Source of the DNA: Citrus sinensis | Taxonomy: Eukaryota; Streptophyta; Magnoliopsida; Sapindales; Rutaceae | Reading direction: 5' to 3' | Assembly: GCF_022201045.2 (NCBI RefSeq) | Contig: NC_068564.1 | Coordinates: 4,526,001-4,590,000, forward strand | Length of the DNA stretch: 64,000 bases | Part shown: one piece after another, positions 1-64,000 of the stretch | Position numbering within the stretch: the stretch's first letter is position 1 | Layout of the letters: every line of letters begins with the position of its first letter | Notes under the pieces: model-generated | Seen by the model: only the letters and a program-made list of their open reading frames with translations | Told to the model about the DNA's origin: nothing | The model's database searches: none | Position numbers and translations under genes: made by a program

Positions 1-103
1 GGGGGACTGGTGTTTAGGGAATGAAATAGGGTGACCAAGACAAAGGTGTTTGCTCATACATTATCGCGCTCTCCTCCAGAGTAAAAGTGAGCAAATAGTT
101 GAG

Positions 104-292
104 CAGATCACCTCGACCAGGATATTATTGGTCACCTCGACCAGAATAATATGCGGTGACCTCGATCAGATCACCTCGACCAGGATATTATTGGTCACCT
201 CGACCAGAATAATATGTGGTGACCTCGAGCACATCACCTCGACCAGGATGTTATTGGTCACCTCGATCAGGATTTTACTAGAAAGCACGATT
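104..292. repeat. 63-bp minisatellite inside the LTR-like fragment
   Basis: Nearly identical units begin at about 104, 167 and 230, giving three copies of a 63-bp period. Each unit has two internal half-repeats built on cacctcgacca, followed by either ggatattattggt or gaataatatg. An open frame of 84 codons crosses the array but is only a consequence of the repeat. Confidence 0.9.
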
Positions 293-683
293 CAGTCAAA
301 ATAGTTTCTCCGAAATATTAGGGACCATATTCTTAGTGGATGAAAACCGCTATAGTTTTCTATAAAAACCCTAGAAAAGGAAAGGAAAGGGGGTCTTGGG
401 ATTCTGCTAGCTCTCTCTCTCTCTAAGCAACTGAACCCATTGGACATTTTTCTCTTTCTACCACAGAGAAATTTCTCTTTCGCCTGTGATTTCTTTAAGA
501 TTGATTATTTTGAATTCTTTTCCTTTAAATTTACTTAAAAGCTTTTTGTTTAAAGCAATCATAATTAAGCCACATGAATTGTGGTATAGGTTTTTCCAAG
601 TAAGACCCGAATCCCTGACTTGAGCGTCGGAGGGTTCTCGCCGGAAAAACTTCCGGTACCTCCTGACCGTTGGTTGTGTTCAC

Positions 684-820
684 AGGCTCACAGGTTATCT
701 GCTCATGGATTGTCTGCTCATGGGTTATCTGCTCACGGATCGTCTGCTCATGGATTGCCTGCTCATGAGTTCTCAGCTTATGGATAGTCTGCTCACGGGT
801 TATCTGCTCATGGATTGCCA
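684..820. repeat. Short-period (about 15 bp) minisatellite
   Basis: About nine degenerate units of the type gctcatggattgtct follow each other between the two copies of the gacttgagcgtcggaggg phrase. Units differ by one to three bases (ggatt, gggtt, gagtt, ggata), so the array is older or less homogenised than the 63-bp array upstream. Confidence 0.8.
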
Positions 821-1031
821 TAAGATCCGTGGCAAGCGTTCCCAGAACCTTCATATCTGACTTGAGCGTCGGAGGGTTTACGCCGGGAAAACAACCGGCG
901 TGCTCTGACCTGATTCTGTGGACGCAGGGACACTTAGAGAAGAAAGCGTACGAGGAGAGATCCTGATCGAGGTGAGGTTGTTCGAGCAGACATCCTGGTC
1001 GTTGGAAGGCGTAACCAGAATCTCGCATCAA

Positions 1032-1450
1032 CACTCGTTTATGTGTTTTTTCTTTTTTCAATTTTACAATTACAGTTGTAATAATTATATCTCCGAAAAT
1101 ATGTTCTCATGCTAAATTTCATTGCATGCGAGCAGTAGCTATCGAGACCTTTCAATGAATAAACCAACAATAATTTTATTGGAAAAATTTCTAACTTAAT
1201 GAACTCTAGATGCACAATTAATCTATTCATTATTGCATTTATGAAACAATAATTTGATTGGAGAGTTGCCTTCATCTTTGAAAACGCGATTATTTGATAT
1301 AGGAAATAATAAAATTTTTGGAAGAATACAAGCATGATAGGTGATAGTCGACTGAATTTGGTTATTCTGAGTCTACAATTGAACTGAATAAAGGAAAAAG
1401 TCCAAAACTCAAGGGTTCAAAAGTAAAATCCCGAAAACATTATTCTCATC
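1032..1450. other. Intergenic, nothing recognised
   Basis: AT-rich DNA between the LTR-like fragment and the 3' end of the PLAT gene. It probably includes that gene's 3' UTR near 1400-1450. No coding potential or repeat seen. Confidence 0.5.
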
Positions 1451-2281
1451 TCAATAAGCCTCGGATCTTTTGCGCGCCTTCCCCACAATCAGCGATCCTC
1501 GTTTAATTCGACGCACCGCACGCCCGCCGCTCATCCTACATCCATCAATCACAGCCGTCGACTCAAAAGGAGGCATCCGCGAAGACAGCCACTGATCGAC
1601 GTAAAACGCGCTCTGGTCACACGATCTGTGGGGTCCAGTGGAGGTGACTTCAACGTACTCACAGTACCAGCTGGGGAACATCCCTGACCCATCGGAGCTC
1701 ACGTTGAGGTTGCATATCGGTGATCCAATGCAGGGCCCACGGCCGCTGAAGACGTCGACGTTGCCCCGCTCGTAGTAGTCGTGGTGGGGCCCCATCAGGC
1801 CCCATGATTTAAGATCGGGAACCCACACTGACCGGCCAACGGCGTCGCCTAGGGCTATGCTGATTTTCGAGTCTGTGCCGCTCTTAATGCCTGACCCTGT
1901 TTTAACGTAAAGAGTGTATACGCAGTAGTCATCCTGCATGCAAATGAAACCCAAATTATATTGACTGGGAAAGTACGTGCGTACCATTAATGTATATTAA
2001 AAAAATAAAAATAAAAATCTTAGTTCATTAAGTGATTTAAAAAAGGTTAAGAAATTAAATTGGCGTGATGATGATGGATGATTATGTTATAAATTTGAAG
2101 AGAATATGTGCGATTATTAAAATAATTTATTTTTGGTGATCTGTAGAATATTTAAACCACCCTAAAATGGCAGATTCATAAATTAAGATATTTTCGATAT
2201 ACTTACATAGTGATCATCTCCAGTAGCAATTGACAAGAACACAGTGATAAGGATGATGTGAAAGGATCTATTGGTCTTCAT
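1451..2281 (-). CDS. PLAT/LH2-domain plant-stress protein, secreted
   Basis: Two exons on the minus strand: 2281-2207 (25 codons) and 1933-1451 (160 codons plus stop), joined at GT-AG sites; 185 aa. Residues 1-20 form a hydrophobic signal peptide ending near SIATG. The rest is a single PLAT domain of the plant-stress type, with the family marks CVYTLYVKTGSG, KSGTDSKISIALGDA, DYYERGNVDVFSGRGPC and WYCEYVEVTSTGPH. Plant members are small ER or secreted proteins linked to abiotic stress tolerance and, in some species, pathogen response; their ligand is not established. The last 30 residues are basic (RRIKRGS, KARKRS) and lie beyond the domain. The start is the only Met before the signal peptide. 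Confidence 0.9.
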
Positions 2282-2380
2282 TTCTCTTTCTTTCTTTCTT
2301 TTTTTCCTTTTTTCTCTTTTTTGTGTAAATTTTGTTGAATTTATTTTACGGTGATTTGAATGTGAGAAATTAACGACAGA

Positions 2381-2392
2381 TACTTATAATAG
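2381..2392 (-). promoter_or_regulatory. Possible TATA box of the PLAT gene
   Basis: On the minus strand the sequence reads ctattataagta about 105 bases before the start codon, a plausible distance for a plant TATA box with a short leader. Position is the only support. Confidence 0.35.
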
Positions 2393-2510
2393 ACGGGGTA
2401 ACCTCACATACAAAATAACCGTCTACTAATCTCTCGATGCACTTTCTACTGAGTAGGAACATTGAACGGGTATAGTTCTAACAATGAAGATGATTATCAC
2501 ACTAATTCCT

Positions 2511-3062
2511 AACAATTTAAATATATAAAACACATCCACAAATTTTTATAATTTATTCCATTATCTCCGACAATTTAAATTAAAAAATCCTAACAATTTA
2601 AATATATAAAACACATCCACAAATTTTTATAATTTATTCCATTATCTCCAGCAATTTAAATTATAAAATCCTAACAACTTAAATATATAAAACACATCCG
2701 GAAATTGTTATAATTTATTCCATTATTTTCATCAATTTAAATTAAAAAAAATCTTAACATATATAAAACACATTTAGAAATTGTTATAATTTATTCCATT
2801 ATTTCCAACCATTTAAATTAAGAAAAATCCTAACATATATAAAACACATTCAGAAATTATTATAATTTATTTCATTATTTCCAGCCATTTAAATTTAAAA
2901 AATCCTAACATATATAAAACATATTCAGAAATTGTTATAATTTATTCCATTATTTCCAGCCATTTAAATTAAAAAAAATCATAACAATTTAAATATATAA
3001 AAAGCAAAAATCTACGAATTTTTTACAATTTAAATTAAATATTCTAACCATTTAAATATATA
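2511..3062. repeat. AT-rich tandem array, about 80-bp unit
   Basis: Six to seven head-to-tail units with starts at about 2513, 2593 and 2674, then slightly shorter later units. Each contains tatataaaacacat, then ttataatttattccatta, then caatttaaatta. The first two units are almost identical; later ones drift and shorten to about 75 bp. The array lies 230 bp upstream of the PLAT gene start. Confidence 0.9.
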
Positions 3063-3940
3063 GAACACAACAAAAATTTTATTTGAATATAACTACAGTC
3101 ACCAACTTACCAATTAATCAGTACCAATTTTATCAAGTCCTCTGTTTGCAAATCCAGATCTAACTTCTTCCTTGTGATAAGCGAGATGTAGAGAGAGAAC
3201 TGGTTTTTCCTTCTTAAATGCAGATGGCTCACGTTGAGTAAATGAGAGGTGAGAGATGGAGAGAGAGGGGACAACAAGAAAAATTAATTGTAAAAAAGTC
3301 ATCTCTTTTCGTTACTTTTGTAGTTTTCTTTTGATTATTTTATTTTTTAAATGAAAAATGTGATAGACAAAAGATGGTGAATGGAGTTGAAGCAACTGAC
3401 AAAAGGACCCACGTTTCTGTCGTCCCTTTGTCGTCACAGAGTTCAAATAGCAAAACTCTTTAGAAACAAGTATCAAGCTATGTTCTATATATACTAATGC
3501 CTATATATAGTGAAAAAAGGTATAAAGCTTGATAAGTGATAATTTAGAAAGAAGTTTATATATATACACATATGTACGTATGTATGTATTTATTTATATA
3601 CGTATGTAAACTCAATTGAGATCCCATTTAACCACTACATTATTAACGTAGCAACATGGTGTGGGTTCGTTGCCATAAAAATTGATCATACATAAACCCT
3701 GCCAGTTCGAGCACCATGCATCTTCACCCAATACGCGACGATCAAATTCGACGAAAATCAACTTTGGCTTTGGCTTCTTCTCTGCTGGATATCCCTTATT
3801 AACATGAAGTCCGAAACCAGCTGGCTGAACAAAATCTCCACTTTACCCCTTATGACGGCAGCACATATATAGTAATAAAGATAAATTAAAAAAGTTTCTT
3901 GAAATTTCTAAATCATTTAGATCGATTTCATTCTAGCCCG
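3063..3940. other. Intergenic, nothing recognised
   Basis: AT-rich spacer between the 80-bp array and the decayed DYAD 5' module. Short open frames here (for example 3114-3302 on the minus strand) show no family features. A GA-rich stretch near 3250 and a tatata/gtatgta-rich stretch at 3540-3610 are simple sequence. Confidence 0.5.
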
Positions 3941-4660
3941 TTTGATTTTTATCACAGGTTAGCGATCACGGACGAGAATCGTAGCCGTCGGCCTCACGAG
4001 CAAGCAAAGCTCGCTCCCGCTATCACTCTGTTTTTCTGTTACTTTACTTGTCCAACAAGAACCACACGCTTCCGTTTCAACTTAAACCACACGCGGCCCA
4101 GGCCAGCCATCAGGTGGAAACTTCAAAATCAACTGATACTACTGATCATTCATCAACCATATCAGCCCCGTTCTAAACCAATCGGACAGCTGATATTAAA
4201 AATTCAACAAAATTCTCCCAAACACAAGGACCCACAATTCAGGAAACCAACCTTTTATGTCTCCCTCACGTGCACCAAGCGCGTGCCGCGTTCTGCAAAA
4301 AATCATCTCCATTCTGTAGTACGTGCGGATTCGTCACTGCTAACTATGAACCGAAAATATTCCTTCATCATTACTATTAACATCAGTGCCGCATGCACGC
4401 AACAATATCGTTGTTTGATTGTAAAGGCAAGAAGAGACAACGTGCCGAAACGGCGACGTACGTACGCCCAGACGAGTACTGCTCCCAGCGGGCAGCGTCT
4501 TTCGCCAATTTGCAGCGGCGGCCAGTGTAAAATACTTTTTCATATCAACTCCTTAATCCCATATTTGCCCCTCAACTTGATTTCATATTTAGATGTACAT
4601 CCTGCTTGTCATTTTAAAAAACTAAATCTCATTTACTCACTCTCAGTACATTAATTTTCT
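3941..4660 (+). pseudogene. Decayed duplicate of the 5' part of a DYAD/SWI1-like gene
   Basis: Compared with the intact copy on the minus strand at 46-50 kb, this stretch keeps, in the same order, the first coding exon (around 3954-4000: tatcacaggtta, then atcacggacgaga, then gtagccgtcggcctcac), part of intron 1 (4190-4275, including cacgtgcaccaagcgcgtg), exon 2 (around 4430-4520, with tactgctcccagcg and gccaatttgca) and the following intron (4540-4605). The exon 1 remnant has ACG where the intact copy has its in-frame ATG, has lost about 20 bases and lacks the donor site; the exon 2 remnant has an insertion. A better-preserved exon 2 lies at 5039, so exon 2 is present twice in this locus. 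Confidence 0.75.
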
Positions 4661-5041
4661 CTACGCAGAAGTGAACGCCATTTTATTTCTTCATCTCTAA
4701 TTAACAACTTGTGGTTAACTTCATTGATTAGCTCTTTCGTTATGCTTCAATAATCTCAGCTTCTATCAAAATTTAACCCGCCAAAAAATCATTTGATCGC
4801 AGGTTTTTCAAGTTGGTTTTTAGCTCAAAATTAGTACCTCGTTTTTGTGACAACACACAAAGGTCGATTTCTCTCCGTTACTTTCTCTTGCTCATATTAT
4901 CATGAAGAAAACTTGTGTAGTTTTGCTGTTTGGATGATGAGAAACCGAAGGAAAATAAGAGAAAAAACATTGTTCCATTCGCAGTTAAATGATTTTCATT
5001 CTAACGAATTATATGGTTTTTTTTGTTTACAGTGACAGGAA

Positions 5042-8000
5042 ATGATAAACTCGAAAGCGCAAGAACAAGTAGTCGAAAACGACGCCGGAAAAGGGGCAAG
5101 TTCGGGCAGACAAGTACTGCTCCCAGCGGCTTCACCAATTTGCACGCTTGGTATGGTGGCAACAGAGAATAATAGCTTCCTCTTTTTCATATCAACTTTT
5201 TTATTTCCATATTTGTCCCTAACTTAAATATTCATCTTTACATATAGATGCTGCAACAAGTCATATTAAAGTGTACTCATTTTACGAGATTGATCCCACA
5301 AAGCTGCCCATGAATGCCCCGGATCAGCTTAAATCAATCAGAATTGTCATGGTAAAAATAGACATCAAATTATTAAAAAAAGCCAGAAATTAAATTAATT
5401 AATAATCTCATTAATTTATGCGTAATAATAAGGTGAGCGAGAAGTCCAGAACAGGAGTAGCCGTGAGATTCCCAAGTGTGAACTCTCTTCGATTGCACTT
5501 GTGCGATGGTGAGTGTGGTAAAGAGCAGGGAGCAAAGAGGGTGCCATCGCTGGACGAAAAGTACTTGTTGGAACCTGAGGTGGCAGGAGAAGTACTTTAC
5601 AGGAGGGTCTCTGGTGATGAGATTGGTGAGAACAAGAACTTGTGGAGTTTCTGGGTTGTGGGTTTTAGTGGTTCTTTTGATGTTGAGATTCATCAGAATA
5701 AAAAGGGTGTGGGCTGGTCTGAGCTGCTTGATAGTCGTGGGATGCTGAAGTGGGGGAAGAAAAAGAAAGTTCATTACTTGAAGAATGAAGAAGCATTGAT
5801 TAGCTATGATGGGGTTAAAGGAGGAGGAGGAGAAGAAGAAGAAGAAGAGGAAGCTTTGAAGTCTGGTCAGTTATTAGTAGTTGAGGGAGAGACCAGTGAG
5901 CTTAAGAGAAAACTCCATGAGGTTAATGTGCTATCCAATAACATCAAGAAGAAGAAGAAGACGGTTGTCAATAAGAACTCCAACTCCAGATGGCCTAAAG
6001 AGAGGTATGCCTTGGCTGAAACAAATATGTGGAAGATAATGAAGATGAAAAATGCAGTTTTTCATAAGCCAATGCTGAGGCCAGAGCTAAGAGCAGAGGC
6101 TAGGAAATTGATTGGAGACACGGGTTTGTTGGATCATTTGCTGAAGCACATGGCAGGGAAAGTGGCACCTGTTGGACAAGATAGGTTCAGGAGGCGGCAC
6201 AATGCTGATGGGGCCATGGAGTATTGGTTGGAGAGTGCTGATTTGGTTAATGTTAGGAAACAAGCTGGAGTTCAGGATCCTTATTGGACACCACCGCCTG
6301 GCTGGAAACCTGGTGATAATCCTGCTCAAGATCCTGTTTGTGCTGCGGAGTTTAAGCAGCTCAAGGAAGACTTGGCCAAAATAAGAATGTAAATATGCTC
6401 ATTAATTAGCCTGCCTTCCAGTGCTGCTCCTATAAATGCCTTATTGATGGTATATACTGATCTTCTCTTGTTTCCTCTGTCATGTGTTTAAAAAACAACA
6501 GGGAAATGCAAGATCTGTTTTCCAAGAAGCAAGAGGATAATCTGGCTATTGTAGCCACCCCAAGTCTAAACTATGGGCATGATAGTTTCTTGCTTCGATT
6601 GAAGGTAAATATTGGAGAGTGGATTGGATTCTGAGTTTCGTACTCTGTCGTTAACTGTTTGGTATTTTGTTGGCAGCTGATATGCGCTGATCTGCTGAAT
6701 AAGAAAGCTAAGCTTGATGAGAATATGATGGAAATTTCGCAATCTTTGTGCACAATAGAGGTATTTTCCTCTTTAAGCTACTGAGTGATTAGGTGTCTAA
6801 TGTGAAGAAATTGATGTCTTCCAGTGCTTAGAATTTATATTTTAATACTAACATAAGCGAAGTTTTACCAGCAGAGCTCATTCATGCACCCCCACAGCTC
6901 CTTACAATCTTTGAAATTAGATAGAGTTCAAAATTACAGACATTCAATAAGATGTGAAAAAATTGTTTCAATTTTCTTCAGGATATGATTTTCCATTTCT
7001 AGTTCCTTCTCATATAAAGGGACAAGGGTGGCATTACTTTATGATCAACATATGCTTGAAATGCTTGAACAACTGCCTTCAGCTCTTAATGTTACTTATT
7101 TTTAACAACATTTAAAGTATCTCTGAAAAAGATGAAGAATGAAGATTGACTTGGGATAAATAAGTGGTGACTCATGCAGGAAGAAATGGAGAAGGCAAAA
7201 TTAGCTGTGGGGGAACTAAACAAGCCAGCAGAATCATCACTTACTTCAGCTGACGGACAGGGAGGCAAAGATAAGACAATAACAGGAACACCAGGTACAA
7301 CAAAAGTGAAACCAGAGGAGAAGGTAGCAAAAATAGAAAGACTGAAGAGTGGGTTCACAATGTGCAAGCCACAGGGTTCCTTTCTGTGGCCAAACATGGC
7401 CATGTACCCTCCGCCTAACAAGGTTGTGGCCCAGCTTGAAGACCTGTTTTTGATTCCTACACCACAATCAGTCTCCTCTTCCACAGCCTCATCATCAGCA
7501 CATCACCTCCTCCCGCCCCTTTCAAATTCTAATCCTCTACCGAATTGCCCTGTCAAGCCAAAAGCTGAGAGACGACCTGTTACTGTCGCTCTGACGGCAG
7601 CTGTCACAAAACCTACTCATCCTCTTCCTCCTGGAACCATGTCTCAGTTTGAAACAATCACCAGCACTGGCGTTATTACTACAGATACTAGCACCAAACC
7701 CTCAATGATTGACCTCAATGAAATGCCCTGCCCCCACACTTACCAAAGAAGAAATCAGAATGAGACTGTTACCACCAATGTCATCCCATGTGTATGTCTT
7801 GCATCACAATCTCAGTTTTAATTTTTTTTTTTTGGTTAATTTAACATGACAAAATGTAGTTGGTTTGTATTTCATGCATTGGGATGCAGTTTGGAGCTCC
7901 TGTTAAAGACTCTGAGATAAGCCAAAGTGAGCAAGATGAAAGAAAGAAAATCTTGAGGGAATGTGACCAAAAGCAGAAGGGAAGCTCCTCCGCTACCTCA

Positions 8001-8045
8001 TTATCATCTTCATCATCATCTACATGCTTGTCAAGGGTTTCTTGA
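5042..8045 (+). CDS. DYAD: DYAD/SWI1 (AMEIOTIC1)-like nuclear protein, copy A
   Basis: Exons: 5039-5150 (coding from Met at 5042), 5248-5351, 5433-6388, 6502-6604, 6677-6760, 7180-7791, 7890-8045. All junctions are GT-AG and the chain reads through for 707 codons. The conserved DYAD/AM1 block lies in the large exon from RWPKERYALAE to the end: GDTGLLDHLLKHMAGKV, RFRRRHNADGAMEYWLESAD, AGVQDPYWTPPPGWKPGDNP. It is preceded by acidic and lysine runs (EEEEEEE, KKKKK) and followed by a coiled-coil-like exon and a Ser/Pro-rich tail ending in a serine run. Arabidopsis SWI1/DYAD and maize AM1 act in the nucleus at meiotic entry and in sister-chromatid cohesion; that role here is by family only. Copy B has a 21-codon first exon that has no usable equivalent here, so the start at 5042 is inferred and this copy may use another leader or be poorly expressed. 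Homology to copy B continues about 65 bp past the stop. Confidence 0.82.
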
Positions 8046-9365
8046 ACTTGGTTGGCTTCAGCTACTCCTAATTCCCCACCTTCAGATAGTAACTCTACAC
8101 GGGGCTGATATATATATATATATTAGTAAATAATATATACACTCTTATATTTACAGGAAAAAAAATTTGGAAGATTTCAATATGTAGCTTCATGGAGATC
8201 ATATGAAGGAGAAGTAGGGGTTTTGAACACTGGTGATTAATGTTTATGCTGTCTTTTCTTGGAAAATTATTTAGAAGAAATTGAAACTATTCAAATCATT
8301 GCAGGAGTGGTAAGTTGTTCTAAGATCCTGAATTTTATTAAAATTTAGGAAAAATTGACCATAACGTGAACATACTTTTACAATGTTGTAAATTATTTGA
8401 CAATATTATAAAAATATGTTCACATTATTATCGACTCATCCCAAATTATAAGTTTAGATTAAAAATTTCCACGTTGCCCCATTTTGTGTTTTTGTTGGTG
8501 GCCCAACCTCCTACGGTTTGATGCTATGTTTTGCTCAAGGACATGCAATTAGTTGAATTTGAATATACTTTCTCTTTCTGCTTGCAATATCATAAGTTGC
8601 ACAAAGAATGAAACTTGAAAACAATGTTTCCCAGTATTTATTTATGATTGAGGGATTGCATATGTTACAAAACTAACGTTAAAAATTTCTCACTGGGTTC
8701 AATAGCTAAATTAAGCTAACTTAGGAGAATTTGTTTTAAAAACAGCACTTGTTTGCCAAATATATAGCCTAAATCGACAGAAATCCCCCAATATAATTTT
8801 TCCAAATCAGAGTTGCATGAAGGCCATTTGTGATTTTAGCTGCCACCTAACAACTCCATGCACAATTGCAAGTGTCCTACTCAAGTCAGACTCAGCCATC
8901 TAAACATTCCTAACTCGCCTTGTCAACTCCGAACAATCAAAGTCTACAAAACTCGAAGTCAATTTAGTTATGTACTTATTTGTCATTGGATAAATTGTGA
9001 ATTGATTAGACACAATCTTAATAATATTCACTTTTTATTAAAAGGATGATAAATGAAAAATTATAAAGAACCTCAAAGGTGACGCAATGGAAAACAAAAG
9101 TAATATTAGACCTATGTGAAATTATAGTGTAAATTTAGAATCCGTATGGGAATATATAACTTTGTACGGATTTAACGCTATTTTTCTCACCACTGTGTTA
9201 GAAACTTCGATTCAAATATCAATGTTTTTTCTTTAAACCATTTTTGTCAATCTTAAAGGACTAAATTACATTTAAAAATATCAATATTTTAGACTAAAGA
9301 GTCTTCTACAAGCAAAAACACTTCCAGTTCTATCCGGCATGGTCTTATACCATTCCGGCTGTATT
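8046..9365. other. Intergenic, 3' flank of DYAD copy A
   Basis: The first 65 bp match the 3' flank of copy B. A short (TA)n run lies at 8107-8122. The rest is AT-rich with no gene or repeat recognised. Confidence 0.5.
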
Positions 9366-9373
9366 TCTATAAG

Positions 9374-10064
9374 TAGGGGTGGGCATCAACCCACCCAACC
9401 CGTGAACTGGACCCAACCTGTGTGATTTTTTGCGGATTTGGTTGGGTTGATAAAATAAATGGGTTAGGTTGAGTTGTTAAATTCCCAACCCGCATTATTT
9501 GCGGGTTGGGTTGGGTTAAAAAATTTTAACTCAACCCAACCCGTATATATATATATATATTATTTTATAAATTTTGATATTTTATATAAAAATTAAAAAA
9601 AATATTTAAAACTTTGAAATGTTAGATTTGTTCTAAAGATTTTAATATTTGTATTTTTTTAGTTTATCCAATTAATTTACTTATTTTTGTTCACTATTTA
9701 ATTAGACTATAACAATAGATTTTTTTCAAAAGCCCAATTCAATTAATCTAACTAAACTGGACAACTTGCATGTATATAAAAATTATTATATGAATTTTGA
9801 TATTTCATATAAAAATTAAAAAAATATAAACATAAAAACTTTGAAATATTGGATTTTTTCTAAAAGTTTTAATATTTGCATTTTTTTAGTTTTTTAATTA
9901 ATTTATTTTATTTTTGTCACTATTTAATTAGATTATAAAAATAATTTTTTTTCAAAAGTCCAACCTAATCAACCCAACCGCAATTTTACGGGTTGGGTTG
10001 AAAAATTTCAACATGTTCTACATGCGGGTTGGGTCGGGGTGAACCCGACCCGTGCCCACCCCTA
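9374..10064. mobile_element. Non-autonomous hAT-type MITE, 691 bp
   Basis: The ends are inverted: TAGGGGTGGGCA on the left and TGCCCACCCCTA on the right. They are flanked by a perfect 8-bp target-site duplication TCTATAAG (9366-9373 and 10065-10072), the hAT size. Both subterminal regions are crowded with caaccc / gggttggg repeats in opposite orientation, as expected for transposase-binding sites. The core is AT-rich and non-coding. A perfect TSD and clear ends suggest a fairly recent insertion. Confidence 0.9.
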
Positions 10065-10189
10065 TCTATAAGTCCCATTTTCATTGTTAGACACTTTTCT
10101 ATAGACAATACTTACATATTGTGTCATAGGTTACAGTCCTGAACCCGAAAGGTGAGTTCTAGATTACATATTATGTCATAGCGACATGA

Positions 10190-13100
10190 AAGATGAAGAT
10201 AGCGGAATGGCAATCAATGTTCGTTGGAAATTGTCCATTGCAGATTTCATCTACAAATACTACCATAGAACATCAAGTTCTCATCAAACATGGGCTCAAC
10301 TTCAGTGACAATTTTTATTGGATAGCATCAGCATTGGATTCACCTCGGCATCGACTCATCTAAAAGGTAATTTAAACACATTATCATGAAGACAAATAAT
10401 AAATAGCGCTATCCACTTTGTACTAACCTGAGAAAAACGAAACTTTTGCAGCTCCAGGGAGATCTCGACCTATTATTTCTCATTCATAGGCACCTAATCG
10501 AAAGAGAAAAGACGGATTAAGCAATACAATTGAAGGAAAAAAATTGCAATCAGCTGATGCAATAGAATATGCTGCAGACACAAAAACAAAGGGTGAGAAT
10601 CTATGTTTATATACTATCCATAAATAACATCGTTAGCTTTAATTAGTGTTTTTGTATATTGTTCAATCAACAGTGATGATTTTGTTGATACTTCTAAGGT
10701 AATTACATTGTACTACTTTGTATGACCATTCTCATTTTCTAAAATTCTGATAGGTTAAAATTCATCAAATTTCTTTTACGTACTTCCCAGAAATTGGAAG
10801 ATTAAATGTTTTCCTCATAGAGTAAAGCTTCTTTAAGATATTACAGGTGCATTTACGCCTAGAATTCTTACGGCTTTACTGGGTATTAGCGGAGCCGGGA
10901 AAACAACATTGATGGATATGCTTTCTGGAAGAAAGACAAATGGTATGGTTGAAGGGGGGGAGACAAGAGTGAAGGGTACCAGACGGTCCAAAAAACATAT
11001 GCAAGAATATCAGGTTACTGTGAGCAAACTGACATACATTCGCCACAGATTACTGTTGAAGAATCGATAACTTAATTAGCTTGGTTACGCTTGCCAACTC
11101 AGATTGATACACATACAAAATCTGTAAGGTTATTTCAAACTTTGTCTGTTGGATTTTAGAATAATCATCAAATCAAAAGTTTTTTTTTTTTTTGGCAAAG
11201 GTTCAGTTATAAGATAGCCCCAACTCACCATTTATGTAACAGGAATTTGTAGCAGAAGTTCTTCAACTGATTGAGCTGGATGAAATCAAGGATACTTTAG
11301 TAGGAATCCGTGGTATTAGTGGTGTATCTAGTGGGCAGCGGAAAAGGCTAACCATAGCAGGAGAGCTTGCGGCCAATCCATCCATAATATTTATGGATGA
11401 ACCCTCCTCAGGTCCAGATGCCAGAGCTGCTGCAATTGTCATGCGAGTTGTTAAAAATATAGAACGTACAAACGGGACCATAATATGCACCGTTCACTAG
11501 CCAAGTACTGACATATTTCAGTCTTGCAATGCACAAGCCTTACTTCATCATTCTTCTGGACTTCTCTAACAAAATAATACTTAATTTTGAAATGCTTTGT
11601 CTTCCCATGGAACACTGGATTGTTAGAAATTGCTATGGCAGCTTGGTTATCAACAAAGATTTCAGTTGCATCATCCTGAATCATTTTCAAATCTGTCATA
11701 AGCTTCCTTACCATAAGGCTTGATTGACTGCAGCAGCAGCTGCAATATACTCAGCCTTAGCGGTAGATTGAGCTACGATTTCCTGCTTCTTTGAACTCCA
11801 ACAGGAACAACCTGAACCAAGACTAAACAAGTAGCTTGATGTACTTCTCATATCATCACATGATCCTACCTAATCACTATCAGCAAAACCATAGCTCGTC
11901 TGCCTTTTCAAATTTTATTCCATGATCCAAAGTTCCCTCAATATACCTGAGTACCCTTTTAGCAACCTTGTAGTACAATTCACTTGCACAATGCATATAC
12001 CTGGACAACAAACTTACAACAAATATTATATCAGGTCTTGTCTTTGTCAAATACATCAAGCAACCTATAATACTCCTATATAATGCCTCATCAATTTTTT
12101 AGCACCATCATTTTTACTAAATTTCTCATTTTGAGCCAAAAGAGTACACACTGACTTGCAATCCTCTATGTTGAATTTCTTTAACACTTCTTTAGCATAT
12201 TTTTGCTGTCCAATGAAGATCCCTTGCTGTGACTTTTGTATCTCCAGACCTAGAAAGAAAGTCATCTCTCCTAGATCAGTCATTTCAAATGCTTGCATAG
12301 TTTGAACCTTAAATTGCTTCACCAATTTATTGCTTCATGTGACAAGCAAATCATTAACATAAAGTGAAACAACAATCAATTCATGATTAATTACTTGAAT
12401 ATCCAAACTTGATTCACTCATGCTCTTGTTGAAGCCTATGTTCAACAAATGATCATCAATTCTGCTGTACTAGACTCTTGGGGCCTGCTTGAAGCCATAT
12501 AATGCATTTTTTAACAAGTATACTTTCTTTAGATCTGCAACAAAACCCTCAGGTTACTCAACAAAGATTTCTTCATCTAAATAGTCATTTTAAAAGGCTG
12601 ATTTACATCAAGCTGGTAGATTTTCCACTACTTTTGTGTTGCGAGTGGTAGAAGCAATCTGATGGTGTCCAGCCGTGTTATAGGTGCAAAAGTTTCAGAG
12701 AAGTCAACACCAAATAGTTGAGCATACCCTTTCATAACCAGCATTGCTTTGAATTTGTTTACAGAACCATCAGCATTAAATTTGGTTCTATAAACCCATT
12801 TCACACCAATAGCCTTCTTGTGTAGTGGTCTATCCACCAACTCCCAAGTTTGATTCTTGTGAATCATCTTGATCTCATCTTCCATTGCTTCAAGCCAATT
12901 TGGATCCTTAGCAGCCTTATCATACCCTGTAGGTTCAAGCATAGCCATATTGCACTTTTGATAAATTTTTGTAAGTGGTATGGTACCTGTTATTGGCTCA
13001 TCATTAATTATATCATCATCTTGCAATTCTGATACTTTTTCTTCTGCATAAACTTGTTCAGGTTCAGCTGTTGCCCAATTCCATCTTCCGGCTTCATCCA

Positions 13101-16100
13101 ATTTAACATCTCTACTTACTATGATTCTTCCCGTTAAAGGTTGATAAACTTTGTAACCTTTGGTGAGAGTGCTGTATCCTATAAAAACTCCATATTTTGC
13201 CTTTTGATCCATTTTCTCTCTTTTTGCATCTGGAGATTGAGTAAAACACAAGCAACCAAAAATTCTCAAGTTCTGAATAGAGGGTTTAAAACCAAATCAT
13301 GCTTCAAAAGGTGTTTTTCACTTTAAAGCCTTTGTTGGTAACCAGTTTTGCAGAAAATACAGCAGTATTGACAGTCTTAACGCAAAACGCTTTTGGCATT
13401 TCCTTCTCAAACAACAGACATCTAGCCATCTCCATAATTGTCCTGTTTTTTCTCTCACTGACTCCATTTTGTTGAGGTGTATAGGTTGCTGTAAGTTGAT
13501 GTTCAATCCCTGCAGCTTCTCAAAACTTAACAAATTTATCAGTTATATATTCAATCCCATTACTAGACATAATCACCTTGATTTTACGGCTACTTTGATT
13601 TTCAATCCATGTTTTTAACTTCCAAAACACACTAGCAACTTCAGACTTTTGTTTGAGAAAATAAACCCAACACATTCTACTAAAATCATCAATAAGAACT
13701 ATAAAGTACCTGTTACCATTTAAGGATGCACTCCTCATAGGTCCACAAACATCTGTGTGGATCAACTGAAGCTTCTCAATTGCTCTTCATGCCTTATTAA
13801 CAGGGAATGACAATCTAACTTGCTTTCCCAGCTGACAAACTCCACATACTAATGCTCCTCCTCCATTGAAAGTCATTCCTTGCACAAGATCATTTTTTTT
13901 TTCATATAATCTAATGCAGAATAATGATAATGCCCCATCCGCTTGTGCCATAACTCAGCCTGGTTCATGGTATATTGATATGCACTAGATTCATCCTTGT
14001 TTCAATTTAAGCTGAAACGTTTGCTGTTTATTTTCATAGAGAACAACACTACACCATTTGGGTCAATAATGACACACATGTTAGTCTTAAATACAACAGA
14101 ATAACATTTCTCAAGCAATTGTCCCACATTCAACATATTTCGATCAATTTTAAGAATAAGTAATACATCAGAAATTAACTTTATACTTGTTGATCTTTTT
14201 ATTGCAACTATCCCTTTACCTTTCACTTCAATAAACTGCCTTTTGCCAACTTTAACTCTTGGCACTTCTAACTTGTTTACTTCTTTGAAAATAGATTCAT
14301 TGCAAGACATGTGATTTGTGCATCCATTGTCTATGAGCCAATCATCACTTGAACTGTTACTCGAAAAACAAGATACAACAAAAAATTGCTCATGTTGTTG
14401 TTGTTCTACTGCTTGAGCTTGGTGTCCTACTTGTTGTTTGTGTTTACACACCCTCTCCATATGTTCCATTTACTTGCATGCCCTGCATTGAATGTCAAGC
14501 CTTAACCAACATTTCTTTTGTGGATGAGAGGTTTTCTTACAATGAGGACACGGGGAGTGCTTGCCCTTGTTGCCTTCATTGATGCTACTTTCCCACTTCT
14601 TGTAATTCTTCTTACTCCATTGTTTCTTTTCTTTGCTGCCTCCTTGAGTTTGATCAGCCTTTTTCACTTGAAATGCTCCTTCAATTGTCTCCTCTTTTCT
14701 GTAAGCTCTCCTTTGTTCTTAAGCTTGTAGTGCATTGATGAGCTCTACCAATGTTATTGTTGACATATCTCTAGACTCTTCAAGTGAAGAGATTTTAGAT
14801 TCAAATCTCTCTGGCAAGGTCACCAAAATCTTCTCTACAACTCTTTTATCATAAAACTCTTCCCCTAGCATTTTAATTTTATTGGCAATCATCATCAACT
14901 TATCTTTGTAGTCATTAACTGTTTCTGTCTCCTTCATTTTCTGCATTTCAAATTCCTTTCTCAGGTTCAGGACCTGCATTTGTTTTGTCCTAACATTCCC
15001 CTGATATTCTTGCTTCAAAAGATCCCATGCATGTTTCACTGTTTCACATGTCGTGATCTTTGTAAAAATTGTCTCTGAAACTGCAGAGTGGATGCATGTC
15101 TTGGCCGTATATCCCTGTCATTCCTCATATGAGCTATTGGTGGATCCTCAGGATTTGCTTTCACCAAGTCCCATAAGTAACATGCTTGCAGGTATGATTC
15201 CATTTTCACAGCCCATATTTGATAATTTTCACCTGTGAAAACTAGAGGAGCTGATAAGAAACCATTTCCTGCTGTATTGAATTTTAGGTTGAAGACTAAG
15301 TGTTTGATTTAGTGTAGGAAACCTCTATGGATTCACTCACACCAGGTCCCTTAAGAATAAGGGCTTTGATACCACTTTGTTGGTTTTAAACAAAGAAAAG
15401 AGAAAACAGAAAAATTGGGGCTGTTAATTGCATATCATTCATTGCTGCAGTATTTGAATTTATACAGAGAAAAGAAACAAACAAAGCCAAAAAATCTGCC
15501 TACATATCTTTAACATATATCTGATATCATAAAATTCAAAAACAAATTGTTCATATAATCTTGCAGGATATTATTGACAAAATAATCATATCTTGCTGTT
15601 TTTATTTTTGCTCAAATCCTGCAGCAAATATATCATTGTCATCATGATAAAAACTAATTGCAGCAATACAATATTGTCATCTTCATCATGTTCAAGATTG
15701 TTTAATCTCAAAGATGTAAGTTCCCACTGCCACTGATTATTGCATGACTAAATTCTTGGTGATCAATGCTAACGTGTTTGGACCTCATGGGTAAAGCTTT
15801 AAGTAAACAAAGTGGAATTCCATGTTTCTGCCAAATCATTTATCAAATAATAAATCTTGCAGCTGATGTTGATGAAAAGAGGAGGAAAAATTATATATTT
15901 CAGAGAACTGGGTCAGAATTCAAGCAAGCTTATTGAATGTTTCGAGGTAAGCTCAAAAGAGTTAGCAATATACGAGAGCACACTACAGATTGCAAAAACA
16001 AAAGCTTAAGATTTAAGGCTTATATCTTTTCTGGCAGGGAACTTCTGGGGTGCGAAAAATCAAAGAAAATTACAATCCAGCAACATGGATATCACAGTTC

Positions 16101-17463
16101 ACAAGCCCTTCTGCAGAAGGTCAACATGCTTTCGATTTGTGTCAAGATGTCAAGATTTTTGCTTTTATTGATAATTGACCATCAGACAGTTCTTCTTTTG
16201 TATACTCTATGGCATGAAACAAACTAATATTTGTTCTTTCTTTCTTCTTTTCTTCTATGAAGGAAAAACAAAGAACTAGTCAGATAATTGAGCCTGCCAG
16301 CACAGGTTTCACAAGAACTACATCTTTTTACCCGCTTTCCACAAAACGGATTGTAGCGATTTAAAGCATGCCTTGGACACAACACCTTCCATACAGGAGA
16401 AGTCCCAAATACAACTGTTGCCTTTAGCTGTCATATATTCTTTACTACTTGGAGCATTTCTATGCCAAAAGGGACAGAACATTTAAGTCACACTTCTTAT
16501 TTTATCCAGCAATTTGTTCCTGACCAAAACGTTAATCTATCCAAGACAGAGTCTCGAGCTTTTTAACATTATTACTGGGGGACTGTACATGTGCAATCTA
16601 AAATGTCATGCTATTTGCTCTGTAGAAATAACGAGCAGGATCGTTTCACCATACTGGGATCTGTGTTCATTTTAGGCACATAAACTGTTCGCCTGTTATT
16701 CCATTCATAGTTACCAAACGCACAGTTGTGCACAAAGAAACATATTTTTCTTCACTTTGCAGGCGATAATAGAAATACCATATATATTACTCCAAGCAAT
16801 TCTATTTTCAATAATCACATGTCCAGCGATAAATTTCCACTTGTCGGTGTACAAATTATTTTGGTACTGCCACCGCATGTTTTGTTTCGTGCTCTTCTTC
16901 AACTAACTTTGGCATGCTGCTTGTATCAGTGACCCCTACTGCCCAAGTAGCTTCAGCGTCTACAAGTTTCTGCTTGTTTCAGGACCAGTAAGTCAACTCA
17001 GCCTGTTCTCTTCACATGGCTGAATTTTGCCAAATGTCACATGAAACAAATAGCAAAAGTTGCATGAGTTGTGAGCTGCGAGTTTGATTTCATGCAAATG
17101 CAACATGGTTAAATTTGCGCATACTACAGTATATGCACATTCTTCTTACACTTACAATAAGCTTCAAGTCAGCTTCCACAAGAATTGTAAATTCTGTTTG
17201 CTGGAAATACCAAAATGGTGGATATAGATTTATTGGATTTGTCCCACAACATGGTCCTTAAAAGGAGATACAATATGGAGATACAAAAGGAGGAAATTAC
17301 AACCTGCGAAGAGACCAAGGCAATCAATGCATTCTTGCAAAGTTATTATGGTTATAAATATGATGATTTGCCCCGTCTAGCTGTTGTACTTCTTGTATTT
17401 CCTCTAATATGTGCATTAGATTTTGGATATTCAGTAGCAAAACTGAACTTCCAGAAGAGATAA
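10190..17463 (+). pseudogene. ABCG full-size (PDR-type) transporter pseudogene, C-terminal half
   Basis: Only the second half of a PDR protein is present. Fragments in order: end of the first membrane domain and linker (about 10260-10600, HGLNFSDNFYWIA, then PGRSRPIIS); second nucleotide-binding domain (10840-11500) with Walker [10 protein letters not shown], signature [12 protein letters not shown] and Walker [17 protein letters not shown]; then, after a Copia insertion, LMLMKRGGKIIYF (15862-15945), KIKENYNPATW (16050), second membrane domain pieces (16270-16980) and the typical C-terminus (17190-17463), ending LNFQKR and TAA. In-frame stops occur, for example after ITVEESIT and where HQPS should follow CTVH, and several frame changes lie in the membrane domain. 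The first NBD is absent; a hAT MITE ends just upstream. Family members export hormones, terpenoids or lipids at the plasma membrane; this copy cannot. Confidence 0.88.
11517..15700 (-). mobile_element. Broken Ty1/Copia retrotransposon inserted in the ABCG pseudogene
   Basis: Read on the minus strand the parts come in Copia order: a terminal repeat (from 15378 to roughly 15700, starting tgttgg on the plus strand), a primer-binding site for initiator Met tRNA just inside it (tggtatca, 15367-15374), gag (around 15040-14700), zinc knuckle (about 14550), protease (about 14340), integrase (about 13900-13300), reverse transcriptase (about 13270-12070) and RNase H (about 11720-11520). Integrase before reverse transcriptase marks the Copia class. 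A terminal repeat is recognisable only on the high-coordinate side. The copy is broken, with more than five breaks, and looks old; its outer boundaries are approximate. Confidence 0.9.
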
Positions 17464-18607
17464 AATAACAGCAGATAAAATTTTCAGCCTCGAAGAGACA
17501 CTCAGTCGTATTGATGAATCATTTGTGATCAATAAATATTGCACGATTATCTGACAAGAAAAAACTAATATTGTGTGATTGATTAGACAATGCCTTGTAT
17601 ATGATTTCAAGTCATTAATTCTGTGCGCCACAACCGCACAATTTTTTTATTTTATTTTATTTTATTTCATCTTAATGAACTTAATAAAAACTCAGGATAC
17701 AGTTTTATCTTTTCGAATTTTGAAATCACTCGAGAGAATGCTAAAAGGAGACTCTTTAATTTTAAGATATTTGAGGAGACTAAAAAATGAATTGATGCAG
17801 TGGTTCACGAGTTTACAGTTGTATATTCTTTCCATTCTATAATAATTTAGCATGTCTAATTGTATAACATGATTTAAAATGTACATCATTTTAGGTATGC
17901 TGAAATTTTAGGTATGATTTCGAATATAATAAGGGTTTCTTCGTAACGCTTGAGTTCGAACATGATAAAAACTCCCTTATAAGGGAGTCAACGAATCACT
18001 TTCTTTTTTCCTTTTATTGGTTGAGTGAGAACATTTGGGGAACAGAAACTTAAAAGCAGTTTAGCCTGCGGATATAAAGATTAAAGAAGAGGAGGGTATT
18101 GGTTAGAAATGGAATTTGCTTGGCCTTTTATCATATGTACTGCCACTACCCATTATCAAGTATTTTCTCATAAACACTTAACAAAATAAAAGGTTCTAAA
18201 TTCTAAACTTGTTTACATATGAAACATCTTTTGCATGTTTTCAGGAAAATATTAATTGATTTTTTAAAGATATGCACATGAAAATATTGGATTTGAATTT
18301 ATTGCTGCGCTTATTTTTGTGATGATCTTTTAAAAAGATGTGATTGATAATTATTTGATATAAATAAATAAGTAATTAAATATTATCCATAAACGCATTA
18401 TCATAAATGTACACGTACAAAAGATTATGAAAAATAATTACGAAATAAAAATTCTATTAGTATTAATTAATTCAATCGACAAGATCTCTTAAAATATTTA
18501 AAAGATTTGAAATCTAAATTTCAATTGTATCGATCCATTGCTACATTTTTTATCCTTCACATAGACCACATCACTCAAAATTTTTTATAACCTCTTAATT
18601 AGTGTAA
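17464..18607. other. Intergenic, nothing recognised
   Basis: AT-rich DNA downstream of the ABCG pseudogene, with a short tttta-repeat at about 17645-17670. No coding or repeat structure seen. Confidence 0.5.
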
Positions 18608-18856
18608 AGTGTTGTTTAGTATTGAGATTAGATAGCTGTAACATTTAAGCAATAAAAACTAAAATGTTTGATAGTTTCTGTGGCATGGAAACTAAGTTAA
18701 TTTAATTTATTACTTGTATGATTAAAAAAAATAATATCTTTACTATTTTTATCAAAATTATTAATTAAAATTCATGTATACTACACACCATTAACTTTAT
18801 TTTATAAATACAATTTTTTCCACAAAAATTACAGTATCTCAATACTAAACAATATC
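18608..18856. mobile_element. PIF/Harbinger-type (Tourist-like) MITE, 249 bp
   Basis: Terminal inverted repeats share a perfect 17-bp core, TTGTTTAGTATTGAGAT on the left and its complement on the right (18836-18852). A 3-bp TAA duplication flanks the element (18605-18607, 18857-18859), the signature of PIF/Harbinger. The interior shares tacttgtatgat and ttttatcaaaattatt with the MITE at 30660, so the two belong to one family. Non-coding. Confidence 0.8.
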
Positions 18857-19248
18857 TAAAACCATTAAGAAGATCCCATTAGGACATAAAAGAAGATCCC
18901 AGGACACTGAGGTGTCAAATGTTCAAATAATGCACATTCCATTCAAGAGAATAATGCATTAACTTATAAATAACTCTCAGGTTAATTTTTACTTACTTTT
19001 TTTTTCACTTTTTAATTCTCTTTTTATGTAAAAAAATGCCAAAAGAGTTTGAGATCAATTCCTACTTCAGTATGCAGGATGCTCAAAACTCTTATGAGTT
19101 TTGAACTATTTTTTAACTTGTAAGAACTATCGATACTAAATATAGTAATTTCGCCTTGCGAAGTTTAATATTCTGTGTGCATAAATTAAATCTTAATTAA
19201 TTTTAAAATAATCATGTGTCGAATTACTATATAAGTATAGTATAGAAT

Positions 19249-20183
19249 TAGGGATGGCAATTGGGAGGGGAGGGGAGGGGACCGATCTCCCCGTACCCAT
19301 CTCCGATATTTTGCGTATGTCCCCGTCCCGTCCCCGTCCCCGTCAGAATTACTTGAGAGAATCCTCATCCCCTCCCCGAATAATAACAGGGGATCCCCGA
19401 ATAACTAATTTTTTTTTTTTCAATTTTGAGTTAATCATATTAAAATAAAAAATTCAAATAAAAGCAAAGTTCGAAATATATCTTACATTAATATCTATTA
19501 CAAAAGTCACATACATTAAATTAGTAAGTAACGCAACATGCAAGGAATACAAACTTCTTTTACAAAACTATCATGAACAAATTAATAGTTTAATACAAAA
19601 TTGTTACAAATAAAATTGAATTTAGATTCAAAATTAACTTTTTCAATGGTAGCGTGGGCACTTTATAAATGTGGACTATTCTCTTTACAACACAATAGTT
19701 AAATCGGAGCAAATCAAAGCAAATATTAGATTAGATTAGATTAGATTAAATATTAAAATTGTGATTCGCTGTGGGCAATTATAACATCTAAAAATAAATA
19801 AAAAATAGATTTAAGTTTAAAATATTTAAAGAATATTAAAATTAAAAAAATGTTTGGCTAATAGAATCTACTCGGTCTTTTTAATGTTCTAAATAAAAAT
19901 TTAGGACTTTAATTAGTTAATTAGGCCTAAAAGTTTAATAATATAAATATTTTGATATTTTTTATTTTTACCAATATTTATAATTTTATAATTTAAATTT
20001 TATAATTTATTTACTAGTAATTTTAAAAAATTAAAATGGGGAAATGGGTAGGGGATGGGGATTCCACCTCATCCCCGTTCCCTCCTCGAATAAAAAATTG
20101 GGTATGAAATTATCCTCATACCCTCCCCGAATGAGGAAAATCCCCGAGGGTACCCGTCCCCGTGGGGATTTTTGCCATCCCTA
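19249..20183 (+). mobile_element. Non-autonomous hAT-type MITE, 935 bp, copy 1
   Basis: The ends are TAGGGATGGCAA and TTGCCATCCCTA, flanked by a perfect 8-bp duplication TATAGAAT (19241-19248, 20184-20191). Both subterminal regions carry many cccgtcccc / ggggagggg motifs. No transposase reading frame is present. A copy in the opposite orientation lies at 61482-62438 and matches along its whole length, so both were probably mobilised by the same hAT transposase. Confidence 0.93.
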
Positions 20184-20191
20184 TATAGAAT

Positions 20192-22784
20192 ATATTTTTT
20201 TCTAAGGACTTAGTTGAATAGTTTTTAAACTAATTTTCTTTAATTGACTACTCGAATTTAATTTGTAAAAAAGGTTAGGAACAAAAAAATCAATTTGAAT
20301 GCTTGTAGGCTGTAGCACTTACCGATACCTTCTTCTTCTACACCATCAGTAATAATTTTCCAGTCACTTCTAGATTTCAATCAGTTCAAGTAAATTCCAA
20401 TGCACCTTAAAAGCATATAGAAATATGCAAAAAACATTATACCATGCGACTAAAGAAAATTAGAAAGATTAAACTGTTGTGGCATATGGTGGTGCTAGTT
20501 ACATTCAATTAATAAGAGTAAAACGACTCGTCATGGACAAGAATTTTGAGTGTCGAACTTATTTTACAGATGAGACTGGATTTGGTTTCCATTTATTCAG
20601 TAGTTCGAACCGATGAAACCACGAAGATGAGACGACATGTTGTCTTACTTTCAAACAAGTTAACGACAAATAATTAAAGTTATAAAATGATATACAGGTC
20701 TCTCTCAATACAAATCATTCCAATTTACACATTGATTGATGATATTGTCCCAAAAAAAAAAAAGAAAAAGGTTGATTATTGATTTTTAGCCTGAGTTAAT
20801 TAGTGAATTGATTAGCAAGAACAGTTTCAGTCAATTTGAATTAAGCTCTCCATTTGTGCATTTAAAAGTGCATCTAAATTAAAGTTTTGTCGGCTGTCGT
20901 GTGGCTCTCCAAAAAGACCAAGCTGATAAGTGATACATCACATCATATGATGCCCCATTTTAATTTAAATTACTAAAGATGAAACTGAGAATTGATTGAT
21001 AATCCACTCACGTTTGAAGCAAATAAGAAATTTAGCCTTCTCCTGCCTTTCAAAAGATGTAACGACATGTTACCTTATTTTCAAATAAATGAACGACATG
21101 TCTTTCATCGTATTTATTTGAAGACGTGTGATAAAACATGAATTATTTGTGTGATCAATTTATTTTGTGCTAAGAAATTACATTTGGTATGATTTATGTA
21201 GTTGCTGCTTGTATAAAAGCATACGTATATTTTCTTTATAAATCATTTTATTTTATTTTTTTATGAGATAATTTATTGATGTTGAAATAATTAATAGGTG
21301 ACGCAAAATTTAAGATTTTAGAGAATGCTAAAATAAATGGTATGGGATATACCACTGAATGCAGTATTCTATTAGATCCGAAATAAGAACAAGGAGGCTG
21401 GCAGAATTCCATTAGTTAATCGCCACCATGAAAAGGAATGATAAAACTAAACAAAATTAGTTTGAAGATTCAACATGATCAGACAGACGCTTCAAGAGGA
21501 TCAAATCCAGTTATGGAGTGACAGAAATAAACTAATTTTATTAAAATGGCATAAAATCATGAGTTGATAAATAATAATGATAAAAAAATAAACTTTTATA
21601 ATGATTAAAAATATATTTCTTTCTCTGAAATTGATTAAAGTTCGTATTATATTATAACTTGTTAAAAACATCTCCATCTTTTATTATAACTTGTTATAAA
21701 CTATCCACATGGCAGCGAGTTTACGCCAGTTTGTTTAGTAACGAACATCTCCTTTTACCATAGTAGGTAACAATGCAATGATAGTTTCATAACAAATCAC
21801 AAATTAGCATCACTTGCAGGTGATTTTCAGTGGAAGAAGGGAAAGGTTATATACAAGAAGGTAAAGGTTGCTGTGTAATAGATCGGTCAAGAACACACCT
21901 GAAGACACTGCTTCAGTTCCATGGTTTCCGTCTGGCACAACCAACAAAAGGAATCAGTAATAAAACTCCCCAAAACACATAAGAAAAAGAAAGAAAATGT
22001 TAAGAGATGAATAACTTCGAAACAATACACAGATAAAGCACACATTCTACTTAAGGGCAACTATCTTGCATTATACAGCTAACAAATGTGATGCACCCAT
22101 TGTTACTAGCTGTTCTTTGAAAAACAAATGTTAGGAAAGTAGGTCCAGAATTTCACCCCTTGATCGTCATTTGTGACCATCAAACATCAAATGCACAGGA
22201 TAAATGCAAATATCCTTGACGAAATTTAGTATGATATCAAAACTAACAGGTTTGTCAAACCACATGGGTGAGGAATTGAAAGAGGAATTCAACTTCCAAC
22301 TTTTGGTTGGACAATTCACAGTTCAAGAACAAAGATTACCAACGGTGTGCTCCACATTAGGGTGCACTTTAATAAAACTTTCAGAATTAATAATCAGATG
22401 TTTACTGGTTGGTTTGGGGCTATTACCAATTATGGTGCATGTCATTCTACTAGGACGATCTAGCCATCCCAACCCTTATACTGCAAAATCGGCAGAATGG
22501 GATAAAGTGGGAGTGATCTAGGTGCTTAAATACAAATCAAGTTGAAAAGAAAAGTTCTACAAATGGCGATAGGGCGGCCCCAATTTTATGCAAGATGACA
22601 GCACCGAAGACAAAGACAATTAGAAACTAAGATCAGCCAATTGGCACCCAGCACTAAGATACTGCCATCATGACTATCCCAGAACAGCAATGCTTTTAGG
22701 GAAAGAAAAAAAAAAGATAAAAGTTATTTATTAAAAAAGAAACAGAACAAGAACAGATAAGAGTCCAATAGTAATTACCTCTAA
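20192..22784. other. Intergenic, 3' flank of ATG3
   Basis: AT-rich DNA of about 2.6 kb. The part nearest 22784 probably holds the ATG3 3' UTR. An open frame at 22204-22521 (+) has no recognisable features. No repeat structure found. Confidence 0.45.
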
Positions 22785-25700
22785 TCAATTGCTGGAGCTA
22801 CCAAGATCAAAGTCCATGGTGTAGTCATATTCAATGGTTGGAATAACAGAGGCCACAAATTTCAAGAATAAGAAAAGGTACCTAGAAAGTAAGATTAAGA
22901 TAAAATATGTAAACAACCAAAAGAATATGCTAGCTGGAAAACATAGTGATGATAGGCAGGAAGTAACATCGATAGAATAGGCAATAGCAGTCCAAAATTG
23001 TATACTCAATCTTTACAGTTTAACATTAGCTTTGTGGTTTTCTTTTGGTTCCTTCTTACACAATTCTGAAAAAGTAGTGAATGTATAATTCAAAACACTT
23101 TAAGATCACTCCTTTTGCTTTCTTCAAAACATTTAGCAACAACTTCCTCGGTGCATCAATTATTAAGTCATACAAGGTAAAAAATTTCTGTGTGACAGGC
23201 AGTTTCACATCAATCGCATCAGGCTGATTGTGCTTTCTCATGGTTTGTCACAGAGAAAACATATATTTCAAATTTGAAACAGTATTATTACATAGGGAGC
23301 ATGATGCTAAGGAAAGCAAGGATGAGTCAAATCTCAGTTTTCATCTAAATGAGGAAAAACGTCTATTACTTTGCAGATTCAGACTCCCCTCCACAAGACA
23401 TTAATAAATCAATAAATTTTCTTAATCATGGTTGTGTGCCACATGAGTTAATGAGCTCCTGCTTGTAAAGATCAAATTGGTAGAATAAGCCACTTTCAGG
23501 TAGTGAAGTCAGTTGAATTTTGGATTCAGTATTTGTAAAGGAGTCAGTTAAAGTTGGAAAACTTATGCTAAATATATGTATTGAAGAGCCATTTATGAAT
23601 TTTCATGTAATTGAAGAGATAAGATATTTATTACTTGTCAACTTCAGGCTCTACGCCACGTGACACTAGAACATCAATAATTTTCTTCATCACAGCCCCA
23701 TGTCGACAAGGATGTATGGACGCATGCTTCCCCGTTAAGTGAGGATGGTCTTCAATGGTTACCTGTATAAAAGTAATTTTAGTAGGCAAAAGATGAGCAA
23801 ATTCTTGTGAATTCCAAAAAGCCCTCATAAGTGCACGTAAAGGACTCCTCTCACCGTTTTACGAGCGTGGTCTTGACTAACATCTTCAAGAATAAGTTCA
23901 GTTTTCAGAAGCATCCGTGACTGTGGAGACACCAGAAAATGCTCAACAAAGTGAATAAAATTAACTCAACAACTGCATCAGTAAATCAAAATGCATATAA
24001 ATCCAATACAATATCCCTAATTGAAAAAAAAAAAAAAAGATTGGATACTCTAAAACCAACCTAAAAAAGTAATATAACAGTAAAAATCATGATAAATGAC
24101 AAATGGATTATGGCTTGAGGCACGACAAGATTACTCCATGGACTGAGTAGCATTCATGGTGACATAACAAACGTTAGGCTGAATGTAAGTTGTAACTGGT
24201 GGTAAGAATCTTTTCTTTCTCTTTTTCATTTTTTCTTTTTCTATTTTTCAAAGTTCAAGTGCTGAAGCAATTTATCCTAAAATTAGTTATAAGGATCGTG
24301 TTAAATTTGCAATTAGAAAAAGTGGAAAACATATTGAAATAAACGTCATTTTTCAACTAGAATCAGAAGGCAGCCCATGCATATATGCATATTTACAAAA
24401 ATAGTCCCTTGGTTATATAATAACCAAATAACTTAAAGAAAAAAAAGGGAAAGCCACCACGAAAGGTGCAAATCGAGATAACTAACCTCATCGTATCCAG
24501 TGAGCCAGACACGGGGAGTTTGATAATATTTATCATACCTGAAAATAGAAAAAGAACGATCACATCATGAGGGTTTAAAACACCCAAGTATTACAATGGA
24601 TGCACACATAGGAAAGCCATTGGAAAAGTATTATCACTGCACAAGTGTACAAATTATTGAAAATTGATTCCCAGAAGTAAGAGCCAAACAGAAAAGGGAA
24701 ATCTTTTAAAGCATTTATGAAATATATAGGTATGAAGAGTCCAAACCAACAAGAATTCTCAAAATCAAAAAGTTATGGTTTCGTGGCAAAACTATGGCAA
24801 TACGCTAAAGAATAAGCAACCTTTCACTTCAAGCATAACTCTAGGATTGATGTTCCAATTAAATGATATTGCAGGCTACACAATGATTTTACGTTATCAA
24901 TTCCTACACAATGATTTTACGTTATCAATTCCTATAATCTAAACATGCTTATTATATAAAAGTTAAGATTCCCAAATTCAGAAAAAAACACCAACTCATT
25001 TGCCCTAAATCCCTTACACATTTGTGCTTTATAGCAAACACATTACAATTTATTACTTTTGCCAAAAGTAAGACTCCGAAACTCTTGCACATTATCTAAC
25101 ATATAAAAGATGGTTAAAAATTTTTTATGCATCTTACGTGATGCTGATATCGTAAGTTCGAGTTCGGAGAATGTTATCATCATCAGGTTCATGTGCCACA
25201 AGATATGTAGATGGAAGAGTTGCCTGCATTAATATGTTAAAAAGAAAAATGATTTTCAGTAATTTCTTCAAATCAGCTAAGCAGATTTATCAAAATTTGG
25301 GCCCTCTTAAGCTACTGCATTCAAATTAAATGTTGACAACTAGACTTCAAGAAATCAAAAGCAACGTCAGATCACTCTAGGGGATGTTCCTAAAATATCA
25401 CCAGGTAAAAAATCTTTAAGGTAGATTAGCCACGTATTGTTATGATTTGGACTTTGCTTCCCTCCAACAGGCCGAGGGAAGCAAATAAGTGTCACCATCC
25501 AGTGGCCTAGTGAAAGTTTACATCGACATTGTGATGAAATTGCACTTTGATGTATACAAAGTCCATAGCATGATCAGGGAAAGCAAGAAGGATCTCTTGA
25601 CTTAATTCTAAAGCAAGGTGATTAAGAGAAGATGCCGGTAATCAGACATATCACATGTAAATCAAACATAGAGAGGACAGTCCAAGTATATTTAGATAAC

Positions 25701-26942
25701 CAAAATGATTCCATGAAATCTAATACTACAAATGGGGGCCTTCATTGGATAGAAAACAAATGGTCAAACTAAAGGATTATTACTACAAGTGAGAAACATA
25801 TGACAACAACATAAATAGTAACAACATACAGGATCTGTTTCGTTTTCAATTATGCTGTCAGGTTCATTGTACTCTGCCATATCAGGAATATCTTCCTCCT
25901 CCTCCTCCTCCCCCCCAAAGTAGGTAGAAATTGCTCGAACATTATTGTTCTTGCTTATTTCGACGGCCTCCATGGACGGCAAGTTGTCATCCTCATCCTC
26001 ATCACATTTAGCTACACAAGAAGATGAAAGAGAGACAAGGAAGTAATCAAATATTAAATCCTGTTATGATATTAGGTAGAAATTTGCGTAAACTGAATTG
26101 TTGCCTTCACTAGTAGATGTAAATACAAGATATATAATCAGTTTCACCCCACCAAATGGTTGATTAAAAATCAACAATTACAATAAATATACAAATTACT
26201 ATGTTGGAAATTCTAAAGTTTTTGATCACTCTCTAAACACATAAATTGGTTGTTATAGTATTTTTTCCACCATTTGAACTCAATGGATTGGTTCACGTAT
26301 GTTCGGCTGCTGCATTCAAATTCAATACCTTTTGGTTTCCCGTGAGTCGCCAGCCAACCATCATTATCTTCATTATCAACCAAAATTTCCCCTCCAGCAC
26401 CTTCATACTCTTCCTCCACCGAAGCAGCTCTTCTTAGACACGGAACTGAACAACAACATTCTCTATCCATTACTATTAACTTAAAACACTAACTCCAACT
26501 TTAATAAAACTGAAAATATGTCAAACATTAACCTCGAAATTCATATAATTAAAAAGAAAATTATAACTTAAAAATCTAATAGTGATACATACAAAAAACA
26601 TAGCAAAAATAAAAATTAAATTAAATTACCGTTTCTAGTAATCAAGAACTGCTTATCCGCTGGTAAATAAGACTTCCTCTTGCTCGGCTCACCCGATTCC
26701 CTTTGGGAAAAAAAAAAACTTTAATATAAAACGAATTGATTTTCATCATAATTAAAACTAAATTGATAAAATTAAGGATACCATGACCAGGTGGGGCATT
26801 TGGAGACGAGATTGTCGCCGGCGAGAACGAATTCGCTGACGCTGAGAACGCCTTTTTCTTTAAAGGCAGAGACAGTGCGGTGACTTGTGATTTTCTCTAC
26901 AGTTCCCTTAAATATGCCGTAGAATTTTTGTTGAAGTTCCAT
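22785..26942 (-). CDS. ATG3: Autophagy E2-like enzyme ATG3
   Basis: Nine exons on the minus strand: 26942-26782, 26700-26630, 26445-26329, 26011-25830, 25223-25138, 24538-24487, 23920-23855, 23762-23635, 22881-22785. All joins keep frame; 319 aa, close to the roughly 313 aa of Arabidopsis ATG3. The enzyme takes activated ATG8 from ATG7 and transfers it to phosphatidylethanolamine on the forming autophagosome. The N-terminus (KFYGIFKGTVEKIT) is the membrane-binding amphipathic helix; residues 80-160 hold the acidic flexible loop (EEEYEGAGGE, GGEEEEEED); the E2 core follows from TYLVAHEPDDD. The catalytic cysteine is in HPCRHGAVMKK (about residue 264). The C-terminus YDYTMDFDLGSSSN is conserved in plant ATG3. 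All key residues are present, so it should be functional. Confidence 0.97.
24876..24931. repeat. Exact 28-bp tandem duplication in ATG3 intron 5
   Basis: A 28-bp block starting ctacacaatgatttta occurs twice without a mismatch, starting at 24876 and 24904. It lies in the intron between exons 25223-25138 and 24538-24487 and does not touch splice sites. The lack of differences suggests a recent slip. Confidence 0.95.
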
Positions 26943-28216
26943 GATTTTGTTAATTTAGATTTCTTTTTCAAAACTGATTTGCAGAATTTTAGTGCCAATT
27001 TGAAAACCCTAATTTTTGCGAAGGAGAGGAAAAGAATCGTTTGTTTTCGTATTAGGGAAAGGTTTGGAGTTTTCAGTATTTATATTTTGACCCCGTTGAC
27101 TTACAGTTTCTCAAATTGGCACTTACAGTATCTCATACTGAAATAAATATATGCACTTACCACTTTTTTTTTTTTTTTGATATGATGCACTTACCACTTA
27201 TAATTTTTATAATGGCATGTAACCTCTTAGTACTGTAATTTTATAATATTATTCTTATATATTTTCAGATAAAATTTAGATACTAAAAATAAGAAATATA
27301 ATTTTCGATATAAGTAAAAAAATTAATACTAAGATATTTTTCTTATATTTTTTGTTATTTTTAAACTTCTTTCTTTACTATAAATATATATATTTTATAT
27401 TCTGAATATAAAAAATCAAGCTAATAACTTATTTAACTTTTTTCTATCAAAAAGTTATTGATTATTATAAAAATATTAGAGAGGATAAATGGTATATATT
27501 AATTTTAAAAGGAAAAACTGACCATCCTAAAAGAAAACTACAAGCAAGGTTCCTATTGCAAGCTGACTTAATCATCATTTTCTTTTGGCAATTTCTGGAG
27601 AGATAGAGACTATGGACTGCAAATTAATTCGCCTTCATTCTGTAGCTTTAACGACAAGTAACAAGTTGCTTCTTCACCTTTTATGAAAGTACATCTCCAC
27701 TTTCCTTCATTAATTAACTTTTCCCAAAGTACAACTCGATGTCCAGAGTCCAGAGAATCATTTTGTTGTGCTCCAACAGAGAGATTGCGTCTTCCATTAA
27801 TACAATGTACATGTAAATGTGGGATATATTGGCTCCAATTTTTCCCTGCAACCACGATTTTTTTTTCCTTGAACTCCATGCATTAATATTTTGTTGTACT
27901 TTACAATTTTTTTTTAATTTAATAAACACGAGTTTTATTATTGTAATGAAAATTTATGACGATGTAACGTTGAAGGGAATGCATGATGAGACATTACTTT
28001 TATCAATGTTAATAAGAAAAATGACCTTAGCAGCAGTTTTATTTGAGAAATGATTTGCAATGACCACTGACCCATCACCAAATATCTTAATTAAAGGAAT
28101 GTAGGAGGGACTACACTGGTCAAGATTTACTTTCATAACCTTGAACATACACAATTGCAAGCAGAGATTAATTGTAGTTGTGTTTTATTTCTGTCATAAT
28201 CTCCCATTAGTACTAA
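26943..28216. other. Intergenic between ATG3 promoter and ERF 3' end
   Basis: Positions 26943-27100 probably hold the ATG3 5' UTR and promoter. The rest is AT-rich. Several overlapping open frames near 27610-28160 on both strands show no family features, so I do not call a gene. Confidence 0.45.
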
Positions 28217-28954
28217 TTAATAATCCCAGCAGAGTATCTCCTCAAACTGGAACCCCATATGACCAAATTCAGCCTGTTGCCACCATGAACTGTCACAAAA
28301 TCTGTTCTTACCATCATCTCCTTCAAGAGACAGATCAGGCAGATGGTCGAACCATGCACTGTCTCCTTCAAGAGACAGATCAGGAAGATGGTCGAACCAT
28401 GCACTGTCACTGTCATCCGATGAAGAATGATCATGATGATCAGCAGAATTTTTATTTTCGTCGTGGCACGTTGATTGAGTATCATTATTGGCCTCAATTC
28501 TTCTTGGTGAATCAAATATAGCAGCAGCAGCAGCCTTGGCAGCCGCGGCCTGGATGTCTTTAGGAGCTGCACTGGCTGGCCGGGGTAGCTCGTCGGCTAG
28601 CTCGGGAAAATTCAGGTGAGCCGAGTGACCCTTTATTGCAAGTGCAGCAACGTCGTGTGCTCGAGCTGCCATTTCTGCTGTGGGGAAACTTCCAAGCCAG
28701 ATTCTTGACTTTTTTCTTGGCTGACGAATTTCGGAAACCCATTTGCCCCAGCTTCGCATTCTAACTCCACGGTACGTTGGATATTTATTTAAAGCATTAG
28801 CGCCATTGTTGCATATTTTCTTGTTACTTTCATTCTCATTATCAATTGTAGGACTCATGAATTCCTTGTTTGCTTGCTGTGATTTTGAACTTTTCTTGCT
28901 TGTTGGGGTGCTGGAGGGAGAATATGAAGAGAAATTTTTGTCGTCAGTGTCCAT
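28217..28954 (-). CDS. AP2/ERF transcription factor, DREB A-4 (TINY/ERF034-039) type
   Basis: Single-exon gene of 245 aa, intronless as usual for DREB genes. A Ser/Lys-rich N-terminus is followed by one AP2 domain at about residues 60-118: [51 protein letters not shown]. The run after the domain (DELPRP, then [15 protein letters not shown]) is the A-4 subgroup hallmark, and the C-terminus is acidic and ends CWDY. DREB proteins bind DRE/CRT promoter elements in the nucleus. Val14 of the DREB pair V14/E19 is present, but position 19 is Gln (EIRQPRKK), where Glu is usual. The acidic tail holds a 15-residue segment, [15 protein letters not shown], twice in tandem. Target genes cannot be told from sequence. 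Confidence 0.93.
28320..28409. repeat. 45-bp in-frame tandem duplication in the ERF gene
   Basis: Two 45-bp units beginning ccttcaagagacagatcagg (28320 and 28365) differ at about two positions and both encode [15 protein letters not shown]. The duplication lengthens the acidic, probably activating, C-terminal region by 15 residues without changing frame. Confidence 0.95.
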
Positions 28955-29592
28955 GCTTTAGAAGGCAGTTAATGCCGTGACAGATCGAGAGAGAAGCATA
29001 CATATATATACACTTGTGCCACCAGTGTTGAGTATTGTACATGCACAAAATGAAACAGCCTGCATGCATATGTGCTCATAAATTATTGTCGAAATTGTGA
29101 CAAATGAGGTAGGGTCAGTTTTATTTTGTTATATATGGTATAGGTCCACCACCTGGCAGTGGCTTAGGATTTAGAATCTTCTTCGGCCGATTTGATTTGT
29201 TGTTTCAGGTAAAACATTTTCTGGTCTCTGGATACAGTATATGTTTTCAGATGAGTTTAAAAACCAAAGATATTTTCAAGTGCTTATTTTTACAAAAGTT
29301 TGAAGAAAGCAGTTTTCTTTTGGGGTTACTGTGGCATTACTCCTCATTAATTGTCTATTTTTAAATTATTTTTATAATTTTAAAAACTTTAATTTATTCA
29401 TATTTTTATTAAGAAGACAAAAAACAATCATCAATACGCCCTCATTTTTCTATGATCTTTTGAACAAAAATAAGGTAGCTTTAAGTTTTTCAAAATTAAG
29501 AGAAGTGATTTGATGATAATAAAATTTATTAGATAATAATCTAATTTTTTTAAAATAAAGAAATAATTCCATTAACATTATGTCTAGAATTC
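28955..29592. other. ERF promoter region and intergenic DNA
   Basis: A catatatatacac stretch at 29001-29013 lies about 50 bases upstream of the ERF start and could be its TATA box. The remainder is AT-rich with nothing recognised. Confidence 0.4.
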
Positions 29593-30030
29593 TCAAAGAT
29601 AACAATATAGGTGTGGTGGAAAATTTTCTAACCAGACATAAGAATCCCTACAGCAGACAGAATCTTTTGCTAATGTATTTGCTGTTGTCTTACAAATCCA
29701 TGAGATTTGTCGAATCCAAAGAGAATGCTTTGGAGAAATTGAGTGCTTCACTTCATAAATAAACCAAAATAACTTAGTACAAGTGTTAAGTCGATCCAAA
29801 ACTAATTGAATCACACAGAGTGAATTCGACTCAACTATTAGTGGAAAAAAACCAAATACTCTGGCAAGTCGTAATCCAAAGTATAAGGCCTCAGCCTCAC
29901 CCTCAGCCAAATCAACATCATCAGAGAAAACCCCTTAAACAATTCCTTCAGACATCACCAAACCATAATGGTTGCGCACAACAACATCAACATTGAATTT
30001 CATCCAATCCACAGGTGGGGGGTCCAACAG
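29593..30030 (-). mobile_element. RNase H-domain remnant of a plant LINE
   Basis: The minus strand encodes an RVT_3-type RNase H segment: WMKFNVDVVVRNHYG, then after an in-frame stop AEGEAEALYFGLRLARVFGF, VESNSLCVIQLVL and WICKTTANTLAKDSV, ending in Leu and a stop at 29593. This is the C-terminal module found in many plant L1-type LINEs, where the Glu of AEGEAEAL and the Asp or Glu of VESNS are active-site residues. The first Asp segment is separated from the rest by the stop (after SEGIV), and no reverse transcriptase is seen nearby, so it is a decayed fragment. A host RNase H-like gene fragment is the alternative. Confidence 0.65.
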
Positions 30031-30339
30031 CACACTCTCATGCCTATCACTACTCAAATTACAATCGAAGCTAGTGATATCATTCATTCAAAAATTTACT
30101 TCGTTTAAAAAAAAAAAAAGGAGTGAGAGGAAGGCAAAGTCTAAAGTAATTCTTAAGTCCATTGCCTCTCCTAAATTTTAAGTTCTCAATTACAAACCTG
30201 TATTAGTTAACCTGCCTATCGAAATTCCGCTCTCCAACACCACTTCCAAACAAGGATTCAAAACTTTTCCATCCACATGAGAGAGATATACATCTATCTT
30301 CAGTAGAAAATTTAGCCCCTTTTTCTGTTATTTTTCTCT

Positions 30340-31170
30340 GTAGTCTCTTCTTTGTATACTTGTTTTGTGAAAATATATTCTCTTCATAAACCTATATTTA
30401 TGGCAGTCTTCTTTTCTACTCAAATATAAATATATGGTGGATTGGATATTTTTATTATTTTTTTTAATGGTATATTTTGGTTTTCTTTTGGGTGCGAGGT
30501 TGCCAAGCTTCACATAACATATACTTTTTAATATTTGGAAGATTCTGGCTATATAATTAAGAATGCAAGTGTGCAGAATCATTATTATTGCATCGATTGG
30601 AACCTGGAAGAACCGAATCCAGACATGGAGGGTTATTTATAAGAGCTAATGTGATTTAAGGTGCGTTTGAAATTGATGTTGGATAGTTGTAATTTAAAAA
30701 TTACAATACAAAAATATTTGGTAAATACTAATTATTGTAATTTGAAAGAAATATTGATATGATTTTTTACTTGTATGATAAAAAATTTATTATACCTTTA
30801 ATAATTTTATCAAAATTATTTTTTTAATTTTATATTTATTACATATTATTAACTATTATTTAATGGTTATAATTTTTTTATAATAATTATATATTAAAAA
30901 TTACAACATTTTAATTTCAAACAAAATCTTAATAATCGAGAGTGTCGTGTGCACGTCATTAAATGAAGGAACATCCCTTCCCAGCACATACATTTATATA
31001 TATCAGTTTATTTGTGTTCTGTTTTTATGGAAATTTTGATTCTTTTACGAAGGAGGGGGCCAAAAGCTAGTACTGTACCGACAGTTTCGACAGTAATTAT
31101 TAATCAAAGGACATCAGATAAAAAATCACATGCATATTTCATTTTCTAATCTTTCAAATCTTCACATGGG
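30340..31170. repeat. Segmental tandem duplication, copy A (interrupted by a MITE)
   Basis: Copy A matches the stretch at 31485-31925 in order: a tctatattta-like block (about 30390), agattctggctatataattaagaatgc (30540-30566), a tagaaccga/ggagggttattta block (30605-30640), an aaatgaagg block (30961), a ttttgattcttt block (31035) and cgacagt...aattattaatc (31085-31105). Identity is roughly 80 percent by eye. Copy A is longer because it holds a MITE at 30660-30929 and a longer first part. Confidence 0.8.
30660..30929. mobile_element. PIF/Harbinger-type MITE, 270 bp, with empty site next door
   Basis: The element starts GGTGCGTTTGAAATT and ends AATTTCAAACAAAATCT, flanked by TAA on both sides (30657-30659, 30930-30932). 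Removing the element and one TAA leaves gatttaataatcgagagtg, which aligns base for base with gattcagaactcgaaagtg at 31660-31678 in the neighbouring duplicate. That empty site fixes the boundaries. The interior resembles the MITE at 18608. Confidence 0.85.
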
Positions 31171-31484
31171 TCGAGCTACGTTACAAAGGTGGTACAAAAA
31201 GGTGGTACGGTACCAAATTCTTTTATCTTTTGTGATAATATCACTATAAATTTTTATATAACCCCTCCCACTCATTTTTATTTAAAATTTACTTACATAA
31301 GTATTAAGTTAATTTTTACCTCCATCCATATACACAATTCAGTTAGCAACTTATACTATTTTATATTTATAACTTGTCATTCTACGTTGCACCTGCACAA
31401 TACACCGTCTTTACTATTTTGATGCTAAATCATTGATATATTTAATTTAAAACCTTACACTCTTTTTACAGGTACATTTATTAT

Positions 31485-31925
31485 ACGAAAGCGTACTTTC
31501 TTTGTAAATCTATATTTACGGTTGTCTTCTTTTAATTTCTGTAAGATTCTAGCCGTATAATTAAGAATGCATTTGTGTAGAATCATTGCTACTATATCAA
31601 ATGGAACTTGATTGGAAGAACCGGATCCGAGCGTGGAGGGTTATTTACAAGAGCTAATTTGATTCAGAACTCGAAAGTGTTGTGCGCGCATCATCGCTAA
31701 ATGAAGGTATATCCTGAAAATGTATCACTAAAATATACTCTATTGTGTTTTGTTTGTTTTATGAAAATTTTGATTGTTTTAAAAAGGGGGAAAAAAAAAA
31801 GAAAAAAGAAAAAACTATTACTGTGCCGACAGTCTTGAAAGTAATTATTAATCGAAGGACATCGTATAAAAAAATGAGATACAAATTTCATTTTCCAATC
31901 TTTGGCATCACATAAATTTGCGTGG
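31485..31925. repeat. Segmental tandem duplication, copy B (without the MITE)
   Basis: Direct repeat of copy A, with the same order of blocks: agattctagccgtataattaagaatgc (about 31548-31574), gaagaaccggatccg then ggagggttattta, then aaatgaagg (31700), ttttgattgtttt and cgacagt...aattattaatcgaaggacat. It keeps the unoccupied MITE target. No gene content is visible in either copy. Confidence 0.8.
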
Positions 31926-32878
31926 TTGGCCATCTCATTTTTGATCTACCGAAGAATGAAAAAAAAATAATATCCGTACGATGCGGACGCGACTCATAAT
32001 ACATAGAATCCATGAACATAACATGAGCATGATTTTCACATGGAAACAAGTGTGTGCAGGGGCTGTCCGACGACTTAATTAATATATTTGTCTGTATTAA
32101 CAGTTGGCATCCTCTTCGTCTTGTATTCTTTAATTTAGTCAGTTTCCTCATGTTTGGGAAAATATGCTCTTTAAAAGTATATGTGTTTATTTAATTGTAA
32201 TAAATATTTTTTTTAATTAATAAAATTAATGAGGTATTTTATTCAAATATAACAATAGTATAAAAGTTATAAAGCAAAATCAAATTAAATAACAAAATAA
32301 AAACAAACACAATTCATATTGGTAGTCATTTAAGAAGGATAATTTTATATTTTTAGTAGACTTTTGATACACATTGTATAACATGAGTGCAAAATTAAAT
32401 AAATTCAAATTACAAGTTTAGTACATAATTACAAGTTTAGAGAGATAGAGAGATAAAGGGAGTAGAGAGTAAATTCTTAGGTATGAACACCCTTATTTTT
32501 TTAATGTGAATGTGGTTTAATAGAATTAGTTTTCAATTACTATTAAATCACATGATTTAAGAGCATGTCTGCATAAAAAAATAAGAGCGGGCATCAGTGA
32601 AGGACTATATGTATATGTATATGTATGTATGTATGCATATTACTTTTTCATGTTAAAAACTCCTTTTTTTTTCTTTTTGTTGATTGGTTGTAACTATACA
32701 CGAATTTATGGAGTATTAAAAAAAATACAATTAATGTTGACTCAATTTTGTAGCTCAATTTTCGTGCTTTTAAAGTAATACTCTTAATTTTTTTTCCAAA
32801 AAAAAAGTTAATACTTATAATTATTTCTGAATTAGAAAAAAATTTATATGAGGAGACTTTTAGCCAACTAGGACAGAG
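31926..32878. other. Intergenic, nothing recognised
   Basis: AT-rich DNA with short homopolymer and tatgta runs (about 32610-32635). No coding signal. Confidence 0.5.
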
Positions 32879-33581
32879 GGCCCATTTGGGATTACTTTTG
32901 GGAGGTTTAAAAGTGATTTTAAAAATCTAAAAACTATTTTTAATGTTTGGTAAAAAAAAATTAAAATCACTTTGGTCAAAATTAACCTCTGCTACAATTG
33001 ATTTTGAAAAGTAGGGAAGGAATAGCTTTTACACTCTAATTTTGAGAATCAATTTTTTTCTTTGATACAATTCCATAAATATCCTTAAAATTATTATCTA
33101 AACCCAAAATTATCCTCATTCAAATTAGAAACAAAGTCAATATTTTAATAAATTTTATTATAATTCATCAATATCAATTTGTTAGTCGAATTATTATTAA
33201 ATTTGTTTCACTATATTATAAATTTAATTATTAATTGTTTTAAGAAAAAAAATAAAAATAAAATCAATATATTATAAATTTTATTTTTAGTAAAAAATAT
33301 TATAATATACAATTAAAAATATTATAAGTACATATTTTTATATGTATAAATAAATTTTATCCTACATTATGTACATTTTAGTCATTTATTTTTTCTCAGT
33401 AGTTTAATAATAAAATTTAACAAACGTCCATAACTGCTTTCAAAACTCACAGTAATTTTAAAAACAAAATTTATCAAACACTTAACAGATTCTCTTCACA
33501 GCTAATTATTTTTATAGTCCAGCTAATAACAATTATTTTAAAAATTACAGTATTTCTAAATTGGTCCAAAGAGTGATTGCC
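32879..33581. mobile_element. Possible old MITE with imperfect inverted ends
   Basis: The left end GGGCCCATTTGGGATTAC and the complement of the right end GGACCAATTTAGAAATAC agree at 13 of 18 positions, and the interior is AT-rich and non-coding. I see no convincing target-site duplication, so the family and exact ends remain open. Confidence 0.4.
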
Positions 33582-34215
33582 AATTATAACTTTTATACTA
33601 TTGTCTTTGTACGATTTTAAGCTTCGTCCCGAAATCTTTATCTTTTTTTCCCAGGAAAAAGAAAATATTGCTTTATGGGACAAAGCATTATATTAGGGTA
33701 ATGTGGATTTATGTGAAAAATTATTCTCCCTCTTAATATTTCAATGAGATATGAGGAAGTTGGGCCAGTTCCTCGGCCCGAAATTTGTCCTTGGCCAACT
33801 CATCAGATGGGCTCCTAGCCCTACGAAAATTTCTTTTAATTATGCCCCTCAAATGTGACACTTGTCCCTGGATGAGTTATCGTGTGAATGATGTTTTTTA
33901 TACGTGACCAACAATTTTGTCGAAAATAATTAAATATCTATTTTAAACTGTGGACCAATTATGTTGTGGCTGGTAAACATTAGTTGACCCTCGAGTGCGT
34001 GGCTTCGACATTAAACAAGTTAAATTTCTTTGAATTTCTATTGTCAATGAATAATAAAAAGAGTACAGGTGAAATTACTCTCGCGTCTCCGCTGCATGAT
34101 CAATCAATCTCATTTGTCTACAATATTATATCATAAGTGTATGAATTCATACTCACAATAAATCCTAATTTATATAAACGTATGATGTTAACAAATTCAA
34201 AAAAAATTTAGAAAG

Positions 34216-34218
<3 letters not shown>
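33582..34218. other. Intergenic, nothing recognised
   Basis: AT-rich DNA apart from a GC-richer patch at 33750-33870 (ggcccgaaatttg, gatgggctcctagcc) of unknown origin. Confidence 0.4.

Positions 34219-34301
<83 letters not shown>
34219..34301. repeat. Perfect (TA)n microsatellite, 83 bp
   Basis: An uninterrupted TA run of 41 units in the given sequence. Runs this long are mutable, so its length is likely to vary between individuals and between assemblies. Confidence 0.98.
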
Positions 34302-34304
<3 letters not shown>

Positions 34305-34488
34305 GTCTTGGAATTATAAAAGATTACGAGCCTTGGCCATTGTCCAGCTATGTTAGTTTTTAGTGATAAGCTTCAACCCAATTCAATTGAATAGGAAAAA
34401 CATGTCGGTGACAGGAAAATTGATAGCCGTCCCTACGAAATTATTTTAGGTTTTTGGTTCTACGCATGACAAAGGAACAATGATTAAG

Positions 34489-34612
34489 GGATTTTACTAC
34501 CTTATGTTTAACGCAAGGTACAACTACTCATATAATTGATTCGTGAGCTTCATTAAGGTTCACCACTGGTGAGAGGACTGTACCTTACGTCAAACGTAAA
34601 AGAGTAGCTCCC
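34489..34612. mobile_element. Mutator-like MITE, 124 bp, 9-bp target duplication
   Basis: A perfect 9-bp direct repeat ATGATTAAG flanks the element (34480-34488 and 34613-34621), the size made by Mutator-like transposases. The ends form inverted repeats of about 34 bp with mismatches: left GGATTTTACTACCTTATG then TTTAACGCAAGGTACA; the complement of the right reads GGGAGCTACTCTTTTACG then TTTGACGTAAGGTACA. Only about 55 bp lie between the arms, so the whole element could fold back. Confidence 0.82.
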
Positions 34613-34621
34613 ATGATTAAG

Positions 34622-35829
34622 TAGCCTTTGTGGACTAGCATAATCACAAAAACATTATTATTAAACACCAACATTTTTGTTTTGTTTTTGTCATGAGCAT
34701 CAATTTAAAACTGCAGCTTGACAATGTTAAAAGAAATATATATATGCATGCTACTAGGTACATACATGAATACATATGTACACATGTTTAGAAGTTTGAA
34801 TTTAAGTACATATTTATATAGATGTGTATAAATGCTAAATCAGGGTGCGTGAGTCTTATTAGGGCATGTACGGCGCCTAGCTGCATACACATACTACAAT
34901 TAATAATGAAATTAATCCAAAAAATAGATACTAGTAAATATGGGAAGGCTAATTGAGATATATTATATTACTCTTTCAAAATTATATACTGTCGATCCTA
35001 AATAATATCTCATCAGATCTCATCATCGCATCTCAAATGGCATATCACTATTAAAATCATTCCATGATTTATTGTTACTGTATTTACCTTTTTTTTTTAT
35101 ATCACTTTAATTGTATTTATTGGTTTGTATATATGTAGCATTATTATCTATTCAAAAAAATAGATGTATGTTGTAAATCGTGGAATGCAGATGTAGATTC
35201 CACCAAATAGTGCTCTCCCCATTATGTTCTTTATTGTTAACAATCTTAAGTGTTCTCTCTATTAATGTTCTTATAATTAAGAAATGTAAGTGCTCCACCC
35301 ACTAATGCCTATATATTACTCTTCATTTGCTAATGACAATACACAATTCATTTTTCCTTGAAAGCATTTTGTTCTTTTTTCTTCAATCTTTGTCTCTATT
35401 TGATTTAAACATCATTTACTCCAATATTATTTTAAATAATTGCTTACATACGATTCCTTTAAATTATACCATTCATTCCCTCCAATTCATAACAATGTAC
35501 ATGGTTGTAATTGGACACAATTGAGTTTTTAAGTGATACACGCGGTATGCTATTCAAACCCTGCTTAAATAATGGATACGCGGAGGAAAAAAGAAGAAGC
35601 TTATAGTATAACTATACATTAACAATAATATATATATGATACATAAAAAGCAACCACATATCCACGCATTGGTTATTTTATTCATAAGCACATATATGAC
35701 ACGTTGAAGTTACTTAATATGCAAATAAAACAAAGTCCCATTAAAAACAAAGAAGTGATCAACAAAAATATTTGATCACTTCTCTCAATTTCATCGACTT
35801 AATTTATTTAAATTAATCGTCACCCTCCA
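34622..35829. other. Intergenic, 3' flank of the dioxygenase gene
   Basis: AT-rich DNA; the last 100-150 bases probably hold the 3' UTR of the minus-strand dioxygenase. No other feature seen. Confidence 0.5.
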
Positions 35830-36545
35830 TTAATTTCCTGCAAAATCTTTGACAGTAAAACCAACTTTCTCGAACTTGCCTTCCTCACTGCTTTCTCTAA
35901 ACTTCAAATAATCTGCACAAATAAAGGGCTTATACCTTCTCAAGTTCCCCAAACCAACAACTTCATCAGGAGCAAAAATTCTTTTCTCATCTTCAAAACA
36001 CCAAAAGAAAGCCAAAGACAATCTATTAACATAGCGCTTTAAAACAACTCTATGTTCGGATGATCTAAGCTTCCCATTACACCATGCATGCATCAAATCT
36101 CCAATGTTCACAACTAAAGTGTCTTCACAAGGGTTTATATTCATCCATTTCCCTTGCTTTGATCTCACTTGAAGCCCCCCAATTTGATCTTGATAAACAA
36201 TTGTTATGCAACTCATGTCTGTGTGCATGCCTAGCCCTTCCACTTCGTTTTTTTCTACGTCCTCTGGAGGTGAGTAGTTGATTATTCTCAAGTATCCATG
36301 GCAGTTTTTGAACTCAGATTCATAAAATTTCTTCTGAAAATGTTCCCCCAAGCTCGTAAGAACAATCTTTACAATTGTTTTTGATAGCTCTGTCAGTTTG
36401 TTTCCATATTCTTTCAATGTCTCACTGGTAAGAAATATAAACATATACATCAATATTAAAAGTGCAAGCTCACTCTTAATTAATATACAAAAAGACATGG
36501 AGTACATTTTTTTTTTTTTGATATTGCATGAATATAAACTAAACC

Positions 36546-36583
<38 letters not shown>

Positions 36584-37407
36584 AAGGACAGAGAAAACTT
36601 TAAAATGGTGGGATTTTAAAGATTTATTTTATAATTTTATTAAACCCTACATTTTTAAAGTTTTTTCGAACTTTTTTATACTTTAAGATCTCAGATAAAA
36701 AAACTACTATATATATGTGTAGACTTGTTTAACTAGTAAAATCTCTTGAGTTAAAATAAGAGGTCTGATGTTTGAATCTTACTCACATAAATGGAGAGGA
36801 ATATGCTTAGATAAAAAAAATAAATAAAATAACTGCTTCCGCCTTAATATGAATGAGATTCAAACTCGGACTTAAAAAAAATTACCAATAAAATCAACTA
36901 CAACCACGACAATTTTTTCAATCTTTGCATTTGCATGCAATGAATTTATCATACAATGAATGTTATCATAGTTAATATACATATATATTCTAACGCATTG
37001 GAAAGAAAATTATTGGATCCATTTGACTAATAAAAGATAACGTGCGTTTACCTTAATTCTGAAGGTGGCTCGTCGAAGAGAACATCCACTGTAGCTTTTG
37101 CAGAAGCAAAGAATTCGGGTCCGGATACTCGAATGCTCTCAAAGAAAGGGGAAGCGATGAAATGCGGAGTGTAGGTTTTTGTCGAGGATGAAGGGCCGAC
37201 TTTGAGCTTGCTCTCGTAAGGGAGGTCGAAGAGCTGATTTGAGAGGGAATGGAGTCTCCTGTAAAGGTGCTTGGAAACTCCATGGTTGGTGATGTAGAAG
37301 AAACCCCATTCTTCGCAGGCTCTAGAGAGGGAGGAGAGAGCTGATGGACTTAACGGCTGAGAAATATCAAGTACGGGAAGCTCCACGGAAGTCCAGGTTT
37401 CAGACAT
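35830..37407 (-). CDS. 2-oxoglutarate/Fe(II)-dependent dioxygenase, GA20-oxidase-like
   Basis: Two exons: 37407-37052 and 36424-35830, 316 aa. The start is the ATG at 37407; codons before it in the frame are not ATG. The N-terminal DIOX_N part reads VELPVLDISQPL and CEEWGFFYITNHGVSKHL. The C-terminal double-stranded beta-helix holds the iron ligands His186 and Asp188 (GMHTDMS) and His243 (SSEHRVVL), and the 2-oxoglutarate pair Arg253/Ser255 (NRLSLAFF). All are intact, so an active enzyme is expected. Plant members of this size and type are often named gibberellin 20-oxidase-like; the substrate cannot be read from the sequence and true GA20-oxidases are longer. Likely cytosolic, as no targeting signal is seen. 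The 630-bp intron is AT-rich and holds a (TA)n run. Confidence 0.92.
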
Positions 37408-38915
37408 TATCAATTATAATTAATTTGATGCCAGTAAATGAAAATAATGAAAGTTTGTTTTTTCAGTTCAGATTGGGTGTATATGTACATACCTTGTGTT
37501 GATTATTATATATATATACACATGTTACATGTATACATTTATATATTCTAGATATGTATGTGTGTGTATATATATATAGAATAATTCTCAAGTGAATGTG
37601 AATAATTGGACAGTAATAATCACGATTCCCTTTATTTTATAATAAAGTAATGCACTACAATATTTTATACGAATTAATGTGATATAGTGCTATTGACAAG
37701 TGCTCTTACTCCAGAATTCTGTATGCATATGTGTGTGTATGTATATATATTTTGAAAAGGTATGTATGAATGTTATTGTTTCATATACTCTTGGATCCAT
37801 TAGTTGAAGAAAGAGGAATTTACGTAGCTCATTAGAAATCTACTTTTGAATATATTAATATTAACTCTTAATTAGAATTTGACTAGCTAGCTAACAAAGT
37901 TAATATATATACGAGATTTTTTTAAAAAATGTTACTAATTTATAATTAACATGTGTTAAATAATAGTTGACCATATATATACCATCATTACCAATATATC
38001 GATGGGAGCAAGTTTTAGGCTAAGTTTACAGCTGTCAGAAAAACTATATAGGGCAGCCAATATGAGAAGGTAGGGTGGAGTTAATGTAGAAGGTCAACCA
38101 AACTGCTAGCTGTTTGTTCTTGAAAGAAAATTCAATATAAAATTAACTTTTTATATGTGTGTGTGTGTAGAAGCTAGAAGGTCAACAAAGAGAAGTGCAC
38201 TGGATTTTATTAATTCGTATTTTTTAAGGAGATGGGCAGCAATAGGCAGGAATGATGGCGCTGTGCTGGTCATCTACTCATCTATACTTGGTCGATAATT
38301 CTGTTCCATTAATAAGTTCTTTTGAGAGCTTAGATCCTTCTGGACAGAAAAGTGTCTTGTTGACCATGCCCCCGTTTACTCATGAGCCAAATTGCATTTA
38401 GCAAATCAAATTGCAAATTTTGAGAGCATATATAAATGTATACACACACTGAATTACAGAATAATGTCGCAGATACCCAAATATGCTTCTATATAAAAAT
38501 CATGGTGGACATATATGATGTTTGATAATTGCTGGGCAGCCTTTGCTGGTTTCCGTACCAATATATTACAGCGTAGAAATTAATACAAATTGAGCGCAAG
38601 CAATGCCCACACACACACGCACACACACATAAAGGCATGCAATTGGATGTTCATTAATGAGTTTTAGGTGCTTTGGTATTATCAAAATGTGTAGACTTGT
38701 TGGAGCCAAAGGGATTAGCCAGGGTGGGTGTAGCTACCGAGACAGAAACATGCCCATGTGACTTTGATCAAAACCATGAACTCATCAAATGCGATTAGAC
38801 CAGCTGACCAAAATTCATTAAACTTAACAGATAATGCGTATATTTTAACTGTTAAAGAGTGGTCAAAAGCGTTGATTGACTAATTTTTAAATAAATTTGA
38901 TTTTTTGGTTGGTTT
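37408..38915. other. Promoter side of the dioxygenase and intergenic DNA
   Basis: AT-rich DNA with several tatata and tgtgtg runs (37500-37580, 37725-37750, 38155-38168) and an acacac run near 38610. No gene or transposon recognised before the SINE at 38931. Confidence 0.45.
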
Positions 38916-38930
38916 AAGTCAAGGCCTCCG

Positions 38931-39274
38931 CCACTTCGACCTTGGTCGGAGTGGTGGGCTGCTGCCCTCACAATGCTTGTGAGGGCAGCGGTTCAAGCCC
39001 CCACAAAAGTATTTGTGGGGGCTAACGTACTTATTTGTTTAATATTTCAAAAATTTCCTCTCCCTCATGCAATACGAGTAGAGTATGGACATCCCTCTTT
39101 TGTAAGGGATTATTTATCTGGACATGTATTTCATAGAATTCAATGTAATAATATAAGTCCCAATCATATATTTCTGATTGTAAATATCAGTGTAATATAT
39201 CTGCTATAATAGCAGTTGTAAATATCTGTATAATGCAGTAATATGATGATTAATCAGTATTAAAAAAAAAAAAA
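38931..39274 (+). mobile_element. tRNA-derived SINE with 15-bp target-site duplication
   Basis: A 344-bp insertion ends in a run of 15 A and is flanked by perfect copies of AAGTCAAGGCCTCCG (38916-38930, 39275-39289), the mark of LINE-driven retroposition. The head has a pol III B box GGTTCAAGCCC at 38990-39000 and a hairpin gccctcacaatgcttgtgagggc before it. No coding capacity. The tail motif attgtaaatat...cagtatt before the A-run also occurs in the element at 54412, so both are one SINE family. The perfect duplication points to a young insertion. Confidence 0.88.
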
Positions 39275-39548
39275 AAGTCAAGGCCTCCGAGAGAGGGGCG
39301 TGATTGATGATTTCCAAACTATTGGGTTGAATTGATAATTATAAAAACCTGAGGGGGGACCGATGGTATTAACCTAAAATTTAATATTACCGACTTGAAT
39401 TGTATCCGAACCGTTGGGGTGCTGGCCAACTGGGCTTGCTTCTCAATCAATCCAACTAACTGGCAACTGACGAGTACCTAACTTTCAACGGAACCAGTCT
39501 TCATCATCAGTTCATCACTTGCACTATGCACTTGGGGTAGCTTTGCCA

Positions 39549-42500
39549 ATGGAGAATAGTAGCTTATGGGACAAGTGGGTTGAAGAAGCGCTTTCAAAGC
39601 TTGAAGCTTTGAAAGTGCTTCGCTCTCTAAGACCCATTTATCTCTCCCCCAATGACCGCCACCACCGAGTGCGAAATCCAGGACACGTTGGTGAAGATTA
39701 CGAGGTGTTCGACGAAATGCAGCACTGGGATCGAAATGCAGTTCAAATTTCAATTTCTGACTCCACATTCCAGAGATGGCTTCATGACGTTCCAAGTTCT
39801 GGTACTCTCTCTCTCTGTCTCTCTGTCTCTCTGTCTCTCTGTGTATGTGTGTGTTAAAATTTTAATGTGGTTTTCATTGCTGGGTTCAACATATAGACAA
39901 TAGCTGGATGAATGTATGTTATACTTTTGTTAATGGTTTTTGTTCAGGAGATGAGAATGAGATTATTTGCGGAGATGGTCTAGCAAATGATAAGACTATA
40001 ACTTTTGCTAGGCAGTTCAAGAGGCTGCTATTGTTTTCTGGAAATGATTATTTGGGCTTGAGTTCGCATCCCACTATTGCAAAGGCTGCTGCCAGGGTCT
40101 GCTTCATGATTTATGCTGCTCTAACACAATTATTTTCCTTTGTCATTGGTTTAATGCACTTTTGGAGCTAAGATATTTTGATTTTTACTTTAAATTAGGC
40201 AGCACAAGAGCACGGAATGGGCCCAAGGGGTTCTGCTTTAATCTGCGGTTACACCAATTACCATAGGTTACTAGAGTCATGCTTGGCGGATTTAAAGAAG
40301 AAGGAGGTATAGCTTTACTTAGCTTATGTTCTTTATAATTGTTTTTATTTTTTATTTTTTTAATGACTTGCGCTTGCTTATTATAAATAAAATACCCATT
40401 TTGGCCACAATGTACTGGATTAGAACAACACAAAATTGCATGTAGAGGGTGAACATGACATGTTGAAGTGAAAGAAATAAATTAAGTCATACATTTTTCA
40501 TCTACTATGGACTATGTTTCTTCTAGCATTCCTTTTATATCATTTGTTAAAAAATGAAAATGAACATCAAAAATTGATGACCCTACTTGTTAACTGGCTC
40601 ATTTTCCTTTTTATTATCTTATATAATCAAATCTATTGTCCAGATAATTGATTAAAAATTTAGATCAATGAAAATTTTGTTGGAGATAAATTATGTGTTC
40701 TGCATTGGGTTCATTTGACTATAAACTCTATGTTGTGTGACTAAATTAGTACAGTCATCTAACATTCTTGTTGCAATTTGTACTCTAGGATTGTCTTCTC
40801 TGTCCCACAGGCTTTGCAGCCAATATGGCTGTGATTGTAGCAGTTGGAAACATTGCCTCTCTCCTAGCTGGCGATGAAAAATCTTTTAAAGATGAAAAAA
40901 TTGCCATATTTTCTGATGCACTAAACCATGCATCAATAATTGATGGTATTCGTATTGCTGAGCGGACTAAAATGGTTGAAGTTTTTGTATATAAACACTG
41001 TGACATGTCCCACCTCAAGACACTGTTGTAAGATTTCACCTTTCAAAGAATTTTTAGTGTCTTAGTTTTCATTAGGCTCCACTCTGTTACTGCTGCATTG
41101 TGTTTTTGTTGTCACAGATCATGTTGCACGATGAGGAAAAAAGTTGTTGTAACGGACAGGTAAACCTGGGTTACAACTGTTCTTTCAATACCATGGTTTT
41201 CATGCTCCTTTGGAGCTGACAAAAAATAACAAACAATAGAGATCTAAGACATCACTATTCAGGACTAAATGCTTGTTGGGTATTTGGCTTCTTATTTATT
41301 ACCCCTGAGTCCATTAATCACTTGGGGAGCCTTGCTTTTATCTTGCTTTACGATGAACTGTCAATTTGCATCTCGATTTTCAGTTTTCTTCTTGTTATTC
41401 AAAAGTTTTTTTTTTCTGCTATAGTTTCTTGTTCATTCGAACAATATTAGGATATCTATAAACTCTTTATACTTGGTTCACTCATTCTATAATTCACAGT
41501 TCCTTAGTCTTTTGGAATTATTTATCTTTATTTATATGACTCAAGATGTCTAGGTTTTCAGTAACTGTACCAGTTGTTGTCAGATATGTCATTCTAATAT
41601 GTTAGTCTATTACATAACTTTGCTTAATTTGCTAAACATACCAATGTTTTATTTTGTGCTCCTGCATTCTGAATATGCTTCATTCTCTCCCTTCTGCAGC
41701 TTGTTCAGTATGGATGGAGACTTTGCACCAATGGTTGAACTTGTGAAGCTTCGCAGGCAGTATGGCTTTCTGCTTGTCCTAGATGATGTGAGCTTTCTTT
41801 CTAATGTCCAAGATTTTACCTTTTAAGTAATTATTTGGAGCTTATCCATGCAATTGGCCACAGATTAAGCAGTAACCTCATCAATTTCATTTGACACTTT
41901 AAATTAAGATGAAGCACTCTAGAATTTCAGTCTTTAAAAAGCATCTTAGTATCTCATTTGAAATTTGGCTTACTTGATCATTAGTTAGTCCATGTTAATC
42001 TTGTGAATGATAAATAAAGTGGGCTTAATGTTGTTCACATATTTGCTGCAACTATATGCTACCCTATGATTAAGAACTACAATGCTGATTGCTTTCAGGC
42101 TCATGGGACCTTTGTTTGTGGAAAAAACGGTGGGGGAGTGGCCGAACAATTTAACTGTGAAAGAGATGTAGATATATGTGTTGGCACTCTGAGTAAAGCA
42201 GCAGGTTGTCAAGGTGGCTTCATTGCATGCAGGTAATTCATTTGCACTCTCCTCTTAAGGTTCCATTGAATAAAAGAGTGCAGAAAAATGTATCCTCATA
42301 GATGGCTAGCGACAGGATTATTTAGCACTTAAAATAGATTATCTACGCCTTCTCTTTTTAAGATTTCACCTTATCTTTTAAAGGTCTCACCTCATAATTT
42401 TTGCATTGACTTTGTAAACCAAGGGAAAATGTTTGCCCCATTGCTGGCCCACAAGAAGGTTATTTAGCTCGTAAAATTGATTTATCTGCACCTTAGTTGT

Positions 42501-45388
42501 TAACACCTTAGCTGTTAATGTTTCACCTAATAATTTATGCATTGACTTTGTAAAGCCAGGGAAGATTGACTGAGATTCTATAGGCACTCTATTTAATGTT
42601 GTGTATACATTTTGGATTGGAGTGGGAATTCCGGGAATAGGAGTGTGGAGTGGGAGTGGGAGTAGGTTTTTTACTTAAACTGGAATGAGAGCATGGAATT
42701 GGTAGTAAATGATTTTAAATTATAGTTTTTAATTACAAAATTAATAAAAAAATAGATTTGAAAAATAAAATATTTATTTTATTATATTTGTAAATTAATA
42801 ATAATTATTAATATTCTTAATTATGTAAATAATTTTTTGTTAATTTTAATTTTAATTATGTAAATAAAAAATTATTATTAAGAGCAACACAAATGAAACA
42901 TTATTATTAATAATATAATACAAAATTAATATTTTCTTAGAATAAAATATTGATTATTATTAATTACTAATATTAAATAAATATAATACTATTTTTTTAA
43001 ATAAATATAATAATATTATATTTTCAAATAAAAAGAGTATATAGTAATATTATTAATTCTCTATGAGTACAAATAATATTATTTTTAAGTAATTTTAACT
43101 TAGAATCAATATAAATTATTATTTTTAATAAGTATAATTTATAAAATAATATAATAATATTATTTAAATAATATGATATTATTTTATTTGATTAAATGTA
43201 AGGATAAAAATGGAAGAGGGGGGAGTGGATTCCCACTCCCACCTCCCCCCATGGGAGTGGGATTCCCACTCCCCCCTTAAAATTAGTAAGTAAATACTGG
43301 AGTAGGAGGAATCCAGACTCCTCACTCCCACTCTAGCAAGTAAACACTACCCTAGCTGCTATAACATTTGAGTGCAGTTACACTTTCACAAATTCACAAA
43401 ACCGTTATCTAATCAATTTGGGGTATTGCTCGACCATCAGATGTGATTACATTTTTTATATTGCAAAAAACTATTCTTGTGATAGTAGAATGTAATCCAT
43501 TTCTTTGACCCAAAGGACTAAAGATTTCTAATTCTAAACATTAAATTCTGATTGCTTCCTGTTAATCAGTGAAGCTGGGTTTTGTTCTGTTAGCAAGTTT
43601 ACAGCTTTATTTATTTTCACATGAGTGGCATTTTATTTGTCACTTCCATTGTCTTAGTTGATCTAAAAATTATCTCATGGACATAGTATGCCATATTCAT
43701 ACGACTATGGGCCACGATACATACTCATTACACATTTTCTCAATGACATTTTAACAGCAAAAGTTGGAAGAAATTCATACAATCTAGAGGCCGCTCTTTT
43801 ATATTTTCAACAGCCATACCGATCCCCATTGCAGCTGCTGCACATGGTAAATATCAGTATTCATTTTTATTGGGTTGACTTAAGGTAGACTTGTGTAAGA
43901 ATCAGTTTTTCTACTCTTCTGTTCTGTGGTAGTCATTTATCCTGTGTCGAGACTAGTCAATATGGCGAATAGTATATATGACCAATGAATTGTTCTTTTG
44001 GGGAAAACCCAATTTTGCTTCTGGATATGAGTCCCAATGTCAAATTGAGTTGACTGGATTATCCAGATTTGAGGTTGATTTTGGGGAGGAAAAGTGCATG
44101 AAGATTCTGTTTGATTTGTCCACCTGTACAGTGGAAGATCACAAATTGAAAAATCATTTACATTGCATAGTCGTAGATATTAATATGCCCTATCCCTATC
44201 TTATAGCCATCCCCATTTTGTTTTGGTATGCTCTGTTGTTGACAAAATAAGCACGACCTAGCAGCTGCTGTTATTGTGTCAAATAAGGAAACATGGCGTA
44301 GAAGGGCAATTTGGAACCATGTGCAATACTTCCATGCTCTTACTGGAATTCCCATAACAAGTCCCATTATATCTCTTATTGTTGGGAATGAAGAGAAGGC
44401 TCTGCAAGCTAGCAGGTTTTTCCTCTCTCTTTCTCTCTTATGTATGTGATAACAAATTAACAATTAGAACTACTGTAGCTTCTAACTGTTTCAATCTTCA
44501 TGGAACAGGCATTTGTTAAAATCTGGTTTTCATGCAACTGCAATCAGACCTCCAACAGTGCCAGCCAACTCATGCAGGTTTGTTGCAGTTCCATCATAAT
44601 CCCTCAATACCTTGTCTGCTTGAGCATGTCAAATTACTTCATGCATGTGCGTGCTGCTTTCCTTTGATGTTGACTACCACTGATTTGAGTCTTTAGCTTT
44701 AGACGGTGCCAACAGGTGCTCACTCCCATACAGTTAAGAGTATAGTTCTTGAGTGTTCTTACACATGCATTCACCTAAAATGTTGTGGCTGTTGTGACTT
44801 AATTGCTGATACAGTACAAGCAACGAAGGTTTCCAATGGCTGAATCAGAATGTAACAGTTAGATCCTTGTGCATGGGGATTGCTTATTTTCAATTAGTAA
44901 TACTAAGCCTTCATTTTAAATTTACAAACCACTGATTTTTTAAGTTGGCTTTTTATTGTCCTCATTTGTCCTCCAAACTGTCTGGCAATGCCGACAGATA
45001 AAGCCAGTTCCTAACTAATATATTGATGGTTCAACATAAACTAAACTAAAAATGTGTTTACAAACATTGAAATATTTTTAAAAGTCTACGAAGTAATTAA
45101 AGAGTTGAAATTCATGTTGGTTTTTTTTTTAAAATCTTTTGGCCTGTGTCGCGTTATATTGATCCAGCCTCGTCAGATTTGGTTTGGTTGGTGTATTGTC
45201 AATATCTTTGCATCAGAAATGTTTCAATAATTAATTTTTCCTCTTGATTCTTCTTTATCAGGTTGCGAATAACTCTAACTGCAGTGCACACTCAGGATGA
45301 TATCAAGAAGCTTACCATAGCACTCTCTAGTTGTGTCAACTTTCAAGACATTGTCAGCCATAACTCAAATGTGTATGCTAAGTTGTAG
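39549..45388 (+). CDS. BIOF: 8-amino-7-oxononanoate (KAPA) synthase, biotin biosynthesis
   Basis: Eleven exons: 39549-39801, 39948-40096, 40199-40306, 40789-41027, 41118-41159, 41700-41787, 42099-42232, 43758-43846, 44262-44415, 44509-44577, 45262-45388; 483 aa, the usual plant length. The PLP enzyme joins pimeloyl-CoA (or its carrier form) and alanine to make KAPA, the first committed step of biotin synthesis. Seen are the substrate-binding GNDYLGLSSHP, the glycine-rich HGMGPRGSALICGYT, the cofactor Asp and His of LDDAHGTF, and the Schiff-base Lys of TLSKAAGCQGGF (about residue 326). The protein ends in AKL, a type 1 peroxisomal signal; plant KAPA synthases have been reported in peroxisomes. 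There is no obvious transit peptide. Intron 7 (1.5 kb) is inflated by a MITE and a local duplication. It converges on DYAD copy B, 880 bp away. Confidence 0.96.
39585..39621. repeat. 37-bp near-perfect palindrome inside BIOF exon 1
   Basis: GAAGCGCTTTCAAAGCTT and its mirror arm GAAGCTTTGAAAGTGCTTC meet almost without a loop, with one mismatch. The codons read EALSKLEALKVL. The complementary strand codes for a closely similar EALSKLQALKAL in its own frame, which is why a long shadow frame exists on the minus strand. Confidence 0.9.
42314..42562. repeat. Imperfect direct repeat (about 110 bp) in BIOF intron 7
   Basis: The blocks ggattatttagcac and gcattgactttgtaaaccaaggga (42314-42425) return as ggttatttagctcg and gcattgactttgtaaagccaggga (42456-42562), at a spacing of about 142 bp. 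The central parts have diverged. Confidence 0.75.
42594..43353. mobile_element. MITE in BIOF intron 7 (gagtgggag family)
   Basis: An AT-rich 760-bp block has GC-rich ends made of gagtgggagt on the left and cactcccactc on the right. The outermost bases are inverted: taatgttgtgtatac on the left against gtaaacactac on the right. A truncated relative at 60392-60567 ends agtaaacataacatta, supporting taatgtt.tgtttac as the family end. No clear target duplication was found. Non-coding. Confidence 0.6.
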
Positions 45389-46267
45389 GGCTTAATAAGT
45401 TTTCTTGTAATTCAAGGAGAACCCAGTAAATGAAATTGTGACAGTTGTCGCAATAGTATGAACCCCTATTCATCCCATCCTTTTAGATTTGAACCACAAC
45501 CTCAAAATTTGGTTATGGCAATGCTTAGAGATAAATTTTTTGAAAATAGCGTCTACTGAAATAGAAATTCAAAAAGTGAAGAATGCTTGAAAGTCAAGAG
45601 TCAAAAGCTATTGAGTAAACATTGCACAAAGAAAAGGCCATTGAATGCAAAGTTACTGAGTCCGGAAGTCTCTGGACTTTAGTTTTGTATATTTGCCATC
45701 ACCCAAATATATACTTGTTCTCTTTTCAAATTTTCCCCTTTCTATCGGAACATTATTTTAAAGTTTCATTATGGGTACAGCATTAGAAAAAGCAACTAGC
45801 AAGCTGAAAGAGAGAGAGTTATATATGGTCCTTAAGCAAAGTAGATCATCAACCAATAGGAAGTGGACGAGACCACCAACATGCACACAACATATGCAAT
45901 GGTATATGAATATATAGATTCATTTCTTGCAAAACTTTTCCCAAGAAAGGAAAGCATAATCTCTAGTAATTGTTCATAACTCCTATGAATAGTTTCATTT
46001 CTTCTAAATATTTTTCCCAAAAAGGGAAGCATAATCACCATGTTCAAAAACTCTTGTTTCTTCCTAATATCTTAATAAACCTATAAATTGAATACCCATC
46101 TTCTATAATTTTCCCCTCCCCCCAATATCTGTAAGAGTATATATTCTTGTATATATTATTTACTAATAAAAACTAAAAAAGAAAAATATGTAACAGCTGT
46201 AATGGCAGTAACGTTCAGCCCCTTGTAGAGTTACTATCCAAAGGGAATTAGGAGTAGTTGAAGCCAA
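45389..46267. other. Convergent 3' flanks of BIOF and DYAD copy B
   Basis: AT-rich DNA holding both 3' UTRs. The 65 bp next to 46267 match the 3' flank of DYAD copy A. A duplicated motif around aggaaagcataat / agggaagcataat (45950 and 46022) is minor. Confidence 0.5.
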
Positions 46268-49200
46268 TCAAGTCCCACATACCCTTGGTAAGCATGCAGA
46301 CGATGATGATGATGATAATGATGAGGCTGAGGAGGAGCTTCGCTTCAGCTTTTGGTCACATTCTCTCATGATTTCCTTTCCTTCATCCTCCTCTCTTCCG
46401 CTTATCTCAGCATTCTTATCAGCAGCTCCTAACTGCACCCCAATGCATCAAACAGAAACCTATTTTAATTTAACATGTTAAATTAACCCAGCAAAACAAA
46501 TTGAAACTGAGTTTGTTAAGCAATACATACAAAGGGGATGGCACTGGTGGCAATTGTCTCATTCTGATTTCTTCTATGGTAAGCGTGGGGAGAGGGCAAT
46601 TCATTGAGGTCAATGATTGAGGTTTTAGTGGTAGGAGGCAAAGTATTGACAGCAGTGTCGGTGATCGTTTCAAACTGGTTTATGGTTTCAGAAGGAAGAG
46701 GATGAGTTGGTTTGGTTACTGATGTCAAAGTGACAGTAACAGGTAGTCTCTCAGCCAATGGCTTGACAGGGAAATTTGGGAGAGGCAAATTTTCTGAAAG
46801 GGGAGAGAAGAGGCGCTGCGGTGATGATGAGGCTATGGAAGAGGAGACAGATGGCGGTGTTGGAACCAAAAAGAGGTCTTCAAGGTGGACCAAAGCCTTG
46901 TTAGGCTGAGGGGACATGGCCATGTTTGGCCACAGGAAGGACCCCTGTGGCTTGCATAGAGTGAATCCACTCTTTAGCCTTTCTATTTTTGCTGCTCTGT
47001 CCTCTGGTTTCACTTTTGTTGTTTCTGGTGGTAATGTTGTTGTCTTGTCAATGCCTCCTTGTTTATCATCTGACGTGAGTGCTGATTCTGCTGGCTTGTT
47101 TGGTTCCTCCACAGATGATTTTGGCTTCTCTGTTTCTGCCTGCATGAATCATCATCATCATTTTTTTAAGGAATCCTAATATGTTGTTAAATGTAAGTAT
47201 CAGAGAGAGCAAAAGTTACAGCTGATCACTTATCAATCATTTCAAGCACGTGTTAAAGTAATGTCACCATTTATATGACAAAGAACTAAAAACGGAAAAT
47301 CACATTCTGAACTAAAGCGAAACAAAATTTTCACATCTTCTTAATTGTTTGCGTAATTTAAACTACTATAGCTAATTTCTAATACTGTAAGGAGTCGTGG
47401 GTAATGAGGTCTGAGGGCAAAATCATCAATTATGTTAGATTTTTAAAATATCAATTCTAAGCGTTGGAATAAATCAATTAGTTCATATTACACACCTAAC
47501 CCTGTCAGAAGCTGAAAAAGGAAAACAGTAATACCTCTATTCTGAACAAAGATTGTGTTATTTCCATCATCTGTTCGTCAAGCTTAGCTTTCTTATTCAT
47601 CAAATCAGCATGCATCTCCTGCCAGAAAATTATCAAAGAGTTAACAACAGAGTACAAAACTGAAGTGTCCAATCGACCTTTCAATATTTACCTTCAATCG
47701 AAGCAAGAAACTATCATGCTCGTAGTTTAGAACTGGGGTGGCCACAATAGCTTGATTATCTTCGTGCTTCTTGGATAACAGATCTTGCATTTCCCTGTAA
47801 TTACACAGAAAACAAGATAAGATCAGTGCATAAACCAACAAGACATATATAGGAAGAAGGCAGGCTTATTTACGGGCAGTACTTACATTCTCAATTTGGC
47901 AATCTCTTCCTTAACTTGCTTCAACTCTCTAGCACAAACAGGGTCTTGAGCAGGATTGTCACCAGGTTTCCAGCCAAGCGGAGGAGTCCAATAAGGATCC
48001 TGAACTCCAGCTTGTTTCCTAATATTAACCAAATCAGCACTCTCCAACCAATACTCCATGGCCCCATCAGCATTGTGGCGCCTCCTAAACCTGTCTTGGC
48101 CACCAGGTGCCACTTTCCCTGCCATGTGCTTCAACAAATGATCCAACAGACCCGTGTCCCCAATCAATTTCCTAGCCTCTGCTCTTAGCTCTGGCCTCAG
48201 CATTGGCTTATCAAAAACTGCATTTTTCATCTTCATTATCTTCCACATATTTACTTCAGCCAATGCATACCTCTCTTTAGGCCATCTGTAATTGGAGTTC
48301 CCATTGACAACTTTCTTCTTCTTCTTCTTCTTCTTCTTGATGTTATTGGATAGCACATTAACCCCATGGAGCTTCCTCTTAAGCTCACTGGTCTCTCCCT
48401 CAACTAATAATAACTGACCAGACTTCACAGCTTCCTCTTCTTCTTCTTCTTCTCCTTCTTCACCTTTAAAACCATCAGAGCTAATCAATGCTCCTTCATT
48501 CTTCAAGTAATGAACTTTCTTTTTCTTCCCCCACTTCAGCATCTCACGACTCTCAAGCAGCTCAGACCAGCACACACCCTTCTTCTTGTTCTGATGAATC
48601 TCAACATCAAAAGAACCATTAAAACCCACAACCCAGAAACTCCACAAGTTCTTGTTCTCACCAATCTCATCACCAGAGACCCTCCTGTAAAGCACTTCCC
48701 CCGCCACCTGAGGTTCCATGAAGTACTTTTCGTCCAGTGATGGCACCCTCTTTACTCCCTGTTCTTTAACACACTCACTCTCGCTGAAGTGTAATCGCAG
48801 AGAGTTCACACTAGGGAATCTCACTGCCACTCTTGTTTCAGACTTCTCAGTCACCTTATTATTATGAAACAAAAAATGAGATGAATTAATCAATTCATTA
48901 ATTTTAATTAGTGCGGTCTTTTCATATTTATATATAGTTTGATGTTATGTTTATTATTATACCATGACAATTCGGATTGATTTGAGGTGATCAGGGGCAC
49001 TAACGGGAAGCTTTGTTCGATCGATCTCGAAGAAAGAGTACACTTTAATATGACCTGTCCCGGGATCTATATGTAAAGATGAATTCAAGTCAGGGCCAAA
49101 TATGGAAATACAAAAAAAGCTTATATGAAAAACAGAAGAAGTTCTACCATCATCAAGTAGTGTAGTGGCAGTACCAGTCCTGACGCAAATTGGTGAAGAC

Positions 49201-49721
49201 GCTGGGAGCAGCACTTGTCTGCCCAAACTTGCTCCTTCTGCGACGTCGTTTTCGGTCCCTTCTTCTTCTTGTTGCCATTTTGGATGCATCATTTCCTGTG
49301 ACAGACGATATCGTTGAGAATCCACACGTAGTAGTGTAGTACAACTGATTCGTGCAACCAAAAAAAAAAAAAAAAAGATGACACGCGCTTGGTGCACGTG
49401 AAGGCGACACAAAAGTGAAAGTTTCTCAATCGTGGGCCCTTATGTTTTGAACATTTGTTGATATCTTGATATCGGCCGTCCGATGTGTTGAGGATGTTCT
49501 GATTTTGCTTCATCACTTTATCGTAGTTTCGATTGACGCCCGGGTTTTCGGCGCGTGGTGTTATGTGAAGTGAACGCGTGTGGTTGTTGCAGTTTGAGGG
49601 GAAAACGAAAAAATAAAAAATAAAAAACACGGAGGGAAGTCAGTGGGAGTGAGCTTACAGTGAGGCCAATGGCTACGTCGTTGAGATTCCAGCAGCTTTC
49701 ATCCTCGTCCATGATCATCAT
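46268..49721 (-). CDS. DYAD: DYAD/SWI1 (AMEIOTIC1)-like nuclear protein, copy B (complete)
   Basis: Eight exons on the minus strand: 49721-49659, 49295-49175, 49066-48963, 48854-47887, 47794-47692, 47618-47535, 47139-46531, 46432-46268; 738 aa in one frame. The N-terminus is acidic (MMIMDEDESCWNLNDVA). Exons 3-4 carry IKVYSFFEIDRTKLP and TRVAVRFPSVNSLRLHF. A seven-Glu run and a nine-Lys run precede the conserved DYAD/AM1 block (about residues 286-418: RWPKERYALAE, GDTGLLDHLLKHMAGKV, RRRHNADGAMEYWLESAD, DPYWTPPLGWKPGDNP). Exons 5-6 look coiled-coil; exon 7 is Pro/Ser-rich with SIIDLNELPSPHAY, and the C-terminus has a serine run. In Arabidopsis and maize, SWI1/DYAD/AM1 is a meiosis-specific chromatin protein required for meiotic commitment and cohesion; function here is inferred. 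It is an inverted paralogue of the gene at 5042-8045 and keeps the first exon that copy A lacks. Confidence 0.93.
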
Positions 49722-50786
49722 CAACCTGTGATCAAGAATCTTAAAACAAACTTGGGTCTCATTTATGTTTTTAAATTAATAACGAAAAATGAGAGAGGGA
49801 AAAAAAATTTGATATCAAGTCATGAATGTCTAATGCATAGGACACGTACGAATATGTATTATAAACATGAAACTTGTTTAATTAATGTTGTATCTCATTT
49901 TCCTTCGATTTTCTCAGCATCCAAACAGAAAAAAAACAAAGGAAGGTTCCATCCTAATAACAAGAGAAATCACAAAAGAGCTTATACCTATTGTGTCAAC
50001 AAAAATGGAGAACAGAAATGGCAATGGCGATGCGAGGGCTTATTTTTTATAGCGAGAGGGAGAGAAGAGAGAGAATATAATAAGTGTAATGATTACAATT
50101 TTACAAAACCAGGTGCATGATCGATCTCACGTGACCTTGCTTTGCTTGCTTATTTGCTTTTTTCCCTCCATGATTCTGGTCCCCCGCTCTAAGACGGTTT
50201 TGCTGTTAGTAGATTACCGAAACTACCCCTTTCTCATTAACGATTTGTCATTTGCAACAGTGAAGAGTGCTTCAATTTGACATTTTTGCCTCAATGTTGC
50301 TGATTGTGTTGAGAGTAATGACCTGATGGACAATGATAACTTACTTTACGGTGAAAGATAGTGTTTTTCTTTTCTTTTTTTTAAGCTGAAAGATAGTGTT
50401 ACTATTTAATTAATCTATAGTTTTAATATTATTCATAAAAAGTCACGAAATTCTGTGTTTCCATAGATCACTTTATAGCGGTCATTAGTACTTAGTGAAT
50501 CATCTTTCTTGTGTTAAAGGTCACTCGTTCATTTGCTCATTTGTAGGATCTAAACATGCTCACCTGTGAGTATATCATTTATCAAGTATTTATATTATCA
50601 TCAACAAGCCATGAGCACAGTAACAACATTGCAACAACATAATCAGATGTGCAAAAGCCAATGAAAATGGATTGGGGTTCTGTTTATTTATCGAGCATAG
50701 CCAGATATGATCCGTGCAAGCTTAGCAATCCTCGCATGACAATTGAGCAAGCCAACCAAAAACAACTTGGTCTGTGTTCTGCTGCC
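49722..50786. other. Promoter and leader of DYAD copy B, 3' flank of QOR
   Basis: An ag acceptor-like tgatcacag lies directly upstream of the ATG, so a non-coding first exon is possible. The segment at about 49880-49930 matches 4915-4975 in front of copy A (ctgtttggatg.tgagaaa.cgaaggaaaat.aga). The stretch near 50600-50786 probably holds the QOR 3' UTR. Confidence 0.5.
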
Positions 50787-53629
50787 TCACGGAATTAGCA
50801 CAACCGACCCAGATGTTTTCCGGCTTTCAAGGTCTGTATGTGCTTGTGCTGCCTGGGACAAAGGATATGTGTGATTTACACGAACCTTTAAGATGCCTGA
50901 TGCAATGCTCGTAAACACCTCTCCAGCTGTTTTCAATAGCTCGTCTCGAGTTACAGTGTATTGCATAAGAGAAGGCCTTGTCAAGAACAGAGATTTTGGT
51001 GCTAGTGCTGACAACGGAACTGGATCTGGAGTGCCTGATGATTGCCCAAAACTCACCATGTAACCTCGAAGTTTTAAGCATGCAAGTGATCCCTGAAAAC
51101 GATAACCCCTTCATGTTAAGAACTCTTTTCGGACAAATCTAAGAGTAACTCCGTCTCTAAGCAACTAAAAACACAACTAACTAGGGTAATTCAACCCTAA
51201 CTCATTATGCCTCAACTTGGGTCAATCAGGGCAAGATTTATCAACAATATACCAATAAACAACTTGGTTGACTTGAGTTCTTCTAGACATACATAATCTA
51301 CAAATGAAAGCAGATGGTTTCCTCACAAGGCAATATACAATTCAATTTAACCCAAAACACCTATGTCACAGACCTGCACCGCTGGCTACCTAGTACTATA
51401 AAAGCTGACACAAAAACAATAAGAAACATAAACATGACTTGAGTATACCCATTATGGAGGTATAGTTACGGCTTACATTGCACATGTCATATACTCTTAT
51501 CCTTTACATTCATTCAACCACCTATCATTAATAAGGAGTACTCTGAGATTACCTGAAAGGTGTCTTTTCCTACCGAATCATAGACAACATCAACCCCATT
51601 GCCTGATGTAATCTCATTGACACGAACAACGAAATCCTCTTCCTTATAGAGTATAACATGGTGACATCCATCATCTTTCGCCTGAGCTGCCTTCTCTTTA
51701 GTTGAGACAGTGCCAATGACAGTTGCGCCAAGGGCATTTGCCCATTGGCATAATAGAGATCCAACCCCACCAGCTGCAGCCTGAATCAGGACAGTGTGTC
51801 CAGGTTCTACCTGTATACAAGAGAATTCCAGCATGTCTTTAGATGATGCAACAAATCTTTGACATGTAATAGAAACAACATGGAAAGGAGGATTACTCCT
51901 ATCCAGCCAGGTTCTTTCACGTAATCATTACAACAAACATTTCAGAGATAAACAATACATTCATTAACCAATCAAACAGCTTTTCAGTTGATGGAAATTC
52001 CTATTAAATTAAACTTATTATTTTGCCTTTCATCTGTAGAGTTTTCCAATTTGGGATGGAATTAATTAAAAAGACATGAGCTTTCATTAAATCCAATATT
52101 ACAAACATAAGTGGCTCATGTCATGTCATTTATAGCATAATCCTCTTTGACTGTACACTGACATGTACAAGCATTAATCAAATAGCCAAATATTAATCCA
52201 CATGACAGCGAGTACTAATTCTAGAAGTATGACATCGAACAGAATTCATTTTATCATTTCAGCTTTTTAGTCCAAAATAATTTCATAAACTGATCTGGGA
52301 CATGCCAAAGAGCAAAATCCATTGGATGCATATGCAAACTACCTTGAAGCAACGGCGCAGTAGAAACTGAGCTGTCATACCCTTAAGCATGATGGATGCT
52401 GCAATAACAGGATCGATAGAAGAAGGAACAGGAACAACTTTGTTTGCAGGAAGGATTTGCTCTTCAGCATATGAACCCATCGCACCGCCAGCATAAGCGA
52501 TGATGTCTCCAACTGTTCTGCCAGTTAGTCCAGGACCTACAGCTACCACCTCTCCAACAGCCTCCATACCTGCAATAGCAGAACAAAAGTTGCTTAAAAC
52601 CCAGAGGATTTCACTTTTCAGCCTGCTTTAAGGATATCAAGCTAATGATTGCTAAAGAGTCTTAGACAAGGAACACATACCAAAATGATACCTTAAGAAA
52701 ATATCACACAAAATCTTATATTCAGGTTTCCAAAGATATATTCAATTGTATTCACAGGCACCCAGAAGGCAATGTGGAGAAATATTCCCTCTGATGCAAT
52801 TACTTCTTCTATAAAATAGTAGCTAGTAGAACTCATGTAGACATTTATTAGTTTTGGAGATAAAGAGTAAACAATCACAATATGTCACTCCATGCCATAC
52901 TTAAAAACTTCGCATAATATACCACAAGGCAAGCCAACATTCATAAGCAACCACTGAACATAGAAAGAACAAAACCAAACCTGGGGTAAAGGGCATTTTA
53001 GCAGGCTTATAAACTCCTTTGCGATAGTACACATCAATGAAATTAAGCCCAATTGCTTTGTTCCTCACACGAATCTCGCCTTCACCGGGCTCCCCAATTT
53101 CCACATCCTCCCACTTAAGAACCTACCATAATCATCAATCATCTACTTGTTATAAGTGATCGGCTACACCAAGAAAGAATCTTCATACCAAAAGCTAGGC
53201 ATCTTAAGAATTAGAGACGAAATTAATGCTAAATTTTACATTTTTCATATTCATCACCAGGTTACCATTATTTAAGGTTTCTTAAACGGACTATAATTTG
53301 ACACAATAATATAACAAATAGGATATAACAAGTGAAATATGAAATGGGTTTTTATGCTTAAAAAAAATGATCACCTCGGGGCCGCCATGTTCATAAACCC
53401 TGATCGCTTTCACCATATTTGTTGGGGTTCTTGTTTCTGCTGCTGCTGCTGCTGCTTTCGTTGCAAGTGCTTTGCTTTGCTTATGTTTGAGTAATAATGT
53501 TACTTTGCTTTTGTTGTTAGAATTGTGTAGAAGAAAGAGTGTTGAATTTTGAGTGAAACGCCGCCGAAGCAACAACCCGGGAGCTGCAACTAGCCTTGAC
53601 AGCAACGGACTCACTCTGGATAATTCCAT
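50787..53629 (-). CDS. NADPH:quinone oxidoreductase (zeta-crystallin type), organelle-targeted
   Basis: Five exons: 53629-53375, 53122-52981, 52569-52343, 51810-51553, 51092-50787; 395 aa. The first 70 or so residues are Arg/Ser/Ala-rich with few acidic residues (LLRRRFTQNSTLFLLHN, KALATKAAAAAAE) and look like a chloroplast or mitochondrial transit peptide. The mature part starts at MVKAIRVYEHGGPEV, the typical QOR start, and continues with GLNFIDVYYRKGVY, the GroES-like fold, then the Rossmann NADPH site AAAGGVGSLLCQWANALGA and the C-terminal RKTSGSVVLIP. Enzymes of this MDR subfamily reduce quinones or reactive carbonyls with NADPH and lack the zinc of alcohol dehydrogenases; no zinc-ligand cluster is seen here. 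Preferred substrate unknown. Confidence 0.94.
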
Positions 53630-54411
53630 TTTTAGCCAAGTTAATCCGCTATTTAATTAATTATTCAATTTACTAATAAATTACCATTTTAATTCATTTG
53701 CTATTGTACTTGGATGGAATATGGGTAACTGGCCCTGATGCAGTGATGCCATGGGTTAAGAGGTTCGCTTTTCATGTTCGAGCCCAAAGTCATGGCTCCC
53801 CCGTCACTTTATTTGGAGGGACAATTATTTTCTAAAATATTATTTTATTACTAAATTTTTTTAATAATCATTTTTTCGTACATAATATTTTATTTTTATT
53901 ATTTTACCATCGAGGAGCCATTTTTGTTTTTGAAAAGATTAAACCGTTCCCTTTAACAGAATATTTAAAAGAACTTTTAGTAAAAGACAATTTTACCCTT
54001 TAAATTATTAAGTATGTAGACAATGACTTTTGTACTCTTCTGAAATTTAAAAAAAAAAATCCAAAATCAAGGATTTAAAAAATCAAATATTTTCAATGTT
54101 AAAACTTTTGAAGATAAATGATTACATTAAGAAACTAATGTTATTTTAATATTTATATTTATATCAATTTTAATAAATATAAATCTATTACAATAACAAT
54201 TTTAATGCAAATAAAAATTTTTATTTTAAGAAAATTATTTGATCTTAGTTGCTTATTCTTTTAACATTTATTTTTAGCTAATTAAATCAATTTAAGAAGC
54301 ACAAATTATAATATTTAATAATTTTTTGTAAAAATAAGATTATTGATAAAACATTATAATTGCTAAATTGGATAACATGAGATTTTAAGTCATTAAAATA
54401 CGAATGATGGA
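53630..54411. other. QOR promoter side and intergenic DNA
   Basis: AT-rich, with a GC-richer tRNA-like patch at 53720-53800 (cctgatgcagtgatgcc, then tcatgttcgagccc) that may be the head of another SINE; no A-tail or target duplication could be matched. Confidence 0.4.
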
Positions 54412-54650
54412 AAAATTAAATTTCCTCACAAGTGTGAGAGAAGTGGTTCGAACCTCTATAGATATATTGTGAGGGTTTAATTTAAATTTTCTTCATCAAA
54501 GTTTGAGTGAAAGCAGTCTTCTCCCATGAGTGGAGTTGACGTCTCTCAAATATTAAAGACGGTTGAAATCTAGGCAGTGTTATATAAAATTTGATTTAAA
54601 TTGATCTAAATAATTATATGATTGTAAATATCATGAGTAATAGTCTTATT
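54412..54650 (+). mobile_element. Diverged SINE of the same family as the one at 38931
   Basis: Shared features are cctcacaa.tgtgag, the B box ggttcgaacct (54443-54453), attgtgagggt after it, and the tail attgtaaatatcatgagtaatagtcttatt before a run of 10 A. The flanks gaatgatgg (left) and gaatcatag (right) may be a worn target duplication. The 5' end is uncertain and the copy is older than the one at 38931. Confidence 0.6.
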
Positions 54651-55174
54651 AAAAAAAAAAGAATCATAGATATAATTTAAGGATACACGAACCTTGTTGA
54701 TATCTTGATATTGTTGACTTTTTACTAAACCTTGTCTATAATTAAAACTCTCTAATTTGCATTCATGGGCTCACCGGTTTTAATTACTTTTCCTTGTATA
54801 TGCGTTGCATTGACACGCCTGTTCATGTTGTTTTTTTCACTAATTGTAATTATTCTAAACAATGTAAATTCAAACAAATTACATCACTTGGCTATACGTA
54901 TACATATACATAGCTAACATTAATAATATTTCATTAATAATATTATGACCTTTATACACACACACACACATACACACTAACATTAATAATATTTCATTTC
55001 ATAAGTCACAATTATATATAAAGGTCACAATCATAGCCAGATGCTTAACGCCTAGCCAGCACCTCAACGTTCCAAGAACCGGGTGCCAATTAGCTATTTC
55101 AACATAACACATAGACTAATTCAAAAGAGAGAAAAAAAAAAAAAAAGCACATAACACATAGACGACAAATAAAA
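54651..55174. other. Intergenic, 3' flank of the expansin gene
   Basis: AT-rich DNA with an acacac run (54955-54970) and a duplicated actaacattaataatatttcatt motif (about 54913 and 54976). The last 150 bp probably hold the expansin 3' UTR. Confidence 0.5.
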
Positions 55175-57043
55175 CTAGACATTATAATTAACCAAGGATC
55201 TATATGTAGCTCCGGGCATCCATCCTTGAGGAATCACATTGTTGGCCACCAGGGTTTGGCCTGAATACTGAGATGTCAGCCGGAGTGAGAGTGGAGGGTG
55301 TAATTCCGAGCCGGCGTTGAGCTTCCACGTTGCACCCCATGATTGTTGCATGGCTCGCCATTCACCGGAACCCTCCTTCACATCGACGCCGGCTAGGTCA
55401 CCGTCTCCATCTTCGAACTCAACCACCACGGCCAGGTAGTTAGGGTTTGATCCCTGGTCAACATGGAAGGCTATGTTCCTTCCGGAGTAATCACAAGCAA
55501 CCCTATGCGCATATAGCAAAAAATAAAATATTTATATATGTTAAATTAAAAAATGTGCTTGTATAAGTAATCAGTAATTTGACTTTTAAGTCAAATTAAT
55601 TAGAGGACTAACAATGCCGTGACCAAATATAATTGCTTCAGCATGCATGCGTATTCAAACAAACACCTTTAGTTTCTTTTGCCTTTTTGGTCGTGTCTAG
55701 TTGAAACAATTTCGTAAAAGTTTGAGTTTGCTAGCAGGGCGTTTTTGGCATGATGCTAATACGCTGTTTCCCCCGTTAATTTTATAAAATTTTAAAAAAT
55801 GGGTATAGGTTATGCTCAATTTGTATTTAAAAAATAAGATTACTTAACATAAGACTCAATAATATTCCAAATCAGTGTTGGACTCGAAAATGACTCGAGG
55901 ATATTTTGTTATTTGTATCTTTAACAATAAATAGTAAGAAAATGACCTCATACTCAAGCGTTTTCTCTTTTCTTCTTCTTTTATAATAACACTCAATTTT
56001 TCAAATAATTTCTTAATATACCCAGAGCAAGGGTTAATATTATAATATACATAGGACTCATCTATTATAGATAGTCAATTTCATAACTTGCTAATTTACT
56101 TATTACTTCATTCTATGTACTATCACTTTACTCGAATTACGAACGTTAAGGTACCTCTTAGAAAGTGTAGTATATACTACTCTTTTTTACATTGGCCTAA
56201 AGAGATCGACGTTTTAAAATTAATTAATTACAATTTTACCGTGCATATCGGACTTCCAAAACTCCGGCATCGCGAAGCTTCTCTTCTTGGCCGGGGATGG
56301 CCATGGCACCGAAAGCTGTTCCGCTGAGGTCGAAATGTGCAGATTCCGACACACATGGACCGCCGGGACAAAAATCTGTTATCACAACTCGAACTGCTTT
56401 GCCTGAACATGCTGGATGCCTTGTGCACTTGACCTAATAACAAATAATGCACCACTCTTAATTAAGTAGTCTCAATGTTGCGTATATAAAAAATAATAAA
56501 CTGTGGAAGATTTAGAATCAGTCAAAAAGAACGTGAAGAATATTTTAATAAGTACGTGTAACGTGAACCATAAAAACTAAAAAGTCTTTAATCATATTTG
56601 ATTTTGTGTATACAAAACAATATTAATTGATTAATTCTCATTAAACAACCTGATAGCAAGCACCGCATTCCTTGCCGGATTTATAAAGGCTTGGACCTAT
56701 GGCGGTCACAAAAGAAGAGAAAGGGCTTTGTGACACTGCATTGCCATACCCACAAGCACCTCCTGCATGAATATATACGCAGCATATAATTAATAAATAA
56801 CTAAGACCTATGTGTATGTATTTACGTGTGTACGTACGTACGAATGTGTATACACATTATATACGTACCGTCACTTCCGGCACCGTCAGGGCTGCCATAC
56901 CAGGTGGCTCCGGCGGTCGACCAGTGGGTTCCGACGGCTGACAAGTTGAGGTGTTTGGGGTAAAAGCAAGAGCAAAGCTCCAAGTAGCAAAGAAAAGCTA
57001 GGAAAAATGAAAGGGACAAGCTAATACTACTTCTAGTAGCCAT
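55175..57043 (-). CDS. Beta-expansin (EXPB)
   Basis: Four exons: 57043-56869, 56762-56650, 56433-56240, 55502-55175; 269 aa, typical for the family. The start is the ATG at 57043; the two codons before it in frame are not ATG. Residues 1-25 form a signal peptide ([17 protein letters not shown]). The GH45-like domain starts [19 protein letters not shown], contains CGACYQVKC and the HFD motif ([17 protein letters not shown]); the C-terminal CBM63 domain runs from [17 protein letters not shown] to GATYRS with the conserved Trp of [15 protein letters not shown]. The DGAGSDGGACGYG linker and spacing favour beta over alpha expansin. Expansins loosen the cell wall without hydrolysis in the apoplast. 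All expected cysteines appear present. Confidence 0.95.
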
Positions 57044-57113
57044 TACCACAACACTTTAACACTTATTATTATTAGTATTTCTGATTTGTGATAATCAGTT
57101 GGAAAATTTGCTG

Positions 57114-57123
57114 CTATTTATAG
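57114..57123 (-). promoter_or_regulatory. Probable TATA box of the beta-expansin gene
   Basis: On the minus strand the sequence reads CTATAAATAG, a near-ideal plant TATA box, about 71 bases upstream of the start codon. This predicts a leader of roughly 40 bases. Confidence 0.7.
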
Positions 57124-60100
57124 CACAAATGCATGTGCGTTGTCACCATCAATGATCAATCCATGCATTTCCAAATTTTCCAATTTAATTTTTTTTTTAT
57201 TAATCACCATCTTGTGTGGCTAATCTATAATGAATTAATTATTGGCTTAATTTTATCATTATGTGAAATAAGTCATACTCAAGCATTGATGATCTTGAAA
57301 AATCTGATTATTGAAGTTTATAATTTGATTATAAACAAATTAGCTCTCTTATGAGTATGTCCTCCCTTAAATTAAGGAGATTGTCACTTCTGTTAATATG
57401 TTTTCGGCTTCACCATTTACATGATCGCACAATTTTTTGAAGGGTATAGTTATGTTGGAGCAAATTTACGGTGGAGCATGAATTTTAACCATACACACAA
57501 AATAATAAATAGTAAAAAATCTATTATAATTTTAATTGTGTAGTTATAAAAAAATACTCCACCTTAAAATAACTCCTATGTAACCAAACCCTTTTCTAAA
57601 ATATTTCATCAATACTTTATACTTTCATTCAATTAATTCTGCTATGTCACATCGGCCAGTACAATTTTTTCGGTATTAATATCCATCAATTAGTTAAACC
57701 TTGACTAATTTGCATGGCTTCAAAAGAGTTATCGTATATTCGTATCACTAACGATCATTCAATTTAAATACACAATAAAGGAGCCTTGTCGGTTGACGTG
57801 GGGTCGGGAACTGATATGATCATCTTTGAATAAAACGTATTTGTGCCTCATTGTTAAATACAATAATATTTCTCCATGGATTCTGCCGTTGATGTTGGTT
57901 ATTGATCGTTACTCCCTCGAGATTGCCGCGATTTCTTTGTTGATGATTTTACAGATTGGACGGCCAAGAGTGACTGTTGGGGTCTTAATTAAATGCTCTC
58001 ATGGGTCATGTGGTTCATGGACTATTAGATACCATGTTGCTAATGCTAAATGCTGAGTGTGTAAAGGGGTTGTTAATTGATCTTCTTGAAATAATTGATT
58101 ATTTATTGATTTGAGTGGACATTATTCAACTGTTAAAAGTATTTGGATCGTTGAGCTTTGGATTTATATGCATACAAAAGCCACTGTTATAGATTGTTAT
58201 TAGAAATCTTAATTTGAGAAATGAGAATGAAATCTCACCCACCGAATCTAATGCGTATTCTTCCCTTTTAATTTCACTTTATTTATCGCGACTTTTGGTT
58301 GATATATATTAATCATGGCTTAAGTTATTGTGAAAATGGGAAAACTTTATATCAAGGAAAAGAAATTAATGCACTTATATTTTAACCATACGTACTAATC
58401 ATGAATTGCGGACAACTTAATTAATTTAGCTTTTGACACTACATTTGTCTTTTATACGAATGAAGAAAGTGCAAGCGTTGTTATCTGACAATTAACCAAA
58501 ATCACTCAAATTTTGGCGCAACTCAAACTTCTATTCCTATTTGATGATATATCTGCACTCTCACTCACCCACATTTAAAAAGAAATATATATATAAGAGT
58601 TTTCTTTTTTGGGGTAAAGACTTGTACATGCCCCTTCCAAATTTCTCTCAAATTTAGTGAAATGTGTACCCAGTTGTCCAAATATTGAGTGGCGTATACC
58701 TCGGATGGCTTATTTATATTTTATTTATAGTTTATCTATAATTATTTATTGACAATTAAACTCAAAATATGTGGGGTTATGGACTTGGGAAAATATTGCG
58801 GCATTTTCATTCAATATGTGCGTGAGCCGTGTCTATGTTTAATTATTATTATTGTTATTATTATTATATACTTTACTTTAATAACTAAGGTGACGTTTAT
58901 TTTTTGTTTGGATTCTTAATAAATACTAAATAAAGTTAAATGTCTGAATATGAATGATATATTTTTTTGTCTGAATGTTTGATAATAAATATTAAGTTCT
59001 TTTTAGCTTAAAAATTTTGAAAACTAATACTTTTACATTTGTACTCTTACAAATATTAAATGTTAAATAAATAATAAATATCTCAACGAACATAAATAAG
59101 ATAATATTTTATCATAAGATAAATTGTGTTCAGGTGAATACAATCCTTTAATATTCTAAATTAGAATAAGTCAATCAATTTTATTATAGTTTATGATGTA
59201 TTAACGTTGGGCTTCTATTGAAAGAATATAAACAAGTAAAAATAATAATAATCTATTACTATATTATCACAAGTTGAAACAAATAAATCTAATGATTTAA
59301 CCGATTAAAATTAAGTCATCAAGTTAAAATAGCAAAAGCCTCCTAAATAAAGGCAAAGTCCAGTATGTATGCCTATATCAGACCAGATTTGCTTTCGAAC
59401 AATTGAAAGAAAATATGTAATCTTTATTTATAAAAGGGGAAATGAAAGCATATATATAGCTTAGTAGCTTACCACATGCCCTATGAGTGGTTCTCAAACT
59501 ATATTTGATATCTCTATTGAGCAAGAAAGAATTCGTAAATCTCTCTCTCAATAAAAAATAACAACTATTTTATCTATATGTAGATAAATTAACAAATAAA
59601 AAGATAGATTTGTGAGACTGTAATAAGATTTCTCACTGTATGGTAATGTTGATCATCTCAAAACTTAAATCAAAATCTGCTTAATTCGTAATAAAGATGT
59701 GATGTGATATATTATTGATCAAGTGAAGAATGACTTTTACATAATTTTTATTTCATTGACTTTACATAATTTTTAATTTGTTCTTTTACCTTGAAAATTT
59801 TACATCTTGTGTGATATACAATTAGTCACAAGTATATGACTAGATTACTCATCTCCTAAATATCTAAATCATTAATATTTTATACATATTTATACAATAA
59901 GTCCTAATTAGGTGTGCACGGTCGTATACCACAATTCTTTACTGATTGACTCACAAAAATAATTTTACACTCGAAGTCATGATCACGATGTTGATTGAGG
60001 TACTTACAAAAACTTCAATGTCAATTTGGACATTTTCTTTGTTTGGAAGGATCTAAACTTAAATTATGCAATAGAAACAATTAAACAATTATTGATGTTT

Positions 60101-60391
60101 TCTATGTTTTGAGAACTTCTAAAATGTTTATGAGGTATCATGTTAGTCATATAATAAGTAAATGATATTATAATATATATATATTTATTTTGAAAAATTA
60201 GTATACATACAAATGGTAGTTATATATAATTTAATCACACATATCATCATGTATTAATTAATTGTATTATCTCTCATGTATTATGAAATTTCTCTTATAT
60301 TTGTATGTTATATTGTAAAATTCGTGTTGCTTTGATTAATGCAAATTGACATCAACATATGCAAGTATATTAAAAGAAGTGCAACCCACAT
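57124..60391. other. Long intergenic stretch, nothing recognised
   Basis: About 3.3 kb of AT-rich DNA. Open frames such as 57133-57354 and 57826-58056 have no family features. Short simple runs (attatt at 58845-58865, tatata at 60175-60185) only. Confidence 0.45.
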
Positions 60392-60567
60392 ACATGTGTA
60401 AAATTGAGGGAGGAGTGGATTCATATTTCCATCTCAACCCATAAGAGTGGGAATCCCACTCCCCACTTCAAAATTAAGTAGGGCTCACCGAATGAAATTC
60501 TCACACCTCCTTAAATTTTACAAGTAAATATTAGAGTAGTCCTATTTTAAAAAGTAAACATAACATT
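60392..60567. mobile_element. Truncated MITE of the gagtgggag family
   Basis: This matches the right-hand 160 bp of the element in BIOF intron 7: gggaggagtggatt, gagtgggaatcccactcccc, acaagtaaatattagagtag and the end agtaaacataacatta. The left half is missing. Confidence 0.65.
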
Positions 60568-61473
60568 AGTGGATTTAGGATGGCAAGACCAGGATCAAAT
60601 TAAGCAGAAAAATGGATCGGACTTAACCAAACTTGGTCCATGTGGATTAACGTTGGGCTTTTATTTCATACACCGTGTAACGGCCTTTGTCTTCCAAAGG
60701 AGCCCATCAAGTTTTTCAATGGGTTTTCATCTTGTTACTGTTTATCGGTTGACATTACCCAATCCATTGGCAAGCGTTAAAGATTCTTCTCCCACCATAA
60801 TAGAATTTGTTCGAGTCTATATGAAAGACGATAAATGCCCATGATTACTGAGGATAATTGACACCTCTAATTCACTCTTTAAAGTAAAATAAATTATTGT
60901 AATTTAAGGATTAAATTGAAGCAGAATAACTATAAAGTAGCCCATAATTAGTAACCGCATCAAAAATTGGAAGATCTTTTATAGAAAATATTCGACAGTG
61001 CGAAAAAATTGTCAAAAATATTATACCATCTTAAGGAGGAAGTTGATAACAGAATGAGAAAATAGGCCGGCATAGAATTCAATGGATTGAGATGAAAATG
61101 GAAAATTGGTGAAATTGGAGGATAAGAAGACCACCTAAGTTAATTATTTTCTCATTACTAAAAAAAAAAATCCAATTTAATGCAATGATATAAAATCTTG
61201 TGAGGAAACATAAGGTAATCTCCTTCAATAATGAAGATTGTGATAAAATGTTAATTAATTTAACTTTGGTATATTTTCAAGATTTTCTCTCTTGTTTAAT
61301 TCGTCCATTCATTCTAAAAAGGAAAGCACCCTTCCCGCTTGATTTAGTAACAATTAATAGTAACAAAATCAATTCTTCAAAAGTTTTGAAAAATTTCACT
61401 TGATCCCTCATCTTTCCAACGATATTATAGAATCAAAATATCTATATATTTTTAACACAATCTCAATGTATCT
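60568..61473. other. Intergenic, nothing recognised
   Basis: AT-rich DNA up to the hAT MITE. The open frame at 60569-60844 shows no recognisable domain. Confidence 0.45.
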
Positions 61474-61481
61474 CTTGATAT

Positions 61482-62438
61482 TAGGGATGGCAAAAATCCC
61501 CATGGGGACGGGTACCCTTGGGGATTTTCCCTATTCGGGGAGGGTATGAGGATAATTTCATACCCAATTTCTTATTCGGGGAAGGGACTGAGAAAATTTT
61601 TTACTAAATTTCTTATTCGGGGAGGGGACGGGGATGTGGTGGAATCCCCATCCCCTACCCATTTCCCCATTTTAATTTTTTAAAATTACTAATAAATAAA
61701 TAATAAAATTTGAATTATAAAATTATAACTATTGGTAAAAAAAAATCAAAATATTTATATTATTAAACTTTTGGGTCTAATTAACTAATTAAAGTCCTAA
61801 ATTTTTATTTAGGACATTAAAAAGACTGAGTAGATTCTATTAGCCCAATTTTTTTTTTAATTTTAATATTCTTTAAATATTTTAAACTTAAATCTATTAT
61901 TTATTTATTTTTAGATGTTATAATTGCCCACAGCGAATCACAATTTTAATATCTAATCTAATCTAATATAATATTTGCTCCGATTTAACTATTGTATTGT
62001 AAAGGGAATAGTTCACATTTATAAAGTGCCCACGCCACCATTGAAAAAGTTAATTTTGAATCTAAATTCGATTTTATTTGTAATAATTTTGTATTAGACT
62101 ATTAATTTGTTCATGATAGTTTATAAAAGAAGTTTGTCTCCCTTGCATGCTACGTTACTTACTAATTTAATGTATGTGACTTTTGTAATGGATATTAATG
62201 TAAGATATATTTCGAACTTTACTTTGATTTGAATTTTTTATTTTAATATGATTAACTCAAAATCAAAAATAAAAAATGTATTAATTATTCTGGGATCGGG
62301 GACCCTCGGGGATCCCCTGTTATTACAGGGAGGGGATGAAGATTCTTTGAAGTAATTCTGACGGGGACATACGCAAAATATCAAGGATGGATACGAGGAG
62401 ATTGGTCCCCTCCTCTCCCCTCCCCATTGCCATCCCTA
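61482..62438 (-). mobile_element. Non-autonomous hAT-type MITE, 957 bp, copy 2 (inverted)
   Basis: Ends TAGGGATGGCAA and TTGCCATCCCTA with a perfect 8-bp duplication CTTGATAT (61474-61481, 62439-62446). The sequence is the reverse complement of the element at 19249 throughout, including the GC-rich subterminal blocks and the attagatta-type core. Small length differences account for 22 bp. Non-coding. Confidence 0.93.
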
Positions 62439-62446
62439 CTTGATAT

Positions 62447-63194
62447 GTGTCCTTAAAACACTCAGAGCTTCCACTATATAATTTTCTTAAAATAATTCTG
62501 CTAAGTAACAAATTAACATAAAAAAATTAACAATTTCATGATAACTTTTTTTTTTTTGGGTTTCTTTTCTTATTTTCAGTCCATTATTTGCTCAAAAAGA
62601 AAATTTATATATGCTTTCTGGGTTGTGATTGATAATTTCCATTTTTAAATGGAACAGATTGTTTTAAGGGCATAATAAGCAGCACTAGGGCAGAAGAAGG
62701 AGGACATCTCACGTCTCTAACAAACAAGGGACCTTTCTGCCTAACTCATAAAGTCAGTCAAATAAAGTAAAATTCAGAGAAACAAATAGGAGCTTTTTGT
62801 AAACAAAATTTCCCGTTTCGTTCAACGCTCTAACAAGAAAGTATAGCGCTGGTCCCTACTCTTTGGGGATTTTGTGATAATATAATATTTACTGTCGGAC
62901 AGCGAAGTTCTGAACCTCTGGTCATCTTCCATGTTCATTTGTTTGTTTCAATCACGTCACTTGTACTCACACTAATAAGTCCAAAGCCAATGTGATTTTT
63001 TATTTTTAGTAGTGATACCGAAAATCTTTACCAGTCAACAGAGGCTGCTTCCTGCTTGTGTTGTGTTGTTTGAAGTGCTATAGCTTTTTCTACAACTTTT
63101 GAACTTTCTTTCTCTCTTTCATAAACTATATCTCCTTCTTTGTGACTGTGTTGTGAGCTTCGGTCAAGTGTTTTAGGAGCGGCAAAGCAAAGCC
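62447..63194. other. Promoter and leader of the sugar transporter gene
   Basis: The last 200 bp before 63195 are pyrimidine-rich and probably hold the 5' UTR. No TATA box stands out. Confidence 0.5.
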
Positions 63195-64000
63195 ATGGCA
63201 GCAGGGATGGCGATAGCAAGTGAAGGTGGTGATAATAATATATACAATGGGAAGATAACTGCGTTCGTTATTTTGTCTTGTATGATGGCTGGCATGGGAG
63301 GGGTTATTTTTGGCTACGATATTGGAATTTCAGGTCTGTTCATTTCTTTAATTCTATCTCTTTCCTTGGTGCTTCTTGCTATATAAAAATATCACTTCTC
63401 TGCATTAATTTTGTTTGTTTGGTACTATCTTTGCATTATGTAATATGTCAATTCATTAAATGTATATTGGAACGATGATGGTAATTTTAATCTAAAAGAT
63501 GAGTAAAAAATAAAGAGAATATTGAGTGGCTTTTAGTACCTGTTTGCTTGATTAGTCATCCAAATTCGACTTATAAAGATGAAGATTTGATCATGTTGAT
63601 GATAATTTTAATTTCAATCAACATGATTAAAGATTCAATTTTACAGGAAAGAAAATTTAAATGGTTTCACGTGGATTGCTTGGCGTGATATTGACATGCA
63701 CAAATGGTGGACAACAATTGCTAAAAGACTTAAGACAATTGCCAATTGTTGGCACGTTAGAAGTATCCGACAAGGAGAAAAACAAAACATAAAATGATTA
63801 GATAATTGAAAAAACTGTAAAATAAACGGTTTCTATCACTTGAGCCCTTGTTGTTTGTAAAAATTTAACTCGACGAAAGGATGCACTGATTTGTGAAAGT
63901 AAATGTGAAGGTGGGGTGACATCAATGGAGCCATTTTTGGAGAAATTCTTTCCGGAAGTGCACAGAAAGATGAAAGAAGACACAAAGATTAGCAACTACT
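63195..64000 (+). CDS. STP-type monosaccharide/H+ symporter, 5' end only
   Basis: Exon 1 is 63195-63333 (46 codons plus one base) and exon 2 starts at 63911 and runs off the window. Read together they give NGKITAFVILSCMMAGMGGVIFGYDIGISG followed, across the intron, by GVTSMEPFLEKFFPEVHRKMKED. The first membrane helix and the GYDIGISGGVTSM motif are characteristic of plant STP proton-coupled hexose carriers of the plasma membrane (major facilitator superfamily). The intron position inside the GG pair is usual for the family. Which STP it is cannot be told from the first 77 residues. Confidence 0.93.

Follow-up and report, generated by a model that had tools for sequence, protein, structure and literature searches.

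An inverted pair of SWI1/DYAD-type genes in Citrus sinensis, with both copies retained as coding sequence

Two SWI1/DYAD-type genes occupy opposite strands and point toward each other in the stretch of Citrus sinensis DNA analyzed here, a window of 64,000 nucleotides that covers bases 4,526,001 to 4,590,000 of contig C9 (NC_068564.1, 34.0 Mb) and within which all positions are counted. The pair is a real and well-kept duplicate of a known meiotic gene, an arrangement that is unusual yet understandable and does not represent a new kind of system. We regard it as probable that an SWI1 gene was duplicated at the DNA level in inverted orientation, that both copies were kept, and that they encode two partly redundant SWI1 proteins differing most in the C-terminal region.

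Structure and similarity of the two copies

Copy A lies on the plus strand (5042-8045) and encodes 707 amino acids in seven coding exons (5042-5150, 5248-5351, 5433-6388, 6502-6604, 6677-6760, 7180-7791, and 7890-8045), while copy B lies on the minus strand (49721-46268) and has eight (49721-49659, 49295-49175, 49066-48963, 48854-47887, 47794-47692, 47618-47535, 47139-46531, and 46432-46268), giving a protein of 737 amino acids if translation starts at 49718 or 738 if it starts at the in-frame ATG of 49721. The facing arrangement 38 kb apart reported by the first-pass annotation was found at these positions, with 38.2 kb from stop to stop (8045 to 46268), and both reading frames are open as it had claimed, with GT/AG at every modelled junction. 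Seven exons are shared by the two genes. Their lengths in A and B, respectively, are 109 and 121 bp for exon 2 (measured from the ATG in A), 104 and 104, 956 and 968, and 103 and 103 bp for exons 3 to 5, and 84 and 84, 612 and 609, and 156 and 165 bp for exons 6 to 8; the equal lengths noticed earlier for the 103- and 84-bp exons thus extend to the 104-bp exon as well.

The two proteins are 78% identical (552/706 aligned residues), and the main BLAST alignment of the DNA, introns included, shows 79% identity over 3408 columns (E = 0, 2916 bits), a similarity far beyond chance. Conservation reaches 91% in the SWI1/DYAD core, which occupies 5973-6386 on the plus strand in copy A and 47889-48302 on the minus strand in copy B. 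Homology had been described as entering the introns, which was borne out, and as continuing for only about 65 bp past the stops, which proved too short: the 3′ flank of copy A (8046-8679, plus strand) pairs with 46267-45676 beside copy B. By blastn this match extends to approximately 8293 on the A side and 45986 on the B side, and a gap-tolerant alignment of 8251-8700 with 46040-45601, which overlaps the end of the blastn match, reaches 8679 and 45676 (for 8253-8679, 235 of 316 aligned positions identical, 145 gap columns, and none of 200 shuffles as good).

Relation to SWI1 and to other loci

The core of copy B is identical to that of Arabidopsis SWI1 at 104 of 140 positions and the core of copy A at 102 of 140, in agreement with the DYAD/SWI1-like identity first proposed for the pair. 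The reference was a putative Arabidopsis SWI1 sequence of 639 residues, in which [S/T]P sites number 13 and RxxL motifs lie at 306 and 559. Since the length, the [S/T]P count, and the RxxL positions agree with those stated in PMC6465247, this reference is probably sound. N-terminal blocks matching the PDS5-binding residues 1 to 300 of SWI1 are conserved in both copies when aligned to this sequence. As far as these comparisons go, the pair appears to be rightly placed with SWI1/DYAD and, among the loci compared, closest to SWI1.

The core, the N-terminal blocks, and a C-terminal motif (GF..C.P.G.F.WP) are common to the reference SWI1 and the pair. Unlike in Arabidopsis, two diverged copies lie in one place, and both have a longer C terminus than SWI1. 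Each contains a DLNE(L/M)P stretch, which is missing from the reference SWI1 and presumably resembles an EAR-type repression motif. There are 8 [S/T]P sites in B and 5 in A against the 13 of SWI1, and by hand count from the alignment 6 of those in B and 3 of those in A follow the core, two of them being common to both. RxxL motifs are present in both copies, but the canonical D-box places of SWI1 at 306 and 559 are not kept, as read from the alignment.

Pfam returned no family for the whole of copy B, for the exon 4 open reading frame (ORF) of copy A, or for the core of a related locus on contig C7; neither the complete B protein nor the exon 4 ORF of A gave a PHD finger match at E ≤ 0.01 after the GDTGLLD block. 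A sequence search of the PDB gave a single, chance-level match (E = 0.65). The core structure predicted from two sequences (mean pLDDT, 59.6) runs helix-helix-helix-strand-strand and then two more helices, which by eye recalls a winged helix. As a PDB search with this model gave 393 matches at E ≤ 10, none at E ≤ 0.001, and a best value of 0.07, we make no claim of a fold.

The genome searched comprises 299.7 Mb in 11 contigs, nine of 24.8 to 52.3 Mb and a further two measuring 632.5 and 132.5 kb. A search with protein B returned 18 matches at E ≤ 0.01; of these, 14 are pieces of the two window copies, the remainder being two at C7:6.09 Mb, one at C2:23.68 Mb, and one at C9:14.6 Mb. At the DNA level, copy B found six matches, namely its own sequence, three segments located at the A end, and a pair of short matches (36 and 38 bp) elsewhere. 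The C7 locus (approximately 3994-6156 of 6090001-6100000) is a third, divergent DYAD-like locus of the genome. Its core can be aligned with the pair and is identical to B at 82, to A at 79, and to the reference SWI1 at 82 of 134 positions, so that the pair and SWI1 are about equally far from it. In contrast to the pair, the locus is interrupted by an additional intron close to where the core begins, and it contains three coiled-coil stretches that resemble one another as well as a second, partial core; an exon may have been duplicated within it. The matches on C2 and at C9:14.6 Mb belong to PHD-finger-type proteins, which we assume to be of the MMD1/MS1 type. They share with the pair a short block containing GDTGLLD (38% and 33% identity, respectively) and differ from it in their longer open frames and in a cysteine-rich PHD-like block, identified by eye, that is not seen in the pair.

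Maize and rice AM1 are SWI1 homologs, and both bind Arabidopsis PDS5A in the yeast two-hybrid assay (PMC6465247). AM1 is described as having domains at both termini that are absent from SWI1, and the central region shared by the two is termed a PHD finger domain (PMC3180651). The gene had been called normally low-copy in the first-pass annotation, a description that rests on a published proposal: PMC6813927 cites the view that duplicated meiotic genes revert to a single copy more quickly than the average, but the same paper reports no significant loss of meiotic duplicates in wheat. The C7 locus adds a further DYAD-like locus in this genome. A search of the openly licensed literature, with partial coverage and mostly of titles and the beginnings of abstracts, found no published report of a citrus SWI1 pair.

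In Arabidopsis meiosis, SWI1 guards sister-chromatid cohesion; its residues 1 to 300 bind PDS5A and release WAPL1 from PDS5A, and its removal is governed by CDK sites, above all nine C-terminal ones, together with D-boxes, most of the CDK sites and the degradation signals lying in the C-terminal region (PMC6465247). On the model of this work, the Citrus proteins are predicted to hold sister chromatids together in early meiosis through PDS5 binding and WAPL displacement. The two copies would be partly redundant and may differ in timing, in removal, or between male and female meiosis. The unequal number of [S/T]P sites after the core makes the timing of removal a candidate for such a difference, the numbers being too small to serve as proof. 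A second copy kept for so long would let one ask, in a natural setting, whether plants are constrained to a single SWI1, and knock-outs of SWI1 in this plant may need to hit two genes. The pair merits notice among researchers working on meiosis and on citrus.

A decayed third copy and the start of copy A

We found no intact counterpart of B's exon 1 for copy A, the match being a decayed fragment about 1 kb upstream of A. This fragment forms part of a relic of a third copy, A′ (3895-4618, plus strand), in which a decayed exon 1 and intron 1 extend to 4285, exon 2 and intron 2 resume the match at 4428, and the opening bases of exon 3 follow. In the exon 1 of the relic, ACG replaces the start ATG, 23 bp are deleted, and the donor is disrupted. 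Local alignments of A′ outscored all shuffles (100 under strict and 200 under gap-tolerant scoring). Over the stretch of exon 2 and intron 2, 18 sites are common to the relic and A but not B, 7 to the relic and B but not A, and 36 to A and B to the exclusion of A′; thus, A′ is a long branch that lies nearer to A than to B.

The upstream regions were compared under strict scoring and afterwards under gap-tolerant scoring, the latter over short stretches that were each set against 200 shuffles. A UTR-like stretch before copy A (4834-4971, plus strand) pairs with 50013-49884 of copy B, which presumably holds the 5′ UTR and a UTR intron (96 of 126 aligned positions identical, none of 200 shuffles as good), and exon 2 of copy A follows this stretch directly. 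On the promoter side of B, beyond the presumed transcript start at approximately 50013, no counterpart was found beside A: the strict alignment yielded the intron 1 and UTR stretches only, blastn of 1-4000 against 56000-49701 gave short weak matches only, and 4619-4850 of the A side aligned with the upstream side of B at chance level (64 of 200 shuffles as good under gap-tolerant scoring). Lax gap scoring had aligned the entire upstream region with a score of 1632, compared with a maximum of 905 among shuffles; we disregarded this alignment because its details were not reliable.

Given this order of relic, UTR-like match, and immediately adjoining exon 2, copy A probably lost its exon 1 in the collapse of a partial direct duplication. 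With its first coding exon lost, copy A most likely starts translation at 5042, within the B-type exon 2; an in-frame TGA lies upstream of this ATG, past two further codons. Because the acceptor sequence that precedes GAAATG in B is present in A as well, copy A may conceivably also carry an unrecognized upstream exon.

Age, constraint, and alternative readings

The pairwise NG86 estimates for A and B are a Ks of 0.293 (95% bootstrap interval, 0.231 to 0.356), a Ka of 0.122, and an omega of 0.415 (0.323 to 0.536), and an MG94 codon model gave an omega of 0.50 and rejected omega = 1 (LRT, 27.0); these omega values are averages over the branches of both copies. The exon-by-exon calculation proposed at the outset gave omega values of 0.93 for exon 2, 0.17 for exon 3, 0.29 for exon 4, 0.36 for exon 5, 0.31 for exon 6, 0.61 for exon 7, and 0.40 for exon 8, the short exons having wide limits. 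By region, omega is 0.37 before the core, 0.21 within it, and 0.52 after it. All six coding indels are multiples of three, compared with 5 of 29 in the introns and 3′ flank (Fisher P = 2.8 × 10−4), and where 48.4 frameshifting coding indels would be expected at the noncoding rate, none was seen. With the reference SWI1 used for polarization, 24 amino acid changes fall on A and 20 on B (chi-square, 0.36). Taken together, omega, the indel pattern, and the nearly equal numbers of amino acid changes indicate that selection has maintained the coding function of both copies during most of their history after the duplication.

Silent rates of 2 to 6.5 × 10−9 per site and year, which are not calibrated for this pair, would turn the Ks of 0.29 into an age of approximately 22 to 73 million years. 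As to the order of events, we infer that an ancestral SWI1/DYAD gene would have been copied long ago at the DNA level, introns and flank included, into a nearby inverted orientation, and that an additional partial duplication, direct in orientation, at the A end would have given rise to the relic and to the loss of A's first coding exon. Both copies would thereafter have been retained as coding genes, with the PDS5-binding-like region and the DYAD core staying alike and the C-terminal region diverging most.

Silent divergence is not uniform along the pair. The central part of exon 4 (A, 5508-6320, plus strand; B, 48779-47955), a segment chosen after viewing the Ks profile, has a Ks of 0.163, less than half of the 0.375 in the remaining coding sequence. 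Gene conversion between A and B in this segment is slightly likelier than not. Selection on synonymous sites, or a low mutation rate at them, is a credible alternative that falls somewhat short of probable: amino acid divergence is low in the same segment (Ka, 0.044 versus 0.176), GC3 is slightly higher (0.47 to 0.49 versus 0.425 to 0.43), and the contrast with the introns (182 of 809 sites differing) is mild (P = 0.027), the rest of the coding sequence lying above the introns in silent divergence (P = 0.018). Against this alternative stand a silent rate of 0.151 in the segment versus 0.360 elsewhere (LRT, 14.4; P = 1.5 × 10−4, for a segment picked post hoc), the four-fold sites, of which 12 of 85 differ in the segment and 38 of 144 in the rest (P = 0.032), and scans of permuted codons, which allow for the post hoc choice. 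Among 2000 permutations, the observed minimum was reached once for blocks of 200 codons, twice for 260, 4 times for 150, 10 times for 100, and 177 times for 60.

The evidence of constraint bears also on the possibility that copy A is a recently silenced pseudogene, having lost its promoter-side sequence and exon 1 and not yet acquired disabling mutations, and that B alone does the meiotic work. Copy A has neither an intact match to exon 1 of B nor a detected match to the upstream sequence of B beyond approximately 50013, and it sits behind the decayed third copy. In addition, glycine has changed to valine in A at a core position where B, the C7 locus, and the reference SWI1 all have glycine, and with C7 as the outgroup there are 8 derived changes on A and 4 on B (chi-square, 1.33). 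However, the absence of frameshifting indels where some 48 are expected, the GT/AG borders at each modelled junction of A with no stop within its frame, and the near equality of its amino acid changes with those of B make such silencing unlikely. In the indel model, the observed pattern would have a probability of 0.0024 if one copy had been unconstrained for a quarter of its branch, and a loss of constraint over the last 5 or 10% of the branch (P = 0.3 and 0.09, respectively) would escape detection.

Returning to the reading in which both copies are retained, a bolder form of it appears doubtful to us: that this inverted pair of a usually single meiotic regulator has been held for tens of millions of years with its roles divided, either between early and late removal from chromosomes or between male and female meiosis, and with conversion keeping the DYAD core alike. 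The citrus group is characterized by nucellar seeds and unreduced gametes. If that form were true, changes to the removal signals of one copy could have consequences for how gametes form; in Arabidopsis, specific SWI1 mutant alleles lead to a small share of unreduced gametes (PMC3180651).

An assembly artefact, in which two haplotypes or one duplicated contig had been joined in opposite orientation and which the first-pass annotation had named as a way for its claim to fail, is extremely improbable at 79% DNA identity: the 21% divergence and the Ks of 0.29 are far above usual allelic differences, blastn of the A and B flanks gave short weak matches only, and the locus lies inside a 34-Mb contig. 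Taking the assembly as given, A and B are old paralogs and not haplotigs. A retrocopy was rejected, as introns are retained in both copies. A larger segmental duplication was not seen: blastn recovered the known gene flank and otherwise short weak matches when 8041-12500 was compared with 46270-41501 and 1-4000 with 56000-49701. The suggestion that the pair promotes inversion of the intervening segment found no support, and nothing observed indicates that this segment has inverted. The present identity is 79% and no identical run exceeds 73 bp, which presumably makes the pair a poor recombination substrate today.

The genes listed earlier for this interval could be traced in part. Pfam identified the AP2/ERF and 2OG dioxygenase genes, but gave no match at E ≤ 0.1 for the ATG3-like and BIOF-like readings, which come from short open frames viewed by eye. 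The ERF open frame (28217-28954) contains a near-perfect 45-bp tandem duplication (28317-28406) that adds 15 residues in frame. Copia-type retroelement pieces with several open frames lie on the minus strand at 11454-15308, one matching Pol_BBD and another SH3_retrovirus and RVT_2 in Pfam. A second inverted pair, 19246-20183 and 61482-62441 (83.7% identical), is unrelated to the SWI1 pair, being a dispersed repeat of about 0.94 kb present in at least 40 places including the query (42 match rows, with the best 40 of 929 first-look candidates scored; 61482-62441 was absent among the matches listed).

On the minus strand, the window further holds pieces of an ATS3/PLAT protein (1454-1996), of a zinc-binding dehydrogenase beside copy B (51517-51924), and of an expansin C-terminal domain (55178-55531). 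Tandem repeats mark its left end, with three copies at a spacing of 63 bp (101-289), nine overlapping registers at a spacing of 15 bp (671-845), and six copies spaced 75 to 81 bp apart (2499-2986).
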